Source: Sinorhizobium terangae (GTDB lineage Bacteria; Pseudomonadota; Alphaproteobacteria; Rhizobiales; Rhizobiaceae). From it: a DNA stretch of 64,000 nucleotides. The notes beneath the pieces are model-generated. The model made no database searches and was not told where the DNA came from. It saw only the letters and a list, made by a program, of their open reading frames with translations. The stretch is taken from the NCBI RefSeq assembly GCF_029714365.1, contig NZ_CP121659.1:248001-312000 (forward strand), given 5' to 3'. The translations under genes and the position numbers were made by a program. Of the stretch, positions 1 to 64,000 are shown piece after piece; the first letter of the stretch is position 1, and each line of letters begins with the position of its first letter.

Positions 1-48
1 GCGTCCGAGGTTTCAATTAAGCTCTGTGGCTATTCCGTGGCAGAACGA

Positions 49-122
49 TCACGTTGCCGTAAACCACTCCGCTCCGGTCAATTCCGCGATGTGCTCGGGG
101 CTGACATGGACGGCGGCGTTGG
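49..122 (-). pseudogene. Detached remnant of a ybaK-like 3' end
   Basis: Positions 64-122 match 3370-3428, the 3' end of the intact ybaK-like gene, at about 55 of 59 bases. The remnant frame reads NAAVHVSPEHIAELTGAEW before diverging to a stop near 49; the intact gene reads NAAVHISPERIAELTGAEW. The remnant lies in the same orientation as ybaK, about 3.3 kb beyond its end. No upstream part of the gene is present here, and homology stops abruptly at the codons before NAAVH. It is non-functional as a gene. It probably marks an insertion or recombination that gave ybaK a new 3' end and displaced the old one. Confidence 0.75.
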
Positions 123-379
123 ATTGGACATCGATAGGTGACTGGCTTGAGGTTCCTGCGTAAGCGGAAACATCGGTGCGATAGATGCTGCTTGCCGAGC
201 AAAGACGACGACCGAGACCGTGGTCGCAGTTCCGCCCAGGACACGAGGTCGCCTGCATTATCGGAAAGGCGGGGACGCCGCAGAAGGCGCTCCGCGAGAG
301 CGACGCATCGGCTCTCCCCCGCCGCGCGTCTTATCAGACGCGCAAAGGTCGCTGTAGCACTCTGAATTGCTAAATGTTT
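123..379. other. Non-coding stretch with one dispersed repeat
   Basis: I see no convincing gene between the ybaK remnant and the small peptide gene. Short open frames here have no ribosome-binding site and odd composition. The stretch contains one copy of a dispersed hairpin repeat at 321-352, listed separately. Confidence 0.5.
321..352 (+). repeat. Dispersed palindromic intergenic repeat, copy 1
   Basis: The core is an 8-bp stem, GCGCGTCT at 324-331 pairing with AGACGCGC at 336-343, followed by AAAGGTCGC. A second copy lies at 4114-4145 and a more diverged one on the minus strand at 49223-49272. Elements of this kind are scattered between genes in Sinorhizobium and related genomes. It lies downstream of the small peptide gene and may act as an mRNA 3' hairpin. 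Confidence 0.6.
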
Positions 380-616
380 TTAGGGCTTGGATTTCCCTTT
401 GCCCTTGCCGCCCTTATTACCCTTGCCGGCACCCTTGCCCTTTCCGCCGCCAGATCCGCCACCGCTACCTGATTTCGCGATTGCATTTGATGTGAGGCTT
501 GTGGACAAAAGCATCGTCACTGCAGGTGGCGTGACGGCCGCAAAACGGCCGCAAGCTTTCAGGAACGCGCGTCTATCTTCCTCGGCGGGAGAATGTTCCC
601 TTTGAGCCTTCTCCAT
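380..616 (-). CDS. Small twin-arginine-like peptide with Gly/Lys-repeat tail
   Basis: This 78-residue protein starts at an ATG preceded by a clear GGAGG. Residues 1-14 are charged. Residues 15-47 contain RRAFLK, which fits the twin-arginine consensus, then CGRFAAVTPPAVTMLLSTS and an AIA-like possible cleavage site. Residues 48-78 are a low-complexity tail of Gly, Lys and Ser, ending GKSKP. I recall similar short proteins carrying the CGRFA-VTPP block near HprK-like kinases in alphaproteobacteria. It is divergent from the kinase/nucleotidyltransferase pair at 1132-3304 and is a plausible substrate of it. The alternative is an exported structural peptide unrelated to that pair. Function is unknown. 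Confidence 0.75.
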   Translation of the reverse strand: MEKAQREHSPAEEDRRAFLKACGRFAAVTPPAVTMLLSTSLTSNAIAKSGSGGGSGGGKGKGAGKGNKGGKGKGKSKP

Positions 617-1131
617 CTTGCGTCCTCCGGGTTTCGTCGCTGTCTATATTACAGCAATTGCTAAAAAGGGATATAACTCTTTGGCGTTAACTCACTCGCA
701 TGTCCCGCGACTGGTTTGCTGCCGAAAATCGCGGTTATCTCGGGGACCTGCCAACGCCTCAGCGGCTTACAAAGCTGCCCGCCGACAGGCCAGTATGTAT
801 CACGAGAGTCCGCATGCAATGGTCCTAAGACCTTTGCCCTTGTCGCATGGGACTTAAGTCCATGGATCGGAGCAGCCGGGAATCCTAAGCTTCCTGCTTA
901 TTAGCTACAATAACCGATGTTTTCAGGCGGATTAGCGGACTGGGCCCATGCGTCAGGCGCGGGCCCGCTTTTGCGTGACAAGACGCCGAAACACCGCCTT
1001 ACGTGTTTGATTCTCGTGTGTTCAAGGCAGTCTGGGCTGGCGGGAACTCGGATTTTCCATCACAAATAGGCACGCATGCTTGAGGCATGTGCGGGGTCGC
1101 CCTTGGGCGACGGCAGGTGTGGGGGATTGGA
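617..1131. promoter_or_regulatory. Divergent intergenic region of the peptide/kinase cassette
   Basis: About 515 bp separate the divergent small peptide and kinase genes. It is more AT-rich near 640-690 than its surroundings and must hold the promoters for both directions. I cannot assign -35 or -10 boxes with confidence. Short open frames inside it look non-coding. Confidence 0.4.
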
Positions 1132-2238
1132 ATGAAGTTCAGCATCTCCGCGGGGGCACGTTTTTTTCTGCTGGGCCAACGCAAGACGATTTTCGTAGAA
1201 TCGTCGCAGCAGATTTTTGAGGTCGATGACCTCACGGCCTATTTCACATGCGCTCTCACCGAGCCGGCGTCGCTCCAGCAATTGGTGTCGGGCCTCGTGG
1301 CGCGCGGTGCCAGCCGGGCGACGGCACGCGCCTCCGTGCGGAAATACCTTGCGCATTGGTCCCGTCAGGGCCTGCTGGACATCCTCCTTGATGAGGAGGA
1401 GGGCCCGCCACTGCGCAGCCAGGTGCTTGATCTGGCAGGAACTGCTGTCTCGATAGTCTGTTACGATAGTCCTCTCGCCGAGCTCGTGCTGCCCGTTTTC
1501 GAGCATCTGGAGACGCCGGAGCGAAAGTCTTCGCTCGTCTACGAGGTGGCGGCCTTCGGCAACGGAGCTTGCATCAGCCGCAACCACTCTCGTGGAACGA
1601 TCATTGCGGCCGAAGAGGCGGCGCCTGCGCTGAAGACCATGCTGACGGACGATGTGCTCGCATGCCTCGGGAGGAATGTCGCGCTCCATGCCGCGCTTCT
1701 CGTAAAGAACCGACAGGGCCTGCTCATTTGTGGCGCGCCGGGTGCCGGCAAGACGACGCTCGCGCTAGCCCTTCTCCAAGCTGGTTTTGCCTGTGCTGGG
1801 GATGATATCGCGGTTGTGGGTGCCGATGGCCTGGTGCAGGGGGTGCCTTTTGCGCCGGCACTGAAGCGCGGCTCATGGGGCCTGATCGACGGCGTCGTCC
1901 GCGATGCGATCGCCGCTGCCCCGATCCACCGCCGCCTCGACAAGAAGCGCGTTCGCTATCTCGCATCGATCCCCTACGCACCGCATGAGGGGGTTCCGCT
2001 TGGCAGTATCGTGCTTCTTCGCCGCCGCAGGAAGGGTCCGGTTACGATTTCGGCCGTGGAGCCGGCACGGGTCCTGTCCGAGCTCTTTTCCGGGGCCTTC
2101 ACGCCGGCGGGGCGTCTCGACCTGTCGCAGTTCGAAACCCTGCTCGGCGTCATGCGCCGCGCTCGCGCGATCGAACTTTCCTACTCGCGGCTCGACGAAG
2201 CCGTGGAGGCGCTGAGTCGGCATCATGAAGCGGCTTAG
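1132..2238 (+). CDS. PqqD-like domain fused to HprK-related kinase
   Basis: This 368-residue protein has two parts. Residues 1-90 resemble a PqqD-type winged-helix fold, a peptide-recognition element in RiPP pathways, ending in a typical L..W..QGLLD helix. The rest resembles an HPr kinase/phosphorylase: conserved His in ALHAALL, a P-loop GAPGAGKTT near residue 205, then AGDDIAVV and VPFAPALKRGSW, as in HprK-related kinase A proteins. I chose the ATG at 1132, which follows GGGGGA, over an upstream GTG-type start. It overlaps the nucleotidyltransferase gene by 14 bp, so the two are translationally coupled. There is no PTS or HPr gene nearby. Inference: it binds and phosphorylates a peptide, possibly the product of 380-616. 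Confidence 0.8.
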   Translation: MKFSISAGARFFLLGQRKTIFVESSQQIFEVDDLTAYFTCALTEPASLQQLVSGLVARGASRATARASVRKYLAHWSRQGLLDILLDEEEGPPLRSQVLDLAGTAVSIVCYDSPLAELVLPVFEHLETPERKSSLVYEVAAFGNGACISRNHSRGTIIAAEEAAPALKTMLTDDVLACLGRNVALHAALLVKNRQGLLICGAPGAGKTTLALALLQAGFACAGDDIAVVGADGLVQGVPFAPALKRGSWGLIDGVVRDAIAAAPIHRRLDKKRVRYLASIPYAPHEGVPLGSIVLLRRRRKGPVTISAVEPARVLSELFSGAFTPAGRLDLSQFETLLGVMRRARAIELSYSRLDEAVEALSRHHEAA

Positions 2239-3304
2239 CTACCGAAACCTGCTTGCACTTGTGTCGTGCCTCAATGGCAATCCGCCGAGCAACGCGGATT
2301 GGGACGGCATCATAGCCCTGGCCAATGAAAGCCTAACCGTTTCTTCCCTCGCCCTGGCGACAAGAACCGCGCAGAACGTGCCACAAGACGTTTGCGAATA
2401 CCTGTCTTTGATCTACGAAAGAAACGCCGAGCGCAATCGCCGGCTGATCGCGCAACTGACGGAGGCGGTACACTGCCTCAACCGTATCGGCATCGAGCCG
2501 ATTGTCTCCAAAGGGGCTGCCATTCTGCTTGCGCAGGAGGAGGGCGAGATCGGCGGGCGGATGCTCACGGATCTCGACATTCTCGTGCGCCCCGCCGATA
2601 TCGCCGCCTGCATCGGAGCGCTTCAGGGCATCGGATATGAAATCCGGCTCGGCGCCGGTGACGGCTCATGGCCGGGAAACCCGAAGTTTCATTTGCCGAC
2701 CGTATTGGACCGGCCGACGGATGTCGGTAGCATCGATCTGCAATGCCGGCCGAAAGGTCCCGCCTCCTTTAGCGACATCGAATGGCTTTACCGCCACAGC
2801 CGGCAGTTCGCACTCGACGGAGGATATGTCCACGTCCCGTCACCCTTCGCCCAGATCGTCTTCCTGATCTTGCATGACCAGTTCCAGGACGGCGACTATT
2901 GGCGCGGCTTGATCGACCTGCGCCATCTTCTCGATATGGTGAAACTTGCCCGGTCGCATCGTATCGAGTGGGAGGTGCTGAGAGCGCTCTTTGCCGCCGG
3001 TTACGAGCGAAATGCCGTGGACACGCAGATTCTCACCGCACATGCCTTGTTCGGTGCCGAGGAGGTATCCGAATTGTCGTTAGGCAGGCTTGCGCATCTT
3101 CAACTGGCGCGACGCCGCTTGCAGGTCGGGAGGGACTATCTCGTCGTCCCCTTAGCGCTTCTCACGCTTTTGACCGAGATCGTTCATTACTCGTCCTGGG
3201 ACCGTTACGGAGGTGAGCCTCATGCCTCCCGATGGCTGGAAGCAAGGCGTAAGATTCGCGAGCTGCGGCGCGTCTTCCGGCTGAAGCCGCCGGGAAAAGT
3301 TTAG
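2225..3304 (+). CDS. Nucleotidyltransferase family protein (NTP_transf_5 type)
   Basis: This 359-residue protein has the signature of the uncharacterised nucleotidyltransferase family: KGAAILLA near residue 95, then GRMLTDLDILV with paired acidic residues expected to bind metal, followed by a helical C-terminal half. The start ATG lies inside the end of the kinase gene. Families of this type pair with HprK-like kinases in some lasso-peptide clusters, where the kinase phosphorylates the peptide and the nucleotidyltransferase-like protein adds a further group. No lasso cyclase or protease is present here, so this is a related but simpler arrangement. Substrate is unknown. Confidence 0.75.
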   Translation: MKRLSYRNLLALVSCLNGNPPSNADWDGIIALANESLTVSSLALATRTAQNVPQDVCEYLSLIYERNAERNRRLIAQLTEAVHCLNRIGIEPIVSKGAAILLAQEEGEIGGRMLTDLDILVRPADIAACIGALQGIGYEIRLGAGDGSWPGNPKFHLPTVLDRPTDVGSIDLQCRPKGPASFSDIEWLYRHSRQFALDGGYVHVPSPFAQIVFLILHDQFQDGDYWRGLIDLRHLLDMVKLARSHRIEWEVLRALFAAGYERNAVDTQILTAHALFGAEEVSELSLGRLAHLQLARRRLQVGRDYLVVPLALLTLLTEIVHYSSWDRYGGEPHASRWLEARRKIRELRRVFRLKPPGKV

Positions 3305-3348
3305 GGATAGTCGAATGAGATTAACGGTTTCGACGGTTACGTTCCGCT

Positions 3349-3810
3349 TCACAGCGCCGAGACGTCGACCCATTCCGCTCCGGTCAATTCCGCGATGCGC
3401 TCAGGGCTGATATGGACGGCGGCGTTGGTCGCGCCGGCCGCGGGAACGACGACGTCATAGGCCTTCAGGGACTCGTCGCAATAGATGTTGTGCGGCTTGG
3501 CCAGACCGAAAGGGCAGACGCCGCCGACCGGATGGCCCGTTTCCGCCTCCACCTCGTCGAAGCCGAGCATGCGGGCCTTTGTGCCGAAGCGGGCCTTGTA
3601 CTTCTTGTTGTCGAGCCGGGCGTCACCGCGCGTGACGATCAGGATGACGTCGTCTCCGACCTTGAGTGCCAGCGTCTTGGCAATTTGCGCGGGCTCGACA
3701 CCGTGGCCTTGGGCTGCAAGTTCCACCGTGGCGGTACTTTGAGCAAGTTCGATGACATCGATGTCAGGCGCGTGTTCGGAAAAGAACTGTTTGACGGAAG
3801 CAAGGCTCAT
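3349..3810 (-). CDS. YbaK/EbsC-type aminoacyl-tRNA deacylase family protein
   Basis: This 153-residue protein belongs to the YbaK/ProX editing superfamily, which removes mischarged amino acids from tRNA, notably Cys or Ala from tRNA-Pro. Visible family features are the TVELAAQ-HGVEPAQIAKTL segment, a lysine in NKKYKARFG, and VGGVCPFGL followed by ATNAAVHISP near the C-terminus. Start chosen at the ATG at 3810; a TTG at 3831 would add seven residues. Its last codons are duplicated at 64-122. The exact tRNA substrate cannot be told from sequence alone. Confidence 0.85.
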   Translation of the reverse strand: MSLASVKQFFSEHAPDIDVIELAQSTATVELAAQGHGVEPAQIAKTLALKVGDDVILIVTRGDARLDNKKYKARFGTKARMLGFDEVEAETGHPVGGVCPFGLAKPHNIYCDESLKAYDVVVPAAGATNAAVHISPERIAELTGAEWVDVSAL

Positions 3811-3905
3811 TGGGGGCAATCTGTGTGGCAAAACAGGTTGTCGGGAAAAATGCGAATGTGTGGCGGCAAGCCGGGATTGCGCTCGCTGCGGACGGCGTTA
3901 GTGTT

Positions 3906-4094
3906 TCAATCGTCGTTCGAGGCGTCAAGATCTTCGGGACGCCGGCCTTCCTGCTGCGGCGGCAGATAGCCGTGGCTTGCGAACCAGCTCTCGAGGATTG
4001 TCGAAATCGCCTGTTCGCGCGTCAGCGTGCCCCGATGGTCGGTGATGAAGGTTTTGAGGGCCGTCTCGATATTTGCGGCATAGAGTTCGGTCAT
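3906..4094 (-). CDS. Small conserved protein of unknown function
   Basis: This 62-residue soluble protein starts at an ATG preceded by GGAGG. It is mostly helical (ELYAANIETALKTFI, then REQAISTILESWFASHGY) with an acidic tail ending DLDASNDD. I do not recognise a named domain. It stands alone between ybaK and the GlsB-like gene on the same strand. The strong ribosome-binding site and codon use support a real gene. Confidence 0.6.
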   Translation of the reverse strand: MTELYAANIETALKTFITDHRGTLTREQAISTILESWFASHGYLPPQQEGRRPEDLDASNDD

Positions 4095-4113
4095 AGTTGC
4101 CTCCGCTTGCAGC

Positions 4114-4145
4114 GCCGCGCGTCCTTCCAGACGCGCAAAGGTCGC
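4114..4145 (+). repeat. Dispersed palindromic intergenic repeat, copy 2
   Basis: It has the same core as 321-352: GCCGCGCGTC, a six-base loop, GACGCGC, then AAAGGTCGC. It lies just downstream of the GlsB-like gene and upstream of the small conserved gene, both on the minus strand. Confidence 0.6.
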
Positions 4146-4163
4146 AAAGGTTCTTCAGCAGGC

Positions 4164-4418
4164 TTATGCCTGTTTGACGATGCGGATCAGCACCAGAAGG
4201 ATGATCGCGCCGATCGTCGAATGGATGATCGCGGAAAGGATACCAGTGCCGAGGCTGATCCCGATCGCGGGAAAGAGATAGCCGGCGATGAATGCACCGA
4301 CGATGCCGACGACGATGTTGCCGATCAGGCCAAAGCCGAAGCCGCTGACGATCAGACCGGCAAGCCAGCCGGCAACCGCGCCCACGATCAGGAATACCAG
4401 GATGCTTTCAATACCCAT
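4164..4418 (-). CDS. GlsB/YeaQ/YmgE family small membrane protein
   Basis: This 84-residue protein is almost wholly hydrophobic, with three predicted helices. The opening MGIESILVFLIVGAVAGWLA and the GLIGNIVVGIVGAFIAGYL segment are typical of the transglycosylase-associated/GlsB family. Members are short inner-membrane proteins often linked to stress responses, with no established enzymatic activity. The start is supported by GAGGAG upstream. It is probably transcribed alone. Confidence 0.85.
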   Translation of the reverse strand: MGIESILVFLIVGAVAGWLAGLIVSGFGFGLIGNIVVGIVGAFIAGYLFPAIGISLGTGILSAIIHSTIGAIILLVLIRIVKQA

Positions 4419-4591
4419 GAATCGCTCCTCTCCAGTGGATCCATAGGAAAAGATAGATCAGGATTTGAAATCAGATAGGGGGCAATTTTATCGTGTGGCG
4501 ATTTTGCACCGTTTTCCGGCGGCCGGTGCACGCTTCCAACGGTTCCGCGATGTGGGGTTGGGAGCGACCGCTCGCAATCGCTCGCAACTGA

Positions 4592-5884
4592 TTAGACGAT
4601 ACCGCCGCCACCGCCGGCGACCGCCGGCCGTTCGCTCGCCACCTTGGCGCGATAGCCGCTCGTGCGGTAGGTCGCAACCGGCGCGATCGCACCGCCATGT
4701 TCGAGGCGTGCCATCGCCAGGATCGGTTCGACGTCCGTCCTGAAGGCGGCCTTGAGCGTTTCCGACGCCATTAGCGCATCATTGCTCTGCTGATAGTCGT
4801 TGAGCGCCTTGCGATCGACGAGAAAGGCCTGGGCATAGGCACGGCAGACTTCCATCGCGCTGGTCATCAGGCTCTCGATCGGATCCGTCACGTTGTGGCT
4901 CTGGTCGAGCATATGCGCGGGATTGAAGCCTTCCGCACCCCGCATCTCGGCGTCGACCAGTTCGTTGAAAACCAGGAACAGGCGATAGGGATCAATCGAC
5001 CCCGTATCGAGATCGTCGTCGCCGTATTTGGAATCGTTGAAGTGGAAGCCGCCGAGCTTCCCAAACTGGATCAGCCGAGCCACGATCATCTCGATATTGA
5101 CGTTCGGCGCATGGTGGCCGAGGTCGACGAGACAGAAGGCTTTGGGGCCGAGCTCCTGCGCGATCAGGTAATTCGTCCCCCAGTCCTGCACTACGGTCGA
5201 GTAGAAAGCAGGCTCGTACATCTTGTGTTCGGTGAAGACGCGCCAGTCGTCCGGAAGCGCCGCATAGACTGCTTTCATCGCGTCGAGATAGCGTTCAAAC
5301 GCCTTGGTGAAGTTGCTCTGCCCGGGAAAATTGGAGCCGTCGCCGATCCACACCGTCAGCGCCTTCGACCCCAGCGCCTTGCCGATCTCGATGCATTCGA
5401 GATTGTGCTCGACCGCCTGGCGCCGTGTCGCCGCGTCGCTATGCGAGAGCGACCCGAACTTGTAGGAATGCGCCTGACCGGGCACATCGGAGAAGGTGTT
5501 CGAGTTCATCGCATCGAAACCCAAGCCGAGCGCCGTGCCCTTCTCCTTCAACGCCTTGAGGTCGGAAACCTTGTCCCACGGGATATGCAGCGAGACGGTC
5601 GGCGTCGCCTGCGTCAACTGATGGATGACGCCGCAGTCTTCGAGCTTGTCGAAGATGTTGCGCGGTTCGCCCAGCCCTGGGAATCGGGCAAAACGCGTCC
5701 CGCCGGTGCCGACGCCCCAGGAGGGGACGGCAACGCCATAGGCGGCGACCTTTTCCTTGATGGAGTCGATCGCGATGCCGCGGCGGGCAAGCCTTTCGCC
5801 GAGGCTTTCATAGTCTCGGTTGAGCGCGTCCCGACGGCTCGCATTCTCCGCCTCGACAACGGCCTTGCTGATCATCTCGGTCAT
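4592..5884 (-). CDS. rhaI: L-rhamnose isomerase
   Basis: This 430-residue enzyme converts L-rhamnose to L-rhamnulose. It is the xylose-isomerase-like (TIM-barrel) type found in rhizobia and pseudomonads rather than the E. coli RhaA type. Metal and substrate motifs visible include EHKMYEPAFYS, VDLGHHAPNVNIE and GGFHFNDSKYGDDDLDTGS. The start ATG at 5884 follows GGAGG and lies 13 bp after the rhaD stop, so rhaD and rhaI form one operon. The C-terminus ends in a glycine run. Confidence 0.93.
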   Translation of the reverse strand: MTEMISKAVVEAENASRRDALNRDYESLGERLARRGIAIDSIKEKVAAYGVAVPSWGVGTGGTRFARFPGLGEPRNIFDKLEDCGVIHQLTQATPTVSLHIPWDKVSDLKALKEKGTALGLGFDAMNSNTFSDVPGQAHSYKFGSLSHSDAATRRQAVEHNLECIEIGKALGSKALTVWIGDGSNFPGQSNFTKAFERYLDAMKAVYAALPDDWRVFTEHKMYEPAFYSTVVQDWGTNYLIAQELGPKAFCLVDLGHHAPNVNIEMIVARLIQFGKLGGFHFNDSKYGDDDLDTGSIDPYRLFLVFNELVDAEMRGAEGFNPAHMLDQSHNVTDPIESLMTSAMEVCRAYAQAFLVDRKALNDYQQSNDALMASETLKAAFRTDVEPILAMARLEHGGAIAPVATYRTSGYRAKVASERPAVAGGGGGIV

Positions 5885-5897
5885 GGCAGCCTCCGGA

Positions 5898-7994
5898 TTA
5901 GCGCGTGAACGACTGGGCATTGCCCGCGTCAACATTGACGATATTGCCCGTCGATTTTGCCGACATGTCGGAAGCGAGGAAGTAGATCGCCTCGGCAATG
6001 TCTTCCGGGAAGACGCTGAGCTTCAGCATGGAACGCTCGCGATAATGAGCCTCCAGGTCGTCCACGTCCATCTTGTAGGCGGCAGCGCGCTGCTCCTTCC
6101 ACTCGCCAGTCCAGATCTTGGAACCGCGCAGCACCGCGTCCGGATTGACGACGTTGACGCGGATCTGCGCCGACGCCCCTTCGAGTGCCAGGCAGCGGGC
6201 AAGATGGATCTCCGCCGCTTTCGCCGTGCAGTAGGCGGACGCGCCGGGGGAGGCGGCAAGGCCGTTCTTCGAGGCGACGAACACGACATTGCCGCCGGCC
6301 TTCTGGTTGCGGAAGATGCGGAAGGCTTCGCGCGAAACGAGGAAATAGCCGGTCGTGAGAATGTCGATGTTTTTGCTCCAGAGCGCCAGCGTCGTATCCT
6401 CGATCGCTGCCGACGAGGCAAGCCCGGCATTGGAGACGAGGATGTCGAGGCCGCCGAAGGCGAGGAGCGCGTCGCCGAAACCGGCTTCCACCGCCGCCTC
6501 GCTGGTCACGTTCATGTTGACGGAGCGGACGAAATCCTTGCCGTAGCGGCCGGCCAGTTCGGTTTGCGCCGCCTCGAGCGCCGTTTCGTCGATGTCCGCG
6601 AGAACGACGCAGGCGCCTTCCTGCATCAGCCGGTTGGCCGTCGCCTTGCCGATACCGCCGGCGCCGCCGGTGACGAGCGCGATGCGGCCGGCGAGACTCT
6701 TCGGCTTCGGCATGCGCTGGAGCTTTGCTTCTTCAAGCAGCCAGTATTCGATATCGAAGGCTTCCTGCTCGGGCAGGCCGACATAGGTCGACACGGAGGC
6801 GCCACGCATGACATTGATCGCATTGACGTAGAATTCGCCGGAGATGCGGGCTGTCGCCTTGTCCTTGGCGAAGGTGATCATGCCGACGCCCGGGACGAGA
6901 TAGACGACGGCGTTCGGGTCGCGCATCGCCGGGCTGTCGGCGCGCTTGCAGCGCTCGTAATAGGCGGCATAGTCGGCGCGATAGGCGACGATCGCCTCGG
7001 AAAGCCCGGCAACTGTCTTTTCGATGTCGGGATTGGCCGGATCGAAATCGACGACCAGCGGCCGGATCTTCGTTCTAAGGAAATGGTCGGGGCAACTCGT
7101 TCCGAGCGCGGCCAGCGGTTCGAGATTTTTGGATGTCACGAAATCGAGCACAGCCTGACTGTCGTCGAAGTGTCCGACCTTCTTCTCCGCTGCGCTGATC
7201 AGCCCGCGGATGATTGGCATCAATCGCTTGGCGATCGCCGCGCGCTCGGCGCTATCCAGAGCCGGCTTTACCGCCCCGCCGAAGGCAGGTGCCGTATTCT
7301 CTGCCTCGAACCAGGCAATCGCCCGGTTGATGATTTCGATGGTCGTCTCGTAGGCTTCCTTGGCCGTGTCTCCCCAGGTGAAGAGCCCGTGGCTTTCCAG
7401 GACCACACCGCGTGCCTTCGGATTTTCGAGGCAGAATTTTTCGAGCCACAGGCCCAGCTCGTAGCCCGGCCGTTTCCACGGCAGCCAGCCGATCTCGTCG
7501 CCGAAAATTTGCTGGGTCAGCTCCTTGCTGTTCTGGGATGCAGCGATCGCGATGATCGCATCCGGATGCATGTGATCGACATGGGTCTTCGGCACATAGG
7601 CGTGCAGCGGCGTATCGATCGAAGCGGCGCGCGGATTGAGATTGAACGTGCAGTGCGGCAGGTAGCCGACCATCTCGTCTTCGAACTCGACACCCCGGTA
7701 AATGCCTTTCAGGGCGCGGAGCTTGTCCATGTAAAGGGTCGCGAAGCCGTCGAGCTTGATGGTGCCGACATCGCCGCCCGATCCCTTCACCCAGAGGACC
7801 TCGACCATTTCGCCCGTCAGTGGATCTTTTTCCATGACCTTGGCCGAGGTATTGCCGCCACCGTAATTGGTGATCCGCTTGTCCGATCCGAGAAGATTCG
7901 AGCGGTAGAGAAGCTTCTCCGGCTCGCTCATCCCTGTCACCTTGGCCTCATCCCAGAGATTGGCCAGGCGAGCGCCCTGTTGCTTGTCGAGCAT
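5898..7994 (-). CDS. rhaD: Bifunctional rhamnulose-phosphate aldolase/lactaldehyde dehydrogenase
   Basis: This 698-residue fusion has an N-terminal class II aldolase domain, with GGGNTSAK and the metal-binding histidines in HVDHMHPDA, and a C-terminal short-chain dehydrogenase domain starting near residue 435, with Rossmann motif TGGAGGIG and an active-site YCTAK. It is the characteristic rhizobial rhamnose enzyme, expected to cleave rhamnulose 1-phosphate and handle the lactaldehyde product. The start ATG follows GGAGGA. It is the first gene of the rhaDI operon, divergent from rhaR. Confidence 0.93.
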   Translation of the reverse strand: MLDKQQGARLANLWDEAKVTGMSEPEKLLYRSNLLGSDKRITNYGGGNTSAKVMEKDPLTGEMVEVLWVKGSGGDVGTIKLDGFATLYMDKLRALKGIYRGVEFEDEMVGYLPHCTFNLNPRAASIDTPLHAYVPKTHVDHMHPDAIIAIAASQNSKELTQQIFGDEIGWLPWKRPGYELGLWLEKFCLENPKARGVVLESHGLFTWGDTAKEAYETTIEIINRAIAWFEAENTAPAFGGAVKPALDSAERAAIAKRLMPIIRGLISAAEKKVGHFDDSQAVLDFVTSKNLEPLAALGTSCPDHFLRTKIRPLVVDFDPANPDIEKTVAGLSEAIVAYRADYAAYYERCKRADSPAMRDPNAVVYLVPGVGMITFAKDKATARISGEFYVNAINVMRGASVSTYVGLPEQEAFDIEYWLLEEAKLQRMPKPKSLAGRIALVTGGAGGIGKATANRLMQEGACVVLADIDETALEAAQTELAGRYGKDFVRSVNMNVTSEAAVEAGFGDALLAFGGLDILVSNAGLASSAAIEDTTLALWSKNIDILTTGYFLVSREAFRIFRNQKAGGNVVFVASKNGLAASPGASAYCTAKAAEIHLARCLALEGASAQIRVNVVNPDAVLRGSKIWTGEWKEQRAAAYKMDVDDLEAHYRERSMLKLSVFPEDIAEAIYFLASDMSAKSTGNIVNVDAGNAQSFTR

Positions 7995-8078
7995 GTTGAA
8001 TTCCTCCCGGTAAGCTATCCGGCGGCAGTAGGACCGCGGCGACATGATTGGCATCAGATCACACGGTCGGCGCGCGAA

Positions 8079-8151
8079 TGTCAATCAAAAACGATCAAAA
8101 TCGTTCATATTGCGCTGCACAAGGAAAAAATATGATTGATACTGATTGACA
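8079..8151. promoter_or_regulatory. Divergent rhaD/rhaR promoter with paired operators
   Basis: TGTCAATCA at 8079-8087 and TGATTGACA at 8143-8151 are perfect inverted 9-mers. Each contains a TTGACA box facing outward, so a -35 for rhaD on the minus strand and one for rhaR on the plus strand would both lie in operator DNA. Between them is a palindrome, ACGAT-CAAA-ATCGT, at 8091-8104, and another TGATTGAT at 8133-8140. The -10 boxes are not obvious. Inference: the DeoR-type RhaR binds these repeats and represses both directions until rhamnose or an intermediate is present. Confidence 0.55.
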
Positions 8152-8194
8152 ATGCTCGGGAGTGATGGAAGCATGCGGGGCATCGGAGGAGCGA

Positions 8195-9007
8195 ATGCAC
8201 GAAAAAGAAAGACATAGGATCATCCTGTCTGCGGTTCAGGAGAAACCGGTCGTGACGGTGCCCGAACTCGTCGAGCTGACCGACAGTTCCGAGGCGACGA
8301 TCCGGCGCGATATCGCCGCTCTTCACGTGCAAAAACGCCTGCGCCGCGTACGCGGCGGTGCCGAGGCGATCAATCCGCCGCAATTCGTCGGTCTCGCCGG
8401 TCGCCCCTTCAGCGTCAACGAAGGCCTGCACGCCCGCGAGAAGCAGGCGATCGCCAAGGAGGCGGTTGCGCTTTGCGAGGACGGAGAGCCGATCATCATC
8501 AACGGCGGCACCACGACCTTCCAGATGGTGCATTTTCTTGCAAACCGCCGGATGCAGGTCTTCACCAATTCCTTCCCAATTGCCGAGCACCTGCTCAAGC
8601 ATTCGAAGAACACCGTGATGCTTTCGGGAGGCACGATCTACCGCGAGCAGAACATCATATTGAGCCCCTTCGACAACGACGTGACGCGCAATTTCTATGC
8701 GCGTCGCATGTTCATGGGCGCACAGGGGCTCGGACCACTCGGGCTGATGGAAGCGGATCCGCTTCTGATCCAGGCAGAACAGAAACTGATTGATCAGGCC
8801 GACGAACTGGTCGTGCTGGTCGATTCCTCGAAATTTCACAGGCGATCGAGCCTCATACTTTGCGGACTGAAGCGCATCGCCACTGTGATCACGGATTCGG
8901 GCATCGAGGACAGGCATGCCGCGATGCTCGAAGGCGCCGGCGTCAATCTGGTCATCGCCAAGGCGAAGCCCGTCGTCGACATGGAAAGTGCTTCATCGCC
9001 CGCCTGA
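8195..9007 (+). CDS. rhaR: DeoR-family regulator of rhamnose genes
   Basis: This 270-residue protein has an N-terminal DeoR helix-turn-helix (residues about 1-55, with SSEATIRRDIAAL and a basic RRVRGGAE) and a C-terminal DeoR sensor domain resembling a sugar-phosphate isomerase fold (INGGTTTFQM, MLSGGTIYR, VDSSKFHRRS). The start ATG at 8195 follows GGAGGAG; upstream in-frame starts lack a site. It heads the rhaRSTPQUK gene set and is divergent from rhaDI. It is unlike the AraC-type RhaR/RhaS of enteric bacteria. Confidence 0.9.
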   Translation: MHEKERHRIILSAVQEKPVVTVPELVELTDSSEATIRRDIAALHVQKRLRRVRGGAEAINPPQFVGLAGRPFSVNEGLHAREKQAIAKEAVALCEDGEPIIINGGTTTFQMVHFLANRRMQVFTNSFPIAEHLLKHSKNTVMLSGGTIYREQNIILSPFDNDVTRNFYARRMFMGAQGLGPLGLMEADPLLIQAEQKLIDQADELVVLVDSSKFHRRSSLILCGLKRIATVITDSGIEDRHAAMLEGAGVNLVIAKAKPVVDMESASSPA

Positions 9008-9130
9008 CACGGGCGAGGAGAGGGGAGTGGGACGTTGCGGCAATCCCGGGCATGGCCGGGCGGGCCGCAGATAGGGGCCGGACCGATGCATTCATACCGA
9101 ATGCGCGCGGCCCAAAGGGAGGAGAGAGTC

Positions 9131-10120
9131 ATGAAAATTTTGAAATCACTGATGGTCACTGCCGCCGTCGCGGTGGCGCTCATGGCCAATGCCGCGCATG
9201 CGGAAAACAAGAAGATCGCGCTCGTCGTCAAGGCGCTCGGCATCGGCTTCTTCGAAGCCGCCAACAAGGGTGCGCAGGAAGCCGCCAAGGAACTCGGCGA
9301 TGTCGACGTCATCTATACCGGACCGACCTCGACGACAGCGGAAGGCCAGATCGAGGTGATCAATTCGCTGATCGCCCAGAAGGTGGATGCGATCGCCGTT
9401 TCGGCCAACGATACCGACGCCCTCGTGCCGGCGCTGAAGAAGGCGATGGACCGCGGCATCAAGGTCATTTCCTGGGATTCGGGCGTCGCCAAGGAAGGCC
9501 GGCTGATGCACCTGAATCCGTCATCGAGCCCGCTCATCGGCAACATGATCATCAAGCTTGCCGCCGACAACCTGCCCGAAGGCGGCGACGTCGCGGTGCT
9601 CTCGGCCTCGGCGACGGCGACCAACCAGAACACCTGGATTGCCGAAATGAAGAAGGTCCAGGGCAACTATAAGGGCATCAACGTCGTGGCCACCGTCTAT
9701 GGTGATGACCTTGCCGACAAGTCCTACCGCGAAACGCAGGGGCTCATTCAGTCCTATCCGAACCTGAAGGCGATCATCGCGCCGACCTCCGTCGGCATCG
9801 TTGCGGCCGCGCAGGCGGTCACGGACGCCGGCAAGATCGGCCAGATCAACGTCACCGGCCTCGGTCTGCCTTCCGAAATGGCGGGCCACGTGAAGTCCGG
9901 CGCGTCGAAATCCTTCGCGATCTGGAACCCCATCGACCTCGGCTACTCGGCGACGATGATCGCTTATGATCTCATCGGCGGCGCGGAAGCCAAGCCCGGC
10001 GCGGAACTCAAGATGGGCCGCATGGGCACGGTCAAGCTCGACGACAACAATGAAGGGGCCATGGCCGATCCGTTCGTCTATGATGCCTCGAACGTCGAAG
10101 AGTTCGCGAAGATCTTCTGA
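9131..10120 (+). CDS. rhaS: Rhamnose ABC transporter, periplasmic binding protein
   Basis: This 329-residue protein is a periplasmic-binding protein of the ribose/LacI-like family (CUT2-class uptake). Residues 1-24 are a signal peptide ending in AAHA, cut before ENKK. The mature part has the typical KALGIGFFEAANKGAQEAA opening and a DSGV substrate-site loop. The start ATG at 9131 follows GGGAGGAGAG. A 123-bp gap separates it from rhaR, and a repeat element lies between it and the ATPase gene. It should bind L-rhamnose. Confidence 0.92.
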   Translation: MKILKSLMVTAAVAVALMANAAHAENKKIALVVKALGIGFFEAANKGAQEAAKELGDVDVIYTGPTSTTAEGQIEVINSLIAQKVDAIAVSANDTDALVPALKKAMDRGIKVISWDSGVAKEGRLMHLNPSSSPLIGNMIIKLAADNLPEGGDVAVLSASATATNQNTWIAEMKKVQGNYKGINVVATVYGDDLADKSYRETQGLIQSYPNLKAIIAPTSVGIVAAAQAVTDAGKIGQINVTGLGLPSEMAGHVKSGASKSFAIWNPIDLGYSATMIAYDLIGGAEAKPGAELKMGRMGTVKLDDNNEGAMADPFVYDASNVEEFAKIF

Positions 10121-10136
10121 TCGGCGAGGCGAGGGG

Positions 10137-10296
10137 CCGTTGCCCTCATCCGGCCTGCCGGCCACCTTCTCCCCGCAGGCGGGGAGAAGGAAACAAGCGG
10201 CGCTGCCTCGCCCTCACGAACGTCGAGGTATCCGGCGGCCGCCTGCGGTGTCCCCTCTCCCCGCGAGCGGGGAGAGGGTTAGGGTGAGGGGCAACC
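10137..10296. repeat. RIME-like palindromic mosaic element
   Basis: There are two strong hairpins: CCTTCTCCCC (10165-10174) pairing with GGGGAGAAGG (10181-10190), and CCTCTCCCCGC (10254-10264) pairing with GCGGGGAGAGG (10267-10277). CCCTCATCC-type and AGGGTGAGGG borders flank them. This is the structure of Rhizobium-specific intergenic mosaic elements, which carry two large palindromes. It sits between rhaS and rhaT and could stabilise the upstream rhaS mRNA, so the binding protein is made in excess over the other subunits. Confidence 0.75.
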
Positions 10297-10404
10297 TCAT
10301 TGCCGAGGCCTCACGGCGAAGGCGGTTGAACGAACGACCGCCGCCCAATTGAAACGACTGAACTGGTGGACCCTCTCTTGCTGCAGGATACAACCACATC
10401 GCGG

Positions 10405-11916
10405 ATGAAGCCCGCCATCACGCTCGAGGGCATATCGAAGTCCTTCCCCGGCGTGCGCGCGCTCTCGGATGTTTCGCTCGCACTCTATCCCGGGTCGGTG
10501 ACGGCGCTCGTCGGGGAGAACGGTGCCGGGAAGTCGACCCTCGTCAAGATCCTGACCGGTATCTATCAGCCCGACGCCGGCGTGATCCGTGTGGCGGAGG
10601 AGGAAACGACGTTTCCAACTGCTCTTGCGGCCGCGCGTGCCGGCGTCACCGCGATCCATCAGGAGACGGTGCTTTTCGACGAACTCTCCGTTGCCGAAAA
10701 CATCTTCCTCGGCCATGCGCCGCGCAATCGTTTCGGTTTCATCGACTGGAAGAAGCTCAATGCCGACGCGCGGGCCTTGCTGCATCGGGCTGGGGCGGAC
10801 TTTGATCCGACGATCCGGCTGCGCGACCTCGGAATTGCCAGGAAACATCTGGTGGCGATTGCCCGGGCGCTCTCGGTCGATGCGCGCGTCGTCATCATGG
10901 ACGAGCCGACGGCGGCGCTTTCGCACAAGGAGATCCACGAACTCTATGCCTTGATCGAGCGCCTCAAGGCCGACGGCAAGGCGATCCTCTTCATCAGCCA
11001 CAAGTTCGACGAGATCTTCCGGATCGCCGACCGCTACACGGTTTTCCGTGACGGAACGATGGTGGGGGAGGGCTTGATCGCCGACGTGAGCCAGGACGAT
11101 CTCGTCCGCATGATGGTTGGCCGCGCCGTCGGGTCCGTCTATCCGAAGAAGGAGGTCGCGATCGGCGAGCCGGTGCTGACCGTCTCCGGCTATCGCCACC
11201 CGACCGAATTCGAGGACATCAACTTTGAACTGAGGCGCGGCGAAATCCTCGGTTTCTACGGCCTCGTCGGCGCCGGCCGATCGGAATTCATGCAGTCGCT
11301 GATCGGCATCACCCGGCCGTCGGCCGGCGCGGTTAAGCTGGACGGACAAGTGCTGGTGATCCGAAGCCCCGCCGAGGCGATTCGCGCCGGCATTGTCTAT
11401 GTGCCGGAGGAACGCGGCCGGCAGGGCGCGATCATCGGCATGCCGATCTTCCAGAATGTCACCTTGCCGTCGCTGTCGCACACCTCGCGCTCCGGCTTTC
11501 TGAAGCTCGCCAACGAATTCGCACTCGCACGCGAATACACCTCGCGCCTCGACCTCCGCGCTGCCTCTCTCGACCAGGACGTCGGCACGCTCTCCGGTGG
11601 CAACCAGCAGAAGGTGGTGATCGCCAAATGGCTCGCGACCAAGCCGAAGGTCATCATCCTCGACGAACCGACCAAGGGCATCGACATCGGCTCCAAGGCA
11701 GCCGTCCACGCCTTCATGAGCGAACTTGCGGCCGAGGGCCTGAGCGTCATTATGGTGTCCTCGGAAATACCCGAGATCATGGGCATGTCGGATCGTGTGA
11801 TCGTCATGCGTGAGGGGCGGATCGCCGGACGCTTCGAGCGCGCCGAGCTGACCGCCGAGACACTGGTGCGCGCGGCGGCCGGCATCGAAACGCAATCGAA
11901 CGGTAGGGCCGCATGA
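10405..11916 (+). CDS. rhaT: Rhamnose ABC transporter, ATP-binding protein
   Basis: This 503-residue protein is a double ATPase of the RbsA/XylG class. The first nucleotide-binding domain has a full Walker A GENGAGKST near residue 45 and Walker B VIMDEPTAAL; the second has the degenerate GLVGAGRSEF typical of the class, plus LSGGNQQK and IILDEPTKGID. I chose the ATG at 10405; a GTG at 10366 would add 13 residues, and neither has a strong ribosome-binding site. The stop overlaps the rhaP start. It powers rhamnose import with RhaP and RhaQ. Confidence 0.9.
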   Translation: MKPAITLEGISKSFPGVRALSDVSLALYPGSVTALVGENGAGKSTLVKILTGIYQPDAGVIRVAEEETTFPTALAAARAGVTAIHQETVLFDELSVAENIFLGHAPRNRFGFIDWKKLNADARALLHRAGADFDPTIRLRDLGIARKHLVAIARALSVDARVVIMDEPTAALSHKEIHELYALIERLKADGKAILFISHKFDEIFRIADRYTVFRDGTMVGEGLIADVSQDDLVRMMVGRAVGSVYPKKEVAIGEPVLTVSGYRHPTEFEDINFELRRGEILGFYGLVGAGRSEFMQSLIGITRPSAGAVKLDGQVLVIRSPAEAIRAGIVYVPEERGRQGAIIGMPIFQNVTLPSLSHTSRSGFLKLANEFALAREYTSRLDLRAASLDQDVGTLSGGNQQKVVIAKWLATKPKVIILDEPTKGIDIGSKAAVHAFMSELAAEGLSVIMVSSEIPEIMGMSDRVIVMREGRIAGRFERAELTAETLVRAAAGIETQSNGRAA

Positions 11917-12893
11917 TGGCGAAGCTCCTGAAGAATCGCGAAATCCTGCTGGTCGTCGCCATCGTCGCGCTCGTCGCCCTGATCGCGTTGCGGTTCCCCG
12001 CTTTCGTAACGCCGGCAAGCTTTGCTCGCGTCTACAACGACACCTCCATTCTGATCATTCTGGCGCTCGGGCAGATGGCGGTGATCCTTACCCGCTGTAT
12101 CGATCTGTCGATGGCCGCCAACCTTGCGCTGAGTGGCATGGTCGCGGCCATGTTGAACAACGCCTTTCCCGGCCTGCCGATTCCCCTGGTCATTCTTGCG
12201 GCGATGGCGCTCGGTTGCGTGCTTGGCATGATCAACGGAACGCTCGTCTGGAAACTCAACATCCCGCCGATCGTCGTCACGCTTGGAACGCTGACGATCT
12301 ATCGCGGCCTGATCTTTCTCTTGACCGACGGCAAGTGGATCAACGCGCACGAGATGAGTGACGCCTTCAAGGCGCTGCCGCGTTTGGACCTTGTGGGCTT
12401 GCCGGTGCTCTCCTGGCTCTCGCTTCTGATGATTGCGCTGATGTTCCTGGTGATGAGCCGCACTCCGCTTGGGCGCGCCTTCTATGCCGTCGGCGGCAAT
12501 CCGCATGCGGCCGCCTATACAGGCATCGATGTGGGCCGCACGCGCTTCTTCGCCTATTGCCTCTCGGGTACGCTCGCCGGCCTTTCCGGCTATCTCTGGG
12601 TGTCGCGCTATGCGGTCGCCTATGTCGATATCGCCGCCGGATTCGAGCTCGATATCATTGCGGCCTGCGTCATCGGCGGCATTTCGATTGCCGGCGGCAT
12701 CGGCTCGGTGGCGGGCGCCGTGCTGGGCGCCCTGTTCCTTGGCGTGATCAAGAACGCGCTACCGGTCATCAACATATCGCCCTTCGCGCAGATGGCGATT
12801 TCCGGAACGGTCATCATCATCGCGGTCGCCGTCAACGCCCGCGCCGAGAAGCGCAAGGGCCGTGTCATTCTTAGAAAAGCGGAGGCGGTCTGA
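11913..12893 (+). CDS. rhaP: Rhamnose ABC transporter, permease
   Basis: This 326-residue integral membrane protein has about nine hydrophobic segments and belongs to the ribose-type branched permease family ([51 protein letters not shown]). The start overlaps the rhaT stop by 4 bp (ATGA), and the stop overlaps the next start, so the subunits are translationally coupled. Confidence 0.9.
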
Positions 12894-13897
12894 TGACGGA
12901 CGCTCACCTTTCTCCCCGCAATATTCCGGACCGGCTGCAGGGCCGCGGTGCCCGCATCCTGAAAAGCTGGGAAAGCCTGCTGCTTGCTGTCGCGATCGCG
13001 ATCTTTCTCGGCAATTCGCTGGCGTCGCCCTATTTTCTCGATCCGTGGAACCTCTCCGACGCCACCTTCAATTTCACCGAGAAGGCAATGATTGCCTTCG
13101 CCATGGCGCTCGTGATCATCTCCGGCGAGATCGACCTTTCGGTCGCATCGATCATTGCGCTCGCCTCGACGGCAATGGGCTATGCCGTGCAATTGGGCGT
13201 CGATACGCCGGCGCTCGTCGCGATCGGCCTTGGCGTCGGGCTCGTCTGCGGCATGGTCAACGGGCTGCTGATCACCGGCCTCGGATTGCCGTCGATCGTG
13301 GTGACGATCGGCACGATGAGCCTGTTTCGCGGGCTCTCCTTCATCGTCCTCGGCGACCAGGCGTTTACCGGCTATCCCGAAAGCTTCGCCTGGTTCGGGC
13401 AGGGCTATGTCTGGTGGGTCTTCTCCTTCGAGTTCACGCTTTTCGTGTTGCTTGCCATCCTTTACGGCGTGCTGCTGCACAAGACGAATTTCGGCCGCGC
13501 CGTCTATGCGATCGGCAACAACCAGACCGCAGCGCTTTTTTCGGGCGTGCGCGTCGCGCGGGTGAAGTTCATCCTTTTCCTGCTGACCGGGCTGATGGCG
13601 GGCCTCGCCTCGATCTGCCTCACCTCGCGCCTTGGCTCGACACGCCCGTCGATCGCACTCGGCTGGGAACTGGAAGTGGTAACGATGGTCGTTCTCGGCG
13701 GCGTCAACATTCTCGGCGGCTCGGGTACCATTCCCGGCGTCGTGCTGGCGGCGCTGATCATGGGCATGGTCACCTTCGGCTTCGGCCTCCTGAACGTGCC
13801 GGGCATCGTCATGTCGATCTTCATCGGCCTGCTGCTGATCTCGGTCATCGCCCTGCCGATCCTTTGGCAGCGTGCGCGCCGCCGCCTCGCACATTGA
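12893..13897 (+). CDS. rhaQ: Rhamnose ABC transporter, second permease
   Basis: This 334-residue multi-pass membrane protein is paralogous to RhaP, with the same landmarks ([52 protein letters not shown]). The start codon shares one base with the rhaP stop. RhaP and RhaQ presumably form a heterodimeric channel. The C-terminus is basic (RARRRLAH). Confidence 0.9.
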
Positions 13898-13905
13898 GGT
13901 TATCG

Positions 13906-14220
13906 ATGGAAAAATATGCCTTCCGCATGCGCCTCAATCCCGGCATGGCCGCCGAATACCAGGCGCGCCACGACGCGATCTGGCCTGAACTGGTCGTTCT
14001 GCTCAAGGAAGCGGGAATTTCCGACTATTCGATCCATCTCGACGAAGAGACCAACCTGCTTTTCGGCGTGCTCTGGCGGACCGACACGCACGGGATGGCG
14101 GAGCTTCCCTCGCACCCGGTCATGCAAAAGTGGTGGGCCCATATGGCCGATATTATGGAGACGCATGACGACAACGAGCCTGTCGCCGTACCGCTGAAGA
14201 CTGTTTTCCATCTGAGCTGA
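13906..14220 (+). CDS. rhaU: L-rhamnose mutarotase
   Basis: This 104-residue enzyme interconverts the anomers of L-rhamnose. Family features are the opening [12 protein letters not shown], the catalytic-site histidine in [12 protein letters not shown], then [19 protein letters not shown] and [12 protein letters not shown]. The start ATG at 13906 lies 8 bp after the rhaQ stop with GAGG upstream. In R. leguminosarum, the homologous gene in the same operon position is needed for efficient rhamnose use. Confidence 0.92.
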
Positions 14221-14222
14221 CG

Positions 14223-15611
14223 ATGAAGACGGTCGCTGTCATCGACATAGGCAAGACGAACGCCAAGGTCGCGCTGGTCGATCTCGACCGGTTCGAGGAA
14301 ATCGCCGTGCGCAAGACGGGCAATGGCGTGGTCGACAACGGCCTTTACCCGCACTTCGATATCGAGCGCCTTTGGCGCTTCGTTCTCGACAGTCTCGCGG
14401 CACTTCATCGCGAGCACAAGGTCGACGCCATATCGGTTGCGACACACGGGGCGACCGCCGTCCTGCTCGACGATGCCGGCAATCTTGCGCTGCCGGTTCT
14501 GGATTACGAGTTCACCGGGCCGGATGCGCTCGCGGAGGATTATGACCGGGTTCGTGCGCCGTTCTCGGAGACCGGCTCGGCGCGTCTTCCGATGGGCCTG
14601 AATGTCGGCGCACAGCTCTTCTGGCAGGCGCGCATGTTTCCGGAGCACTTCGCGAAGGTCACGACGATCCTGACCTATGCGCAGTACTGGTCCTACCGGC
14701 TGACAGGCGTAAGGGCGAACGAATTGACCTCGCTCGGCTGCCACACCGACCTCTGGAATCCGAAAGCCGCGGCGTTTTCATCGATGGTCGGGGCACTCGG
14801 CTGGCGCAAACTCTTCGCGCCCGTGCGCAAGGCGAGCGACGTGCTGGGCGGGCTGCGACAACAGCTGGCGGACGAAACGGGCTTGCCGCGAAATCTGCCG
14901 GTCTATTGCGGGATCCATGACTCCAATGCCTCATTGCTGCCGCATCTGCTGACCCGCAGCGCCCCGTTCTCGGTTGTTTCGACCGGTACCTGGGTTGTGA
15001 TCCTGTCGGTCGGCGGCGACAGGGTGGATCTCGACGAGAAACGTGACACGCTGATCAACGTCAACGCGCTTGGCGATCCGGTCCCCTCGGCCCGTTTCAT
15101 GGGCGGTCGCGCCTTCTCGACGCTTGTCGGCGAGGACCCGCCCACCGGTTCCCTGGAGGCGGAAGGCAAGGTTCTGGACGCTCGCCACATGCTGCTGCCA
15201 TCGGTGCCCGTCGGCTCGGGTCCTTTTCCTTCGACCCGTGCGTGCTGGACGACCGACGAAAGGGCGCTCGCTCCGGACGAGCGGCTTGCTGTCGTCTCCT
15301 TTCATCTCGCCCTGATGACGGCGACATGCCTTGATCTCATCGGAGCAAGGGGAGAGATCGTCGTCGAAGGACCCTTCGCCGCCAACGCCGCCTACCTGCG
15401 GATGCTTGCCGCAGCCACGGCCAGACCGGTCCTTGCCGGCAGCCACAGTGCCACCGGAACCAGCCTTGGTGCAGCCTGTCTCGTGGCCGGCGTTCGTGTT
15501 CACACGGGGGCGGAACCCTTCAAGGATACCGTCTCGGATGGCTATGCGGAATATGCCGAGGAATGGCGAGCGCTCACTGCGGCGCACGTAAAGCGCGCAG
15601 TCAATGCCTAA
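14223..15611 (+). CDS. rhaK: Rhamnulokinase (FGGY family sugar kinase)
   Basis: This 462-residue FGGY kinase phosphorylates L-rhamnulose to feed the RhaD aldolase. The N-terminal phosphate loop reads DIGKTNAKVALVDL; later landmarks are VATHGATAVLLD, STGTWVVILSVGG and the C-terminal GPFAANAAYLRMLAA. It starts two bases after the rhaU stop. In R. leguminosarum, the RhaK kinase is also needed for transporter activity, which suits its place at the end of the transport operon. Confidence 0.92.
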   Translation: MKTVAVIDIGKTNAKVALVDLDRFEEIAVRKTGNGVVDNGLYPHFDIERLWRFVLDSLAALHREHKVDAISVATHGATAVLLDDAGNLALPVLDYEFTGPDALAEDYDRVRAPFSETGSARLPMGLNVGAQLFWQARMFPEHFAKVTTILTYAQYWSYRLTGVRANELTSLGCHTDLWNPKAAAFSSMVGALGWRKLFAPVRKASDVLGGLRQQLADETGLPRNLPVYCGIHDSNASLLPHLLTRSAPFSVVSTGTWVVILSVGGDRVDLDEKRDTLINVNALGDPVPSARFMGGRAFSTLVGEDPPTGSLEAEGKVLDARHMLLPSVPVGSGPFPSTRACWTTDERALAPDERLAVVSFHLALMTATCLDLIGARGEIVVEGPFAANAAYLRMLAAATARPVLAGSHSATGTSLGAACLVAGVRVHTGAEPFKDTVSDGYAEYAEEWRALTAAHVKRAVNA

Positions 15612-15672
15612 AGTCTACCCGCTGTAATGTGATGTACATTACCAAGTAGAGCTGTTGCATCGCGCAGGTCGA

Positions 15673-15786
15673 TCAGAAAACCGCGTTCCGGCGTAGCGAC
15701 CGGTTGTGTTCAAGATTGATGACGATCGAAATTGCCGCCATTGTCAGGATTGCAGTGATGGCGGCGCCTATTCCAAGAACAATCAT
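15673..15786 (-). CDS. Possible 37-residue single-span membrane peptide
   Basis: On the minus strand, an ATG at 15786 opens a 37-codon frame: MIVLGIGAAITAILTMAA, then ISIVINLEHNRSLRRN and a short end. It has one clear hydrophobic helix of about 23 residues followed by a basic tail, the usual shape of bacterial small membrane proteins. A weak GGGA lies about 12 bases upstream. It sits alone in the gap between rhaK and the chemotaxis operon. It could be a chance frame. Confidence 0.4.
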   Translation of the reverse strand: MIVLGIGAAITAILTMAAISIVINLEHNRSLRRNAVF

Positions 15787-16289
15787 TGTTCATTTCCCGT
15801 CGGCGCACCATCATGATGTCGCCCAGCCCGTGTGAAAGTTACTGCCGGCGGCCTGCGCCTTTTCCACTTGCGCTTCGATACGCGATGGCAAGTAGAAGCA
15901 CAACTCTAAACTCTTGTGATTGAAAACCTGTTGTTGTTTGATCGAATAACGCCGTCCCGTTGCATTGCACAACCGGTGGTCCACAAGTCATCCGCGAACT
16001 TTAGCGAATCCAATTGCGGGCCAGGAACCGTTAACTTTCAAGCAACGAATTAACCATAAACATGGTCGTACACGTCGGAATAGGAAAGTCTCAGCTACTC
16101 CTCAAGGCATGACGCCGCACCGCCGTACCGGTTCCGGTCCGGTATCTATTCTTCACCGAAATTACTTGCGGGATGGACGATGGCAGACGCTGCGGCGCGC
16201 TGATCACATTGATCGGATGTGCCCACCGCTGGCTTGCTGGCCGGCCCTCCCCAGGCGAGTTTCGATTGTGCAACAGGCCGGGGATTGGT
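15787..16289. promoter_or_regulatory. Upstream region of the chemotaxis operon
   Basis: About 500 bp precede icpA. It is relatively AT-rich from 15900 to 16080, with a GTTAAC at about 16030. The promoter of the che operon should be here. I find no copy of the CGCAAG-N9-CTAG element seen at other flagellar units. The ATG at 16173 is an alternative icpA start, but codons 16173-16289 look non-coding. Confidence 0.4.
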
Positions 16290-17924
16290 GTGAAGCAGGA
16301 CGCGTCGTCAGAACAGGCAAGGAAGGGCCAAGCGGGAAGCTTGCTTGAGCGCCTGCGTTTTGCCGGGCTCGACGAAGACGGCTGCGCGCTTCTGCGCCAC
16401 CATCGGCAGGCCCTTTCGCCGCGCATCGACCTTGCGCTTCGCGATCTCTTTCAAAGGTTCCAGACCTATCCGGAGGCCGCCCGCCATTTCGACAGCGACC
16501 GCCAGCTCGATCGCCTGCACGATTTGCAGTCGTCGCATTGGAACGTGCTGACCGATGCCCGTTTCGACGGGCTTTATGCAGAGCGCGTGAAAGTGCTTGC
16601 CGATACGGAAGGCCGGATGGGGCTCGACCCGCGCTGGCAGGTCGCCGGCCATGCGGTAGTGCTGGAGCATTTGCTGACCGGTCTTATCGAGGACGCGTGG
16701 CCCAACTCACTGCTTCCCTTCGGCAAGGCGCGCAAGAAGGAACTCTGCGCCCTTGTCGCTGCGCTCGTGCGCACCACCTTCGTCGACACGGAGATTGCGG
16801 TGTCGCTGCGTTTCAATGCGCTGAGGCAGCAGCATCAGCGGCAGCTCGCCGAACAGCGCCGGGACGACGAGACGGAAGTCAGCGATCTTTTCGCAAACTT
16901 TCTGCAGGCTCTCGGAGACGGCGACCTTGCTGTCCGCCTGCCGGAAGACGCTTCGGATGCATATCAACCGATCGTCACACGCCTTAATGCCTCCCTCGAT
17001 CAGATTCAGGCTGCCCTGCAATCCGCGGACGAGCGTAGCGTAGCGGCAGAAGCGATGGTCTCGCAGCTGCACGCCCGCGCGGCTGAATTCTCTGGCAAGG
17101 CTGGAGGCGAAGCCGAGGCACTTTCGCGTCAGGCGGCAACGCTTGGCGGCATGACCGAACGTGTGCAAGCCGGATCGGCGCGCATCGGTGAAACCGAGGC
17201 GAAAGCGAACGCGACGCGCATTGCCGTCGAGCGCAGCGGTGAGATTGCCGGCCAGGCGATTTCCGCGATGGCCGACATCGAGGCATCGGCCGAAAAAATC
17301 GGTCAGATCATCGGCGTGATCGACGAGATTGCCTTCCAGACCAATCTTCTGGCTCTCAACGCCGGCATCGAGGCCGCGCGCGCCGGCGAGAGCGGCCGCG
17401 GCTTCGCGGTGGTCGCCCAGGAGGTCCGCGCACTTGCGCAGCGTTCCGGCGAGGCGGCGCGTGAGATCAAGCAGCTTGTTACCGGAACCAAGGCACAGGT
17501 CGAGGCCGGCGTCGAGAGGGTCGCTCGGACCCAGGACGCGATCAGCAGCATTGTCGAGCAGGTGATTTCCATCAACGCGGCCGTTTCGGGCATCGCCCGC
17601 GATGCCGAAGATCAGGTGAGCGATCTTCGTGCCGCGACGTCAGAAATCGGCGGCATCTCGCTAGCAATGCAGCAAAGCGCGGCGCTGGCGGAAAGCGCGG
17701 CGAGTTCATCGGACGACCTTCATGGAGTGATCGAAGAGCTCAGCCGGACCATCCGCAGGTTCCGTTTCGAACGGCATCAGGCGGCGCGTGCCGCGGCGAC
17801 GCGCAGCCCGGCGCTGCCGCGCGCACCGCAGTGCGCGGCAGCGCCGGCCGGCGAGGACGACGCGTCCGCTCTCTTCGACAACGATGCTGTCTCGGAGCGA
17901 CAAGCTGCGCGGCGGCATCATTAG
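16290..17924 (+). CDS. icpA: Soluble globin-coupled chemoreceptor
   Basis: This methyl-accepting protein has no membrane segment, so it acts in the cytoplasm. Residues about 15-150 resemble a globin-coupled sensor: candidate proximal His83 in SSHWNVL, then the [13 protein letters not shown] block typical of these haem domains. The signalling domain contains [20 protein letters not shown], the conserved CheA/CheW-contact tip. I prefer the GTG at 16290 (544 residues), preceded by CCGGGG; an ATG at 16173 would add 39 Cys-rich residues that look non-coding. It is the first gene of the che operon, as in S. meliloti. Inference: it senses oxygen or a redox cue. Confidence 0.85.
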
Positions 17925-17962
17925 CCTTGGGCAAGACATTTAGGCAGGCGAGGAAAACCGAA

Positions 17963-18256
17963 ATGGCCAGCAAGAAGACCGCTCAGAAGACGCTCAGGCT
18001 CGCTCCTGTGCTCGATCTGAATGAGGCGACGGCCCTGCATGAAAAGCTGCTGGCGCTGAAAGGCAGCGCGGTCGCCATCGACGCCTCCGCCGTCGAGCGG
18101 ATCGGTGCGCTCTGCGTTCAGGTGCTGATCGCGGGTGCAAGAAATTGGGAAGAGCAGCAGCTGTCTTTCACCTTTGCGAAGGTGTCGGACGCCTTCGTTA
18201 AAACGACACAGCTCATCGGCGTGGACATCGATCCCCTGATGGCAAAGGAGATTTGA
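17963..18256 (+). CDS. cheS: STAS-domain chemotaxis protein CheS
   Basis: This 97-residue protein has a single STAS fold (LRLAPVLDLNEATALHEKLL, then AIDASAVERIGALCVQVLIAGARNW). Position between the soluble receptor and cheY1, and its length, match CheS of S. meliloti, which binds CheA and speeds drainage of phosphate through the CheY1 sink. The start ATG at 17963 follows GAGG. It is co-transcribed with cheY1, with a 3-bp gap. Confidence 0.88.
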   Translation: MASKKTAQKTLRLAPVLDLNEATALHEKLLALKGSAVAIDASAVERIGALCVQVLIAGARNWEEQQLSFTFAKVSDAFVKTTQLIGVDIDPLMAKEI

Positions 18257-18259
18257 GAA

Positions 18260-18625
18260 ATGAAGAAGAGAGTTCTGACTGTCGACGACTCCCGGACCAT
18301 CCGGAACATGCTTCTCGTCACGCTCAACAATGCCGGATTCGAAACGATCCAGGCCGAGGACGGCGTCGAAGGTCTAGAGGTGCTCGAGGAAGCCAATCCG
18401 GACGTTATCGTAACGGACATCAACATGCCGCGCCTCGACGGCTTCGGTTTCATAGAGGGCGTGCGCAAGAACGACCGTTACCGCGCCGTACCGATCCTCG
18501 TGCTGACCACGGAGAGCGACGCCGAAAAGAAGAACCGTGCACGGCAGGCAGGCGCCACCGGCTGGATCGTCAAACCGTTCGACCCGACCAAGCTGATCGA
18601 TGCAATCGAGCGCGTAACGGCCTGA
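18260..18625 (+). CDS. cheY1: Response regulator CheY1 (phosphate sink)
   Basis: This single receiver domain of 121 residues has acidic pocket Asp9/Asp10, phosphoacceptor Asp53 (VTDINMP), a Thr/Ser switch at LVLTTES and Lys105 in IVKPF. All key residues are present. In the two-CheY rhizobial system, CheY1 takes phosphate back from CheY2 through CheA and so replaces a CheZ phosphatase. It lies immediately after cheS and before cheA. Confidence 0.92.
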   Translation: MKKRVLTVDDSRTIRNMLLVTLNNAGFETIQAEDGVEGLEVLEEANPDVIVTDINMPRLDGFGFIEGVRKNDRYRAVPILVLTTESDAEKKNRARQAGATGWIVKPFDPTKLIDAIERVTA

Positions 18626-18644
18626 AATCCGAGGACAGCCTCCA

Positions 18645-20915
18645 ATGGATATGAACGAAATCAAAGAGATTTTCTTCCAGGAATGCGAGGAGCAGCTCGC
18701 GGAACTGGAGTCGGGTCTCCTGAAGCTCAACGACGGCGATCGTGATCCGGAAACGGTCAACGCCGTCTTTCGCGCGGTCCACTCCATCAAGGGGGGCGCC
18801 GGTGCGTTCGGGCTGGATGATCTCGTGTCGTTCGCGCATGTGTTCGAGACGACGCTCGATTGCGTTCGATCCAACAGGCTGGAGCCCAACCAGGACGTTC
18901 TGAAGGTCATGCTGAAGTCGGCGGACGTGCTCGCCGACCTCACCAATGCTGCCCGGGATGGCGGCAGTGTCGACCAGGCCCGCAGCCGCCAACTGATCAA
19001 GGAACTCGAGGCGCTGGCGAACGGCGAGCCGCCGCAGACCTCCGCTGCCGAGCCGGCGCCCAAGGCTGCAGCGCCCGCGCCTGCGCCCGTTGCCACGCCC
19101 CCTCTCAACGAGGAAGGCTTCCAGCCCGTTGCCTTTTCCTTCGAGGATTTCGAGGCGGATGAAACGGCCCTGATCGAGGCGACCTGCTACGAGATCGTCT
19201 TCAGGCCGAAATCCGAACTTTATGCCAAAGGCAATGACGCGACGCTGCTTCTGCGCGACCTCTCGCGCCTCGGCGAGATGAGCATCCACTGCGACATGGA
19301 TGGCCTGCAGCCGCTCGACCGGATGAATCCGGAGGCGGCCTATTTCTCGTGGAAGATTTCGCTGAAGACGGACAAGGGCGAAGACGCGATCCGCTCAGTG
19401 TTCGAATTCGCGGAATGGGACTGCGACCTCGACATCACTTTGGCCGACGCCTGTACGGTCGATGCGAACGAGGAGCTGCCGATGCAGCCCGTTCCCTTCG
19501 ATCTCTCGCTGCTGGACGAGGCACCCGCCGGTTCGGCAGAGGAGGAAGAACAACTCGCCAACCGCGACCGCGATGCGGCCGTTTCGGCGGCCGAGACGGC
19601 AAGCAATGTCTTGCAGATGGCCCAGTCGTCGACCCGGGCGCCGGCGGAGGCTCAGAAGAATGCGACGGCTGCGGCGAGCGCCGCCGCCCAGCAGGCCGCC
19701 TCGGCCGCGACCCCGACCATCCGCGTGGACCTCGATCGCGTCGATCGGCTGATCAACCTCGTCGGCGAGCTCGTCATCAACCAGGCGATGCTGTCGCAGA
19801 GCGTGATCGAGAACGACACCAATGGTACGTCGTCGATCAACATGGGCCTCGAGGAGCTGCAACAGCTCACCCGCGAGATCCAGGACAGCGTCATGGCGAT
19901 CCGCGCGCAGCCGGTGAAGCCAGTCTTCCAGCGCATGTCGCGCATCGTCCGCGAAATTGCCGACATGACCGGCAAGTCCGTTCGCCTCGTCACCGAGGGC
20001 GAGAATACGGAAGTGGACAAGACAGTCATCGACAAGCTCGCCGAACCGCTGACGCATATGATCCGCAACGCCGTCGACCACGGCCTCGAAACGCCGGAAA
20101 AACGGCTTGCCGCCGGCAAGAGCGCCGAAGGCACTGTGCGCCTGACGGCCAAGCACCGTTCGGGCCGCATCGTCATCGAGCTTGCCGACGACGGCGCGGG
20201 CATCAATCGCGAGAAGGTGCGCCAGAAGGCGATCGACAACGATCTCATCGCCGCCGACGCCAATCTCTCGGACGAGGAAATCGACAACCTGATCTTCCAT
20301 GCGGGCTTCTCGACCGCCGACAAGATCTCCGACATTTCCGGCCGCGGCGTCGGCATGGATGTCGTCAAGCGCTCGATCCAGGCGCTCGGCGGGCGCATTA
20401 ACATCTCGTCCAAGCCCGGACAGGGGTCGGTCTTCACGATGAGCCTGCCGCTGACGCTCGCCGTCCTCGACGGCATGGTGGTGACGGTCGCCAACCAGAC
20501 GCTGGTCGTGCCGCTGACCGCGATCGTCGAAACGCTTCAGCCCGAGGCTTCCGCGATCCACAGCTTCGGCGCCAGCCAGCGCCTGATCTCGATCCGCAAC
20601 TCATTCTGCCCGCTGGTCGATGTCGGCCGCATCCTGAACTTCCGCGCGACGCAGGCCAATCCGGTCGAGGGCGTGGCGCTGCTCGTCGAGTCCGAGGGCG
20701 GCGGCCAGCGCGCCCTGATGGTGGACGCGATCCAGGGGCAGCGGCAAGTGGTGATCAAGAGCCTTGAGGCGAACTATACCCATGTCCCGGGAATTGCCGC
20801 GGCGACCATCCTTGGCGATGGCCGCGTGGCGCTCATTCTTGATGTCGACGCCATCGTTGCCGCATCGCGCGGGCAATCCCTGAAACCTGAAATGTCGCTT
20901 GCTGCAGCCGGATAA
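18645..20915 (+). CDS. cheA: Chemotaxis histidine kinase CheA
   Basis: This 756-residue kinase has the full domain order: HPt domain with phospho-His46 (FRAVHSIKGGAGAFG), an Ala/Pro-rich linker near residues 125-150, a CheY-binding domain, an Ala-rich linker near 330-360, a dimerisation domain (VDRLINLVGELVINQAML), a HATPase domain with N-box HMIRNAVDHGLE and G-box SGRGVGMDVV, and a C-terminal CheW-like domain. The start is at 18645. It phosphorylates CheY1, CheY2 and CheB in response to receptor state. Confidence 0.95.
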   Translation: MDMNEIKEIFFQECEEQLAELESGLLKLNDGDRDPETVNAVFRAVHSIKGGAGAFGLDDLVSFAHVFETTLDCVRSNRLEPNQDVLKVMLKSADVLADLTNAARDGGSVDQARSRQLIKELEALANGEPPQTSAAEPAPKAAAPAPAPVATPPLNEEGFQPVAFSFEDFEADETALIEATCYEIVFRPKSELYAKGNDATLLLRDLSRLGEMSIHCDMDGLQPLDRMNPEAAYFSWKISLKTDKGEDAIRSVFEFAEWDCDLDITLADACTVDANEELPMQPVPFDLSLLDEAPAGSAEEEEQLANRDRDAAVSAAETASNVLQMAQSSTRAPAEAQKNATAAASAAAQQAASAATPTIRVDLDRVDRLINLVGELVINQAMLSQSVIENDTNGTSSINMGLEELQQLTREIQDSVMAIRAQPVKPVFQRMSRIVREIADMTGKSVRLVTEGENTEVDKTVIDKLAEPLTHMIRNAVDHGLETPEKRLAAGKSAEGTVRLTAKHRSGRIVIELADDGAGINREKVRQKAIDNDLIAADANLSDEEIDNLIFHAGFSTADKISDISGRGVGMDVVKRSIQALGGRINISSKPGQGSVFTMSLPLTLAVLDGMVVTVANQTLVVPLTAIVETLQPEASAIHSFGASQRLISIRNSFCPLVDVGRILNFRATQANPVEGVALLVESEGGGQRALMVDAIQGQRQVVIKSLEANYTHVPGIAAATILGDGRVALILDVDAIVAASRGQSLKPEMSLAAAG

Positions 20916-20920
20916 CAGTC

Positions 20921-21391
20921 ATGACCTATGCCGCGAAAAATCTGACGACTGGCGGACGGGAGCTCATCGCTTTCCGCGTCGGGGATCAGGAATTCTGCGT
21001 GAACATTATGGCAGTACGCGAAATTCGCGGCTGGACGCCGGCGACCCCGATGCCGCATGCGCCATCCTATGTGCTCGGCGTGATCAATCTGCGCGGCGCA
21101 GTGTTGCCGATCGTCGATCTGTCAGCGCGTCTCGGCATGAAGCCTGCGGAGCCGACCGTTCGGCATGTGATCATCGTTGCCCAGGTAAAGCGCCAAATGG
21201 TCGGACTTTTGGTCGATGCCGTATCCGACATCCTGACCGTCAGGGATGAGGAGATCCAGCCGACGCCGGACATTTCGTCGGAATTCGAGAAGAGCTTCGC
21301 CCGAGGCGTATTAGCGATCGAAGGCCGGATGATCTGCCTGATCGAACTCGAAGCGGTCTTCCCCCGCCAGGAAGAAAGGGAGGCGGCATGA
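20921..21391 (+). CDS. cheW: Chemotaxis coupling protein CheW
   Basis: This 156-residue single-domain CheW protein couples receptors to CheA. Landmarks are FRVGDQEFCVNIMAVREIRGW, the VLGVINLRGAVLPIVDL core and LLVDAVSDIL. The gene starts 5 bp after the cheA stop and overlaps cheR by 4 bp. It corresponds to CheW1 of S. meliloti. Confidence 0.94.
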   Translation: MTYAAKNLTTGGRELIAFRVGDQEFCVNIMAVREIRGWTPATPMPHAPSYVLGVINLRGAVLPIVDLSARLGMKPAEPTVRHVIIVAQVKRQMVGLLVDAVSDILTVRDEEIQPTPDISSEFEKSFARGVLAIEGRMICLIELEAVFPRQEEREAA

Positions 21392-22296
21392 GAGCCCAGG
21401 CCATTCTCGAACCGAAGCTGTCGCCGGACGAATGCCTTGCAAGCGGCGAGTATCCGCTGACACGCCGCGATCTCAGCGAAATCGCTGCGATGATTTATGC
21501 GGATGCCGGCATTTACCTCAACGAATCCAAGGCGTCGCTCGTCTATTCGCGGCTTTCGAAGCACATCCGCAATCTCGGGCTCAAGGGCTTTCGCGACTAT
21601 TGCCAGCTCGTCGCCTCGCCGACCGGCGCGGCGGCACGGCGCGACATGCTCTCGCATCTGACGACGAACTTCACCCGCTTCTTCCGCGAAAATCATCACT
21701 TCGAGCATCTGAAGTCGGACGTGCTGCCCGACCTCATCGCTCGCGCGAAGAATGGCGGGCGCGTTCGCATCTGGTCGGCTGCGTGCTCGGATGGCCAGGA
21801 GCCCTATTCGATCGCGCTCACGGTTCTCTCGCTGCTGCCGAACGCGGCGGACTACGACTTCCGCATTCTTGCGACGGACATCGATCCGAAGATCCTGGCG
21901 CTCGCCCGGGCAGGTGCCTATGACGCGACGGCACTGGAAACCGTCGACCCCGCCATGCGCAAGCAATGGTTCAGCGAGGTCAATGTCGGCGGCTGCGTCA
22001 AATGGCAGATCGACGATCGGGTCAAGCGGCTGATTACCTTCAACGAACTCAACCTCATGGCGCAATGGCCGGTAAAGGGGCCCTTCGACGTCATCTTCTG
22101 CCGCAACGTGGTGATCTATTTCGACGAGCCGACGCAGATGAAGATCTGGTCGCGCTTTGCCGATGTGCTGAACACCAACGGGTACCTCTATATCGGCCAT
22201 TCGGAGCGGGTGTCGGGCGACGCCAAGTCGAAGTTCGACAACATTGGCATCACCACCTATCGCCATACGGGCAAGTTTCATGGAGTTCGGGCATGA
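21388..22296 (+). CDS. cheR: Chemoreceptor methyltransferase CheR
   Basis: This 302-residue protein has an N-terminal helical domain (residues about 25-95) that docks on receptors, and a SAM-dependent methyltransferase domain with the [15 protein letters not shown] binding loop, ILATDID and [12 protein letters not shown]. It adds methyl groups to receptor glutamates for adaptation. ATGA overlaps at both ends show tight coupling with cheW and cheB. Confidence 0.95.
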
Positions 22297-23351
22297 GTGT
22301 TCCCGCACGCGTTCTCGTTGTCGATGACTCGGCCACCATGCGCGGCCTGATCACAGCCGTGCTCAGTGCGGATCCGGACGTCACCGTTGTCGGTCAGGCG
22401 GCCGACGCGATCGAGGCCCGACAGGCGATCAAGCAGCTCGATCCCGACGTCATCACGCTCGACATCGAGATGCCGAACATGAACGGGCTCGAGTTCCTGG
22501 ACAAGATCATGCGCCTGCGCCCGATGCCGGTCATCATGGTCTCGACCTTGACCCACAAGGGCGCGGAAGCGTCGATCGCCGCGCTTGAAATCGGTGCCTT
22601 CGACTGTGTCGGCAAGCCGCATCCCGGCGACCCGAATCCCTTTGGCGATCTCGTCGACAAGGTGAAGGCGGCCGCCCGGTCACAGCGAAAACTCATCATC
22701 ACCGGCAACAAGGCCGCCGCGCCGGCTGCCGCAAACGCCAATGCCGCTTCCGAATACAGGGCCGGCCGCAAGATCATCGCCATCGGAGCATCGACCGGCG
22801 GGGTCGAAGCGCTGATTACCGTCTTGCAGAAGTTCCCGGCCAATTGCCCTCCGACGGTGATCACGCAACATATGCCGCACACTTTCACCAGGAGCTTTGC
22901 GGAGCGGCTCAATCGTCTTTGCGCGCCGACGGTACAGGAGGCGACCGATGGCGCGCGCCTGGAGATCGGCAAGATCTACCTGGCACCGGGCGGCGAACGC
23001 CACCTTCAGGTGGCCAATGCCGCCGCACCTTGCTGCCGGCTGGTCGAACGCGCCCCTGTCAACGGCCATCGCCCCTCGGTCGATGTGCTGTTCGATTCGG
23101 TCGCCGAGCTCGCAGGCCGCAATGCGATTGGTGTCATCCTGACCGGAATGGGCCGTGACGGCGCATCCGGTCTCCTCAAGATGCGACATGCCGGAGCACG
23201 CACCTTCGGACAAAACGAAAAGACTTGTGTCGTCTACGGCATGCCGAGAGTTGCCTATGAATTGGGTGCTGTCGAAACGCAGCTCCCCCTCGGATCGATC
23301 GGGGAGGAGATCCTGAAGACCGCAGCAGCCCGAAAAGAAGGAAGCGAATAA
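22293..23351 (+). CDS. cheB: Receptor methylesterase CheB
   Basis: This 352-residue protein has a receiver domain with phosphoacceptor Asp57 ([12 protein letters not shown]), a linker near 135-165, and a methylesterase domain with the catalytic set Ser in [10 protein letters not shown], His in TQHMPHTFT and Asp in [10 protein letters not shown]. It removes receptor methyl groups when phosphorylated by CheA. The start ATG overlaps the cheR stop by 4 bp, and its stop overlaps the cheY2 start by one base. Confidence 0.95.
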
Positions 23352-23740
23352 TGTCCATCGCCGAAAAAATAAAAGTTCTGATCGTCGACGATCAGGTCAC
23401 GAGCCGCCTGCTCTTGGGCGATGCCCTGCAGCAGCTCGGCTTCAAGCAGATCACCGCAGCGGGCGACGGGGAGCAGGGCATGAAGATCATGGCCCAGAAC
23501 CCGCACCATCTGGTTATCTCGGATTTCAACATGCCGAAGATGGATGGTCTGGGGCTGCTTCAGGCCGTTCGGTCGAACCCGACGACGAAGAAGGCGGCCT
23601 TCATCATCCTGACCGCGCAGGGCGATCGCGCGCTGGTGCAGAAGGCAGCCGCCCTCGGCGCCAACAATGTTCTCGCCAAGCCGTTCACGATCGAAAAGAT
23701 GAAGGCTGCAATCGAGGCTGTGTTCGGGGCGCTGAAATGA
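23351..23740 (+). CDS. cheY2: Response regulator CheY2 (motor-binding)
   Basis: This receiver domain of 129 residues has Asp13/Asp14, phosphoacceptor Asp58 ([11 protein letters not shown]), ILTAQGD and the conserved Lys in VLAKPF. By position it is CheY2, which in S. meliloti slows the unidirectional motor when phosphorylated. It overlaps cheB by one base and cheD by 4 bp. Confidence 0.93.
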
Positions 23741-24285
23741 CGACCGCAGCTGCCGCCGGAAGGCGCGTGCACGTCATCCAGGGCGAGTTCAAGGTCGTCA
23801 ACGATCCGGATATCGTTCTTTCGACCATTCTCGGCTCCTGCGTGGCCGCCTGCCTGCGCGATCCCGTGATCGGTGTCGGCGGCATGAATCATTTCCTGTT
23901 GCCCGGCTCCGCGACAACCGGCGGCGATGCCACGCGCTATGGCGTGCACCTGATGGAACTGCTGATCAACGGTCTGCTGAAGCAGGGAGCGCGCCGCGAC
24001 CGATTGGAAGCCAAGATCTTCGGCGGCGCCAAGACGATCGCAAGGTTCTCGAATGTCGGTGAGCAGAATGCCGCCTTTGCGCGGCAGTTTCTTCTGGACG
24101 AAGGCATCCGCATCGTCGGTGAGAGCACGGGCGGGGAGCACGGCCGCAAGCTGGAATATTGGCCGTCCTCGGGTCGTGCCCGCCAATATGCCTTGACAGG
24201 CGTCGAGGCCCAGCGGGCAATCCAGTTGGATCAGCGGCCCATGCCCGTGCCGAAACCGGTGGAAAGCTCGATCGAATTTTTCTGA
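23737..24285 (+). CDS. cheD: Chemoreceptor glutamine deamidase CheD
   Basis: This 182-residue CheD protein has its catalytic cysteine in LGSCVAACL and histidine in GGMNHFLLP. It converts receptor glutamines to glutamates, preparing methylation sites. The start overlaps cheY2 by ATGA. The C-terminus ends VESSIEFF. Confidence 0.93.
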
Positions 24286-24351
24286 TCGTGCTCACCCATG
24301 AGCCGGCAGGAAACGCAATTTCCGAATTCGCAGACGACGTGAGATCAGACC

Positions 24352-24744
24352 ATGCAGATCGACTATCAGAGCCATACGCCTCACGCCGAAGAATCCTTGC
24401 CCGGTGTTTTGATGCGCATCGTCACCGAGCTCCATGACGTCGCCTATCTCATCGAGCGCATCGAGCCGCAGCTCTACGGCGATCGCGGCTTGGCCGCAGC
24501 GGATGAGTCCGAACAGATGATGGTGCTCCAGGGCATCGATCTCGCCGTCCAGAAGACGCGCGGTCTGGCCGAGTTTATCGACACGATCACGGCATCCATC
24601 CCCGACACCTGGCTCGTCGACGTTACGACTGCGGTCAACCTAATCAAGCTTGCCGATATGAAGAAGGCGTTGAGTAATGGCATGCTGCGCCATGGCCATT
24701 CTCAGCCGTTGAACAAAGCCTCCGGCGACTTCGAGGCATTCTGA
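24352..24744 (+). CDS. cheT: Chemotaxis protein CheT
   Basis: This 130-residue, mostly helical protein is at the end of the che operon, the position of S. meliloti CheT. A DxxxQ motif (DLAVQ, residues 63-67) lies in a helix, the signature of CheZ/CheX-type phosphatases acting on CheY. CheT in S. meliloti has been reported to help terminate the CheY1 signal. It lies 66 bp after cheD. Confidence 0.82.
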   Translation: MQIDYQSHTPHAEESLPGVLMRIVTELHDVAYLIERIEPQLYGDRGLAAADESEQMMVLQGIDLAVQKTRGLAEFIDTITASIPDTWLVDVTTAVNLIKLADMKKALSNGMLRHGHSQPLNKASGDFEAF

Positions 24745-24824
24745 TCCGTAGCCGACAGTTTCCGCTACATGCCTGAGAAACAACCACGAGGTCGTTTTAG
24801 CCGACGCAATGCGGTCTGACCAAG

Positions 24825-24847
24825 TTCGCGCAAGTTTCGCCACCTAG
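24825..24847 (+). promoter_or_regulatory. Class II flagellar element upstream of fliF
   Basis: TTCGCGCAAG at 24825-24834, 9 bp, then CTAG at 24844-24847. It lies 145 bp before the fliF start and within the 247-bp gap after cheT. It matches the arrangement seen at six other flagellar units in this window. Inference: a class II promoter or Rem site. Confidence 0.6.
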
Positions 24848-24991
24848 CTTCGCATCCGGGGCTGGTAGATTCGCGCGTATTGGACATCGGCTGAGCGCAA
24901 GCCGATACCCAGCGAACCCGAATGTTGGATCTGCGCAAGGCGTAGGCCGGATGACCGGCTGGCCTCTTGCGATACTGGGTGCGGAAACAGA

Positions 24992-26665
24992 ATGAATCTG
25001 TTCGATCAATTCTCGACGTTCACGAAAAACCTCGGCAGTCTGGGGCAAAGCAAACTGATCGCGCTCGCCGTGGCCGGTATCGTTGCGGTCGGCTTCGTCC
25101 TTGCAGCGGGCATCTACGTCAACAGACCTTCCTATGAAACGCTCTATGTCGGCCTTGAGCGCAGCGATGTGACCCAGATCAGCATTGCGCTTGCCGAGGC
25201 GAACATCGATTTCGATGTCGGGTCGGATGGCGGTAGCATCCAGGTTCCGGTCGGCATGACCGGCAAGGCCCGCCTGTTGCTTGCCGAACGGGGTCTGCCC
25301 AGCAGCGCCAATGCCGGTTACGAACTCTTCGACAATGTCGGATCGCTGGGTCTCACCTCCTTCATGCAGGAAGTGACGCGCGTTCGTGCGCTTGAGGGCG
25401 AAATTGCCCGCACCATCCAGCAAATTTCCGGCATCGCCGCCGCACGCGTGCACATCGTGATGCCGGAGCGCGGGAGCTTCCGCAAGGCCGACCAGACGCC
25501 GACGGCGTCTGTCATGATTCGCGCGAGCGCAACGGTTGGCCGCAATGCCGCCGCCTCGATCCGTCATCTCGTCGCATCCTCCGTGCCGGGGCTCGATGTC
25601 GACGACGTCACCATCCTCGACTCGACCGGACAGCTTCTCGCCTCCGGCGACGATCCGGCAAACAGCGCGCTCAACCAGTCGCTCGGCGTCGTCCAGAATG
25701 TCCAGACTGACCTCGAAAAGAAGATTGACAATGCGCTCGCGCCATTCCTCGGCATGGACAATTTCCGCACAAGCGTAACGGCGACGCTCAACACCGATGC
25801 GCAGCAGATCCAGGAAACCGTCTTTGACCCCGAGTCGCGTGTCGAGCGCTCGACCCGCGTGACCAAGGAAGAGCAGAAGTCCAGCCAGCAGCAGCCGGAC
25901 AATGCCGCAACCGTGCAGCAGAACGTGCCCCAGGCCGCACCGCGCGGTGGCGCCGGTCCCCAGTCCAGTGACGAGGCGGCAAAGAAGGAAGAGCAAACCA
26001 ACTACGAGATCAACAGCAAGACGATCGCCACCGTAAAGAGCAGCTATTCGATCGAGCGGCTGTCGATCGCCGTTGTCGTCAATCGCGGCCGCCTCGCGGC
26101 AATGGTGGGGGAACCGGCAGACCAGGCGAAGATCGACGCCTATCTCCAGGAAATGCAGAAGATCGTCTCCTCGGCCGCTGGCGTCGACGCAAACCGCGGC
26201 GACGTCGTCACGCTGAACGCGATGGATTTCGTCGAGACGCAATTGCTGGACCAGCCGGTTGCGGGCCCGGGCGTCATGGAAATGCTGACGCGCAATCTCG
26301 GCGGCATCATCAACTCGCTTGCCTTCGTTGCGGTCGCCTTCCTGGTTGTCTGGATGGGCATGCGGCCGCTCGCCCGCCAGATGGGTTTCGGCGGCAAGGC
26401 AGGCCAACTCGAAGGCGAGGCGGCCGGTCTCGAACTGCCCGACTTCTCGCCGGTCGGTGCCGGTGCCGGGGGTGCGCTCATGGAAGGCTTCGGCGCGGAC
26501 TTCGGCTTCGACAGCACCGACGACCTGCTCAACCTCGGCGAGGAGGGCAACTTCAACCGCCGGGTCAAGGAGGGACCGGAACGGCGGCTTGCCCGCATGG
26601 TGGAAATCAGCGAGGAACGCGCAGCGAAGATCCTGCGCAAATGGGCCCTCGACCGCGCCGCCTGA
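24992..26665 (+). CDS. fliF: Flagellar MS-ring protein FliF
   Basis: This 557-residue inner-membrane protein forms the MS ring. It has a hydrophobic segment at residues 23-45, ring-building modules (the YETLYVGLERSDV and RALEGEIARTIQQISG segments), a Gln/Pro-rich disordered stretch near 290-330, a second hydrophobic segment near 430-450, and a C-terminal FliG-binding tail ending AAKILRKWALDRAA. It is separated from cheT by a promoter region and followed by a strong terminator, so it is a one-gene unit. Confidence 0.95.
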   Translation: MNLFDQFSTFTKNLGSLGQSKLIALAVAGIVAVGFVLAAGIYVNRPSYETLYVGLERSDVTQISIALAEANIDFDVGSDGGSIQVPVGMTGKARLLLAERGLPSSANAGYELFDNVGSLGLTSFMQEVTRVRALEGEIARTIQQISGIAAARVHIVMPERGSFRKADQTPTASVMIRASATVGRNAAASIRHLVASSVPGLDVDDVTILDSTGQLLASGDDPANSALNQSLGVVQNVQTDLEKKIDNALAPFLGMDNFRTSVTATLNTDAQQIQETVFDPESRVERSTRVTKEEQKSSQQQPDNAATVQQNVPQAAPRGGAGPQSSDEAAKKEEQTNYEINSKTIATVKSSYSIERLSIAVVVNRGRLAAMVGEPADQAKIDAYLQEMQKIVSSAAGVDANRGDVVTLNAMDFVETQLLDQPVAGPGVMEMLTRNLGGIINSLAFVAVAFLVVWMGMRPLARQMGFGGKAGQLEGEAAGLELPDFSPVGAGAGGALMEGFGADFGFDSTDDLLNLGEEGNFNRRVKEGPERRLARMVEISEERAAKILRKWALDRAA

Positions 26666-26702
26666 CGAACGTTCGCAAGGCAAACGGCATTTCGCAGAAA
26701 AG

Positions 26703-26730
26703 TCCCGCCAAAAGTGGCGGGATTTTTTTG
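26703..26730 (+). terminator. Rho-independent terminator after fliF
   Basis: TCCCGCCA (26703-26710) pairs with TGGCGGGA (26715-26722) across a 4-base loop, followed by seven T. It ends the fliF transcript. Confidence 0.9.
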
Positions 26731-27524
26731 CCGTCGCATCAGTTCCGTCTCGTGTGGCCCCGCCAGAGATCCCGAACGCCGATTTTGGCGCCGGTCGAAA
26801 TATTGGCTGAGTCCGGCGTGTATTGGTGACTGAAAAGGGAATCGGCATCAAGAATCCGCTGCCGCCCACGGAGTCTCCGGCGAGTCGGCCGGCATGAAAA
26901 TTAACAATATCGCAACCTTTATAGATTCTGAGCCGCGGTTGGCGCCCCGACCGGCGGCGCATCTACTGATGGGCGCTGTGTCCAATGCTTAGTTTTCATC
27001 TAATATAGTTTCGACGAATCCAAATATAACGTGACATTGGTGCGGTTCTATTCATGGCGTTCACCGCGTCAGACTGCTCCGGAACCGATGCATTTCGGCA
27101 ACAGGCGCTGAGGTAAAGTAAATTCTGCCTTTATTTCGTTGGGAGCGTTTGGGCGAAAAAGCAGGCTTGCGGGCAGCACGAAATCGCGCGCGTGTCTTGG
27201 ATCGGAGGCACCTTCCTCAACTTTCGTGGCATCAAAATTGCATGAAAAAATATGGAATATCAATGTGGTATATCTGTTCACGCTGTTCCGCGCGGTTTTC
27301 GCTTGATCAGTCGCTAGGCAGGGAGATGCAAGGCCTTTCATCGGTCACTCTTGAAGTAACCGCCCGGATCGCGCCAGTGGTTTTTCCGCGGACGCGATGT
27401 ACAGTTTAGGAACTGATTCGCGTCCTGATTTGCGGATGGCGGTGAATATCGGTTCCGACCGGGCTGTCGGCGGCGATAACGAGCGCATGTCCAGGGCGTC
27501 GAACTCGGCACGGGGGCTGAAGTT
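26731..27524. promoter_or_regulatory. Long upstream region of visN
   Basis: About 790 bp without a convincing gene. It is clearly AT-richer than its neighbours at 26895-27060 and 27225-27270. It must carry the visNR promoter and probably a long leader or several regulator sites, because VisNR is the top of the flagellar hierarchy. Small open frames near 27149-27409 lack ribosome-binding sites. Confidence 0.5.
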
Positions 27525-28262
27525 ATGGACATTTCGCAGGCAGGGGCCGTCTGGCCTTTGCAGACGGCGGCGCCGCATCGAAGCGGTCGGGAAATTTCAA
27601 GGGAACAATTGATCCGGCGACTCGCTGAAACCGCCGAACGTGGTGGTTTCGCAAACGCACTTACGGCGCTGACCGATTACGTTGGTGCCACCCACTATCT
27701 GCTCGCGCGCCACGAGCTTTCGCAGGACGGCGGGCTTGATAGCGTCGTCTGCTCCGATTGGCCGTTCGATGTCGTGCGGCGGCTGGCCGGAATCGTCGTC
27801 GGCCTCAACGCCAAGACGACCGAACTGGAGAAGTGCCTCGCGGTCCTGCAGCCGTGTTTTCACACGATGCCGGACGACATAGACCTGCCTCGCGGGGTCA
27901 GCCGGGAATATTGCGCCATTGTTTTCAATGTCGGACGCGCTCGCTTCTCGCTGATGCTCCTGTTCCCCGCGGACGTCATCCTGTCGCAGGAGGGACTGCG
28001 CGATATCGCGCTGCTTGCCGCCTATGTCGCAAGCCTCAAGACCAGCGTCGATGCGCGGCATGAGCGCGAATGCGAACTGACCGAGCGCGAAATCGAATGC
28101 CTGTTCTGGATCGCCGAAGGCAAGACAAGCGAGGAGATCGCCGTCATCCTCGGGATATCGCGCAACACCATCAACAACTACATCACCAGCGTGATGCGAA
28201 AGACTGCGACGCGAACGAGGTCGGAAGCGATCGCCCACGCCGTTCGCAACAATCTGGTTTAG
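27525..28262 (+). CDS. visN: LuxR-type master flagellar regulator VisN
   Basis: This 245-residue protein has an N-terminal ligand-binding-like domain (residues about 20-165) and a C-terminal LuxR helix-turn-helix (LTEREIECLFWIAEGKTSEEI, IAVILGISRNTINNYITSVM). With VisR it forms the master activator of flagellar, motor and chemotaxis genes in S. meliloti. The start ATG at 27525 follows CGGGGG. visR begins 11 bp after its stop. Confidence 0.93.
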   Translation: MDISQAGAVWPLQTAAPHRSGREISREQLIRRLAETAERGGFANALTALTDYVGATHYLLARHELSQDGGLDSVVCSDWPFDVVRRLAGIVVGLNAKTTELEKCLAVLQPCFHTMPDDIDLPRGVSREYCAIVFNVGRARFSLMLLFPADVILSQEGLRDIALLAAYVASLKTSVDARHERECELTEREIECLFWIAEGKTSEEIAVILGISRNTINNYITSVMRKTATRTRSEAIAHAVRNNLV

Positions 28263-28273
28263 GGGAGGCACCG

Positions 28274-29017
28274 ATGGTTCATTTCGTCACAGGCGGTCGC
28301 CCCGAGGATGATGGCCGACTGGGCAGGAATGGGCGAGCTGCGCGTGCGGCCACCCTGGTGACACGGCTGCAGGCGATGCAGCGGCAAATCAATGCGAAGA
28401 ATTTCGCGGTCCTGCGCGTCAACGGCAGAGGCACGCCTGCGGCGCGCAAGTTGACCTGCGTTCTTCACAATTGGGGCACTGCGTGCGAGGCGAACGCGCG
28501 CGATCTCATTGGCATCTATGGTGAGGAACTGCTCGCACATCTCGACCGGTCCCTGCTGCCGGTCCTGTGGGATGGCCTCGGTGAGCACCAGGCCGCCGAA
28601 GCCGCCGATTTCCGCCCGTTCGCGCAGCGGCTGGCGGGACGAAAACTCGCCTATTCGGGAATCGCCTTTCCGGTCCGGCTCGGCGCCCAGGGCAACGGCT
28701 ATGTCGTCTTTACCAGCAGCTATATCGACGCGTCCAGCGAGCAGGTCGTCGAACTGCACGCGCAGAGCTGCCACATCATGACAGATATGCTCGCGGCAGA
28801 CGAAAGGCGGCTGTTTCAGGCGGAAGCGCTCAGCGACCGGGAGATCGCCTGTCTGCAGATGGCCGGCGACGGGCACATCAGCGAGGAAATTGCCGAGAAG
28901 ATGGGTCTCTCCGTGCACACGGTGAACGCCTATCTCGGGGCGGCAACGACGAAGCTCGACTCCGTCAATCGCATCCAGGCGATCGCCAAGGCGATACGCC
29001 TCGGTTACATCAGCTGA
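28274..29017 (+). CDS. visR: LuxR-type master flagellar regulator VisR
   Basis: This 247-residue paralogue of VisN has an N-terminal sensory-type domain and a C-terminal LuxR helix-turn-helix (LSDREIACLQMAGDGHISEEI, KMGLSVHTVNAYLGAA). The start ATG at 28274 is preceded by AGGGGAGG that overlaps the visN stop. It is expected to act as a heterodimer with VisN, activating rem. Confidence 0.93.
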   Translation: MVHFVTGGRPEDDGRLGRNGRAARAATLVTRLQAMQRQINAKNFAVLRVNGRGTPAARKLTCVLHNWGTACEANARDLIGIYGEELLAHLDRSLLPVLWDGLGEHQAAEAADFRPFAQRLAGRKLAYSGIAFPVRLGAQGNGYVVFTSSYIDASSEQVVELHAQSCHIMTDMLAADERRLFQAEALSDREIACLQMAGDGHISEEIAEKMGLSVHTVNAYLGAATTKLDSVNRIQAIAKAIRLGYIS

Positions 29018-29056
29018 CGAGTTGAACGGTGGCTCTCCGACACGAGAGCATCGGTG

Positions 29057-29106
29057 CTAAAGCGCGTCGCGTTCAAACGGCCTCAAGCGACGCGCTTTAG
29101 GTCTTT
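29057..29106. terminator. Bidirectional hairpin between visR and the flhB operon
   Basis: CTAAAGCGCGTCGC (29057-29070) and GCGACGCGCTTTAG (29087-29100) form a perfect 14-bp stem with a 16-base loop, followed by TCTTTGTTTT on the plus strand. It lies between convergent transcripts. Its sequence resembles a common rhizobial intergenic palindrome. Confidence 0.7.
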
Positions 29107-29160
29107 GTTTTCATGCATGTCGTTGGCCCAAAACCGCTGCACACTTTTGAGCGACATGCA

Positions 29161-29601
29161 TTAGCTCGCGAGCGGAAGGGCGTAAGATTTGACGAATTTC
29201 GCCTCTTCCAGGCTTTTCGCGAGGAAGACGGTGTTTTCGTCCGGATCCGTGGAGGGATGTTGGAAGCTGATATGGCTGATCTCGACCCCGGCGGTGTCGT
29301 TGCCGAGAGTCAGCCGCGCATAGACCGTAACGCCACGCAGCTTCAGTTCAAGGTCGAGAACGATCTCGGGGTTGCTGTCCCAATCCAGATTGTAGTTGCC
29401 ACCGAGGCCGAAATTCACCGTGCCGGGAAGGAAGTAGAGCTCGGCGGCAGACTCCACGAGGTCAGCGAGGCTCGCATGAGACTCGAATCGTAACAGCGCG
29501 ATGAAGTCCGCGGCGTCGACCAGACGCAGTTCTGTCGCCACCGGGCGGATTGCTTCCGCCACTATCTGCTCGCGCTTTTCGGAGAATTCGCACTTTTTCA
29601 T
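29161..29601 (-). CDS. Conserved flagellar-operon protein of unknown function
   Basis: This protein of about 146 residues starts 5 bp after the flhB stop, so it is co-transcribed with flhB. A GTG at 29610 overlapping that stop is an alternative. It is predicted soluble: a helical N-terminal half (REQIVAEAIRPVATELRLV, LADLVESAAELYF) and a beta-rich second half (VNFGLGGNYNLDW, IVLDLELKLRGVTVYARLTL). It has no signal peptide or named domain that I recognise. Placement behind flhB suggests a role in flagellar export or regulation, but this is inference. Confidence 0.75.
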   Translation of the reverse strand: MKKCEFSEKREQIVAEAIRPVATELRLVDAADFIALLRFESHASLADLVESAAELYFLPGTVNFGLGGNYNLDWDSNPEIVLDLELKLRGVTVYARLTLGNDTAGVEISHISFQHPSTDPDENTVFLAKSLEEAKFVKSYALPLAS

Positions 29602-29606
29602 CGAGA

Positions 29607-30689
29607 TCACGTCACCCGTTTTTGTTGCGGCTGAGCTGCATAAACCCGGTGAATGAGTTCGGCGACTGCCTTGTAAAACACCGGTGGAATAACACTATCC
29701 ACCGAGACTTGTGCAAACATGGAGCGTGCGAGCGGCGGATCCTCGAAGACCGGAATGCCGTTTTTTTCGGCAAGTTCGCGGATCTTGAGCGCGACAAGGT
29801 CCTGGCCCATGGCGACCACAACCGGTGCATCGTTCTCTTCGCGGACGTATCGGAGCGCGACGGCATAGTGTGTCGGGTTGGCGATCACCAATGTGGCACG
29901 CGGCACCGAGGAAATCATGCGCTTGCGCGCCCGATCACGCTGGATCGAGCGCAACCGCGACTTGACGATCGGGTCGCCCTGGGACTGTTTCAGTTCCTCC
30001 TTTACCTCCTGCTTCGTCATCATCAGTTCCGTGTACCAGTGATGCCGTGTCCAGAAGAGATCGACGATCGCAAGCACGGCCGTCGCCAGGAGCACGACGA
30101 TCATGATCTGCTTGAGGTCGGACGTCATGGCCGTGAAAATCGTCACCGGATCCGAGAACATCAGATCGAGCGTGGCGAAATAGTCGTTCCACAGAACGAG
30201 GACCACAACGGTCGAAACGATGACGATCTTGAACAGGGACTTGCCGAATTCGACCAATCCCTGCACGCCGTAGATGCGCTTGAAGCCGGCCGCAGGGGAT
30301 ATGCGGTTCATCTTCGGCTGAATGCGATCGAGGACTGGGCGAGGGAGGTTCTGGAAGGTCGACGATCCGACGCCGAAGATGATCAGCAGCACGAAGATCG
30401 GGACGAGCAGCGCCGCCGATTTCAGGATGATGTGCGAAATCAGCGCGACGACGTCGGTCGATGTGTCCAGCCTCCAGGCTTCCGGCTGCTCGAAAATGTC
30501 CTTGAGGGCCTCGGCGACGCTCGCGGCGCCATCCGACAGAAAGAAGACGACGAAGATATAAATCGCAAGCGTCGAGGCGAACACTGTCACCTCGCGGGAA
30601 AATGGGACGTTACCCTTGTCGGCGGCATCGGAGAGCTTCTTCTCCGATGGCGCCTCGGTCTTGCTGTCTTTGTCCTGATCTTCCGACAT
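29607..30689 (-). CDS. flhB: Flagellar export switch protein FlhB
   Basis: This 360-residue protein has four transmembrane helices in residues about 30-220 and a cytoplasmic domain with the autocleavage motif NPTH at 271-274 ([14 protein letters not shown]). Cleavage there changes export specificity from rod/hook to filament substrates. The N-terminus is charged ([18 protein letters not shown]). It is the first gene of a two-gene minus-strand unit. A degenerate class II-like sequence, rc TTCACGACAG, lies at 30763-30772. Confidence 0.94.
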
Positions 30690-30856
30690 GAAACAGGAAG
30701 CTCCCGGCGATTTCCCGATCGAACGTCACCCGATCAGGCAAGCCCGCGGCGATGCTCTCCCGCTGTCGTGAACCTCAAAGCTCAGGCGCGCAAGGGTCTG
30801 GCGACGCCGGTGGGGCCGGGTCAACAGGAATTATGGAGTTGCGGTCGCGACCGGCC

Positions 30857-31888
30857 TCAGGCGGCCTCCGCTTCCTTGTCCTTGAGCTCCAGCTGTCCGC
30901 TGGCGGCGAGGCGGATTGCCTCCTGCGTGATGGACCGTCTGGCGATCGCGATGTCGCGCGGGTTGATGCCTGCATCGCCGACAGCCAGATCCGATTCGAT
31001 CATACGGCGCTGACGGGCGCCGATCGACGCGAGAACCGATTCGCGCAGTTCCGGCGCCGAGCCGCGAAGCGCCATCGTGATGATGTCGGTGGAGACGTCG
31101 TTGAACAGTTGCACGCGGCTTCTCTGCGGCATGAAGAGAATGTCGTCGAAGAGGAAGATCTTCGGCCGGACCTTCTTGGCCGAGTCGGTGTTGATCGTCT
31201 CGAGCGAGGCGAGCAGCGTGTCCACCTGTCCCTTTTCGAGTTCGTTCATGACCTCGGCGATCTTGGCGGGTCCGGGCGAGTTGCGCTCGGCTTCCATCTC
31301 GTCGATCATTTCCATCACGCGCGCCTCGATGATGGCGGCCGCCTTCGGACTGACGTTCTTGATGTTGACGGCGCGGTTCAGGATGTCCGGCCGTTGTGTT
31401 TCCGAGAGCTGCAGCAGCACTTTGGCGCCGAAGCTCGAAGGCATCATCGACAGGACATAAGCGATCGTCTGCGGGTGTTCTTTGGCGAGCGACTGGGCAA
31501 CGAGCACCGGATCGCACTCCTGCAGACGATCCCAGATATTTGCTTCGTAGGATTGGAAGGTGGCGCGGCGGCCAAGCAGGCCATCGACCTCGTCCGGGGT
31601 CAGCCCTTCCTCCAGGATGCTCTCGATCGCCCGGGCATTGTCCATCAGGCCGGCGCCTTCGGTGAAAAGATCCTCGAATTCGTTGACGAGCGATTCGAGT
31701 TCGTGAGGCGGGATGGCGCGCAGTGACTGCGCCGCGGCGATGATGGCCTGGAGTTCGCTCTGGGTGAAGAACTTCAAGAGCTTCCCGGCTACGGACTTGC
31801 CCATCGCAAGCAATACGGCCGCCGCTTTGTCTGTCTGACTCAGCGGAGCTGCCGGCGTCTGTGCCCCGAAACTTTCGAAATCCATCAT
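30857..31888 (-). CDS. fliG: Flagellar motor switch protein FliG
   Basis: This 343-residue switch protein has the FliG N-terminal MS-ring-binding domain (TDKAAAVLLAMGKSVAGKLL), a middle domain (RPDILNRAVNIKNVSP) and the C-terminal torque helix with charged residues (DIITMALRGSAPELRESVLASI). It sits at the end of the motA-fliM-fliN-fliG minus-strand cluster and transmits torque from the stators. Confidence 0.94.
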   Translation of the reverse strand: MMDFESFGAQTPAAPLSQTDKAAAVLLAMGKSVAGKLLKFFTQSELQAIIAAAQSLRAIPPHELESLVNEFEDLFTEGAGLMDNARAIESILEEGLTPDEVDGLLGRRATFQSYEANIWDRLQECDPVLVAQSLAKEHPQTIAYVLSMMPSSFGAKVLLQLSETQRPDILNRAVNIKNVSPKAAAIIEARVMEMIDEMEAERNSPGPAKIAEVMNELEKGQVDTLLASLETINTDSAKKVRPKIFLFDDILFMPQRSRVQLFNDVSTDIITMALRGSAPELRESVLASIGARQRRMIESDLAVGDAGINPRDIAIARRSITQEAIRLAASGQLELKDKEAEAA

Positions 31889-31916
31889 GGATTTATCCCT
31901 CGCCCAATCATCGGGC

Positions 31917-32531
31917 CTATGAGTTCTTGCTGCCCTTGATCTCGATGAGCTTGACGCCGAAACGGGTCACGTCGCCCTCGAGTACCGTAATTTCACCACG
32001 ACCGATCACCCGGCCGTTGACCATGATTTCGACCGGCTCCCCGATCTTTCGGTCAAGCGCGATCGTTGCGCCTTCGCTGAGGCCCATGAGCCCGGAAACC
32101 TGCATCCGGCTGGTGCCGAGCACGATCTGAACATCGATCGGAATGTCCATGATCAGATCGAGATTGGCCGTCATGCCGCTGCCTGGCGCGGCTTCGATTG
32201 CCGGCTCGGCGGCATCGAAGCCGCCGCCGAAACTGCCGCCGGCGTCGAAGGCGCCGTTCATTCCGGCGCCCGCGAAGTCGCCGCCGAAGCTATCCGCCCC
32301 GAAGTCGCCGCCGAATGCGCTTGCAGTATCGCTGGTACCCCCAAAGTCGCCGCCGAATTCTGTTGCCATGTCCAGCGCGCCGGTGGAGCCGAAGTCGGCG
32401 CCAAAATCCGTCGCCTGCTCGCCATCCTTCTTGAGAACGCCGCGCAGGTCGTCGATCGCCTGGTCGAGCTCCGTGTCTTCGACGGCGAATGCGGCCTGTT
32501 CTTGGATGGGTGCTGCTTTCTTGGGTGCCAT
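31917..32531 (-). CDS. fliN: Flagellar motor switch protein FliN with FG-repeat linker
   Basis: This protein of about 204 residues has its SpoA C-ring domain in the last 85 residues ([36 protein letters not shown]). Between the N-terminal helix and SpoA, residues about 40-118 are low complexity, with repeated [11 protein letters not shown] and SFGG units. Typical enteric FliN is about 137 residues, so the extra length is this repeat. I chose ATG 32531; an upstream ATG at 32567 would add 12 residues, and neither has a strong ribosome-binding site. Confidence 0.9.
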
Positions 32532-32589
32532 GTGCGATTTATTCCAGTTGAAGCTTGCCTCAGGCATTCTGCCGGGAGAGGGCGGGCTG

Positions 32590-33537
32590 TTAACTCATGA
32601 TGTGGCGAAGAATGTCCTGCTCGGAGCCGTGCGTATCCTTGACCCGGACCGTGTATTTCGCGCCGGACCGCCCGAACTCGCAGACATAGAGCTCGCGCCC
32701 ATTGGCGTTTACCTCCACGCGAACGTCCTGACCGTCATGAAACGGGATCACGTCTCCTGGCTGCAGGCGACTGATCGTGTCGAGCGTCAGGCTTTCCAAC
32801 CGGATGCGTGCCTCGAGCGTCACGGCGGAGCGGCGAACCTGCTCCTCGAGCTGTTCGGTCCATTCCGTCTTTGTTTTTTGACCCTGGCCGGCGCCTTTGG
32901 GCGGGACGATCTGCGTCTTCAGGAGAACGCTCTGGGGAACGACGACCGAAAAGGTCGAGAGCACCGGCCCGAGGCCGATCGTCATGTCGATGGAGGCCGC
33001 GTAAACGTCCTCCATCGCGGGATCGGGTTTGGGGCGCGTTTCGCTGTTGTATGGACGGCTGACGACGACCTCGAATCCACCCGGCGCGTTCACCGCTTGG
33101 CGCAGCACATCGGCGATCTTTTCGAAGATCGGCACCGCGACGTCGATCTCAATCTGCGACATCGACCGGGGCTGCGGTTCCCCGATGCTCGTGGGCTCGG
33201 CGCCGAGCAGAGCCTCGACGAGGGTGATGAGAACGGGACTGTCACAACCGATCTGAAAATCCTGGCACCAGTTGCGCAGCGAAGCGTCTGTGAGCAGAAC
33301 ACCGTCTCCAAGGCCCGCAATGAGCTCGTTCCTGAAACCGGTCTTGAAACCGGCATAGCCGATCGCAATGTCGTGACCAGTCTCGGCCTTGTATATGCCC
33401 GGAAGCAGTTCGCCGAAAACCTGGCCGAGTTCGAGTGCGGTTCGGCCGATCACCTTGTCGTCGCCGAGCGCGCCGATCATGCGCGCAAGCAGCCTCTTGT
33501 CGAATGCGTAGACGTTGGATGCCATGCTCGGGTTCAT
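32590..33537 (-). CDS. fliM: Flagellar motor switch protein FliM
   Basis: This 315-residue C-ring component has a central CheC-like domain and a C-terminal SpoA segment ([22 protein letters not shown]). The usual N-terminal CheY-binding peptide is not obvious; the protein opens [20 protein letters not shown]. The start ATG at 33537 is one base after the motA stop. An internal ATG at 33525 is possible. In rhizobia, CheY2-phosphate is thought to act here to slow the motor. Confidence 0.92.
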
Positions 33538-33538
33538 G

Positions 33539-34417
33539 TTATGCCGCCTTGCTTTCGCTGCCGCCGCCCGGGTTCATCATCTCCTGCTCGACGGCGTCGA
33601 TGGACGGCCGCTCATAGGCGGAGATCGTCTTGCGGCCATATTCGAGCGCGACCTGCGGAACCGAGCCGTTCATGTAGGCAAGCAGCGTCTGCTTGACGAT
33701 GACGTAGAGGCGGTTCTGCTTCTCGCGCACGGCCTTGATGTTGGCGACGAGCGGGCCGACGACCGAATAGGAGAGGAAGACGCCAAGCAGCGTTCCGACG
33801 AGTGCGGCGGCAATCTTGGCCCCAAGCACTTCCGGGGCCTCGTTGATGGCACCCATCGCCTTTATGACGCCGAGAACCGCTGCGACGATACCGATCGCCG
33901 GCAGCGCATCGCCCATGATCGTCAGCGAGTGATAACATTTCATCTTGTCATGGGTGATTGTCTGGATTTCCTCGTCCATCAGCGCCTCAATCTCATGTGA
34001 GCGGGCGTTGCCGATGATGATCAGCCGCACATAGTCGCAGATGAAGGCGGTCAGTTCCTTGTTCTGCAGGACGGTGGGCGCTGACTGGAAGATCGAGGAT
34101 TCTTCCGGGTTGTCGATGTGGCTCTCGATCTCGTTGCGGGATTTGGTCCTGAGATCGCGCATCAGGCTGTAGAGGACGCCGAGCGTATCAAGGTAGTGGC
34201 GCTCTTTCGGCACCTTATGCCTGAAGGCTTCGCCGAGCGCCTTGCCGGTGTCCTTCACGACCTTCATCGAGTTGGCCATGATGAAGCCGCCGATGCCTGC
34301 ACCGCCGATGATCATCAACTCGAAAGGCTGGTTCAGCACCTCCAGGTGGCCACCCATCGCGAGATATCCGCCGAGGATACAGCCGAAGGTCACAAGAAGC
34401 CCGATGATGATGTTCAT
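33539..34417 (-). CDS. motA: Flagellar stator protein MotA
   Basis: This 292-residue proton-channel subunit has four membrane helices and a large cytoplasmic loop between the second and third. The start ATG at 34417 is preferred because the protein then opens with its first helix, [20 protein letters not shown]. The C-terminus is charged and short. It leads the motA-fliM-fliN-fliG cluster and is far from motB, as in S. meliloti. Confidence 0.94.
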
Positions 34418-34456
34418 TGTCGATACCTGTCGCGATCGTGATTTTCCGTTGATGGA

Positions 34457-34479
34457 ATAGGATTTCATCCTTGCGTGAG
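34457..34479 (-). promoter_or_regulatory. Class II flagellar element upstream of motA
   Basis: On the minus strand, CTCACGCAAG (34479-34470), 9 bp, then CTAT (34460-34457), 39 bp before the motA start. It lies back to back with the divergent element at 34520-34542. Confidence 0.6.
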
Positions 34480-34519
34480 GCTGTTCCTAAGACCTTCTTG
34501 AAGCCGCGCCCGGAACAGG

Positions 34520-34542
34520 TTCGCGCAAGCCAGTCAGGTCAG
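34520..34542 (+). promoter_or_regulatory. Class II flagellar element upstream of the DUF1217-flgF unit
   Basis: TTCGCGCAAG at 34520-34529, 9 bp, then TCAG at 34539-34542, 58 bp before the GTG at 34601. The second half is the least conserved of the seven copies. Confidence 0.5.
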
Positions 34543-34600
34543 GATTTGCGAGGTCGGGCCACATTGCGCCCGGCTTTATTCCGGACAGGGCGAAGCGATC

Positions 34601-35380
34601 GTGACCACGACCTATACGAGCTACAAGCTGATCACCGCCGATCTGACGAAGTCGCTGGAGCGCGTTTCCGAACAGCCGGACGTCGCGCGCGAGACGGAAT
34701 ACTACTTGTCGAAGATCGGCAGCATCAAAACCATCGACGATTTCTTCGCCGACAGCCGGCTCTACAACTACGCGATGAAGGCGCACGGCCTCGAAGATAT
34801 GGCCTATGCGAAGGCCTTCATGCGCAAGGTGCTTTCCGGGGGCATCGACAGCGACGACGCCTTCGCCAACAAGCTGACGGACGGTCGTTACAAGGCGCTG
34901 GTCGAATCGCTCAATTTCGCCCGCAACGGCGAGGCGGCGACCTCATTCGACCGCGCGCAAAAAGGTGTTGCCGACAAATATGCGCGCCAGACGCTGGAAC
35001 AGAATGCCGGCGAGGAAAATGCCGGCGTGCGGCTGGCGCTCTATTTCTCGCGCATGGCGCCGACGATCACCAGCGGCTACGCCATCATCGCCGACGAGGC
35101 GCTGGCACAGGTCGTGCGGACTGCTCTGCAACTGCCGGAGGAGTTCGCGGCGACCGACGTCGACCGCCAGGCCGAGGCCTATGAGGCGGCGATCGACCTC
35201 AAGGACTTCCAGGATCCCGAGAAGCTGGCGGCGTTTCTCGATCGCTTTACCGCCCTTTGGGAAGTCAACAACTCCACGGACAGCTACGATCCGCTTGCGG
35301 TTTTCGGTTCATCGAGCGGCTACGGCATCTCCTCCGATCTGCTCCTGTCCATTAACAGCCTGAAACTCGGGGGACGCTGA
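34601..35380 (+). CDS. DUF1217 flagellar-cluster protein
   Basis: This 259-residue protein starts at a GTG. It is largely helical and soluble, with SYKLITADLTKSLERVSEQP at the start, a long charged middle and a C-terminus ending LLLSINSLKLGGR. It matches the DUF1217 family, found in rhizobial flagellar clusters and still without an assigned function. flgF starts one base after its stop, so the two are coupled with fliI. Its place before a rod gene suggests a rod-assembly or regulatory role (inference). Confidence 0.8.
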   Translation: MTTTYTSYKLITADLTKSLERVSEQPDVARETEYYLSKIGSIKTIDDFFADSRLYNYAMKAHGLEDMAYAKAFMRKVLSGGIDSDDAFANKLTDGRYKALVESLNFARNGEAATSFDRAQKGVADKYARQTLEQNAGEENAGVRLALYFSRMAPTITSGYAIIADEALAQVVRTALQLPEEFAATDVDRQAEAYEAAIDLKDFQDPEKLAAFLDRFTALWEVNNSTDSYDPLAVFGSSSGYGISSDLLLSINSLKLGGR

Positions 35381-35381
35381 G

Positions 35382-36104
35382 GTGCAGACCGGTCTCTATG
35401 TGGCGATCTCATCGCAGATGGCGCTCGAAAAGCGCCTGAACACAATCGCCGACAACATCGCAAACTCCGGCACCGTCGGCTTCCGCGGCGCTGAAGTGAA
35501 GTTCAACCAGATGCTCGGCGACACCAAGCCGACCAAGGTCTCCTACGTGTCGGAAGGTGAGGAGTACCTCAACACCAATACCGGGTCGCTCGCACGCACC
35601 GGCGCCTCGCTCGATTTTGCGATCAAGGGCGACGCCTGGTTTTCGATCGACACGCCCGGCGGGCCGGCTTTGACCCGCGACGGCCGGTTCACGCTGACGG
35701 AAGCCGGTGAGCTCGTCACCATCAAGGGCTATCCGGTGCTCGATGCCGGCGGGGCGCCGATCCAGCTGAATGGCGGAGCAGGCGAAATCACCGTCGGAGC
35801 CGATGGCGCCATCCACCAGAACGGCAATCAGGTCGCTCTGCTCGGCCTCTTTGAGGCGGACTTCAGCAACGGCTTCATGCGCTACGACAACAGCGCCGTC
35901 ATGCCGGCCATCCAGCCGGAGCCGGTCGTCGACCGTTTCGATGTCGGCGTCATGCAGGGATTCCTCGAGGAGTCGAACGTCAACGCCATTCAGGAAATGT
36001 CGCAGCTCATCATGGTCACCCGTGCCTTCGACAACATCACGGCCCTGATGCGCGACAGCGAGGGATCGCTGGAAGAAGCGATCAAGACGCTGGGCGGCAG
36101 CTGA
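35382..36104 (+). CDS. flgF: Proximal rod protein FlgF
   Basis: This 240-residue rod protein belongs to the flagellar basal-body family. The N-terminal rod motif reads ISSQMALEKRLNTIADNIAN and the C-terminal helix NAIQEMSQLIMVTRAFDNI. It starts at GTG 35382, with GGGGACG upstream. It is co-transcribed with the DUF1217 gene and fliI. Confidence 0.9.
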   Translation: MQTGLYVAISSQMALEKRLNTIADNIANSGTVGFRGAEVKFNQMLGDTKPTKVSYVSEGEEYLNTNTGSLARTGASLDFAIKGDAWFSIDTPGGPALTRDGRFTLTEAGELVTIKGYPVLDAGGAPIQLNGGAGEITVGADGAIHQNGNQVALLGLFEADFSNGFMRYDNSAVMPAIQPEPVVDRFDVGVMQGFLEESNVNAIQEMSQLIMVTRAFDNITALMRDSEGSLEEAIKTLGGS

Positions 36105-36107
36105 TAA

Positions 36108-37523
36108 ATGACGGAAACCATGAAACGCGAAGGTCCCGAGACCCTTGCCGCATCGACATCGCTGGCGGCGCTTGCCGGGCTGGTCGAGCGCTATTCGAAG
36201 CCGGAGTTTTCGATCGCGCCGGGTGGGCACGTGCAGACGATCGCGCCGGGGCATTACACCGTTAGCGGTCTTTCGCGCCACGTTCGGCTCGGCGATTTCG
36301 TCGCGCACAAAAGCGCGACGGGCACCCATCTCGGCGAGGTCGTCCGTGTCGAGCCGGGGCAGGTCGTCGTCTGCCCGATCGAACCCGGCGATCCGATCGG
36401 CACTCACGATACGGTCATTCGCAAGGGTGCATTCCGGATTGCTCCGACGGACGATTGGTGCGGACGCACGATCAACGCGCTGGCAGAGCCGATCGATGGC
36501 CTCGGGCCGCTGCTACAGGGCGACGTTCGCCGCTCGATCTCCAACACCGCGCCGCCCTCCATGGCGCGCAAGCGCGTCGAGCATGGCTTCAGAACGGGTG
36601 TGCGTGCCATCGACATTTTCTCGCCGCTTTGCCTCGGGCAGCGCCTTGGCATCTTTGCCGGCTCCGGTGTCGGCAAGTCGACGCTGCTTTCGATGCTGGC
36701 GCGTGCGGATGCCTTCGACAAGGTGGTGATAGCGCTGGTCGGCGAACGCGGCCGCGAAGTCCGTGAATTCATCGAGGACACGCTCGGCGACAATCTCTCC
36801 AAATCGGTCGCCGTCGTCGCTACCAGCGACGAAAGCCCGATGCTGCGGAAGATGGCACCGCTGACGGCCGTCACGATTGCCGAGCACTACCGCGACAAGG
36901 GCGACAACGTGCTCCTCATCGTCGATAGCGTGACGCGCTTCGCCCATGCGATCCGCGAGGTGGCGACGGCGGCGGGTGAGCCTCCGATCGCGCGCGGTTA
37001 TCCGGCTTCCGTCTTCACCGAACTACCCCGCCTGCTCGAGCGCGCCGGCCCCGGCGTCGAGGGGACCGGGACGATCACCGCGATCATCTCAATCCTGGTG
37101 GATGGCGACAACCACAACGATCCGGTCGCCGACTCGACGCGCGGCATTCTGGACGGGCATATCGTGCTGGAGCGCAGCCTGGCGGAGGAGGGACGCTACC
37201 CGCCGATCAATCCGCTCGCCTCGATCTCGCGCCTGGCGCGGAAGGCGTGGACTCCGGATCAGGAGAAGCTGGTGGCGCGTCTCAAGGCACTGATTCATCG
37301 CTTTGAGGAAACGCGCGACCTTCGCCTGATCGGTGGTTACCGGCCGGGCGGCGATGCAGATCTCGACATGGCGATCAAGCAGGTGCCGATCATCTATGAC
37401 GTACTCAAGCAGACGCCCGGCGAGCGAGCCGCGTTCGACGCCTTCACCGATCTCGCCAACGCGCTGAAGGCGGCCGCGATGGGAAATCAGCCGGGTGCAG
37501 CCGGCATGCGACCGAGGGGATAG
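36108..37523 (+). CDS. fliI: Flagellum-specific ATPase FliI
   Basis: This 471-residue F1-like ATPase energises export by the flagellar type III apparatus. The Walker A motif GSGVGKST lies near residues 185-192, Walker B is in VLLIVDSVTRFA, and the EGTGTITAI and SRGILDGHIVL segments are typical. The N-terminal 25 residues would bind FliH. The gene starts three bases after the flgF stop. Confidence 0.95.
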   Translation: MTETMKREGPETLAASTSLAALAGLVERYSKPEFSIAPGGHVQTIAPGHYTVSGLSRHVRLGDFVAHKSATGTHLGEVVRVEPGQVVVCPIEPGDPIGTHDTVIRKGAFRIAPTDDWCGRTINALAEPIDGLGPLLQGDVRRSISNTAPPSMARKRVEHGFRTGVRAIDIFSPLCLGQRLGIFAGSGVGKSTLLSMLARADAFDKVVIALVGERGREVREFIEDTLGDNLSKSVAVVATSDESPMLRKMAPLTAVTIAEHYRDKGDNVLLIVDSVTRFAHAIREVATAAGEPPIARGYPASVFTELPRLLERAGPGVEGTGTITAIISILVDGDNHNDPVADSTRGILDGHIVLERSLAEEGRYPPINPLASISRLARKAWTPDQEKLVARLKALIHRFEETRDLRLIGGYRPGGDADLDMAIKQVPIIYDVLKQTPGERAAFDAFTDLANALKAAAMGNQPGAAGMRPRG

Positions 37524-37525
37524 GG

Positions 37526-38077
37526 GTGACCGACTACGACGCAGACGAGATCGTCAAGCAGCGCCGCCGCGAGGCAAAGATGCCGCTGATCGACAAGTTC
37601 CTGGCTGCCATCGGACTGACGATGGCGGCGTTTGCGACCTTCTTTCCCTGGTATGCCTTCGTCCATCAGGGTGAATTCTCGATGCCGCGGCTGTGGCAGG
37701 GATCGGCGCGCGACATGCCGGGGCGCCCCGGCCGCGATGTGCTGTCCGTTTCGCCCCAGGCGATGAAGGATATGGATAGCGACACGGCGGCCGCCGTGGA
37801 TCGTCTGACGACGGCGACCGTGCCCGGGCTTGGTGATGCGCCGGGTCGCGGGCAGGCGGAAACAGAAGCTGGGATGGATCAGCCGTTCCCGGGGCAGTCG
37901 GGCTTCAGGCTGAGGCATGTCATCAATGGCCGCGCCCTGATCGAGGACGCAAGCGGCATGTATATCGTTCGCGTAGGGTCGATCCTGCCTGACAACAGCC
38001 GTCTTGCGACGTTTCAGGAGCGCGATGGCCGCTGGGTGATGATCACATCCAAGGGCGAGATCTACGAAGAGCAGTAG
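37526..38077 (+). CDS. Conserved single-span flagellar-operon protein
   Basis: This 183-residue protein starts at GTG 37526, two bases after the fliI stop, so it is in the same transcript. Residues 1-20 are charged, residues about 24-46 form one membrane helix (FLAAIGLTMAAFATFFPWYAF), and the rest is outside or periplasmic, with a beta-rich end (LRHVINGRALIEDASGMYIV). It occupies the position between fliI and flgB where S. meliloti has an unnamed gene. It is not a FliJ, which lacks a membrane span. Function unknown. Confidence 0.8.
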   Translation: MTDYDADEIVKQRRREAKMPLIDKFLAAIGLTMAAFATFFPWYAFVHQGEFSMPRLWQGSARDMPGRPGRDVLSVSPQAMKDMDSDTAAAVDRLTTATVPGLGDAPGRGQAETEAGMDQPFPGQSGFRLRHVINGRALIEDASGMYIVRVGSILPDNSRLATFQERDGRWVMITSKGEIYEEQ

Positions 38078-38248
38078 ACCGGCGATCAAACGCAGGCGGC
38101 CGCGAATGACAAGGCGCCTCCCTTTAGCCGTCGTTAGCTCCGTTTCCCATTCGTGCATGAAAATGCGGCGCTGTCGCATGTTTCCTGGAATTGCAGCCGC
38201 TGTAGAGCTGGATCGCGGTGCAGCCAGAAATCCGCGATCCCGACAAGT

Positions 38249-38271
38249 CCCACGCAAGATTACCTGCCTAG
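38249..38271 (+). promoter_or_regulatory. Class II flagellar element upstream of flgB
   Basis: CCCACGCAAG at 38249-38258, 9 bp, then CTAG at 38268-38271, 28 bp before the flgB start. The preceding 150 bp after the upstream stop hold no gene. Confidence 0.6.
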
Positions 38272-38299
38272 GTTCGTCATCATCAGGCAGGAGCTTTTG

Positions 38300-38680
38300 A
38301 TGGAACCGATTCAGCTTTTCGAACTTGCGTCGCGCCAGGCCCAATGGCTGACGGTTCGTCAGAACGTCGTGGCGGGGAACATCGCCAACGCCAATACGCC
38401 GCACTACCGGGCGAAAGACGTCGAGCCCTTTGAAAGCGTGCTGCAGAACACCGGCATCCAGATGGCGGCGACGCATCGCGCGCACTTCACCGAAAGCCCG
38501 GATGCCGCCCAGGTCACCGAAGTCAGCATGATCGACGACGTGCAGGTACAGCAGTCCGGCAACACGGTCGCGATCGAACAGGAAATGATGAAGACCGGTG
38601 AGATCAAGCGCGACTACGAGCTCAATGCCGGGCTCGTCAAAGCCTTTCACCGGATGATGCTCATGACGGTACGGAAATAA
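38300..38680 (+). CDS. flgB: Proximal rod protein FlgB
   Basis: This 126-residue rod protein has the N-terminal motif [20 protein letters not shown] and a long C-terminal helix. The start ATG at 38300 follows CAGGAG. It heads the long operon flgB-flgC-fliE-flgG-flgA-flgI-motE-flgH-fliL-fliP. Confidence 0.93.
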
Positions 38681-38685
38681 GAATC

Positions 38686-39105
38686 ATGGATCCTTTGACT
38701 TCGGCCCTCAAGGTTTCGGCCTCCGGCCTGCAGGCGGAATCTACCCGTCTGCGCATCGTTTCAGAAAACATCGCCAATGCCCGCTCGACGGGCGATACGC
38801 CCGGTGCCGAGCCGTATCGCCGCAAGACCATCAGCTTCGCGGCGGAGGTCGACCGGGCGAGCGGCGCATCTCTCGTCGAGATCCAGCGTCTTGGCACGGA
38901 CGACTCGAATTTCAACATCGAGTTCGATCCCGGCAATCCGGCAGCCGACGAAAAGGGCATGGTCAAGATGCCGAACGTCAACGTCCTGATCGAAATGGCC
39001 GACATGCGCGAGGCCAACCGCGCCTATGAGGCCAACCTGCAGACCATCAAGCAGTCTCGCGATCTCATTTCCCAGACAATCGACCTGTTGAGGGCTTCGC
39101 AATAA
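38686..39105 (+). CDS. flgC: Proximal rod protein FlgC
   Basis: This 139-residue rod protein has the motif [20 protein letters not shown] and C-terminal [20 protein letters not shown]. It starts 5 bp after flgB and shares one base with fliE. Confidence 0.93.
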
Positions 39106-39440
39106 TGATCGATGCAATCCAGTCCGTCGGCGCTTTTTCGGCCATGAAGGAGACGGAAGGCACGAGCCTGACCGCCTCCAGCTCGCTCATTGCGCCGAGC
39201 GCCGGCGCTTCCGTTCCGCAGTCGCAGAGCTTTGCCGAAGTCCTCGGCAACATGACGACCGACGCCATCCGTTCGATGAAGTCCGCCGAAGGGGCATCGC
39301 TCCAGGCTGTCCGCGGCGAAGCCAATACCCGTGAAGTCATCGACGCGGTGATGAATGCGGAACAGTCGCTGCAGACCGCACTCGCCATTCGCGACAAGGT
39401 GGTGAGCGCCTATCTCGAAATCGCGCGCATGCAGATCTGA
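39105..39440 (+). CDS. fliE: MS ring/rod junction protein FliE
   Basis: This 111-residue protein has the FliE C-terminal helices ([20 protein letters not shown], then [14 protein letters not shown]). It joins the MS ring to the proximal rod and is an early export substrate. Its start overlaps the flgC stop by one base. Confidence 0.92.
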
Positions 39441-39451
39441 AGGAACGAGAC

Positions 39452-40240
39452 ATGAAGGCCCTTTCCATCGCCGCCACGGGCATGAACGCCCAGCAGCTCA
39501 ACCTGGAAGTCATCGCGAACAACATCGCGAACATCAATACGACCGGCTACAAGCGGGCGCGCGCCGAGTTTTCCGACCTGCTCTATCAGACCGAGCGCGC
39601 CCAGGGCGTGCCCAACCGCGCCAACCAGGCGATCGTCCCGGAAGGCGCGATCATCGGTCTCGGCGTCCAGACCTCGGCGGTGCGCAACCTTCATATCCAG
39701 GGCAGCCTCGTCAACACCGGCAACGACTACGACCTGGCGCTCGTCGGCCGCGGCTGGTTCCAGATCGAAACGCCGGACGGAGAGACGGCCTATACCCGTT
39801 CAGGCGCCTTCAACACCAATGCCACCGGCCAGCTCGTCACCATTGACGGCTACGCCGTCGTTCCCGGCATCACGGTGCCGCAGGATGCGAGCGAAATCAC
39901 CTTCACTTCTTCCGGACAGGTGCTGGTCCGCATCGGCAACAACACGGAATTGCAGGAAATCGGCCAGCTGACGATCGCGAACTTCGTCAACGAGGCCGGC
40001 CTTGAGCCGCAGGGTGAGAACCTCTTCAAGCAAACGCCGGCTTCCGGCGAGCCGATCATCGGCACGCCGGCCGATCCCGGCTTCGCCCAGATCAAGCAGA
40101 ACTATCTCGAGGCCTCGAACGTCGATCCGGTCAAGGAAATCACCGACCTGATCTCGGCCCAGCGCGCCTATGAGATGAATTCCAAGATCATTCAGGCCGC
40201 TGACGAGATGGCGGCGACGGTCAGCAAGAACCTCAGGTAA
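39452..40240 (+). CDS. flgG: Distal rod protein FlgG
   Basis: This 262-residue distal rod protein has N-terminal [20 protein letters not shown] followed by the FlgG-specific [14 protein letters not shown] region, and C-terminal [20 protein letters not shown]. It starts 11 bp after fliE with AAGGAACG upstream. Confidence 0.94.
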
Positions 40241-40258
40241 CGTGAAACAGGGGCAAAC

Positions 40259-40765
40259 ATGATGTTTCGCCGATCCGCCGCAAACAAATCGACAAACGGT
40301 TCCCCGCTTCGGGTACGAACCGTGGCCTTCGCCGCGGCTGTCGCGGCCCTTCTGTCGCCGGCTACTGTTTTCGCGGAACGGCCGACCGCTGTCATCCCCA
40401 AGCAGACCATCTATCCCGGCGAGACTCTCGACGAGAGCCTTGTCGAGGTGGTCGACGTGACCAATCCCAATCTCGCGGACGGCTATGTCCGTTCCATCGA
40501 GGAGATTGAGGGCAAGGTCACGAAACGGACCCTCCTTCCCGGACGGGTGATCCTCGCCTCGGCATTGCGCGAGCAATATGCCGTCGAGCGCGGTTCGACG
40601 GTTCGGCTCGTCTTCAACGATGGCGGCCTGACGATCACGGCGGCCGGCTCGCCGTTGCAGGACGCCGCAGTTGGCGAACTGATCCGCGCACGCAACATCG
40701 ATACCGGCGTCATCATTTCCGGCACGGTCATGGCTGACGGCACGATCCATGTGGTGGCGAAATGA
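40259..40765 (+). CDS. flgA: P-ring assembly chaperone FlgA
   Basis: This 168-residue periplasmic protein has a signal sequence ending near VFA at residue 39 and a SAF-like domain (YPGETLDESLVEVVDV, LLPGRVILASALREQYAV, VGELIRARNIDTGVIISGTV). It helps FlgI assemble the P ring. It overlaps flgI by 4 bp. A second ATG at 40262 is equally possible as start. Confidence 0.9.
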   Translation: MMFRRSAANKSTNGSPLRVRTVAFAAAVAALLSPATVFAERPTAVIPKQTIYPGETLDESLVEVVDVTNPNLADGYVRSIEEIEGKVTKRTLLPGRVILASALREQYAVERGSTVRLVFNDGGLTITAAGSPLQDAAVGELIRARNIDTGVIISGTVMADGTIHVVAK

Positions 40766-41877
40766 AGCGGCATGTCTGTAAGTGGTTCCTGACACTCATC
40801 GCGGCCTTCGCCGCGACACTGACGCTTGCCCATGGCGCCTCCCGCATCAAGGACGTGGCCTCGCTGCAGGCAGGGCGAGACAACCAGCTTATCGGCTATG
40901 GTCTCGTCGTCGGCCTGCAGGGAACCGGCGACAGCCTGCGCTCTTCGCCCTTCACTGACCAGTCGATCCGCGCCATGCTGCAGAACCTCGGGATCTCGAC
41001 CCAGGGCGGCGAGTCGCGCACGCGCAACGTCGCGGCGGTGCTGGTCACGGCAACACTGCCGCCCTTCGCAAGCCCGGGCAGCCGCGTCGACGTGACGGTC
41101 GGCTCTCTCGGCGATGCGACGTCGCTGCGCGGCGGTACGCTGGTCATGACCTCGCTCTCCGGCGCCGATGGGCAGATTTACGCGGTGGCGCAAGGCTCGG
41201 TCGTCGTGACCGGCTTCAGCGCGCAAGGCGATGCCGCCACCCTCAATCAGGGCGTGACTACGGCCGGGCGCGTGCCGAACGGTGCCATCATCGAGCGGGA
41301 ACTGCCGGCGCGGTTCAAGGACGGCGTCAATCTGGTGCTGCAACTGCGCAACCCGGATTTTTCGACGGCTGTCGGCATGGCCGCGGCAATCAACAAATAT
41401 GCCGCCGCGCAGTTTGGCGGCCGCATCGCCGAAGCCAAGGATTCGCAGTCGGTGCTGGTCGAAAAGCCCAAGATGGCCGATCTCGCACGCCTGATGGCCG
41501 ATGTTGAAAACCTGGTGATCGAAACCGATGTGCCGGCGCGCGTCGTCATCAATGAAAGAACCGGCACGATCGTCATTGGCCAGGACGTGCGCGTCGCCGA
41601 GGTCGCGGTCAGTTACGGCACGCTCACCGTACAGGTGACCGAGGCGCCGACCGTCGTGCAGCCGGCGCCGTTCTCGCGCGGCGAGACGGCGCTCGAACCG
41701 AACACCATTATCGAGGCACAATCGGATGGCGGAACGGTCGCGATCCTGAATGGCTCGAGTCTCCGCTCGCTCGTCGCCGGTCTCAACAATATCGGCGTCA
41801 AGCCGGATGGCATCATCGCCATCCTGCAAAGCATCAAAACGGCGGGAGCCCTTCAGGCGGAGCTTGTTCTGCAATGA
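40762..41877 (+). CDS. flgI: Flagellar P-ring protein FlgI
   Basis: This 371-residue periplasmic protein has a signal peptide ending near AHGAS. Family features include RIKDVASLQAGRDNQLIGYG, LVVGLQGTGDSL and GTIVIGQDVRVAEVAVSYG. It surrounds the rod in the peptidoglycan layer. Four-base overlaps on both sides link it to flgA and motE. Confidence 0.95.
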   Translation: MKRHVCKWFLTLIAAFAATLTLAHGASRIKDVASLQAGRDNQLIGYGLVVGLQGTGDSLRSSPFTDQSIRAMLQNLGISTQGGESRTRNVAAVLVTATLPPFASPGSRVDVTVGSLGDATSLRGGTLVMTSLSGADGQIYAVAQGSVVVTGFSAQGDAATLNQGVTTAGRVPNGAIIERELPARFKDGVNLVLQLRNPDFSTAVGMAAAINKYAAAQFGGRIAEAKDSQSVLVEKPKMADLARLMADVENLVIETDVPARVVINERTGTIVIGQDVRVAEVAVSYGTLTVQVTEAPTVVQPAPFSRGETALEPNTIIEAQSDGGTVAILNGSSLRSLVAGLNNIGVKPDGIIAILQSIKTAGALQAELVLQ

Positions 41878-42413
41878 CCGGACATTTGGACGAACTTCTC
41901 GGAAATTCGCTGCGCATGCTGGTGATCTCGGCCGCCGGCGCCTTGATGCTGGCGCTGCCGGGGGCCTTTGCGCAGGACGTAACGGCGCCACCGGCGGAAA
42001 GCGGCAGTGCCAACGAGATCCAGCAGTTTTGCACGAACATCGCCGATGCCGCGCGTGACCAGCGCTATCTCCTGCAACGCAAGGAACTGGAAAATCTTCA
42101 GGCCAACGTCGACGAGCGCATCGCGACGCTCGAGAAGCGGCGCGCCGAATACGAGGACTGGCTGAAACGCCGCAACGATTTCCTCAAACAGGCGGAACTC
42201 GGGCTCGTCGATATCTACAAGACGATGAAACCCGATGCGGCCGCCGGTAAGCTCGAGATGGTGCGCCCGGAGATCGCCGCGGCCATCGTCATGAAGCTGC
42301 CGCCGCGTCAGTCGTCGCTGATCCTCAGCGAGATGAGCGACGACAAGGCAGCGGTGCTGACCAACATCATTTCGAGCGCGAGCGATCCCAACACCTCCAA
42401 GGAGCCATCATGA
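41874..42413 (+). CDS. motE: MotC chaperone MotE
   Basis: This 179-residue periplasmic protein has a signal-like hydrophobic segment (residues about 14-33, ending FAQD), a coiled-coil region (QRKELENLQANVDERIATLE) and a C-terminal MgtE-N-like helical domain (RPEIAAAIVMKLPPRQSSLI). It has one cysteine (QQFCTNI) available for disulfide formation. MotE in S. meliloti folds and stabilises MotC. It lies between flgI and flgH with 4-bp overlaps. Confidence 0.88.
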   Translation: MTGHLDELLGNSLRMLVISAAGALMLALPGAFAQDVTAPPAESGSANEIQQFCTNIADAARDQRYLLQRKELENLQANVDERIATLEKRRAEYEDWLKRRNDFLKQAELGLVDIYKTMKPDAAAGKLEMVRPEIAAAIVMKLPPRQSSLILSEMSDDKAAVLTNIISSASDPNTSKEPS

Positions 42414-43120
42414 GAAAGCATTTTACGGCCGTCCTGGCCGCGGGCCTCCTTGCGGGATGTCAGAACCAGGCTCTGCGGGAGATCGGCCAGGCCCCGTCAA
42501 TGAGCCCGATCGGCAGTGGCCTGCAATATACGCAGGCGCCGCAGCTCGCCGCATATCCAAAGCAGCCGCACCAGATCACGAACGGGTATTCGCTCTGGAA
42601 CGATCAGCAGGCCGCTCTCTTCAAGGATGCGCGCGCGATCAATGTCGGCGACATCCTGACGGTCGATATCAGGATCGACGACAAGGCGTCCTTCGACAAC
42701 AAGACGGATCGCAGCCGCAAGAATTCAAGCGGCTTCAACATCGGGGCCAGCGGGGCATCGCAGACCAGCGATTTCGATTGGTCGGGTGATCTCAAATACG
42801 GCTCCAACACCAAGACCGAGGGCGATGGCAAGACAGAGCGGTCCGAAAAGCTGCGCTTGCTTGTCGCCGCCGTCGTGACCGGAGTGCTCGAGAACGGCAA
42901 CCTGTTGATCAGCGGTTCGCAGGAAGTTCGGGTCAACCATGAACTGCGCATCCTCAATGTCGCAGGCATCGTCCGGCCGAGGGATGTCGACGCCGACAAC
43001 ATCATCTCCTACGACCGTATCGCCGAGGCCCGCATCTCCTACGGCGGCCGTGGCCGCCTGACCGAAGTGCAGCAGCCGCCTTGGGGCCAGCAAGTCGTAG
43101 ACCTGCTCTCGCCGATCTGA
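42410..43120 (+). CDS. flgH: Flagellar L-ring lipoprotein FlgH
   Basis: This 236-residue outer-membrane lipoprotein has the lipobox LLAGC with Cys17. The mature part has SLWNDQQAALFKDARAINVG and VRPRDVDADNIISYDRIAEA, typical of FlgH. It forms the L ring that bushes the rod through the outer membrane. It overlaps motE by 4 bp and is followed by 90 bp before fliL. Confidence 0.94.
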   Translation: MRKHFTAVLAAGLLAGCQNQALREIGQAPSMSPIGSGLQYTQAPQLAAYPKQPHQITNGYSLWNDQQAALFKDARAINVGDILTVDIRIDDKASFDNKTDRSRKNSSGFNIGASGASQTSDFDWSGDLKYGSNTKTEGDGKTERSEKLRLLVAAVVTGVLENGNLLISGSQEVRVNHELRILNVAGIVRPRDVDADNIISYDRIAEARISYGGRGRLTEVQQPPWGQQVVDLLSPI

Positions 43121-43210
43121 TCGGGGGCGGATTGCAAATCGAAGTGCCACGGCGTCGCCTGTCTCCCCGACAAGGCGCCGCGCCGTGGCCAACCGGCACG
43201 GATTGGCACC

Positions 43211-43702
43211 ATGGAAGAAATCGATAGCGCGCAGTCCTCCAAATCCAAGGTGATGACGATTGCCGCCCTGGCCGTGGTGACCGTCGTCGCCGGCGGCGGC
43301 GGATGGCTCGTCGGTCAGTTGTTGGCGCCGCCTCCACCAGCGGAGAAGACCGAGGCCGTTGCCGAAGTCGCGCCGAACGCCACCGGTACCGAAGGTGTTC
43401 CCAAGATCGCCACCGAGGCCAATGGTGTCGTGCAGCTGGAGCCGATCACGACCAACCTCGCTTATCCCGCCGAAAACTGGGTCCGCCTGGAAGTCGCGCT
43501 GCAGTTCAATGGCATCCCGGACGTTGCCTTGGCCGAGCAGATACACCAGGACATTGCAGCCTATCTCAAGACCGTGTCCCTGCAGCAAATTCAAGGGCCG
43601 CGAGGCTTTCAATATCTCCGGGATGACATTCAGGAGCGGGTTGACCTGCGCTCCGACGGACGCGTAACGAATGTGATGTTCCGAACCTTCGTCATCCAAT
43701 GA
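43211..43702 (+). CDS. fliL: Flagellar stator-associated protein FliL
   Basis: This 163-residue single-span protein has a membrane helix at about residues 16-38 (TIAALAVVTVVAGGGGWLVG), a Pro-rich link and a periplasmic stomatin-like FliL domain (ENWVRLEVALQFNG, RDDIQERVDLRSDGRV). It helps stators engage the rotor. It starts 90 bp after flgH. Confidence 0.9.
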   Translation: MEEIDSAQSSKSKVMTIAALAVVTVVAGGGGWLVGQLLAPPPPAEKTEAVAEVAPNATGTEGVPKIATEANGVVQLEPITTNLAYPAENWVRLEVALQFNGIPDVALAEQIHQDIAAYLKTVSLQQIQGPRGFQYLRDDIQERVDLRSDGRVTNVMFRTFVIQ

Positions 43703-43750
43703 TTCGGCAGGGTCGGGACTAGGAATTCATCCATTCTGTCAGGCCCCTCA

Positions 43751-44488
43751 ATGCTCCGGATTGCTGCCTTCATAATCGCCATGCTGGCGATGTCGGGAAT
43801 TGCCGGGGCGCAGAGTTTTCCCGCCGACATTCTGAACACGCCGGTCGACGGTTCCGTTGCATCGTGGATCATCCGCACCTTCGGTCTCATCACCGTTCTA
43901 TCGGTGGCACCGGGCATTCTGATTATGGTGACGAGCTTCCCGCGCTTCGTCATCGCCTTCGCGATCCTGCGGTCGGGCATGGGACTAGCAACCACGCCGT
44001 CCAACATGATCATGGTGTCGCTTGCCCTGTTCATGACCTTCTATGTGATGGCGCCGACCTTCGATCGCGCCTGGCGCGAGGGGATAGATCCGCTCCTCAA
44101 GAATGAAATCTCGGAAACCGAAGCCATGCCGCGCGTAGCAGAGCCATTCCGCGAGTTCATGCTTGCCAATACGCGCGACAAGGATCTGCAACTCTTCATC
44201 GATATCGCCAAGGAAAAGGGCCAGACCGTCGTGGTCGAAGACAAGGTCGATCTCAGGGCCGTGGTGCCGGCCTTCATGATCTCGGAGATCCGCCGCGGCT
44301 TCGAAATCGGCTTCCTGATCATGCTACCGTTCCTGGTGATCGACCTAATAGTCGCGACCATCACCATGGCGATGGGCATGATGATGCTGCCGCCGACGGC
44401 TATCTCGCTGCCGTTCAAGATCCTCTTCTTCGTGCTGATCGACGGCTGGAACCTGCTGGTCGGCAGCCTGGTGCGGTCGTTCACCTGA
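43751..44488 (+). CDS. fliP: Flagellar export-gate protein FliP
   Basis: This 245-residue export-gate subunit has a signal peptide (ends near GIAGAQ) and membrane segments with the FliP signatures LITVLSVAPGILIMVTSFPR, FILRSGMG-like helix and MGMMMLPPTAISLPFKI. It forms the export pore with FliQ and FliR. It ends the flgB operon and is convergent with the glycosyltransferase gene. Confidence 0.95.
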   Translation: MLRIAAFIIAMLAMSGIAGAQSFPADILNTPVDGSVASWIIRTFGLITVLSVAPGILIMVTSFPRFVIAFAILRSGMGLATTPSNMIMVSLALFMTFYVMAPTFDRAWREGIDPLLKNEISETEAMPRVAEPFREFMLANTRDKDLQLFIDIAKEKGQTVVVEDKVDLRAVVPAFMISEIRRGFEIGFLIMLPFLVIDLIVATITMAMGMMMLPPTAISLPFKILFFVLIDGWNLLVGSLVRSFT

Positions 44489-44600
44489 TCTGCAGTCGGG
44501 CAGCCTTTCGACAATCCAGCAATCCAAAACTGTCGCCGCGGCATCCTGGCGGACACTGTGAGTTCTGCGAAAATGCGGCCTGATCGAAGCCAAACAGCAA

Positions 44601-44635
44601 GGAGGCAGTGGATCCACTGCCTCTTTCAACCTTTT
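44601..44635. terminator. Palindromic terminator between fliP and glycosyltransferase
   Basis: GAGGCAGTGGATCCACTGCC at 44602-44621 begins a perfect palindrome that ends at 44623, followed by TTTC and then CCTTTTC. It can end both convergent transcripts. Confidence 0.75.
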
Positions 44636-44651
44636 CTGTGATGCGGGCGAT

Positions 44652-46631
44652 CTATCGCTCGAAGGAACCCTCGCGCGGCGGAAGTGCGGGAACATCGATG
44701 TGATCCGGTGGCAGCTTCTGCTTGGCGCGATCCACCATCATCTCATAGCCGCGCTCCAGGTGTCGGCAGAAGCGCTCCGCGTCGAACAGCGGCATGCGGA
44801 AGCGGTTCTCCTCGAGCGTCTTCCTGTATTCGGCGATTTTCTCGCGGTTCTCATAGAGTGCGACCGCTTCGGCGACATAGGCTTCGGCGCCGGCGGTCAC
44901 GAGTTCTGGAAGCCCGATCGCGTTGAGCAGGCTTTCGCTTACGCGCGAGGCGAAGTTGGTACCCTTGAAGGTCAGCACCGGCAAGCCTGCCCAGAGCTGT
45001 TCCGACGTGGTCGTGTGGCCGTTATAAGGATAGGTGTCGAGGCCGAGATCGGCCGCGGGCAGACGGTTGATATGCTCTGTATAGGCCGTCTTGCTGCACA
45101 GGATGATGCGTTTCGAAGCGATACCGCCGCTCTGGAACTTGCGCAGAATGTTGGCCTGCGCGTCCCTCTTGCACATGAGCCACAAAACGCTGTCCGGTGT
45201 TCGGCGAAGGATTTCGATCCAGAGATTGATCGTCTGCAGAGAGATCTTTCTGCTGGCGTTAAACGACGCAAAGACGAACGCGTCGTCCGGAAGGCCGAGG
45301 TCCTTTCGCGCAATGCCGTACGCGCGTGGGCGGTGATAGGGATCGTTCGGCTGATAGGTTTCCGGCAGTCGGCAGAACTTTTCGTAGTAATGATCCTGGC
45401 TTCCCTCAGGCAGCACATACGGGTCACCGATAACATAGTCGACATCGATGTTTGTCGCGGTTCCGGGAAAGCCGAGCCAGGAAACCTGAACCGGTGCAGC
45501 CTGATGGTTAAGGATCTTCAGCCGGTTGTCGAGCGTATGGCCCTTGAGGTCGACCAGGATATCGATGCCTTCTGAACGGATGACAGCCGCCGCCTCCTCA
45601 TCGGACATATCGTTGATGCGGACAATTCGTCCCCAGTTGCCGCGGTTGCCGCGATCGCGGGCCAGGTTGCTCTCCTTCGTATGGCAAAAGAGCGTGACCT
45701 CGAATCTTTCCGGATCGTGTAGTTCCAATACTGCCTGAAGCAACTTCATCGTTGCATGCTGATCCCAGAAGTCCGCCGAAAGATATCCGATGCGGATCTT
45801 CTTCGCCCATTGATGCGGCATGTTGCGTCGCGCCTCGGTAATTGCGGAAGCAAAAGGTTGGCTCCTTGCGCCGGCCCATCGGTTAAGCTTTTCATCGCCG
45901 CACCACGTAACGTGATAGTAAGGGGACTCGGCAGCTAGGATCTGGTATTTCCCCGCATCCAGGGCTTTCTGGACGTCCGGATAGTACTTCTCGATCTCTA
46001 CGTAGTCGTTAGCCTCGCGGGCGAAGACGAGATAGGCCGCCCGCAACACCGTGCTCTTCGGATTTTTCCGGAAGAGATTGACGACTGCATCGCGATCCTG
46101 CGCATCGTCGATATCGGCCGTCAGAAGCTTGAAGGCGAGAGACTGGTGCTGGATATTTGCGCTGGTGGAAAGCGGCGCCTTGAACAGGCCGAGAATTTCC
46201 TTCTGGTCCCGCTTCAAGAAGATGGATGCGATGATGAATGCGATGTCCGGGTCGGTCTTCGCCTTTTCGAGAAGGGGAAGACCGATGCTGAGCGCCTCGT
46301 CCTCGTTGCCGCACGCAAAGTGCAGCTTCATCGCTTCGGTCAAATAATGTTCCGAACGCGAACCCTTCTCCTCTCCGGCCAATTGATAGGCGCGCGCCGC
46401 ATCGGTCTTGAAGCCAAGTTTCAAGAGGACCTTCGCCAGGAGGACGAATGTCTTGGCCTCCCGGCTGATGTTCATCAGGTGGTTAAGCTGGTTGAGCGCC
46501 TCGGTGTACTGGCCTTTCTGATATTGCCGGGAGGCGGTCGTGAAGAGGGCATGCGCGTTCAAGTGCGGCTCCGTCGCATAGGGCGGACAGCGGTCGGCGT
46601 CCTGCCGCTCCAGTCCTGATTCGATCGACAT
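44652..46631 (-). CDS. GT41 (OGT/SPINDLY-type) glycosyltransferase with TPR-like region
   Basis: This 659-residue protein has helical TPR-like repeats in residues about 25-210 and a GT41 catalytic region from about 270. Family blocks are IRIGYLSADFWDQHATMKL, APVQVSWLGFPGTATNIDVD, FASFNASRKISLQTINLW and DLGLDTYPYNGHTTTSEQLW, matching eukaryotic and bacterial O-GlcNAc transferase-like enzymes that modify Ser/Thr. It reads against the flanking flagellar genes, between fliP and the three flagellin genes. No clear ribosome-binding site precedes the ATG. Inference: it glycosylates flagellin in the cytoplasm before export. It could instead modify another protein. Confidence 0.88.
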   Translation of the reverse strand: MSIESGLERQDADRCPPYATEPHLNAHALFTTASRQYQKGQYTEALNQLNHLMNISREAKTFVLLAKVLLKLGFKTDAARAYQLAGEEKGSRSEHYLTEAMKLHFACGNEDEALSIGLPLLEKAKTDPDIAFIIASIFLKRDQKEILGLFKAPLSTSANIQHQSLAFKLLTADIDDAQDRDAVVNLFRKNPKSTVLRAAYLVFAREANDYVEIEKYYPDVQKALDAGKYQILAAESPYYHVTWCGDEKLNRWAGARSQPFASAITEARRNMPHQWAKKIRIGYLSADFWDQHATMKLLQAVLELHDPERFEVTLFCHTKESNLARDRGNRGNWGRIVRINDMSDEEAAAVIRSEGIDILVDLKGHTLDNRLKILNHQAAPVQVSWLGFPGTATNIDVDYVIGDPYVLPEGSQDHYYEKFCRLPETYQPNDPYHRPRAYGIARKDLGLPDDAFVFASFNASRKISLQTINLWIEILRRTPDSVLWLMCKRDAQANILRKFQSGGIASKRIILCSKTAYTEHINRLPAADLGLDTYPYNGHTTTSEQLWAGLPVLTFKGTNFASRVSESLLNAIGLPELVTAGAEAYVAEAVALYENREKIAEYRKTLEENRFRMPLFDAERFCRHLERGYEMMVDRAKQKLPPDHIDVPALPPREGSFER

Positions 46632-46881
46632 GTTTCAGGGGACATTGTCGCTGCCGGACCTTGCCTCAGGCGTGACTCCAAGATTGTTGGCTTACACCTG
46701 TCAAGGAGATGTGCTGCGACGAAAAAACTACATGAGGTCAGTCATTTAATTGTGCGTTAAGCATGATTCGAGCCATCCGGAACAGGCACCCGCATTTAAT
46801 GAATTTGCAAGCATTGGTCTCGATATTCGTCTCCACATGACGGGTTTGGTTTCTTCCAAAGGATGTTTGTTGGAACCGAGA

Positions 46882-46934
46882 GGCATGAAGCCGGTCCGTC
46901 ATCACCGGTAGTGTACGCAGTCCGGTATGTCCCC
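46882..46934 (+). promoter_or_regulatory. Shared flagellin leader motif, flaA copy
   Basis: GCATGA at 46883, CCGGT at 46905 and CCGGTATGT at 46922 lie 85 to 45 bp before the flaA start. The same blocks in the same order precede both other flagellin genes. The 335-bp region from 46632 to the flaA start holds no other gene. The motif may be promoter DNA or a 5' leader RNA, possibly for FlbT. Confidence 0.5.
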
Positions 46935-46966
46935 CAACCGTATTCAGTAAAAAAGGGACAACTCAC

Positions 46967-47911
46967 ATGACCAGCATCATGACGAACTCTTCGGCAATGG
47001 CCGCAATTGCGACCCTGCGCTCGATCAATTCCTCGATGGAAACGACCCAGGACCGCATTTCCTCCGGCTATCGCGTTGGTTCGGCCTCTGACAACGCCGC
47101 CTATTGGTCGATCGCGACCACGATGCGTTCGGACAACAAGGCGCTTTCGACCGTTCAGGACGCACTCGGCCTCGGCGCCGCCAAGACGGACGTTGCCTAC
47201 ACCGCGATGAAGTCCTCGATCGACGTCGTCGACGAAATCAAGGCAAAGCTCGTTGCTGCCTCTGAGCCGGGCGTCGACAAGGGCAAGATCCAGAAGGAAA
47301 TCAAGGAACTGCAGAACCAGCTCGTCAGCATCGCGAAGTCCGCTTCGTTCTCGGGCGAAAACTGGGTCTACAACGACAACAACAATGCTGCCGGCACCAA
47401 GTCGATCGTCGGTTCGTTCAACCGCGACGCTAGCGGCAATGTCAGCCTGACCACGCTGCAGTTCGATACGACCAAGAGCTCGCTCATCGAAGTCGACTCG
47501 GCCGGTGCCTACGTCACCAATGGTTCGGGCCTGCTTTCGAGTGACCTCGAATACACCGACACGGATGGCACGACGACGGTCACCTTGAGCTACAACCTGC
47601 TCGAGATGGACATCAGCAGCATGACCACTGGTGACCTGGCCGAGGCCATCTCCGGTGTCGATGCCGCCCTGCAGACGATGACCGATGCAGCCTCCGATCT
47701 CGGTGCGCTCAATAGCCGCGTCGACATGCAGAAGGACTTCGTGGCCGATCTGATGGACTCGATCGAGAAGGGTGTCGGCAAGCTCGTCGATGCCGACATG
47801 AACGAGGAATCGACACGCCTCAAGGCCCTGCAGACGCAGCAGCAGCTCGGCATCCAGTCGCTGTCGATCGCCAACAGCAACTCGCAGAACATCCTGTCGC
47901 TGTTCCGCTAA
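46967..47911 (+). CDS. flaA: Flagellin A
   Basis: This 314-residue flagellin has the conserved N-terminal D0/D1 helices (AIATLRSINSSMETTQDRIS, then SIATTMRSDNKALSTVQDAL) and the C-terminal D0/D1 end (STRLKALQTQQQLGIQSLSI, NSQNILSLFR). The central region is short, so D2/D3 domains are mostly absent. It is nearly identical to the next gene, a recent tandem duplicate. Start at ATG with AAAGGGA upstream. It forms the filament, with Ser/Thr-rich surface segments that could carry glycans. Confidence 0.95.
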   Translation: MTSIMTNSSAMAAIATLRSINSSMETTQDRISSGYRVGSASDNAAYWSIATTMRSDNKALSTVQDALGLGAAKTDVAYTAMKSSIDVVDEIKAKLVAASEPGVDKGKIQKEIKELQNQLVSIAKSASFSGENWVYNDNNNAAGTKSIVGSFNRDASGNVSLTTLQFDTTKSSLIEVDSAGAYVTNGSGLLSSDLEYTDTDGTTTVTLSYNLLEMDISSMTTGDLAEAISGVDAALQTMTDAASDLGALNSRVDMQKDFVADLMDSIEKGVGKLVDADMNEESTRLKALQTQQQLGIQSLSIANSNSQNILSLFR

Positions 47912-47953
47912 GCAATGGGCGGGTGATTACCCGTACCTGACTTCAGCAAATCG

Positions 47954-47990
47954 AGGCCGCGTTTCGCAAGAACGCGGCCTTCTGCCTTTC
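47954..47990 (+). terminator. Rho-independent terminator after flaA
   Basis: AGGCCGCGTT (47954-47963) pairs with AACGCGGCCT (47971-47980), 7-base loop, followed by a pyrimidine-rich run. flaA is thus probably its own transcript. Confidence 0.8.
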
Positions 47991-48112
47991 TGGTCGATGG
48001 CTTCTCAAAAATCTGACGGAATCGGGAATTCGCTTCAGCCTTCGTTAACTATGTTGGTGTTTGCTGTGGCCATCGAGACGGCGGGTTAACCAACAAGATT
48101 AACGCGTTAGCA

Positions 48113-48157
48113 GGCATGAAGCTGACCGCCGTTTCCCGGTAATCCCGGAATGTCCCT
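48113..48157 (+). promoter_or_regulatory. Shared flagellin leader motif, flaB copy
   Basis: GCATGA at 48114, CCGGT at 48136 (same 22-bp offset as flaA) and CCGGAATGT at 48145. The rest of the 281-bp gap holds the flaA terminator and GTTAAC-rich DNA. Confidence 0.5.
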
Positions 48158-48192
48158 TTTTCTTTCAACTGTCACCAAGGGGCACTCAGCCA

Positions 48193-49137
48193 ATGACAAG
48201 CATCATGACGAACACCGCCGCAATGACGGCGCTCGCAACCCTGCGCTCGATCAATTCCTCGATGGAAACGACTCAGGACCGGGTCTCCTCCGGCTACCGC
48301 GTCGGTGCCGCGCAGGACAACGCCGCTTACTGGTCGATCGCGACCACGATGCGTTCGGACAACAAGGCGCTTTCGACCGTTCAGGATGCCCTCGGCCTCG
48401 GCGCCGCCAAGACCGACGTCGCCTACACCGCGATGGAATCCTCGATCGACGTCGTCGACGAAATCAAGGCGAAGCTCGTTGCTGCCTCTGAGCCGGGCGT
48501 CGACAAGGGCAAGATCCAGAAGGAAATCACCGAGCTTCAGAACCAGCTGATCAGCATCGCGAAGTCCGCTTCGTTCTCCGGCGAAAACTGGGTCTACAAC
48601 GACCCGAACAATGCCGCCGGCACCAAGTCGATCGTCGGCTCGTTCAACCGCGATGCCAATGGCAATGTCAGCCTGACCACGCTGCAGTTCGACACGACCA
48701 AGAGCTCGCTCATCGAAGTCGATGCGTCTGGCGATTATGTCACCAACGGCTCTGGCCTGCTCTCGAGCGACCTCGAATACACCGACACGGACGGCACGAC
48801 GACGGTCACCTTGAGCTACAACCTGCTCGAGATGGACATCACCAGCATGACTGTTGGCGATCTGGCGGAAGCCATCTCCGGCGTCGACGCAGCGCTGCTG
48901 ACCATGACCGATGCCGCTTCGGACCTCGGCGCACTCAACAGCCGCGTCACCATGCAGAACGACTTCGTTGCCGATCTGATGGACTCGATCGAGAAGGGTG
49001 TCGGGCGCCTGGTCGATGCCGACATGAACGAGGAATCGACGCGCCTCAAGGCCCTGCAGACGCAACAGCAGCTCGGCATCCAGTCGCTCTCGATCGCCAA
49101 CACCAACTCGCAGAACATCCTGTCGCTGTTCCGTTAA
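48193..49137 (+). CDS. flaB: Flagellin B
   Basis: This 314-residue flagellin differs from FlaA at few positions and shares its whole layout. The N-terminal segment reads MTSIMTNTAAMTALATLRSI and the C-terminus NTNSQNILSLFR. It is a separate transcript, with its own leader motif and terminator. Two nearly identical copies may raise dosage or serve gene conversion. Confidence 0.94.
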   Translation: MTSIMTNTAAMTALATLRSINSSMETTQDRVSSGYRVGAAQDNAAYWSIATTMRSDNKALSTVQDALGLGAAKTDVAYTAMESSIDVVDEIKAKLVAASEPGVDKGKIQKEITELQNQLISIAKSASFSGENWVYNDPNNAAGTKSIVGSFNRDANGNVSLTTLQFDTTKSSLIEVDASGDYVTNGSGLLSSDLEYTDTDGTTTVTLSYNLLEMDITSMTVGDLAEAISGVDAALLTMTDAASDLGALNSRVTMQNDFVADLMDSIEKGVGRLVDADMNEESTRLKALQTQQQLGIQSLSIANTNSQNILSLFR

Positions 49138-49167
49138 TCGGAGCCGATTACAGCTTAATCGCACAAG

Positions 49168-49210
49168 AAAGCCGCGCTGCTCGACGAGCAGCGCGGCTTT
49201 CCGCTTTCTT
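49168..49210 (+). terminator. Rho-independent terminator after flaB
   Basis: AAAGCCGCGCTGCTC (49168-49182) and GAGCAGCGCGGCTTT (49186-49200) form a perfect 15-bp stem with a 3-base loop, then a T-rich tail. Confidence 0.88.
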
Positions 49211-49222
49211 GCCTGTCCAGCA

Positions 49223-49272
49223 GCAATACAAAGGGTTGCAGTGTCCCTGCCGCGTCCGTTAAGACGCGCGGC
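49223..49272 (-). repeat. Dispersed intergenic repeat, diverged copy 3
   Basis: On the minus strand this reads GCCGCGCGTCTTAACGGACG and onward, aligning with 321-352 and 4114-4145, with a CGCGTC/GACGCG stem at 49251-49268. It lies in the 357-bp gap between the second and third flagellin genes. Confidence 0.45.
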
Positions 49273-49421
49273 GCTGTATTTAGGTATTCCTCAATCTTTG
49301 TTTATTTTCGTTTATTTTTATTACTGCCTCGTAAAGCCCGTTAACTATTTGTTAACCATCAAATCGTTACATCTTCGTTAAGAGCGAGGGGCCGTCTCTC
49401 AGGGCAAATTAGAGGCGGTTC

Positions 49422-49466
49422 GCATGACGCTGGTCCCATCGCTGCCGGTGCACTCCGGAATGTTCT
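49422..49466 (+). promoter_or_regulatory. Shared flagellin leader motif, third flagellin copy
   Basis: GCATGA at 49422, CCGGT at 49445 and CCGGAATGT at 49455, ending 29 bp before the start. Upstream 49280-49380 is AT-rich with several GTTAA sequences. Confidence 0.5.
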
Positions 49467-49494
49467 TGAAAAAATCATTCAGGGCAAACGATCT

Positions 49495-50466
49495 ATGACC
49501 AGCATCATGACCAATGCCGCCGCGATGGCGGCGCTCCAGACATTGCGCTCGATCAACAGCAACATGGCCGAGGTGCAGAACCGGATTTCGTCCGGCTACC
49601 GCGTCCAGACCGCCGGCGACAACGCGGCCTACTGGTCGATCGCAACGACCATGCGGTCCGACAACGCGGCGCTTTCCACCGTCCAGGACGCACTTGGCCT
49701 TGGCGCCGCCAAGGTCGATACGGCCTATGCCGCGATGGAGACGTCGATCGACGTGATCAGCGAGATCAAGGCGAAGCTCGTTGCCGCGCGCGAGCCGGGC
49801 GTCGACAAGCTGAAAATTGACAAGGAAATCACCGAGCTCAAGAATCAGCTGCTTTCCGCAGCGCAGTCCGCGTCTTTCTCCGGCGAGAACTGGCTTTACA
49901 ATTCCAACACCGCGGCGGTCGGGACCAAGTCGATCGTCGCGTCCTTCAACCGCAGCGGTAACGGCAATGTTTCCGTGACGACGCTCGACTTCGACACGGC
50001 TCAGTCGATGCTGATCGATTCGGCCGATGCCACGCGTGGGCTGCTGACCAACAGCTATGACGCTGATCAGTTGCAGGCGACGCCATCGGGCACGGCGCGC
50101 CTGTTTCACCTCATCGTCGCGCCCCCGGCCACGCCTGTCGCCGGCAGCACCGAGATCAAGCTCACCGCTGCGACGACGAGCGCGCAGCTGGACGACATGA
50201 TCCGCGTTGTCGACAAAATGTTGAGCAAGCTCACCGATTCCGCCTCAACGCTCGGAGCGATCACCACCCGCATCGACATGCAGGAAAGCTTTGTCGCGAA
50301 CCTGATGGACGTGATCGACAAAGGCGTCGGACGTCTCGTCGATGCGGACATGAACGAGGAATCGACGCGGCTCAAGGCTCTGCAGACGCAGCAGCAACTC
50401 GGCATCCAGGCCCTTTCGATCGCCAACACCAACTCCGAGAACATCCTGCGCCTCTTCCAGCAGTGA
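49495..50466 (+). CDS. Flagellin, third and divergent copy
   Basis: This 323-residue flagellin is less similar to FlaA and FlaB than they are to each other, mainly in the middle third (residues about 145-235, including TRGLLTNSYDADQLQATPSG). The conserved ends are intact (ALQTLRSINSNMAEVQNRIS, STRLKALQTQQQLGIQALSI). By position it corresponds to the flaD/flaC flagellins of S. meliloti; I do not assign a symbol. It is probably a minor filament component. Confidence 0.92.
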   Translation: MTSIMTNAAAMAALQTLRSINSNMAEVQNRISSGYRVQTAGDNAAYWSIATTMRSDNAALSTVQDALGLGAAKVDTAYAAMETSIDVISEIKAKLVAAREPGVDKLKIDKEITELKNQLLSAAQSASFSGENWLYNSNTAAVGTKSIVASFNRSGNGNVSVTTLDFDTAQSMLIDSADATRGLLTNSYDADQLQATPSGTARLFHLIVAPPATPVAGSTEIKLTAATTSAQLDDMIRVVDKMLSKLTDSASTLGAITTRIDMQESFVANLMDVIDKGVGRLVDADMNEESTRLKALQTQQQLGIQALSIANTNSENILRLFQQ

Positions 50467-50483
50467 GCGCTGGTATGCCTCGC

Positions 50484-50510
50484 GCGACGGCGCAGCTGCC
50501 GTCGCTTTCC
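50484..50510 (+). terminator. Terminator after the third flagellin
   Basis: GCGACGGC (50484-50491) pairs with GCCGTCGC (50498-50505), 6-base loop, then TTTCC. A second hairpin follows: CCGCTTGC...GCAAGCGG at about 50513-50534. Confidence 0.65.
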
Positions 50511-50580
50511 GTCCGCTTGCGCGAAAGCAAGCGGCGTCGCCTTCCGCCGTGCCGCCGGTCATCGGCATCGGGCGGAGACA

Positions 50581-50615
50581 GTTGGACCGCGCTGCTTGCC
50601 CTGGCGCGGTCCAAC
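50581..50615. other. Strong hairpin in the fliH-motB upstream region
   Basis: GTTGGACCGCGC (50581-50592) and GCGCGGTCCAAC (50604-50615) form a perfect 12-bp stem with an 11-base loop. It lies immediately upstream of the class II element at 50620. It may be a second terminator for flagellin reading into this region, or an operator. The rest of the 430-bp gap 50467-50898 holds no gene. Confidence 0.5.
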
Positions 50616-50619
50616 CATT

Positions 50620-50642
50620 TTCGCGCAAGTTTGACCGAATAG
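50620..50642 (+). promoter_or_regulatory. Class II flagellar element upstream of the fliH-like/motB unit
   Basis: TTCGCGCAAG at 50620-50629, 9 bp, then ATAG at 50639-50642. It lies about 255 bp before the first gene, the longest leader among the seven copies. Confidence 0.55.
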
Positions 50643-50898
50643 CCTCCCATCGCAGTCTTTTCGGACTGTCGGCCAAAATGAGTTTTGCGCCGCCGCTTGC
50701 ATCGGTCTTGCCAGCTCCGCTTTCGCAAGGAGCCGTTGCACATCGAGAATGTTGGGTCCTGTCGCTGTCTCGGGCGGGGGGACCCGAGGGAGACATTGAA
50801 AACGTGTCAGGCTCTTTGGATTTCCGGGCCGTGAGGCCGCGTGCGAGGGACGGGCGGATCATGCCGACGTCCGCCGCGCGACCATCGGAGGCGTGCCG

Positions 50899-51552
50899 AT
50901 GAGCGCCCAGCTTTCCCGGTACCTCAAGGATTTCAGCGCACCGAAGATCGAGTTGTCGAGGATGCCGCCGAAATATTTCCCGGATATCGACGCCGACTTT
51001 CCAGGCGCGGATCGTCCTAGTGCGAGGCCAGCCATGCCGGAGATCGACATCGATGCCGAGCGGCGCGATGCCTTCGCCCAAGGTCGGGCCGAAGCCAGCG
51101 CCGAACTTGTCTTCGAGCATGAAAGAGAGATCGCCGAACTTAAGGCGCGTCACGTCGAGGAAATGGAAGCGTTGGCGCAGCGCCTCGAAGAGGAAGTTGC
51201 GGGCAGGCTGGCAAGCAAGGTCGCGGAAATGACCGAGCGATTGGCCCTTGGCCTTGGTGACCAGACGGCGCGCGTACTTGCGCCCGTCATGGAAGAGGCG
51301 CTGCTGAAGCGCGCCATCGAAGATCTGGCGCGGATGGTCAGACAGGGACTTGGCGCCGGCGAGGGATGCGCGATCACGGTCAAGGGGCCGCTCACTCTTT
51401 TCGAGGCGCTGAAGCGGCATATGCCGGATGACACGATGCTTTTCCGTCATATCGAAACCAACGACATGGATCTCGCGGTCGAAATGGGTGATGCCGTACT
51501 GGTGACCAGAATGGCCGCCTGGTCCGATACCGTCCGGAAAGTTCTGGCATGA
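50899..51552 (+). CDS. FliH-like export regulator (candidate)
   Basis: This 217-residue protein has a charged N-terminus, a long heptad-like coiled coil (residues about 65-120, EREIAELKARHVEEMEALAQ) and a C-terminal alpha/beta domain (AITVKGPLTLFEALKRHMPD, then NDMDLAVEMGDAVLVTRM). This layout is that of FliH/HrpE stalk proteins, which bind and restrain FliI. No other FliH candidate occurs in the window although fliI is present. The start ATG at 50899 follows GGAGG; a GTG at 50893 is less likely. It overlaps motB by 4 bp. Confidence 0.65.
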   Translation: MSAQLSRYLKDFSAPKIELSRMPPKYFPDIDADFPGADRPSARPAMPEIDIDAERRDAFAQGRAEASAELVFEHEREIAELKARHVEEMEALAQRLEEEVAGRLASKVAEMTERLALGLGDQTARVLAPVMEEALLKRAIEDLARMVRQGLGAGEGCAITVKGPLTLFEALKRHMPDDTMLFRHIETNDMDLAVEMGDAVLVTRMAAWSDTVRKVLA

Positions 51553-52757
51553 GTGACGAAAGCCATCATAACGGCAAGAACGAAATCATCATAGTCAAGC
51601 GTCCCGCGGACGGCCATGGCGATCATCATGGCGGCTCGTGGAAGATTGCCTATGCCGACTTCATGACGGCGATGATGGCCTTCTTTCTGGTGATGTGGCT
51701 GATCAACGCCGCGAACGAAGAGACGAAGGCTGCCATCGCATCCTATTTCAATCCGGTGCAACTCACCGATCAGAAGCCCTCGGAGAAGGGGCTCAAGGAT
51801 CCCGCCAAGGACGCCCAGGGCGAGCAGACGCAGCAGCGGTCGAAGACCGACGGCGAGCAAGCGAAAACCGGCGGTACCGCCAAAAAAGGCGATCAGCTGA
51901 CCGCGACCTCCGGCGAGGAAACGAAGTATTCCGACGCCGATTTCTTCGAGAATCCCTATTCGGTCCTTTCGGAGATCGCCAAGGAAGTCGGCCAGCAGGC
52001 CAATATCAGTGTCAAGGGCGATGGTGGCGCCGCGCGGTCAGGTCCGGCGACGGGTGCCGAGGGCGGCGAGGCCTACCGCGATCCCTTCGATCCGGACTTC
52101 TGGACCAAGCAGGTCGAGATCAAGGACGCCGGCAATACCGCGGTAGACGACGTGGCGGCCGCGACTAACCCTGCGCAGCAGGGAGCGGCCGAACAAAAGC
52201 CGGCCGCCAACGGCACGCTGCCGGCCAAGGCCGAAGGCCAAGCGGCGGCGAGCGTGGACGCGTCCAAGACGGAGGCCGCCGCAAAAGATCAGCAGAAAGA
52301 GGCAGACGCGCTCAAAGCCGAAATCCAGAAGGAACTCGGCGGAAATGCCGGGCGCCTCATCGAGGGGCTGATGGTAACCCCAGCCGAGGGCGGCCTTCTG
52401 GTGACCATCAGCGAGCAGACGGATGCGCCGATGTTCGCGGTCGGCTCCGCCGTGCCGCAGAAGGAACTCGTGCTCGCCATGGCAAAAATCGGCCGGCTGC
52501 TTGCAGCGCGCAAGGGTGCCGTCGCTATCCGCGGCCACACGGACGGACGGCCGTTCAAGGACGGAACCTATGACAACTGGCGCCTCTCGGCGGCGCGCGC
52601 GCAGAGCGCCTACTACATGCTCGTCCGCGGCGGCCTGACGGAGGACCGTGTCAGCCAGATCAGTGGCTTCGCGGATCGCCGCCTCCAGGTTCCGAGCGAT
52701 CCCTACGCGCCCGGCAACCGGCGCATCGAAATCCTGTTGCAGTCGGGACAGGGTTGA
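51549..52757 (+). CDS. motB: Flagellar stator protein MotB
   Basis: This 402-residue protein has a His-rich N-terminus (GHGDHHGG), one membrane helix at about residues 35-53 with the proton-carrying Asp37 (IAYADFMTAMMAFFLVMWL), a long Gln/Lys/Ala-rich periplasmic linker (residues about 75-255) and a C-terminal OmpA-like peptidoglycan-binding domain (IRGHTDGRPFKDGTYDNWRL). With MotA it forms the proton-driven stator. Confidence 0.95.
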   Translation: MSDESHHNGKNEIIIVKRPADGHGDHHGGSWKIAYADFMTAMMAFFLVMWLINAANEETKAAIASYFNPVQLTDQKPSEKGLKDPAKDAQGEQTQQRSKTDGEQAKTGGTAKKGDQLTATSGEETKYSDADFFENPYSVLSEIAKEVGQQANISVKGDGGAARSGPATGAEGGEAYRDPFDPDFWTKQVEIKDAGNTAVDDVAAATNPAQQGAAEQKPAANGTLPAKAEGQAAASVDASKTEAAAKDQQKEADALKAEIQKELGGNAGRLIEGLMVTPAEGGLLVTISEQTDAPMFAVGSAVPQKELVLAMAKIGRLLAARKGAVAIRGHTDGRPFKDGTYDNWRLSAARAQSAYYMLVRGGLTEDRVSQISGFADRRLQVPSDPYAPGNRRIEILLQSGQG

Positions 52758-52761
52758 TCGG

Positions 52762-54066
52762 ATGCTGAAGCGGCTGCACGCCATCCTCCTGACGTCGGTT
52801 CTGGCCTTCCCGCTTGCCGTCGGGCTTGCCCGGGCGCGAGAGGCTGAAGAGCTCGCGCCCTTCAAGATGATAAGGTCGCTGCAATATGTTCAGGATTCGG
52901 TCGTGCTCGGCGATCATTCCGCAATCGAGATGCAGCGCTTCATGCTGGGCGCGATCGACAAGCGGCTGAGGGTCGTCGAGCAATCGGCCTTCCGCGATCC
53001 GCGCAACGTCGACGCGGCGCTGGTCTATGTCATGAGCGGCGGTAACCCTGACACACTCGACTATCTGGCCGACCGCGATATCGAAGGCAATTTCGATAGC
53101 CGGATAACGGACGCGCTGCGGCAATATCTGAGCGGCAAGGGCGCGCTCACCGTCGAGACGCTTTCGAAGGCGGCGCCGGAATACAAGAACGCCCGCATCG
53201 GCCCCTATCTTTTTCTGATCCTCGGCAACGCGACCTCGCAGCAGAACCCCCTGGCTGCGATGAAATACTATGACTGGGCCCGTCTGACTGCGCCGGGCAC
53301 GATCATCGAGGAGGCGGCGCTGCGCCGTTCCGTCTTTCTTGCACTGAAGGCGAACGAACCCGACAAAGGGTTTCGTTACGCTTTAAGTTATGCGCGCCGC
53401 TACCTGACGTCGCCTTACGCAAGTCAGTTCGCGGACGTGTTCGTCGAACTCGCGGTTGCACATTTCGACGAAGCCGCCGAGCAGAAGATCTCCGAAATCC
53501 TGGCCTTCATGGATCAACCGCGCCAGCGCGAGGTCTATCTTCGCGTCGCCCGGCGTGCGGCGATCGGCGGCAACCAGGCGCTCGCGCGGCTTGCCTCGCA
53601 GCGGGCCGAAGGTCTCGCCGACGGAGGCGCTTCGCAGTCGCAGGTACTCGCGAGCTTCTACGAGGGGCTCGCCGCAGTGCCCTCTGCGGACGTGTTCGCC
53701 GCCACCGAGACCATCAATGCAATCCCTGATGAAAAGCTGTCTCCGCGCGACCGTGCGCTCCGCGATGCGGCCAAGACGGTTGCGGACGCGGTGGTGCAAC
53801 TGCCGCAGGATGAAAGCTTCACACAAGCGTCAGCGCCTACACAAGACGGAATCGCCGCGGTAGAGGGCCAGCTTGTGCCCGAGGAGACGGGAAGCGGGAT
53901 GAGCCCGTTCGGCGAGGCGGCTGAGGCACCGGGTCAGCCGAGGGACGGTGGCCAGACCAGCGTCGGAGCGGCCCCATCTGCGGATCCGGCGTTTGAAGGG
54001 TTCGTCACCAACGGTCGCTCGAAGATCGCTGAGATCGATGCGCTCCTGAAGGAGGAAGGACTATGA
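52762..54066 (+). CDS. motC: Periplasmic motility protein MotC
   Basis: This 434-residue protein has an N-terminal signal peptide (residues about 1-26, ending LARA), then helical repeats and an acidic C-terminus. It is specific to rhizobia and relatives; in S. meliloti it binds the periplasmic part of MotB and is needed for motor function. The start ATG at 52762 lies 4 bp after the motB stop. It overlaps fliK by 4 bp. Confidence 0.92.
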   Translation: MLKRLHAILLTSVLAFPLAVGLARAREAEELAPFKMIRSLQYVQDSVVLGDHSAIEMQRFMLGAIDKRLRVVEQSAFRDPRNVDAALVYVMSGGNPDTLDYLADRDIEGNFDSRITDALRQYLSGKGALTVETLSKAAPEYKNARIGPYLFLILGNATSQQNPLAAMKYYDWARLTAPGTIIEEAALRRSVFLALKANEPDKGFRYALSYARRYLTSPYASQFADVFVELAVAHFDEAAEQKISEILAFMDQPRQREVYLRVARRAAIGGNQALARLASQRAEGLADGGASQSQVLASFYEGLAAVPSADVFAATETINAIPDEKLSPRDRALRDAAKTVADAVVQLPQDESFTQASAPTQDGIAAVEGQLVPEETGSGMSPFGEAAEAPGQPRDGGQTSVGAAPSADPAFEGFVTNGRSKIAEIDALLKEEGL

Positions 54067-55571
54067 GGCCTCTCGAAGAGAACTTGCGTAGCGCAGTCCC
54101 GGCAGCAACAGGCAAGGCAGGATCGCGGCAGGGCGGAAGAGAGCAGGTCGGCGACGCGCCGCGCGCTTTCGAAGACGCCGTTGCCGACGCCGGTCGTCAG
54201 AAGGCGCAGGGACAAAGCGCCGGCCCCGGCGATGCCAAGCAGTCGACAGACGGGTCGAACGGTCCGCAGCGGTCGTCCGATGAAATCAGAGCAGCAGGCG
54301 GCCGCGAAGGTCGCGCCACGACCGGGCACAACGGGTTAGGGGATAACTGGCGCGCGGGGTCGTTGCAGGATCCCGGCAACGGTGGATCGGAAGATATGAT
54401 TCCGGCAGGCAACCGAGCGCCATCCGACTCCCTCTCCGTTCGCGAGCACGCCATGAAAAGGCTCCAGCGCCTGGGCCTCGCGGGGAGGGAACGCGCGTCA
54501 TTGGGCAGTCATCGGGCCGCTGGGGGCGAGAAGGACACCGATGCGCTCGCGCAAAAAATTGCTGCCCTTACACATGGGCAGGTGGTGGCGGAAGGCGCGG
54601 CCTTGGCCGAGCCGCAGGCAGGCGCCGGTGAGAAGGATGCTTCCGGTTCGGCCGAGTCCCCGAAAGGAAGCGTTGACGACTTGCTGACGATGCTCGGTAC
54701 GGCCGCCGCGGTAACCGCCGCTCTGCAGCAGCCGGAAGGCAAGCCGGACCGCGTATCCGGCGAGCGCGACGTTGCGGGCAATACGGTCCGAATTAAAGGC
54801 GAAGGCGTGACCGACATTGGTCCGGATGAGGGCCTGCATGGCGAGAAGGACGTGTCCGAACCCGACCACTTGTTCCGGTTTGCACGTGCCGATGGCAAGG
54901 GTCAGGCAGTGACGATGAACATTTCGAAGGACGGAGAGAAGACGGTCGTCGATAACGGCAAGCCGGCCACCATATCCAAAGTGGAAAACGTCACTGTCCT
55001 GGAGGCGCGCCGTTATCTCGGCTTGGCCATGAACACCAACACCGCGTCGGTGGCCGGTGCGATTGCGGGCGATAGCGGATGGGCGCAGTTGATGCAATCG
55101 AGCGCAGCCTTGGCGCAATCCGACCCCTCAGGCCAAGTCGGCAAGACGCTCAACACCCTCAAGATCCAGATGCATCCGATCGAGCTCGGCACCGTGACGG
55201 CGACCTTGCGGTTGAAGGACGACGAACTGCAGGTCGATCTGAAGGTCGAGTCCGGCGAGGCGTTCCGCCAGTTGCGTGACGATCAGGGTGAGATGGTGAA
55301 AGCCTTGCGCGCGCAGGGCTTCGCGGTCGACCAGGTCAATATCGTGTTCAATGCCGGCGGTGATGCTGCTTCCGGCGGCAGTGCGCAGCAGCAGGCGCAA
55401 ACCGCCCCCGGTCAGCAGGGGCGCGAGCACGCCGGCGAGGGGGGCGGGCAGGGACGCCAGAGACAGGACGGTGCGCAAGCACCCATGGCGGAAAGGTGGA
55501 CGGGCAATGACGGACTGGATGATGCGCCGGTTGACGCTGAGCGCAATCGTGCTGGCTACGTCTACATGTAG
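54063..55571 (+). CDS. fliK: Hook-length control protein FliK
   Basis: This 502-residue protein is poorly conserved and Gly/Ala/Gln-rich over its first 350 residues, which should be the extended ruler. The C-terminal domain (residues about 360-430, IQMHPIELGTVTATLRLKDD, LRAQGFAVDQVNIVF) is the flagellar hook-length domain that contacts FlhB to switch export. The gene was earlier called motD in S. meliloti. Its end overlaps the transglycosylase gene by 65 bp. Confidence 0.88.
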   Translation: MRPLEENLRSAVPAATGKAGSRQGGREQVGDAPRAFEDAVADAGRQKAQGQSAGPGDAKQSTDGSNGPQRSSDEIRAAGGREGRATTGHNGLGDNWRAGSLQDPGNGGSEDMIPAGNRAPSDSLSVREHAMKRLQRLGLAGRERASLGSHRAAGGEKDTDALAQKIAALTHGQVVAEGAALAEPQAGAGEKDASGSAESPKGSVDDLLTMLGTAAAVTAALQQPEGKPDRVSGERDVAGNTVRIKGEGVTDIGPDEGLHGEKDVSEPDHLFRFARADGKGQAVTMNISKDGEKTVVDNGKPATISKVENVTVLEARRYLGLAMNTNTASVAGAIAGDSGWAQLMQSSAALAQSDPSGQVGKTLNTLKIQMHPIELGTVTATLRLKDDELQVDLKVESGEAFRQLRDDQGEMVKALRAQGFAVDQVNIVFNAGGDAASGGSAQQQAQTAPGQQGREHAGEGGGQGRQRQDGAQAPMAERWTGNDGLDDAPVDAERNRAGYVYM

Positions 55572-56073
55572 CGCTTGGGCAAGCGCCGGGGTCTGCGAAC
55601 GCGAGATAGTTTCAGCCGCCTCGAAATACGGCATTCCGACGGGAATTCTCTATTCCGTCGGCTTGACCGAGACCGGCCGCAAGGGATCCCTCCAGCCTTA
55701 CGCGATGAACATCGAGGGCCAGGCCTATTTCGGCACCAGCGTGCAAGACGTTTTGGCACGCTTCGGTACGGCCCGCGCGCAAGGGGCCAAGCTGATCGAT
55801 CTCGGCTGCATGCAGATCAACTACTACTTCCACGGCGAGAATTTCCGTTCGCCGGAGGAAATGCTTGATCCGCGCAAGAATGTCGAATATGCCGCCCGCT
55901 TCCTCTCCAATCTGCGCGCCAAGCACGAGAGCTGGACGATGGCTGTCGCGCGTTATCATGCCGGTCCAAATAACGATCCGGCGCAGAAGAAATACGTTTG
56001 CCGGGTGATCGCGAATCTCGTCGCGACCGGCTACGGCAAGTGGACGCCGAACGCCACGCAGTTCTGTCAATAA
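55507..56073 (+). CDS. Flagellar-cluster lytic transglycosylase (SltF-like)
   Basis: This 188-residue SLT-fold enzyme has a signal peptide (residues about 8-27, ending AWASAG) and the catalytic Glu55 in YSVGLTETGR, followed by IDLGCMQINYYFHGENF and MAVARYHAGPNN. It should cut peptidoglycan to let the rod pass. Alphaproteobacterial FlgJ lacks this muramidase part, and a separate SltF does the job in Rhodobacter. Starts at 55507 (after GGAAAGG) or 55519 are possible. It is embedded in the fliK end in another frame. Confidence 0.85.
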   Translation: MTDWMMRRLTLSAIVLATSTCSAWASAGVCEREIVSAASKYGIPTGILYSVGLTETGRKGSLQPYAMNIEGQAYFGTSVQDVLARFGTARAQGAKLIDLGCMQINYYFHGENFRSPEEMLDPRKNVEYAARFLSNLRAKHESWTMAVARYHAGPNNDPAQKKYVCRVIANLVATGYGKWTPNATQFCQ

Positions 56074-56345
56074 TCAATCTGAGGTTGTAATTTTAGAGCC
56101 GCTGCCGCATTGTGGCGACAATGCGGGCGGATTGTGATGGCAAGTGGATTTGTTGCACGCCGTTAACTTTTCCACACGATTTTAGTGTCATGATTAACAA
56201 CCACCTACTAGATATAGATCAAATCGGCACGCAATCCCTAATCAATTATTAAAATCTCCCATTAACTTCCTCTAGTTGTTCATGAATCCCTCGATTCGTA
56301 CCTCTTTATCCAACGAGGCACCCATATTGATTCGGAGGCGGACGA

Positions 56346-57017
56346 ATGATCGTGGTGGTTGATGATAGAGAGCTCGTAAAGGATGGCTACACGTCCTTGT
56401 TCGGGCGCGAAGGTATTCCCTCGACGGGGTTTGATCCGAGGGAATTCGGCGAGTGGGTAAACACGGCTGCGGACTCGGATATCGACGCGGTCGAAGCGTT
56501 TCTGATCGGGCAGGGCGACAGCGCATTCAGCCTGCCGCGCGCGATCCGTGACCGCTCCATGGCACCGGTCATCGCGATGAGCGACACACCTTCGCTCGAA
56601 AACACCCTGGCGCTGTTCGACTGCGGGGTCGACGACGTCGTGCGCAAGCCGGTGCACCCGCGCGAGATCCTCGCTCGGGTTGCCGCGATCCGCCGGCGCC
56701 TCAAGGCCATCACCAACTACACCGATATCGGCCCGATCCGCGTTTTCGCCGACGGCCGCGATCCGGAAATCAACGGCGAGGTCTTCGCCCTGCCGCGGCG
56801 CGAGCGGCGCATTCTCGAATACTTGGTCGCGAACCGCGGCCGCCGCGTGTCGAAGTCGCAGATCTTCAACGCGATCTACGGCATCTTCGACGAGGACGTC
56901 GAGGAGAACGTCGTCGAAAGCCACATCAGCAAACTGCGCAAGAAGCTGCGCAAGAAGCTCGGTTTCGACCCGATCGATTCCAAGCGTTTCCTTGGCTACT
57001 GCATCGACTGGAATTGA
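56346..57017 (+). CDS. rem: OmpR-type flagellar regulator Rem/FtcR
   Basis: This 223-residue regulator has an N-terminal receiver-like domain ([12 protein letters not shown]) and a C-terminal winged helix ([20 protein letters not shown], then [16 protein letters not shown]). The position where a phosphoacceptor Asp is expected reads AFLIGQGD, so the receiver is atypical and may act without phosphorylation. In S. meliloti, VisNR activates rem and Rem activates class II genes. The 272-bp upstream gap is AT-rich and probably carries the VisNR site. Confidence 0.9.
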
Positions 57018-57050
57018 GTGCCGGCACCGAGCCGGGCAGCTCAAGACAGG

Positions 57051-57073
57051 TTCACGCAAGGCCCGGCTCCTAG
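57051..57073 (+). promoter_or_regulatory. Class II flagellar element upstream of flgE
   Basis: TTCACGCAAG at 57051-57060, 9 bp, then CTAG at 57070-57073, 31 bp before the flgE start. It is close to the strongest consensus of the set. Confidence 0.65.
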
Positions 57074-57104
57074 TGTCGCCGCAACGAGGAATTGAGGATC
57101 CGAC

Positions 57105-58334
57105 ATGAGTCTCTACGGTACCATGAGAACCGGCGTTTCAGGTATGAACGCCCAATCGAACCGGCTCAGCACGGTCGCAGAGAACATCGCGAACGCCAAT
57201 ACGACCGGCTATAAGCGGGCGTCGACGGAATTCTCGTCGATGATCCTGCCGTCGAGCAACGGTGCCTACAATTCCGGCGGCGTGCAGACCCAGGTCCGTT
57301 ACAGCATCTCCGAGCAGGGTGCGACGACCTACACCACGTCCGGCAGCGATCTCGCCATCGACGGCGGTGGCTTCTTCATCGTTGAAGGCGCAAACGGTCA
57401 GGAATATCTGACGCGCGCCGGCGCCTTCGTCCCGGACAAGGAAGGCAATCTCGTCAACGCCGCCGGCTTCACGCTGATGGGCTACGAGTACCAGGCTGGC
57501 GCGGATCCGACGGTTGTCGTCAACGGCTTCGACGGTCTGACTAAGGTGAATCTCAGCTCGGAAGGCTTGGTCGCGCAGGGGTCGACGAAGGGGTCGATGG
57601 GCGCCAATCTTCCTTCAGGCGCCGCCGTAGGCGATGCGTCCACCACGTCGCTCGTCGTCTATGACAGCCAGGGCAACACACGCATTCTCGATTTTGTGTA
57701 CACGAAAACCGCAGCAAACAATTGGTCAGTCGAAATCCGCGATCGTGCGACCTATACCGCCGGTCCGCCGGCCACCGGTGTACTCGGCACCGCGGCCTTG
57801 GCCTTTGATGCAAGCGGGGCGCTCACAACCTCTCCGGCAACGCTCACGACCACGGCGATGACCGGTCTGCCCGGCACTGGCGCGAACCTTGCCGCGATCA
57901 CCATCGACCTCACCAAGACCACCCAACTTGGCTACGCCTTCAACTCCGATGGCGGTACGATCGACGGCAACGCGCCGAGCAAGGTCGCCGGTTTCCAGAT
58001 CGACTCCGACGGCATCGTCTACGTCAAGTACGAAAACGGCAAGCTCGACCCACGTTATCGCATCGCTCTTGCCAACGTGCAGAGCCCAGACAAGCTGCTG
58101 CCTGAGTCCGGCAACGTCTATTCGCAGGGCGTCGACTCCGGCGTCATCATCACCGGCTTCGCCGGTGCCGGTAACTTCGGCGAAATCCTTTCCGGGGCGC
58201 TCGAAAGCTCCAATGTCGACATCGCTGAAGAACTGACGGCGATGATCGAATCCCAGCGCAACTACACGGCTAACTCCAAGGTCTTCCAGACTGGCTCCGA
58301 ACTGCTCGACGTGCTGGTCAACCTGAAACGGTAA
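57105..58334 (+). CDS. flgE: Flagellar hook protein FlgE
   Basis: This 409-residue hook subunit has N-terminal MNAQSNRLSTVAENIANANT and C-terminal SNVDIAEELTAMIESQRNYT, with the variable middle in between. It heads the operon flgE-flgK-flgL-flaF-flbT-flgD-fliQ. Confidence 0.95.
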   Translation: MSLYGTMRTGVSGMNAQSNRLSTVAENIANANTTGYKRASTEFSSMILPSSNGAYNSGGVQTQVRYSISEQGATTYTTSGSDLAIDGGGFFIVEGANGQEYLTRAGAFVPDKEGNLVNAAGFTLMGYEYQAGADPTVVVNGFDGLTKVNLSSEGLVAQGSTKGSMGANLPSGAAVGDASTTSLVVYDSQGNTRILDFVYTKTAANNWSVEIRDRATYTAGPPATGVLGTAALAFDASGALTTSPATLTTTAMTGLPGTGANLAAITIDLTKTTQLGYAFNSDGGTIDGNAPSKVAGFQIDSDGIVYVKYENGKLDPRYRIALANVQSPDKLLPESGNVYSQGVDSGVIITGFAGAGNFGEILSGALESSNVDIAEELTAMIESQRNYTANSKVFQTGSELLDVLVNLKR

Positions 58335-58358
58335 TCGAAAAGAGAGACGGTCCGCGTT

Positions 58359-59816
58359 ATGTCGCTGTCCACCGCAATCACAATCGCGCAATCGGCTTTC
58401 AACAACACGGCGGCTCAGACGGCCATCGTATCGAAGAACGTCGCGAACGCGGGCAACGCGGATTATTCGCGCCGCATGGCGCTGCTGGGCTCGACGCCGA
58501 ACGGAGCGCAGGTCGTCTCGATCTATCGGGCGCAGAACGAGGCACTGCTTAAGCAGACCATATCGAGCATCGGCCAGTCGTCCGGCCAGGCTCGTCTGCT
58601 TTCCGGTTTGGAGCTCCTGAAATCGTCACTCGGCGGCAACGACTACGAAACGTCGCCGGCGACATACCTGGCGACGTTCCGGGACAGCCTGCAGACTTTC
58701 GCGTCGACGCCCGGAAACCCCTCGATGGCCGCTTCCGCGGTGTCGGACGCTGGCGATTTGGCCAACGCGATCAGCACGACGGCGAATGCCGTTCAGAGCC
58801 TGCGCGCCGACGCCGACAAGGAGATCGCGATCGAGGTCGAGAAGCTGAACAGCCTGCTTGCCGATTTTGAAAAGGCGAACAATGCGGTGAAATCGGCGAC
58901 GGCTCAGGGGCAGGACGCGAGCGAAGCCCTCGACCAACGCGACAAGATCTTGAAGCAGGTGTCTGAGATCATCGGCATCTCGACCGTGACGAGAGCCAAT
59001 AACGACACGGTGATCTACACGGCAGATGGCACGGTGCTCTTCGAGACCATGCCGCGGTCCGTCACCTTTGCTCCGAAGGCAGCCTATGATGCGACGATCA
59101 CCGGCAACAAGATCTATGTCGACGGTGTACCGGTTGCCGCGGGTTCCGGTGCCAACACGACGGCCGAAGGCAAGCTGGCGAGCCTGCTTCAATTGCGCGA
59201 CGACGTCGCGCCAAAATTTCAGTCGCAGCTCGACGAAATTGCCCGTGGTCTGGTGACCCTCTTCCAGGAGGGCAATCCGTCCGGCGTGCCGCCGATGCCC
59301 TATGCACCCGGGCTCTTCACCTGGGCAGGCGGTACGGTCCCGCCGGCGGGCACGGTCGTTCCCGGTCTTGCGGCGACGCTTGCCGTCAATCCCTTGGCGA
59401 AAGCCAATCCGATGCTGCTGCGCGACGGTGGCTTCAACGGCGTCGTGTCCAATCCGGGCGGCGCTGCAACGCCCGATGCGGGCTACACCGCCCTGCTCGA
59501 AGGCTTCATCGATGCCATGGGTAAGGACATGGCCTTCGATCCCGCAACGGGCCTCGACGGAAGCAGCTCGATCCTCGATTTCGCGACATCGTCGATCGGC
59601 TGGCTGGAGCAGCTGCGCAGCACCGCTTCAACCGCTAGCGACAACAAATCGGCGCTTCTCGCCCGCACGCAGGAGGCGCTCAGCAAGGAAACGGGTGTCA
59701 GCATCGATGAGGAATTGTCCCTGCTGCTCGACCTGGAGCAATCCTACAAAGCATCGGCCAAGCTGGTCAGCACCGTGGACGCCATGATGGCGGCCCTTCT
59801 CGAAGCTGTGAGGTAA
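58359..59816 (+). CDS. flgK: Hook-filament junction protein FlgK
   Basis: This 485-residue junction protein has N-terminal IAQSAFNNTAAQTAIVSKNV and C-terminal SIDEELSLLLDLEQSYKASA helices that polymerise like flagellin. It starts 24 bp after flgE. Confidence 0.93.
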   Translation: MSLSTAITIAQSAFNNTAAQTAIVSKNVANAGNADYSRRMALLGSTPNGAQVVSIYRAQNEALLKQTISSIGQSSGQARLLSGLELLKSSLGGNDYETSPATYLATFRDSLQTFASTPGNPSMAASAVSDAGDLANAISTTANAVQSLRADADKEIAIEVEKLNSLLADFEKANNAVKSATAQGQDASEALDQRDKILKQVSEIIGISTVTRANNDTVIYTADGTVLFETMPRSVTFAPKAAYDATITGNKIYVDGVPVAAGSGANTTAEGKLASLLQLRDDVAPKFQSQLDEIARGLVTLFQEGNPSGVPPMPYAPGLFTWAGGTVPPAGTVVPGLAATLAVNPLAKANPMLLRDGGFNGVVSNPGGAATPDAGYTALLEGFIDAMGKDMAFDPATGLDGSSSILDFATSSIGWLEQLRSTASTASDNKSALLARTQEALSKETGVSIDEELSLLLDLEQSYKASAKLVSTVDAMMAALLEAVR

Positions 59817-59818
59817 TT

Positions 59819-60877
59819 ATGAAGACGTCCTTCGTTTCGAACCTGGCGGTGCAAAACGCCATGCGGCTGACGATTCAGCAGCAACAGGCGGAGATGCTCA
59901 ACCTTCAAAAGGAACTGACGACGGGCCGCCACGCCGATGTCGGGCTCACGCTCGGAGCAACGACCTCGCGCTCGCTCAACCTGCAACGCGAGCTGGCGCG
60001 CATGAACGCGCTGACAAGCACGAATTCGATCGTCAACCAGCGGCTCTCTGCCTCCCAGGAGGCGCTCGAGACGATGGCGAGCGCGGCACAAAAGGTCCGC
60101 GATACGCTGGTGACCTTCAAAGGCAACGATTCCGCCGACAAATTGGCTATTCAGAAGACCGAAATCGACAGCGCGCTTTCGCTGTTCACGGCAGCGGCGA
60201 ATACCTCGTTCAATGGCGAGTTTCTGTTTTCCGGCATCAATTCCGACGCGAAGCCGCTCGCGGACTACAATTCGACGGTGACCTCGGCCGCCAAGACTGC
60301 GTTCAACACGGCGCTGTCGACATATATGGCCGCCCAGGTTCCGCCTCTGACGTCGATGGACCAGTTCTCTGTCACGCAGATGCAGGATTTCATCACGACG
60401 GTCGTGGAGCCGATGTATACCGGCGCCCAATGGGACGCCGATTGGTCCGATGCATCGAACCAGAATATGACGAGCCGCATCAGCACGTCCGAGGTGATCG
60501 AAAGCTCGACGAACGTCAACACGACCGGGGTCCGGATGTTCGCGATTGCAAGCGTTCTCGCCTCGGAGCTGATGGACAAGGGCGTCACTTCGGAAGTCCG
60601 CAGCGCAATCGGCGAAGCGGCCCTTGATTACGTCGAAAAGGGGATCACCGGCATCGACGCCGAGCGCAGCGCACTTGGCGTCGCCGAGGCTCGCGTGAAG
60701 AAGGCAAACGACTCGCTTGCGGCGCAGATCAAACTCGTCACCACGCATATCGGCGACATCGAAGGCATCGACGAGGAGGCGGCGTCGACGCGGATAAACC
60801 TTCTGAAAACGCAACTTGAGACATCTTACACGCTCACATCGCGGATTCAGCAGTTGAGCTTGCTCAATTTCCTCTGA
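59819..60877 (+). CDS. flgL: Hook-filament junction protein FlgL
   Basis: This 352-residue flagellin-like junction protein opens with NLAVQNAMRLTIQQQQAEML and ends NLLKTQLETSYTLTSRIQQL with SLLNFL. It begins two bases after the flgK stop. Confidence 0.93.
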   Translation: MKTSFVSNLAVQNAMRLTIQQQQAEMLNLQKELTTGRHADVGLTLGATTSRSLNLQRELARMNALTSTNSIVNQRLSASQEALETMASAAQKVRDTLVTFKGNDSADKLAIQKTEIDSALSLFTAAANTSFNGEFLFSGINSDAKPLADYNSTVTSAAKTAFNTALSTYMAAQVPPLTSMDQFSVTQMQDFITTVVEPMYTGAQWDADWSDASNQNMTSRISTSEVIESSTNVNTTGVRMFAIASVLASELMDKGVTSEVRSAIGEAALDYVEKGITGIDAERSALGVAEARVKKANDSLAAQIKLVTTHIGDIEGIDEEAASTRINLLKTQLETSYTLTSRIQQLSLLNFL

Positions 60878-60912
60878 TCGGGAGGAACCGGACAAACATG
60901 AAGGATGTCTGA

Positions 60913-62113
<1,201 letters not shown>

Positions 62114-62120
62114 TTTCCGT

Positions 62121-62387
62121 ATGAACGAGGCGGACGCCCTTGATATTGTGCAGGCTGCGATCTGGACGGTGATCGTGGCCTCCGGTCCCGCCGTCCTCGC
62201 CGCCATGGTGGTCGGCGTCGTCATCGCGTTCATTCAGGCCCTGACCCAAGTCCAGGAAATGACGCTGACCTTCGTGCCGAAGATCCTGGCCGTCATGATC
62301 ACCGTCGCCGTTTCCGCACCCTTCGTCGGTGCGCAGATATCCATCTTCACCGACATCATCTTCTCCCGGATCCAGTCCGGATTCTAG
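62121..62387 (+). CDS. fliQ: Flagellar export-gate protein FliQ
   Basis: This 88-residue two-helix membrane protein has the FliQ signature AFIQALTQVQEMTLTFVPKI. It lies 7 bp after flgD, the last gene of the flgE operon. It forms the export gate with FliP and FliR. Confidence 0.93.
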   Translation: MNEADALDIVQAAIWTVIVASGPAVLAAMVVGVVIAFIQALTQVQEMTLTFVPKILAVMITVAVSAPFVGAQISIFTDIIFSRIQSGF

Positions 62388-62458
62388 AGCAAGGATCGCT
62401 CCGAGTTAGTCGCTGCGGCTTTGCCCCGCGCGCTTTCACTTCGAGCGCTTGGCGAAGC

Positions 62459-62500
62459 ACCCCCCTCCGCCCTGTCGGGCATCTCCCCCACAAGGGGTAT
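62459..62500. repeat. Common rhizobial intergenic palindromic sequence
   Basis: ACCCCCCTCCGCCCTGTCGG continues to TCTCCCCCACAAGGGG, a repetitive sequence type seen between genes in many rhizobial genomes. It sits in the 231-bp gap between fliQ and flhA. I recognise the type but did not find a second copy in this window. Confidence 0.45.
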
Positions 62501-62528
62501 CAACATCAGCACCATTTTCTATACCACC

Positions 62529-62551
62529 CTCGCGCAAGCTTGGGCCTTTAG
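62529..62551 (+). promoter_or_regulatory. Class II flagellar element upstream of flhA
   Basis: CTCGCGCAAG at 62529-62538, 9 bp, then TTAG at 62548-62551, 67 bp before the flhA start. It suggests flhA starts a new transcript rather than being read only from flgE. Confidence 0.55.
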
Positions 62552-62618
62552 GTCTTCCGTTATAGCTTGGGCAGCGCCTGCGACCGCTGCCCGCCTCTCA
62601 TGAAGAGACGGAAGAGAC

Positions 62619-64000
62619 ATGGCACAACAGGCGACGCTGACCATCCCGAAACTCGCACCCAAGAGCCGGGACATCGGCTTTGCGCTCGGGATCGTGACGA
62701 TCCTGTCGGTTCTCTTCCTGCCGATCCCCCCGTTCCTGATCGACCTCGGCTTGGCGTTCTCGATCGCCTTCTCTGTGCTGATCCTGATGGTCGCGCTGTG
62801 GATCCAGCGGCCGTTGGAGTTCTCGTCCTTTCCGACCATCCTGCTGATTTCCACGATGACGCGCCTGTCGCTGAATATCGCGACGACGCGTGTCATCCTT
62901 TCGCACGGGCATGAAGGCCATGACGCTGCGGGTGGGGTCATTTCCGGCTTCGCCAGCCTCGTCATGTCCGGCGATTTCGTCATCGGTCTGATCGTCTTCC
63001 TGATCCTGATCACGGTGAACTTCATCGTCATTACCAAGGGTGCGACCCGTATCGCCGAAGTCGGCGCCCGCTTTACCCTCGACGCGATCCCCGGCAAGCA
63101 GATGTCGATCGACGCCGACCTTTCGGCCGGTCTGATCGACGAGAAGGAGGCGCAACGCCGCCGCCGCGAGCTGGAAGAGGAAAGCTCTTTCTACGGCGCC
63201 ATGGACGGCGCGTCGAAATTCGTCCGCGGTGACGCGATCGCCGGCCTGATCATTACCGCGATCAACATCTTCGGCGGCATCATCATCGGCTATCTCCGCC
63301 ACGACATGCCGATCGGTGAGGCGGCCGACGTTTTCGTCAAGCTCTCCGTCGGCGACGGTCTGGTCTCGCAGATCCCGGCGCTGATCGTCTCGCTCGCCGC
63401 CGGCCTGCTCGTCTCGCGAGGCGGAACCGCCGGCTCCACCGATCAGGCCGTCGTCGGCCAGCTCAGCGGTTATCCGCGGGCACTGACGGTCGCCGCCGGC
63501 CTTATCATCCTGCTTTCGGTCATGCCGGGGCTGCCCTTCCTGCCCTTTGCCGCGCTCGGCGGCGGCATGGCCTTCCTCGGCTGGCTCATTCCGAAGCAGC
63601 TCGAGGCCGCCAATGCGGAGAAGCGGGCTGAGGAGGCCATGAAGGCACAGCAGGCGACGGAGAGCGACAAGGATTCCGTCAAGTCAGTGTTGAAGACGGC
63701 GGAGATCGAACTACTGCTCGGCAAGCAGGTTTCCACGCGACTGCTCGGCGCACATCAGGAACTCGCTTTTCGCGTTGGCAAGATGCGCCGCAAATTTGCT
63801 GGCCAGTACGGCCTCGTTGTTCCGGAAATCAAGGTCTCCGACGATATCTCGATCCCGGACAAGGCCTATCATATCCGCATTCACGGCACGACGATCGCGT
63901 CCAACACGGTGCGGGTCGGCGAAGTGCTGGTCGTGACCGGCGGCGGCCGCCGACCCAGCGTGCCGGGCGACGAGATCAGGGAACCGGCCTTCGGCATGCC
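62619..64000 (+). CDS. flhA: Flagellar export protein FlhA (partial, 5' end)
   Basis: About 460 codons are present before the window ends, of a family usually near 690. The N-terminal membrane region has [20 protein letters not shown] and the cytoplasmic FHIPEP-loop region [40 protein letters not shown]. The cytoplasmic domain starts but is cut off. The start ATG at 62619 follows GACGGAAGAG. Confidence 0.95.

Follow-up and report, generated by a model that had tools for sequence, protein, structure and literature searches.

Rem, a class IB regulator in the flagellar cascade, is described as a direct activator of the class II genes and as an aspartate-less response regulator (PMC9812332). Two relatives serve in other lineages. 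FtcR of Brucella is described as a master regulator of flagella that binds the region upstream of fliF, with a reported ChIP-seq motif of TGTGGGCA (PMC9456535). LafR is the class IB regulator of the lateral flagella of Bradyrhizobium, and no operator for it is described in the available part of PMC5996035. A literature search of limited coverage found neither a published operator sequence for Rem nor an operator common to Rem, FtcR and LafR. A study of transcription start sites in S. meliloti described three new promoter motifs, none of which, in the accessible part of the article, is the element considered here (PMC3616915). A comparable architecture is known from Helicobacter pylori, in which HP1043 is reported to bind direct repeats located directly upstream of -10 boxes (PMC5253667); HP1043/HsrA is listed among pseudo-receiver regulators (PMC12632262).

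In this report, we analyze an element that recurs in a flagellar gene cluster of Sinorhizobium terangae, within a 64,000-nucleotide stretch of contig NZ_CP121659.1 (hereafter, the window). In PhoB-type promoters, the pho box replaces the -35 element, and its tandem half-sites end about 10 bp before the -10 box. The present element is similarly arranged, but its half-site sequence differs, and Rem lacks the phospho-acceptor aspartate. HP1043/HsrA differs in that its TTTAAG repeats are 11 bp apart and its targets are key cellular genes, not flagellar genes, whereas the half-sites described here are mostly 10 bp apart and have other letters. The FtcR motif TGTGGGCA has nothing in common with the element and was rejected as its identity, because it occurs on neither strand of the window. 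A likeness to LafR is seen in a genome that we guess to be Bradyrhizobium-like: it encodes a Rem relative, and adjacent copies of the element precede motA and flgE. Compared with the VisNR-Rem cascade of Sinorhizobium and Agrobacterium, the regulator and the class II operons are the same; added here are a candidate operator and two further sites, one intragenic and upstream of rem, the other before a target gene outside the cluster. Judging from sequence comparisons, we assign a probability of roughly 85% to the reading that the element combines class II flagellar core promoters with the operator recognized by Rem and by the related FtcR and LafR.

Anatomy of the element and its copies in the window

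A first-pass annotation had described CGCAAG, preceded by YTC and a purine and followed after 9 bp by a CTAG-like tetranucleotide, upstream of seven flagellar operons. All seven copies lie where it placed them, on the strands it gave. In each, CGCAAG is invariant, and the tetranucleotide follows at exactly 9 bp, reading CTAG three times and ATAG, TTAG, CTAT and TCAG once each. The YTC start holds for six of the seven copies and fails for the flgB copy, which starts with CCC. The invariance of CGCAAG is a property of the nearby lineage; beyond it, the core that persists is TC-N4-CAAG.

The anatomy itself requires revision, because the first half of a tandem repeat had been overlooked. What is conserved is a tandem repeat with a period of 10 bp, CAG(S)-YTCRCG-CAAG, and 10 bp separate its end from the block YAnnnT. 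The upstream half-site, CA(G), lies 10 bp 5' of CAAG and has C at position -4 in six of the window copies and A at position -3 in all seven. The window copies have a -10-like hexamer, TAnnnT, whose final T is present in five of seven and missing from the motA and flhA copies. The YAnnnT block reads as a sigma-70 -10 hexamer, of which "CTAG" only marks the left edge. What had been judged unlike a sigma-70 promoter is thus more probably a tandem operator followed by a -10 hexamer of the sigma-70 type, with no -35 element. A CTAG palindrome as a separate box was rejected, because the positions kept among 65 distant sites are YA and the final T.

The seven copies before operons are as follows, with scores from an extended matrix (23.5 to 28.2 bits) that is not independent of the window, given that a matrix built on the seven window sites selected the distant sites used for its training.

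24821..24850, plus strand: operator and -10 (TAGCTT) before fliF; half-sites CAAG and CAAG; 26.5 bits
34454..34483, minus strand: operator and -10 (TATTCC) before motA-fliM-fliN-flhB; half-sites CAGC and CAAG; 23.5 bits
34516..34545, plus strand: divergent operator and -10 (CAGGAT) before DUF1217-flgF-fliI; half-sites CAGG and CAAG; 26.0 bits
38244..38274, plus strand: operator and -10 (TAGGTT) before flgB (ATG 38300); 25.0 bits
50616..50645, plus strand: operator and -10 (TAGCCT) before a 219-aa ORF-motB-motC; half-sites CATT and CAAG; 28.2 bits
57047..57076, plus strand: operator and -10 (TAGTGT) between rem and flgE; half-sites CAGG and CAAG; 24.9 bits
62525..62554, plus strand: operator and -10 (TAGGTC) before flhA (ATG 62619); half-sites CACC and CAAG; 27.4 bits

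The motA copy overlaps the first ATG (34468) of the longest ORF, and motA likely starts at ATG 34417, 39 nt past the 23-bp block. In the flgB copy, the distance from CAAG to CAAG is 11 bp rather than 10 bp. A 74-aa ORF after the site at 50620 was not counted as a gene, because its tblastn matches (21 lines) are confined to near relatives.

In a scan of the 6.63-Mb genome, matches were rare and lay mostly in the window; comparison with relatives places the seven copies far above chance. The pattern YYCRCGCAAG-N10-TAG has six exact matches, five of them inside the window, and a pattern that includes the upstream half-site, CANNYYCRCGCAAG-N11-A, has eight, six of them inside; the flgB copy differs from the latter by one mismatch. 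A minus-strand match inside flhB (29717, 22.8 bits) was set aside as protein coding, because it encodes QVSVD in frame and a weaker, similar match occurs at the same offset in genome G136. We also scored 400-bp regions upstream of three flagellin genes, visN, visR, rem and three ORFs that presumably belong to the che region. The reported lack of a full copy at flagellin, visN, rem and che genes holds for these regions, because their maximum is 7.4 bits, compared with 23.5 to 28.2 bits for the seven copies. An intragenic copy in motC nevertheless lies 2.5 kb upstream of rem.

Conservation and association with rem

The proposed binder is encoded between two of these copies.

56346..57017, plus strand: rem, an orphan OmpR-family regulator with a winged-helix C-terminus

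The C-terminus matches the winged-helix family PF00486 (60.8 bits; cut-off, 26.2), and the N-terminus is receiver-like with a score under the Pfam cut-off. Glu50 of Rem aligns with the residue of RegX3 that we take to be the phospho-acceptor. The recognition region is strongly conserved in 34 Rem sequences that are 42% to 100% identical to the window Rem.

The element tracks rem by presence and by location, as judged from one sample of the order and one of the family. In the order sample, the refined pattern occurs exactly in 67 of 83 genomes with Rem (151 matches, compared with 11 for a reversed-pattern control) and in 62 of 214 genomes without Rem (91 matches; control, 25). In the family sample, 218 matches (control, 16) were found in 84 Rem-containing genomes and 15 (control, 0) in 17 genomes lacking it. 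Matches in genomes without Rem exceed the control, and therefore composition or chance accounts for some of the signal. Exact matches are missing from 13 of the 84 Rem-containing family genomes and 16 of the 83 Rem-containing order genomes. Among the 141 matches listed for 47 Rem-containing family genomes, 108 are at most 60 kb and 37 at most 1 kb from rem.

Conservation in relatives with named records is extensive, in counts that are non-independent across related genomes. A copy precedes flgE in 80 of 80 loci and flhA in all 78 loci where this gene was found (80 examined), and all 80 loci have a site of at least 15 bits in the 600 bp preceding the 219-aa ORF. A 250-bp limit is too short for this ORF, yielding only 31 of 80 loci at 12 bits or more; the same scan also cut off the motA site of genome G104, which another scan shows.

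For more-distant comparisons, we used nine genomes picked for an exact match near rem and twenty Rem-containing genomes that lack one. Conservation in these genomes is uneven among operon heads: at 12 bits or more and within 250 bp, sites precede fliF in 7 of 18 cases, flgB in 5 of 11, flgE in 11 of 15, flhA in 2 of 10 and motA in 10 of 12, with only 1 of 12 for DUF1217 and 0 of 3 for the 219-aa ORF. Flagellin genes carry the element in some distant lineages. The proposal of a Rem/FtcR-type target overlapping the class II core promoter is thus supported by the element's co-occurrence and co-localization with rem and by its position before corresponding operon heads of distant genomes; binding by Rem is what we infer from these patterns.

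It is very improbable that VisNR, the LuxR-type master regulator, binds the element in place of Rem. The genes visN and visR do reside in the same cluster, and the published cascade places VisNR above the class II genes (PMC9812332). However, VisR was detected in only 2 of 20 Rem-containing genomes (E <= 1e-10, the organism's own genome included), and the element does not follow visR: in 17 of the 18 other genomes, one or more head or flagellin genes are preceded by a site that reaches 12 bits, and only G001 lacks such a site. Moreover, LuxR-type sites are usually palindromic, whereas the conserved repeat is direct, with a 10-bp period.

Proposed architecture of the class II promoters

The -10 assignment is informed by a gapped-word test that used no prior motif, applied to 78 head-gene and 194 internal-gene upstream regions of distant Rem-containing clusters, the same cluster set as in the matrix work. 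AG-N7-CAAG was found in 47 head-gene and 8 internal-gene regions (p = 1.3e-23), CA-N8-CAAG in 43 and 8, CGCAAG in 43 and 9, and CAAG-N10-TA, which links the repeat to the downstream block, in 32 and 8. In the alignment of 65 distant sites, A-3 is present in 94%, G-2 in 79%, the letters of CAAG in 94% to 99%, A21 in 91% and T25 in 81%; positions -4 to -1 and 25 were unused in selecting these sites. A -35 consensus is not apparent in this alignment.

These data bear on whether the Rem operator is the repeat alone, with the YA block reflecting composition or a leader constraint and the promoters lying elsewhere. The sigma-70 -10 region of S. meliloti is described as poorly conserved (PMC3616915), and the motA and flhA copies lack the final T. 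The unsupervised enrichment of CAAG-N10-TA and the frequency of T25 nevertheless argue against this explanation, which we regard as improbable, although slightly less so than the VisNR alternative. Constant spacing of two blocks and the missing -35 consensus might also indicate a promoter for an alternative sigma factor that recognizes both blocks, with no separate activator site. This would leave the upstream direct repeat and the association with rem unexplained. Also, a separation of 9 to 10 bp is too short for recognition of -35 and -10 elements, and the downstream block matches the most conserved positions of the sigma-70 -10 hexamer. We therefore give this explanation very little credence.

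Under the preferred reading, that of a Rem operator fused to a core promoter, a Rem dimer would occupy two same-strand half-sites, CAGS and CAAG, that are 10 bp, or one DNA turn, apart and so on one face. The second half-site, ending near -23 and 10 bp short of YAnnnT, would take the place of a -35 element. Because the promoters lack a -35 consensus, RNA polymerase with the housekeeping sigma factor may depend on Rem to open them. Traits of OmpR-family operators are seen at this locus: an encoded winged-helix protein, a direct repeat of 10 to 11 bp and a set spacing to the -10. Transcription is predicted to start 7 nt past the hexamer. The resulting leaders would measure 19 to 58 nt in five operons, whereas those of fliF and the 219-aa ORF would be longer, at 135 nt and about 240 nt, respectively. 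The candidate operator and its -10 partner should make the class II regulon predictable in Rem-containing genomes, and operator fragments provide sharp predictions of binding and of transcription starts. The operator might also reveal targets masked by gene order, such as a site inside motC and a PF27488 gene, and it marks the lineages in which the element precedes flagellin genes.

Copies inside motC and outside the cluster

An eighth copy is located within a coding region.

53814..53843, plus strand: copy inside motC; 20.0 bits; its 23-bp block ends 222 bp before the fliK start

Genes for FliK, an SLT transglycosylase and Rem follow on the same strand, and this position suggests feedback onto rem: the motC copy would drive fliK-SLT-rem and so create a positive loop. 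A copy in the tail of motC reaches 12 bits in 62 of 81 loci (window included) and falls below this score in 19, of which 10 are from Shinella. Conservation of the protein, rather than a promoter, is an alternative explanation: the copy is in frame, and a Gln codon and the next, G-starting codon are constant. Yet this Gln codon is CAA in 57 of 57 distinct copies, whereas 14 flagellar genes of the window use 47 CAA and 191 CAG codons. A21 is present in all 57 even though the residue of its codon varies (T, I, K, R, N, S); these 57 copies were, however, selected by a score that itself favors CAAG and A21. T occupies the preceding third codon position in 54 of 57, and synonymous shuffles gave single-genome p values of 0.005 to 0.03 where the site reaches 12 bits. 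We consider protein conservation rather unlikely as the explanation.

A ninth copy, far from the cluster, precedes an uncharacterized PF27488 gene in all seven genomes that have this gene. In six of the seven, a CtrA-type box lies 11 to 12 bp upstream of the Rem block, and the copy may act on the gene jointly with CtrA. The structure model of the PF27488 protein is of low quality, with a mean pLDDT of 64, and no PDB entry matched it at E <= 0.001. We propose only tentatively that Rem feeds back on itself through a promoter inside motC and that this Rhizobiaceae gene outside the flagellar cluster has a composite CtrA-Rem promoter. If true, the PF27488 gene becomes a candidate for connecting flagellar assembly to the cell cycle. 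The route from CtrA to most flagellar genes is a stated open question (PMC4433202), and a composite CtrA-Rem gene bears on it because rem is reported to be neither bound by CtrA nor altered upon CtrA depletion (PMC4433202).

CtrA was rejected as the binder of the element itself: the window contains only two exact TTAA-N7-TTAA boxes, both before flagellin genes that lack the Rem element.

46746..46760, plus strand: CtrA-type box before the flagellin gene at 46967
49341..49355, plus strand: CtrA-type box before the flagellin gene at 49495

The element and its seven copies in the window

The first-pass annotation had placed a bipartite element upstream of seven flagellar operons, and all seven copies were found at those positions and on those strands. 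Over 17,655 bp, the window shares 99.989% identity with a Sinorhizobium terangae contig. The copies are listed with the hexamer of each.

24825, plus strand: fliF operon; TAGCTT
34479, minus strand: motA operon; TATTCC
34520, plus strand: DUF1217-flgF-fliI; CAGGAT
38249, plus strand: flgB operon; TAGGTT
50620, plus strand: 219-aa ORF with motB and motC; TAGCCT
57051, plus strand: flgE operon; TAGTGT
62529, plus strand: flhA operon; TAGGTC

Exact matches to YYCRCGCAAG-N10-TAG number six in the 6.63-Mb genome, five of them at the operons listed above, and CANNYYCRCGCAAG-N11-A has eight genome-wide, six at those operons; the flgB copy is one mismatch from the latter pattern. With two mismatches, YYCRCGCAAG-N10-TAG is not enriched genome-wide (744 matches vs 1402 for the reversed control), and therefore the signal comes from the complete element and not from loose resemblance to it.

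The copies first described are thus real, but the description was incomplete. From 97 upstream regions (81 of operon-head genes, 16 of flagellins) in distant Rem-positive genomes, we aligned 65 distinct copies scoring at least 7.5 bits. Columns that the first reading had not used, and that played no role in selecting the copies, are conserved both upstream (C-4, 67%; A-3, 94%; G-2, 79%) and downstream (T25, 81%). Thus, the conserved unit is CAG(S)-YTCRCG-CAAG, which consists of two putative half-sites 10 bp apart, then 10 bp, then YAnnnT. In the flgB copy, the upstream CAAG lies at 11 bp. The wider core across distant genomes is TC-N4-CAAG, CGCAAG being the form in the lineage of S. terangae. 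Were YAnnnT to act as a -10 hexamer, the end of the second half-site would fall at -23, and the repeat would occupy the place of a -35 box.

Because a matrix derived from the seven window sites had selected the distant sites, gapped words were also enumerated with no prior motif. In the distant clusters, 145-bp stretches upstream of 78 operon-head genes (fliF, flgB, flgE, flhA, motA, and DUF1217) were compared with those upstream of 194 internal genes; 380,728 gapped words were seen, and the 629 frequent ones were tested. The top word, AG-N7-CAAG, occurs in 47/78 head and 8/194 internal upstream regions (p = 1.3e-23). CA-N8-CAAG (43/78 vs 8/194), CGCAAG (43/78 vs 9/194), and CAAG-N10-TA (32/78 vs 8/194) were likewise enriched, and thus both halves and the -10 were recovered with no motif supplied.

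Three other features of the window were noted. The longest motA ORF starts at 34468, within the predicted promoter element, and translation probably begins instead from the ATG at 34417. A 22.8-bit match at 29717 (minus strand) within flhB, with a weaker similar match at the same offset in another genome (G136), likely reflects protein coding (QVSVD). Between fliP and the flagellins, a glycosyltransferase-like ORF (44652-46631, minus strand) has an NCBIfam match far under the cut-off.

Conservation and Rem as candidate binder

Conservation in relatives, proposed as a check in the first-pass annotation, was assessed at 80 rem loci from named records, the 80 best among 402 relatives; most are Rhizobiaceae according to their titles. 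Within this set, the element precedes flgE in 80/80, flhA in 78/78 found, and the 219-aa ORF in 80/80, and the 23-bp block ends 30-34 bp upstream of flgE in all 80. In three loci (L073, L081, and L099), the flgE element lies ~1.7 kb past the end of rem instead of adjoining it; L081 carries an additional copy immediately after rem.

We also scored 29 distant genomes, nine selected for an exact match near rem and twenty Rem-positive genomes without one. At 12 bits or more with the window matrix, sites precede motA in 10/12, flgE in 11/15, fliF in 7/18, flgB in 5/11, flhA in 2/10, DUF1217 in 1/12, and the 219-aa ORF in 0/3 cases, and control genes in 3/225.

Rem and the class II genes that it controls were known before, and an operator for Rem may have been published earlier. 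Rem (56346..57017, plus strand) is an orphan OmpR-type protein with Glu50 at the position where RegX3 has Asp, and its recognition region is nearly invariant among 34 Rem sequences. A comparable geometry, direct repeats just upstream of -10 boxes, is reported for HP1043 (PMC5253667). The ChIP motif TGTGGGCA given for FtcR (PMC9456535) is not present in the window.

Rem orthologues occur in 83 of 297 genomes of the order (best E ≤3.2e-49; next genome, 7.7e-25). Our first pattern is present in 46/83 Rem-positive vs 32/214 Rem-negative genomes, and, among the 105 matches listed, 34 lie within 60 kb of rem. The refined pattern is present in 67/83 vs 62/214, with 151 matches vs 11 for the reversed control in Rem-positive genomes and 91 vs 25 in Rem-negative genomes. 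In a family sample of 101 genomes, the 84 with Rem have 218 matches (control, 16), at least one in 71 genomes and at least two in 59; the 17 without Rem have 15 (control, 0), at least one in nine and at least two in four. Among 141 matches listed from 47 Rem-positive family genomes, rem is no more than 60 kb away for 108 and no more than 1 kb away for 37. VisR was detected in 2/20 Rem-positive genomes. Because the sampled genomes share ancestry, p-values serve as guides only.

Copies inside motC, at flagellins, and outside the cluster

An extended matrix, trained on the distant sites, assigns 20.0 bits to an eighth copy at 53818 within motC (top of 20 resampled windows, 18.5). The motC tail holds a site of at least 12 bits in 62/81 loci; all 62 sites share one codon frame and lie 175-301 bp before the motC end. 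In the 57 distinct copies, Gln is always encoded by CAA (47 CAA and 191 CAG across 14 flagellar genes of the window), T20 is kept in 54, and A21 in all 57 although the residue to which it belongs varies among T, I, K, R, N, and S. Part of this constancy is built in, because the selecting score rewards the same letters; synonymous shuffles of the site are a fairer test (p 0.005-0.03 per genome). We read this copy as a putative promoter that would serve fliK, the SLT gene, and rem, the link to rem being suggested by gene order; rem also has 272 bp of upstream DNA of its own.

Flagellin upstream regions contain a site in 3/146 cases in the named-record loci vs 7/16 in distant clusters, where it lies 124-170 bp upstream of the projected start codon. 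Flagellin genes thus seem to have entered or left Rem control. Both TTAA-N7-TTAA boxes in the window lie upstream of flagellins, in line with S. meliloti, in which CtrA is described as acting on flagellins directly and on most motility genes indirectly (PMC4433202).

A ninth copy, CAGC-CTCGCG-CAAG-CTT-N7-TA, lies outside the flagellar cluster of the same genome (C1:1230272), upstream of a 216-aa gene (locus L014:1501-2252; G000:C1:1230276 on). Pfam scans found no family for this gene; its homologues carry PF27488, and their source names, as deposited, mention biotin. The gene was found in 7 of 61 family genomes, its own included, with the element upstream in 7/7 (10.8-21.8 bits); in six of the seven, a TTAA-N7-TTAA box ends 11 bp (in one case 12) before the block. 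The PF27488-type gene adjoins a PCMT gene (loci L014 and L265-L271). A second distant exact match to the refined pattern (L029:1501-1523; G000:C2:1376600 on) lies inside an ORF for a LuxR-type regulator, in its upstream portion.
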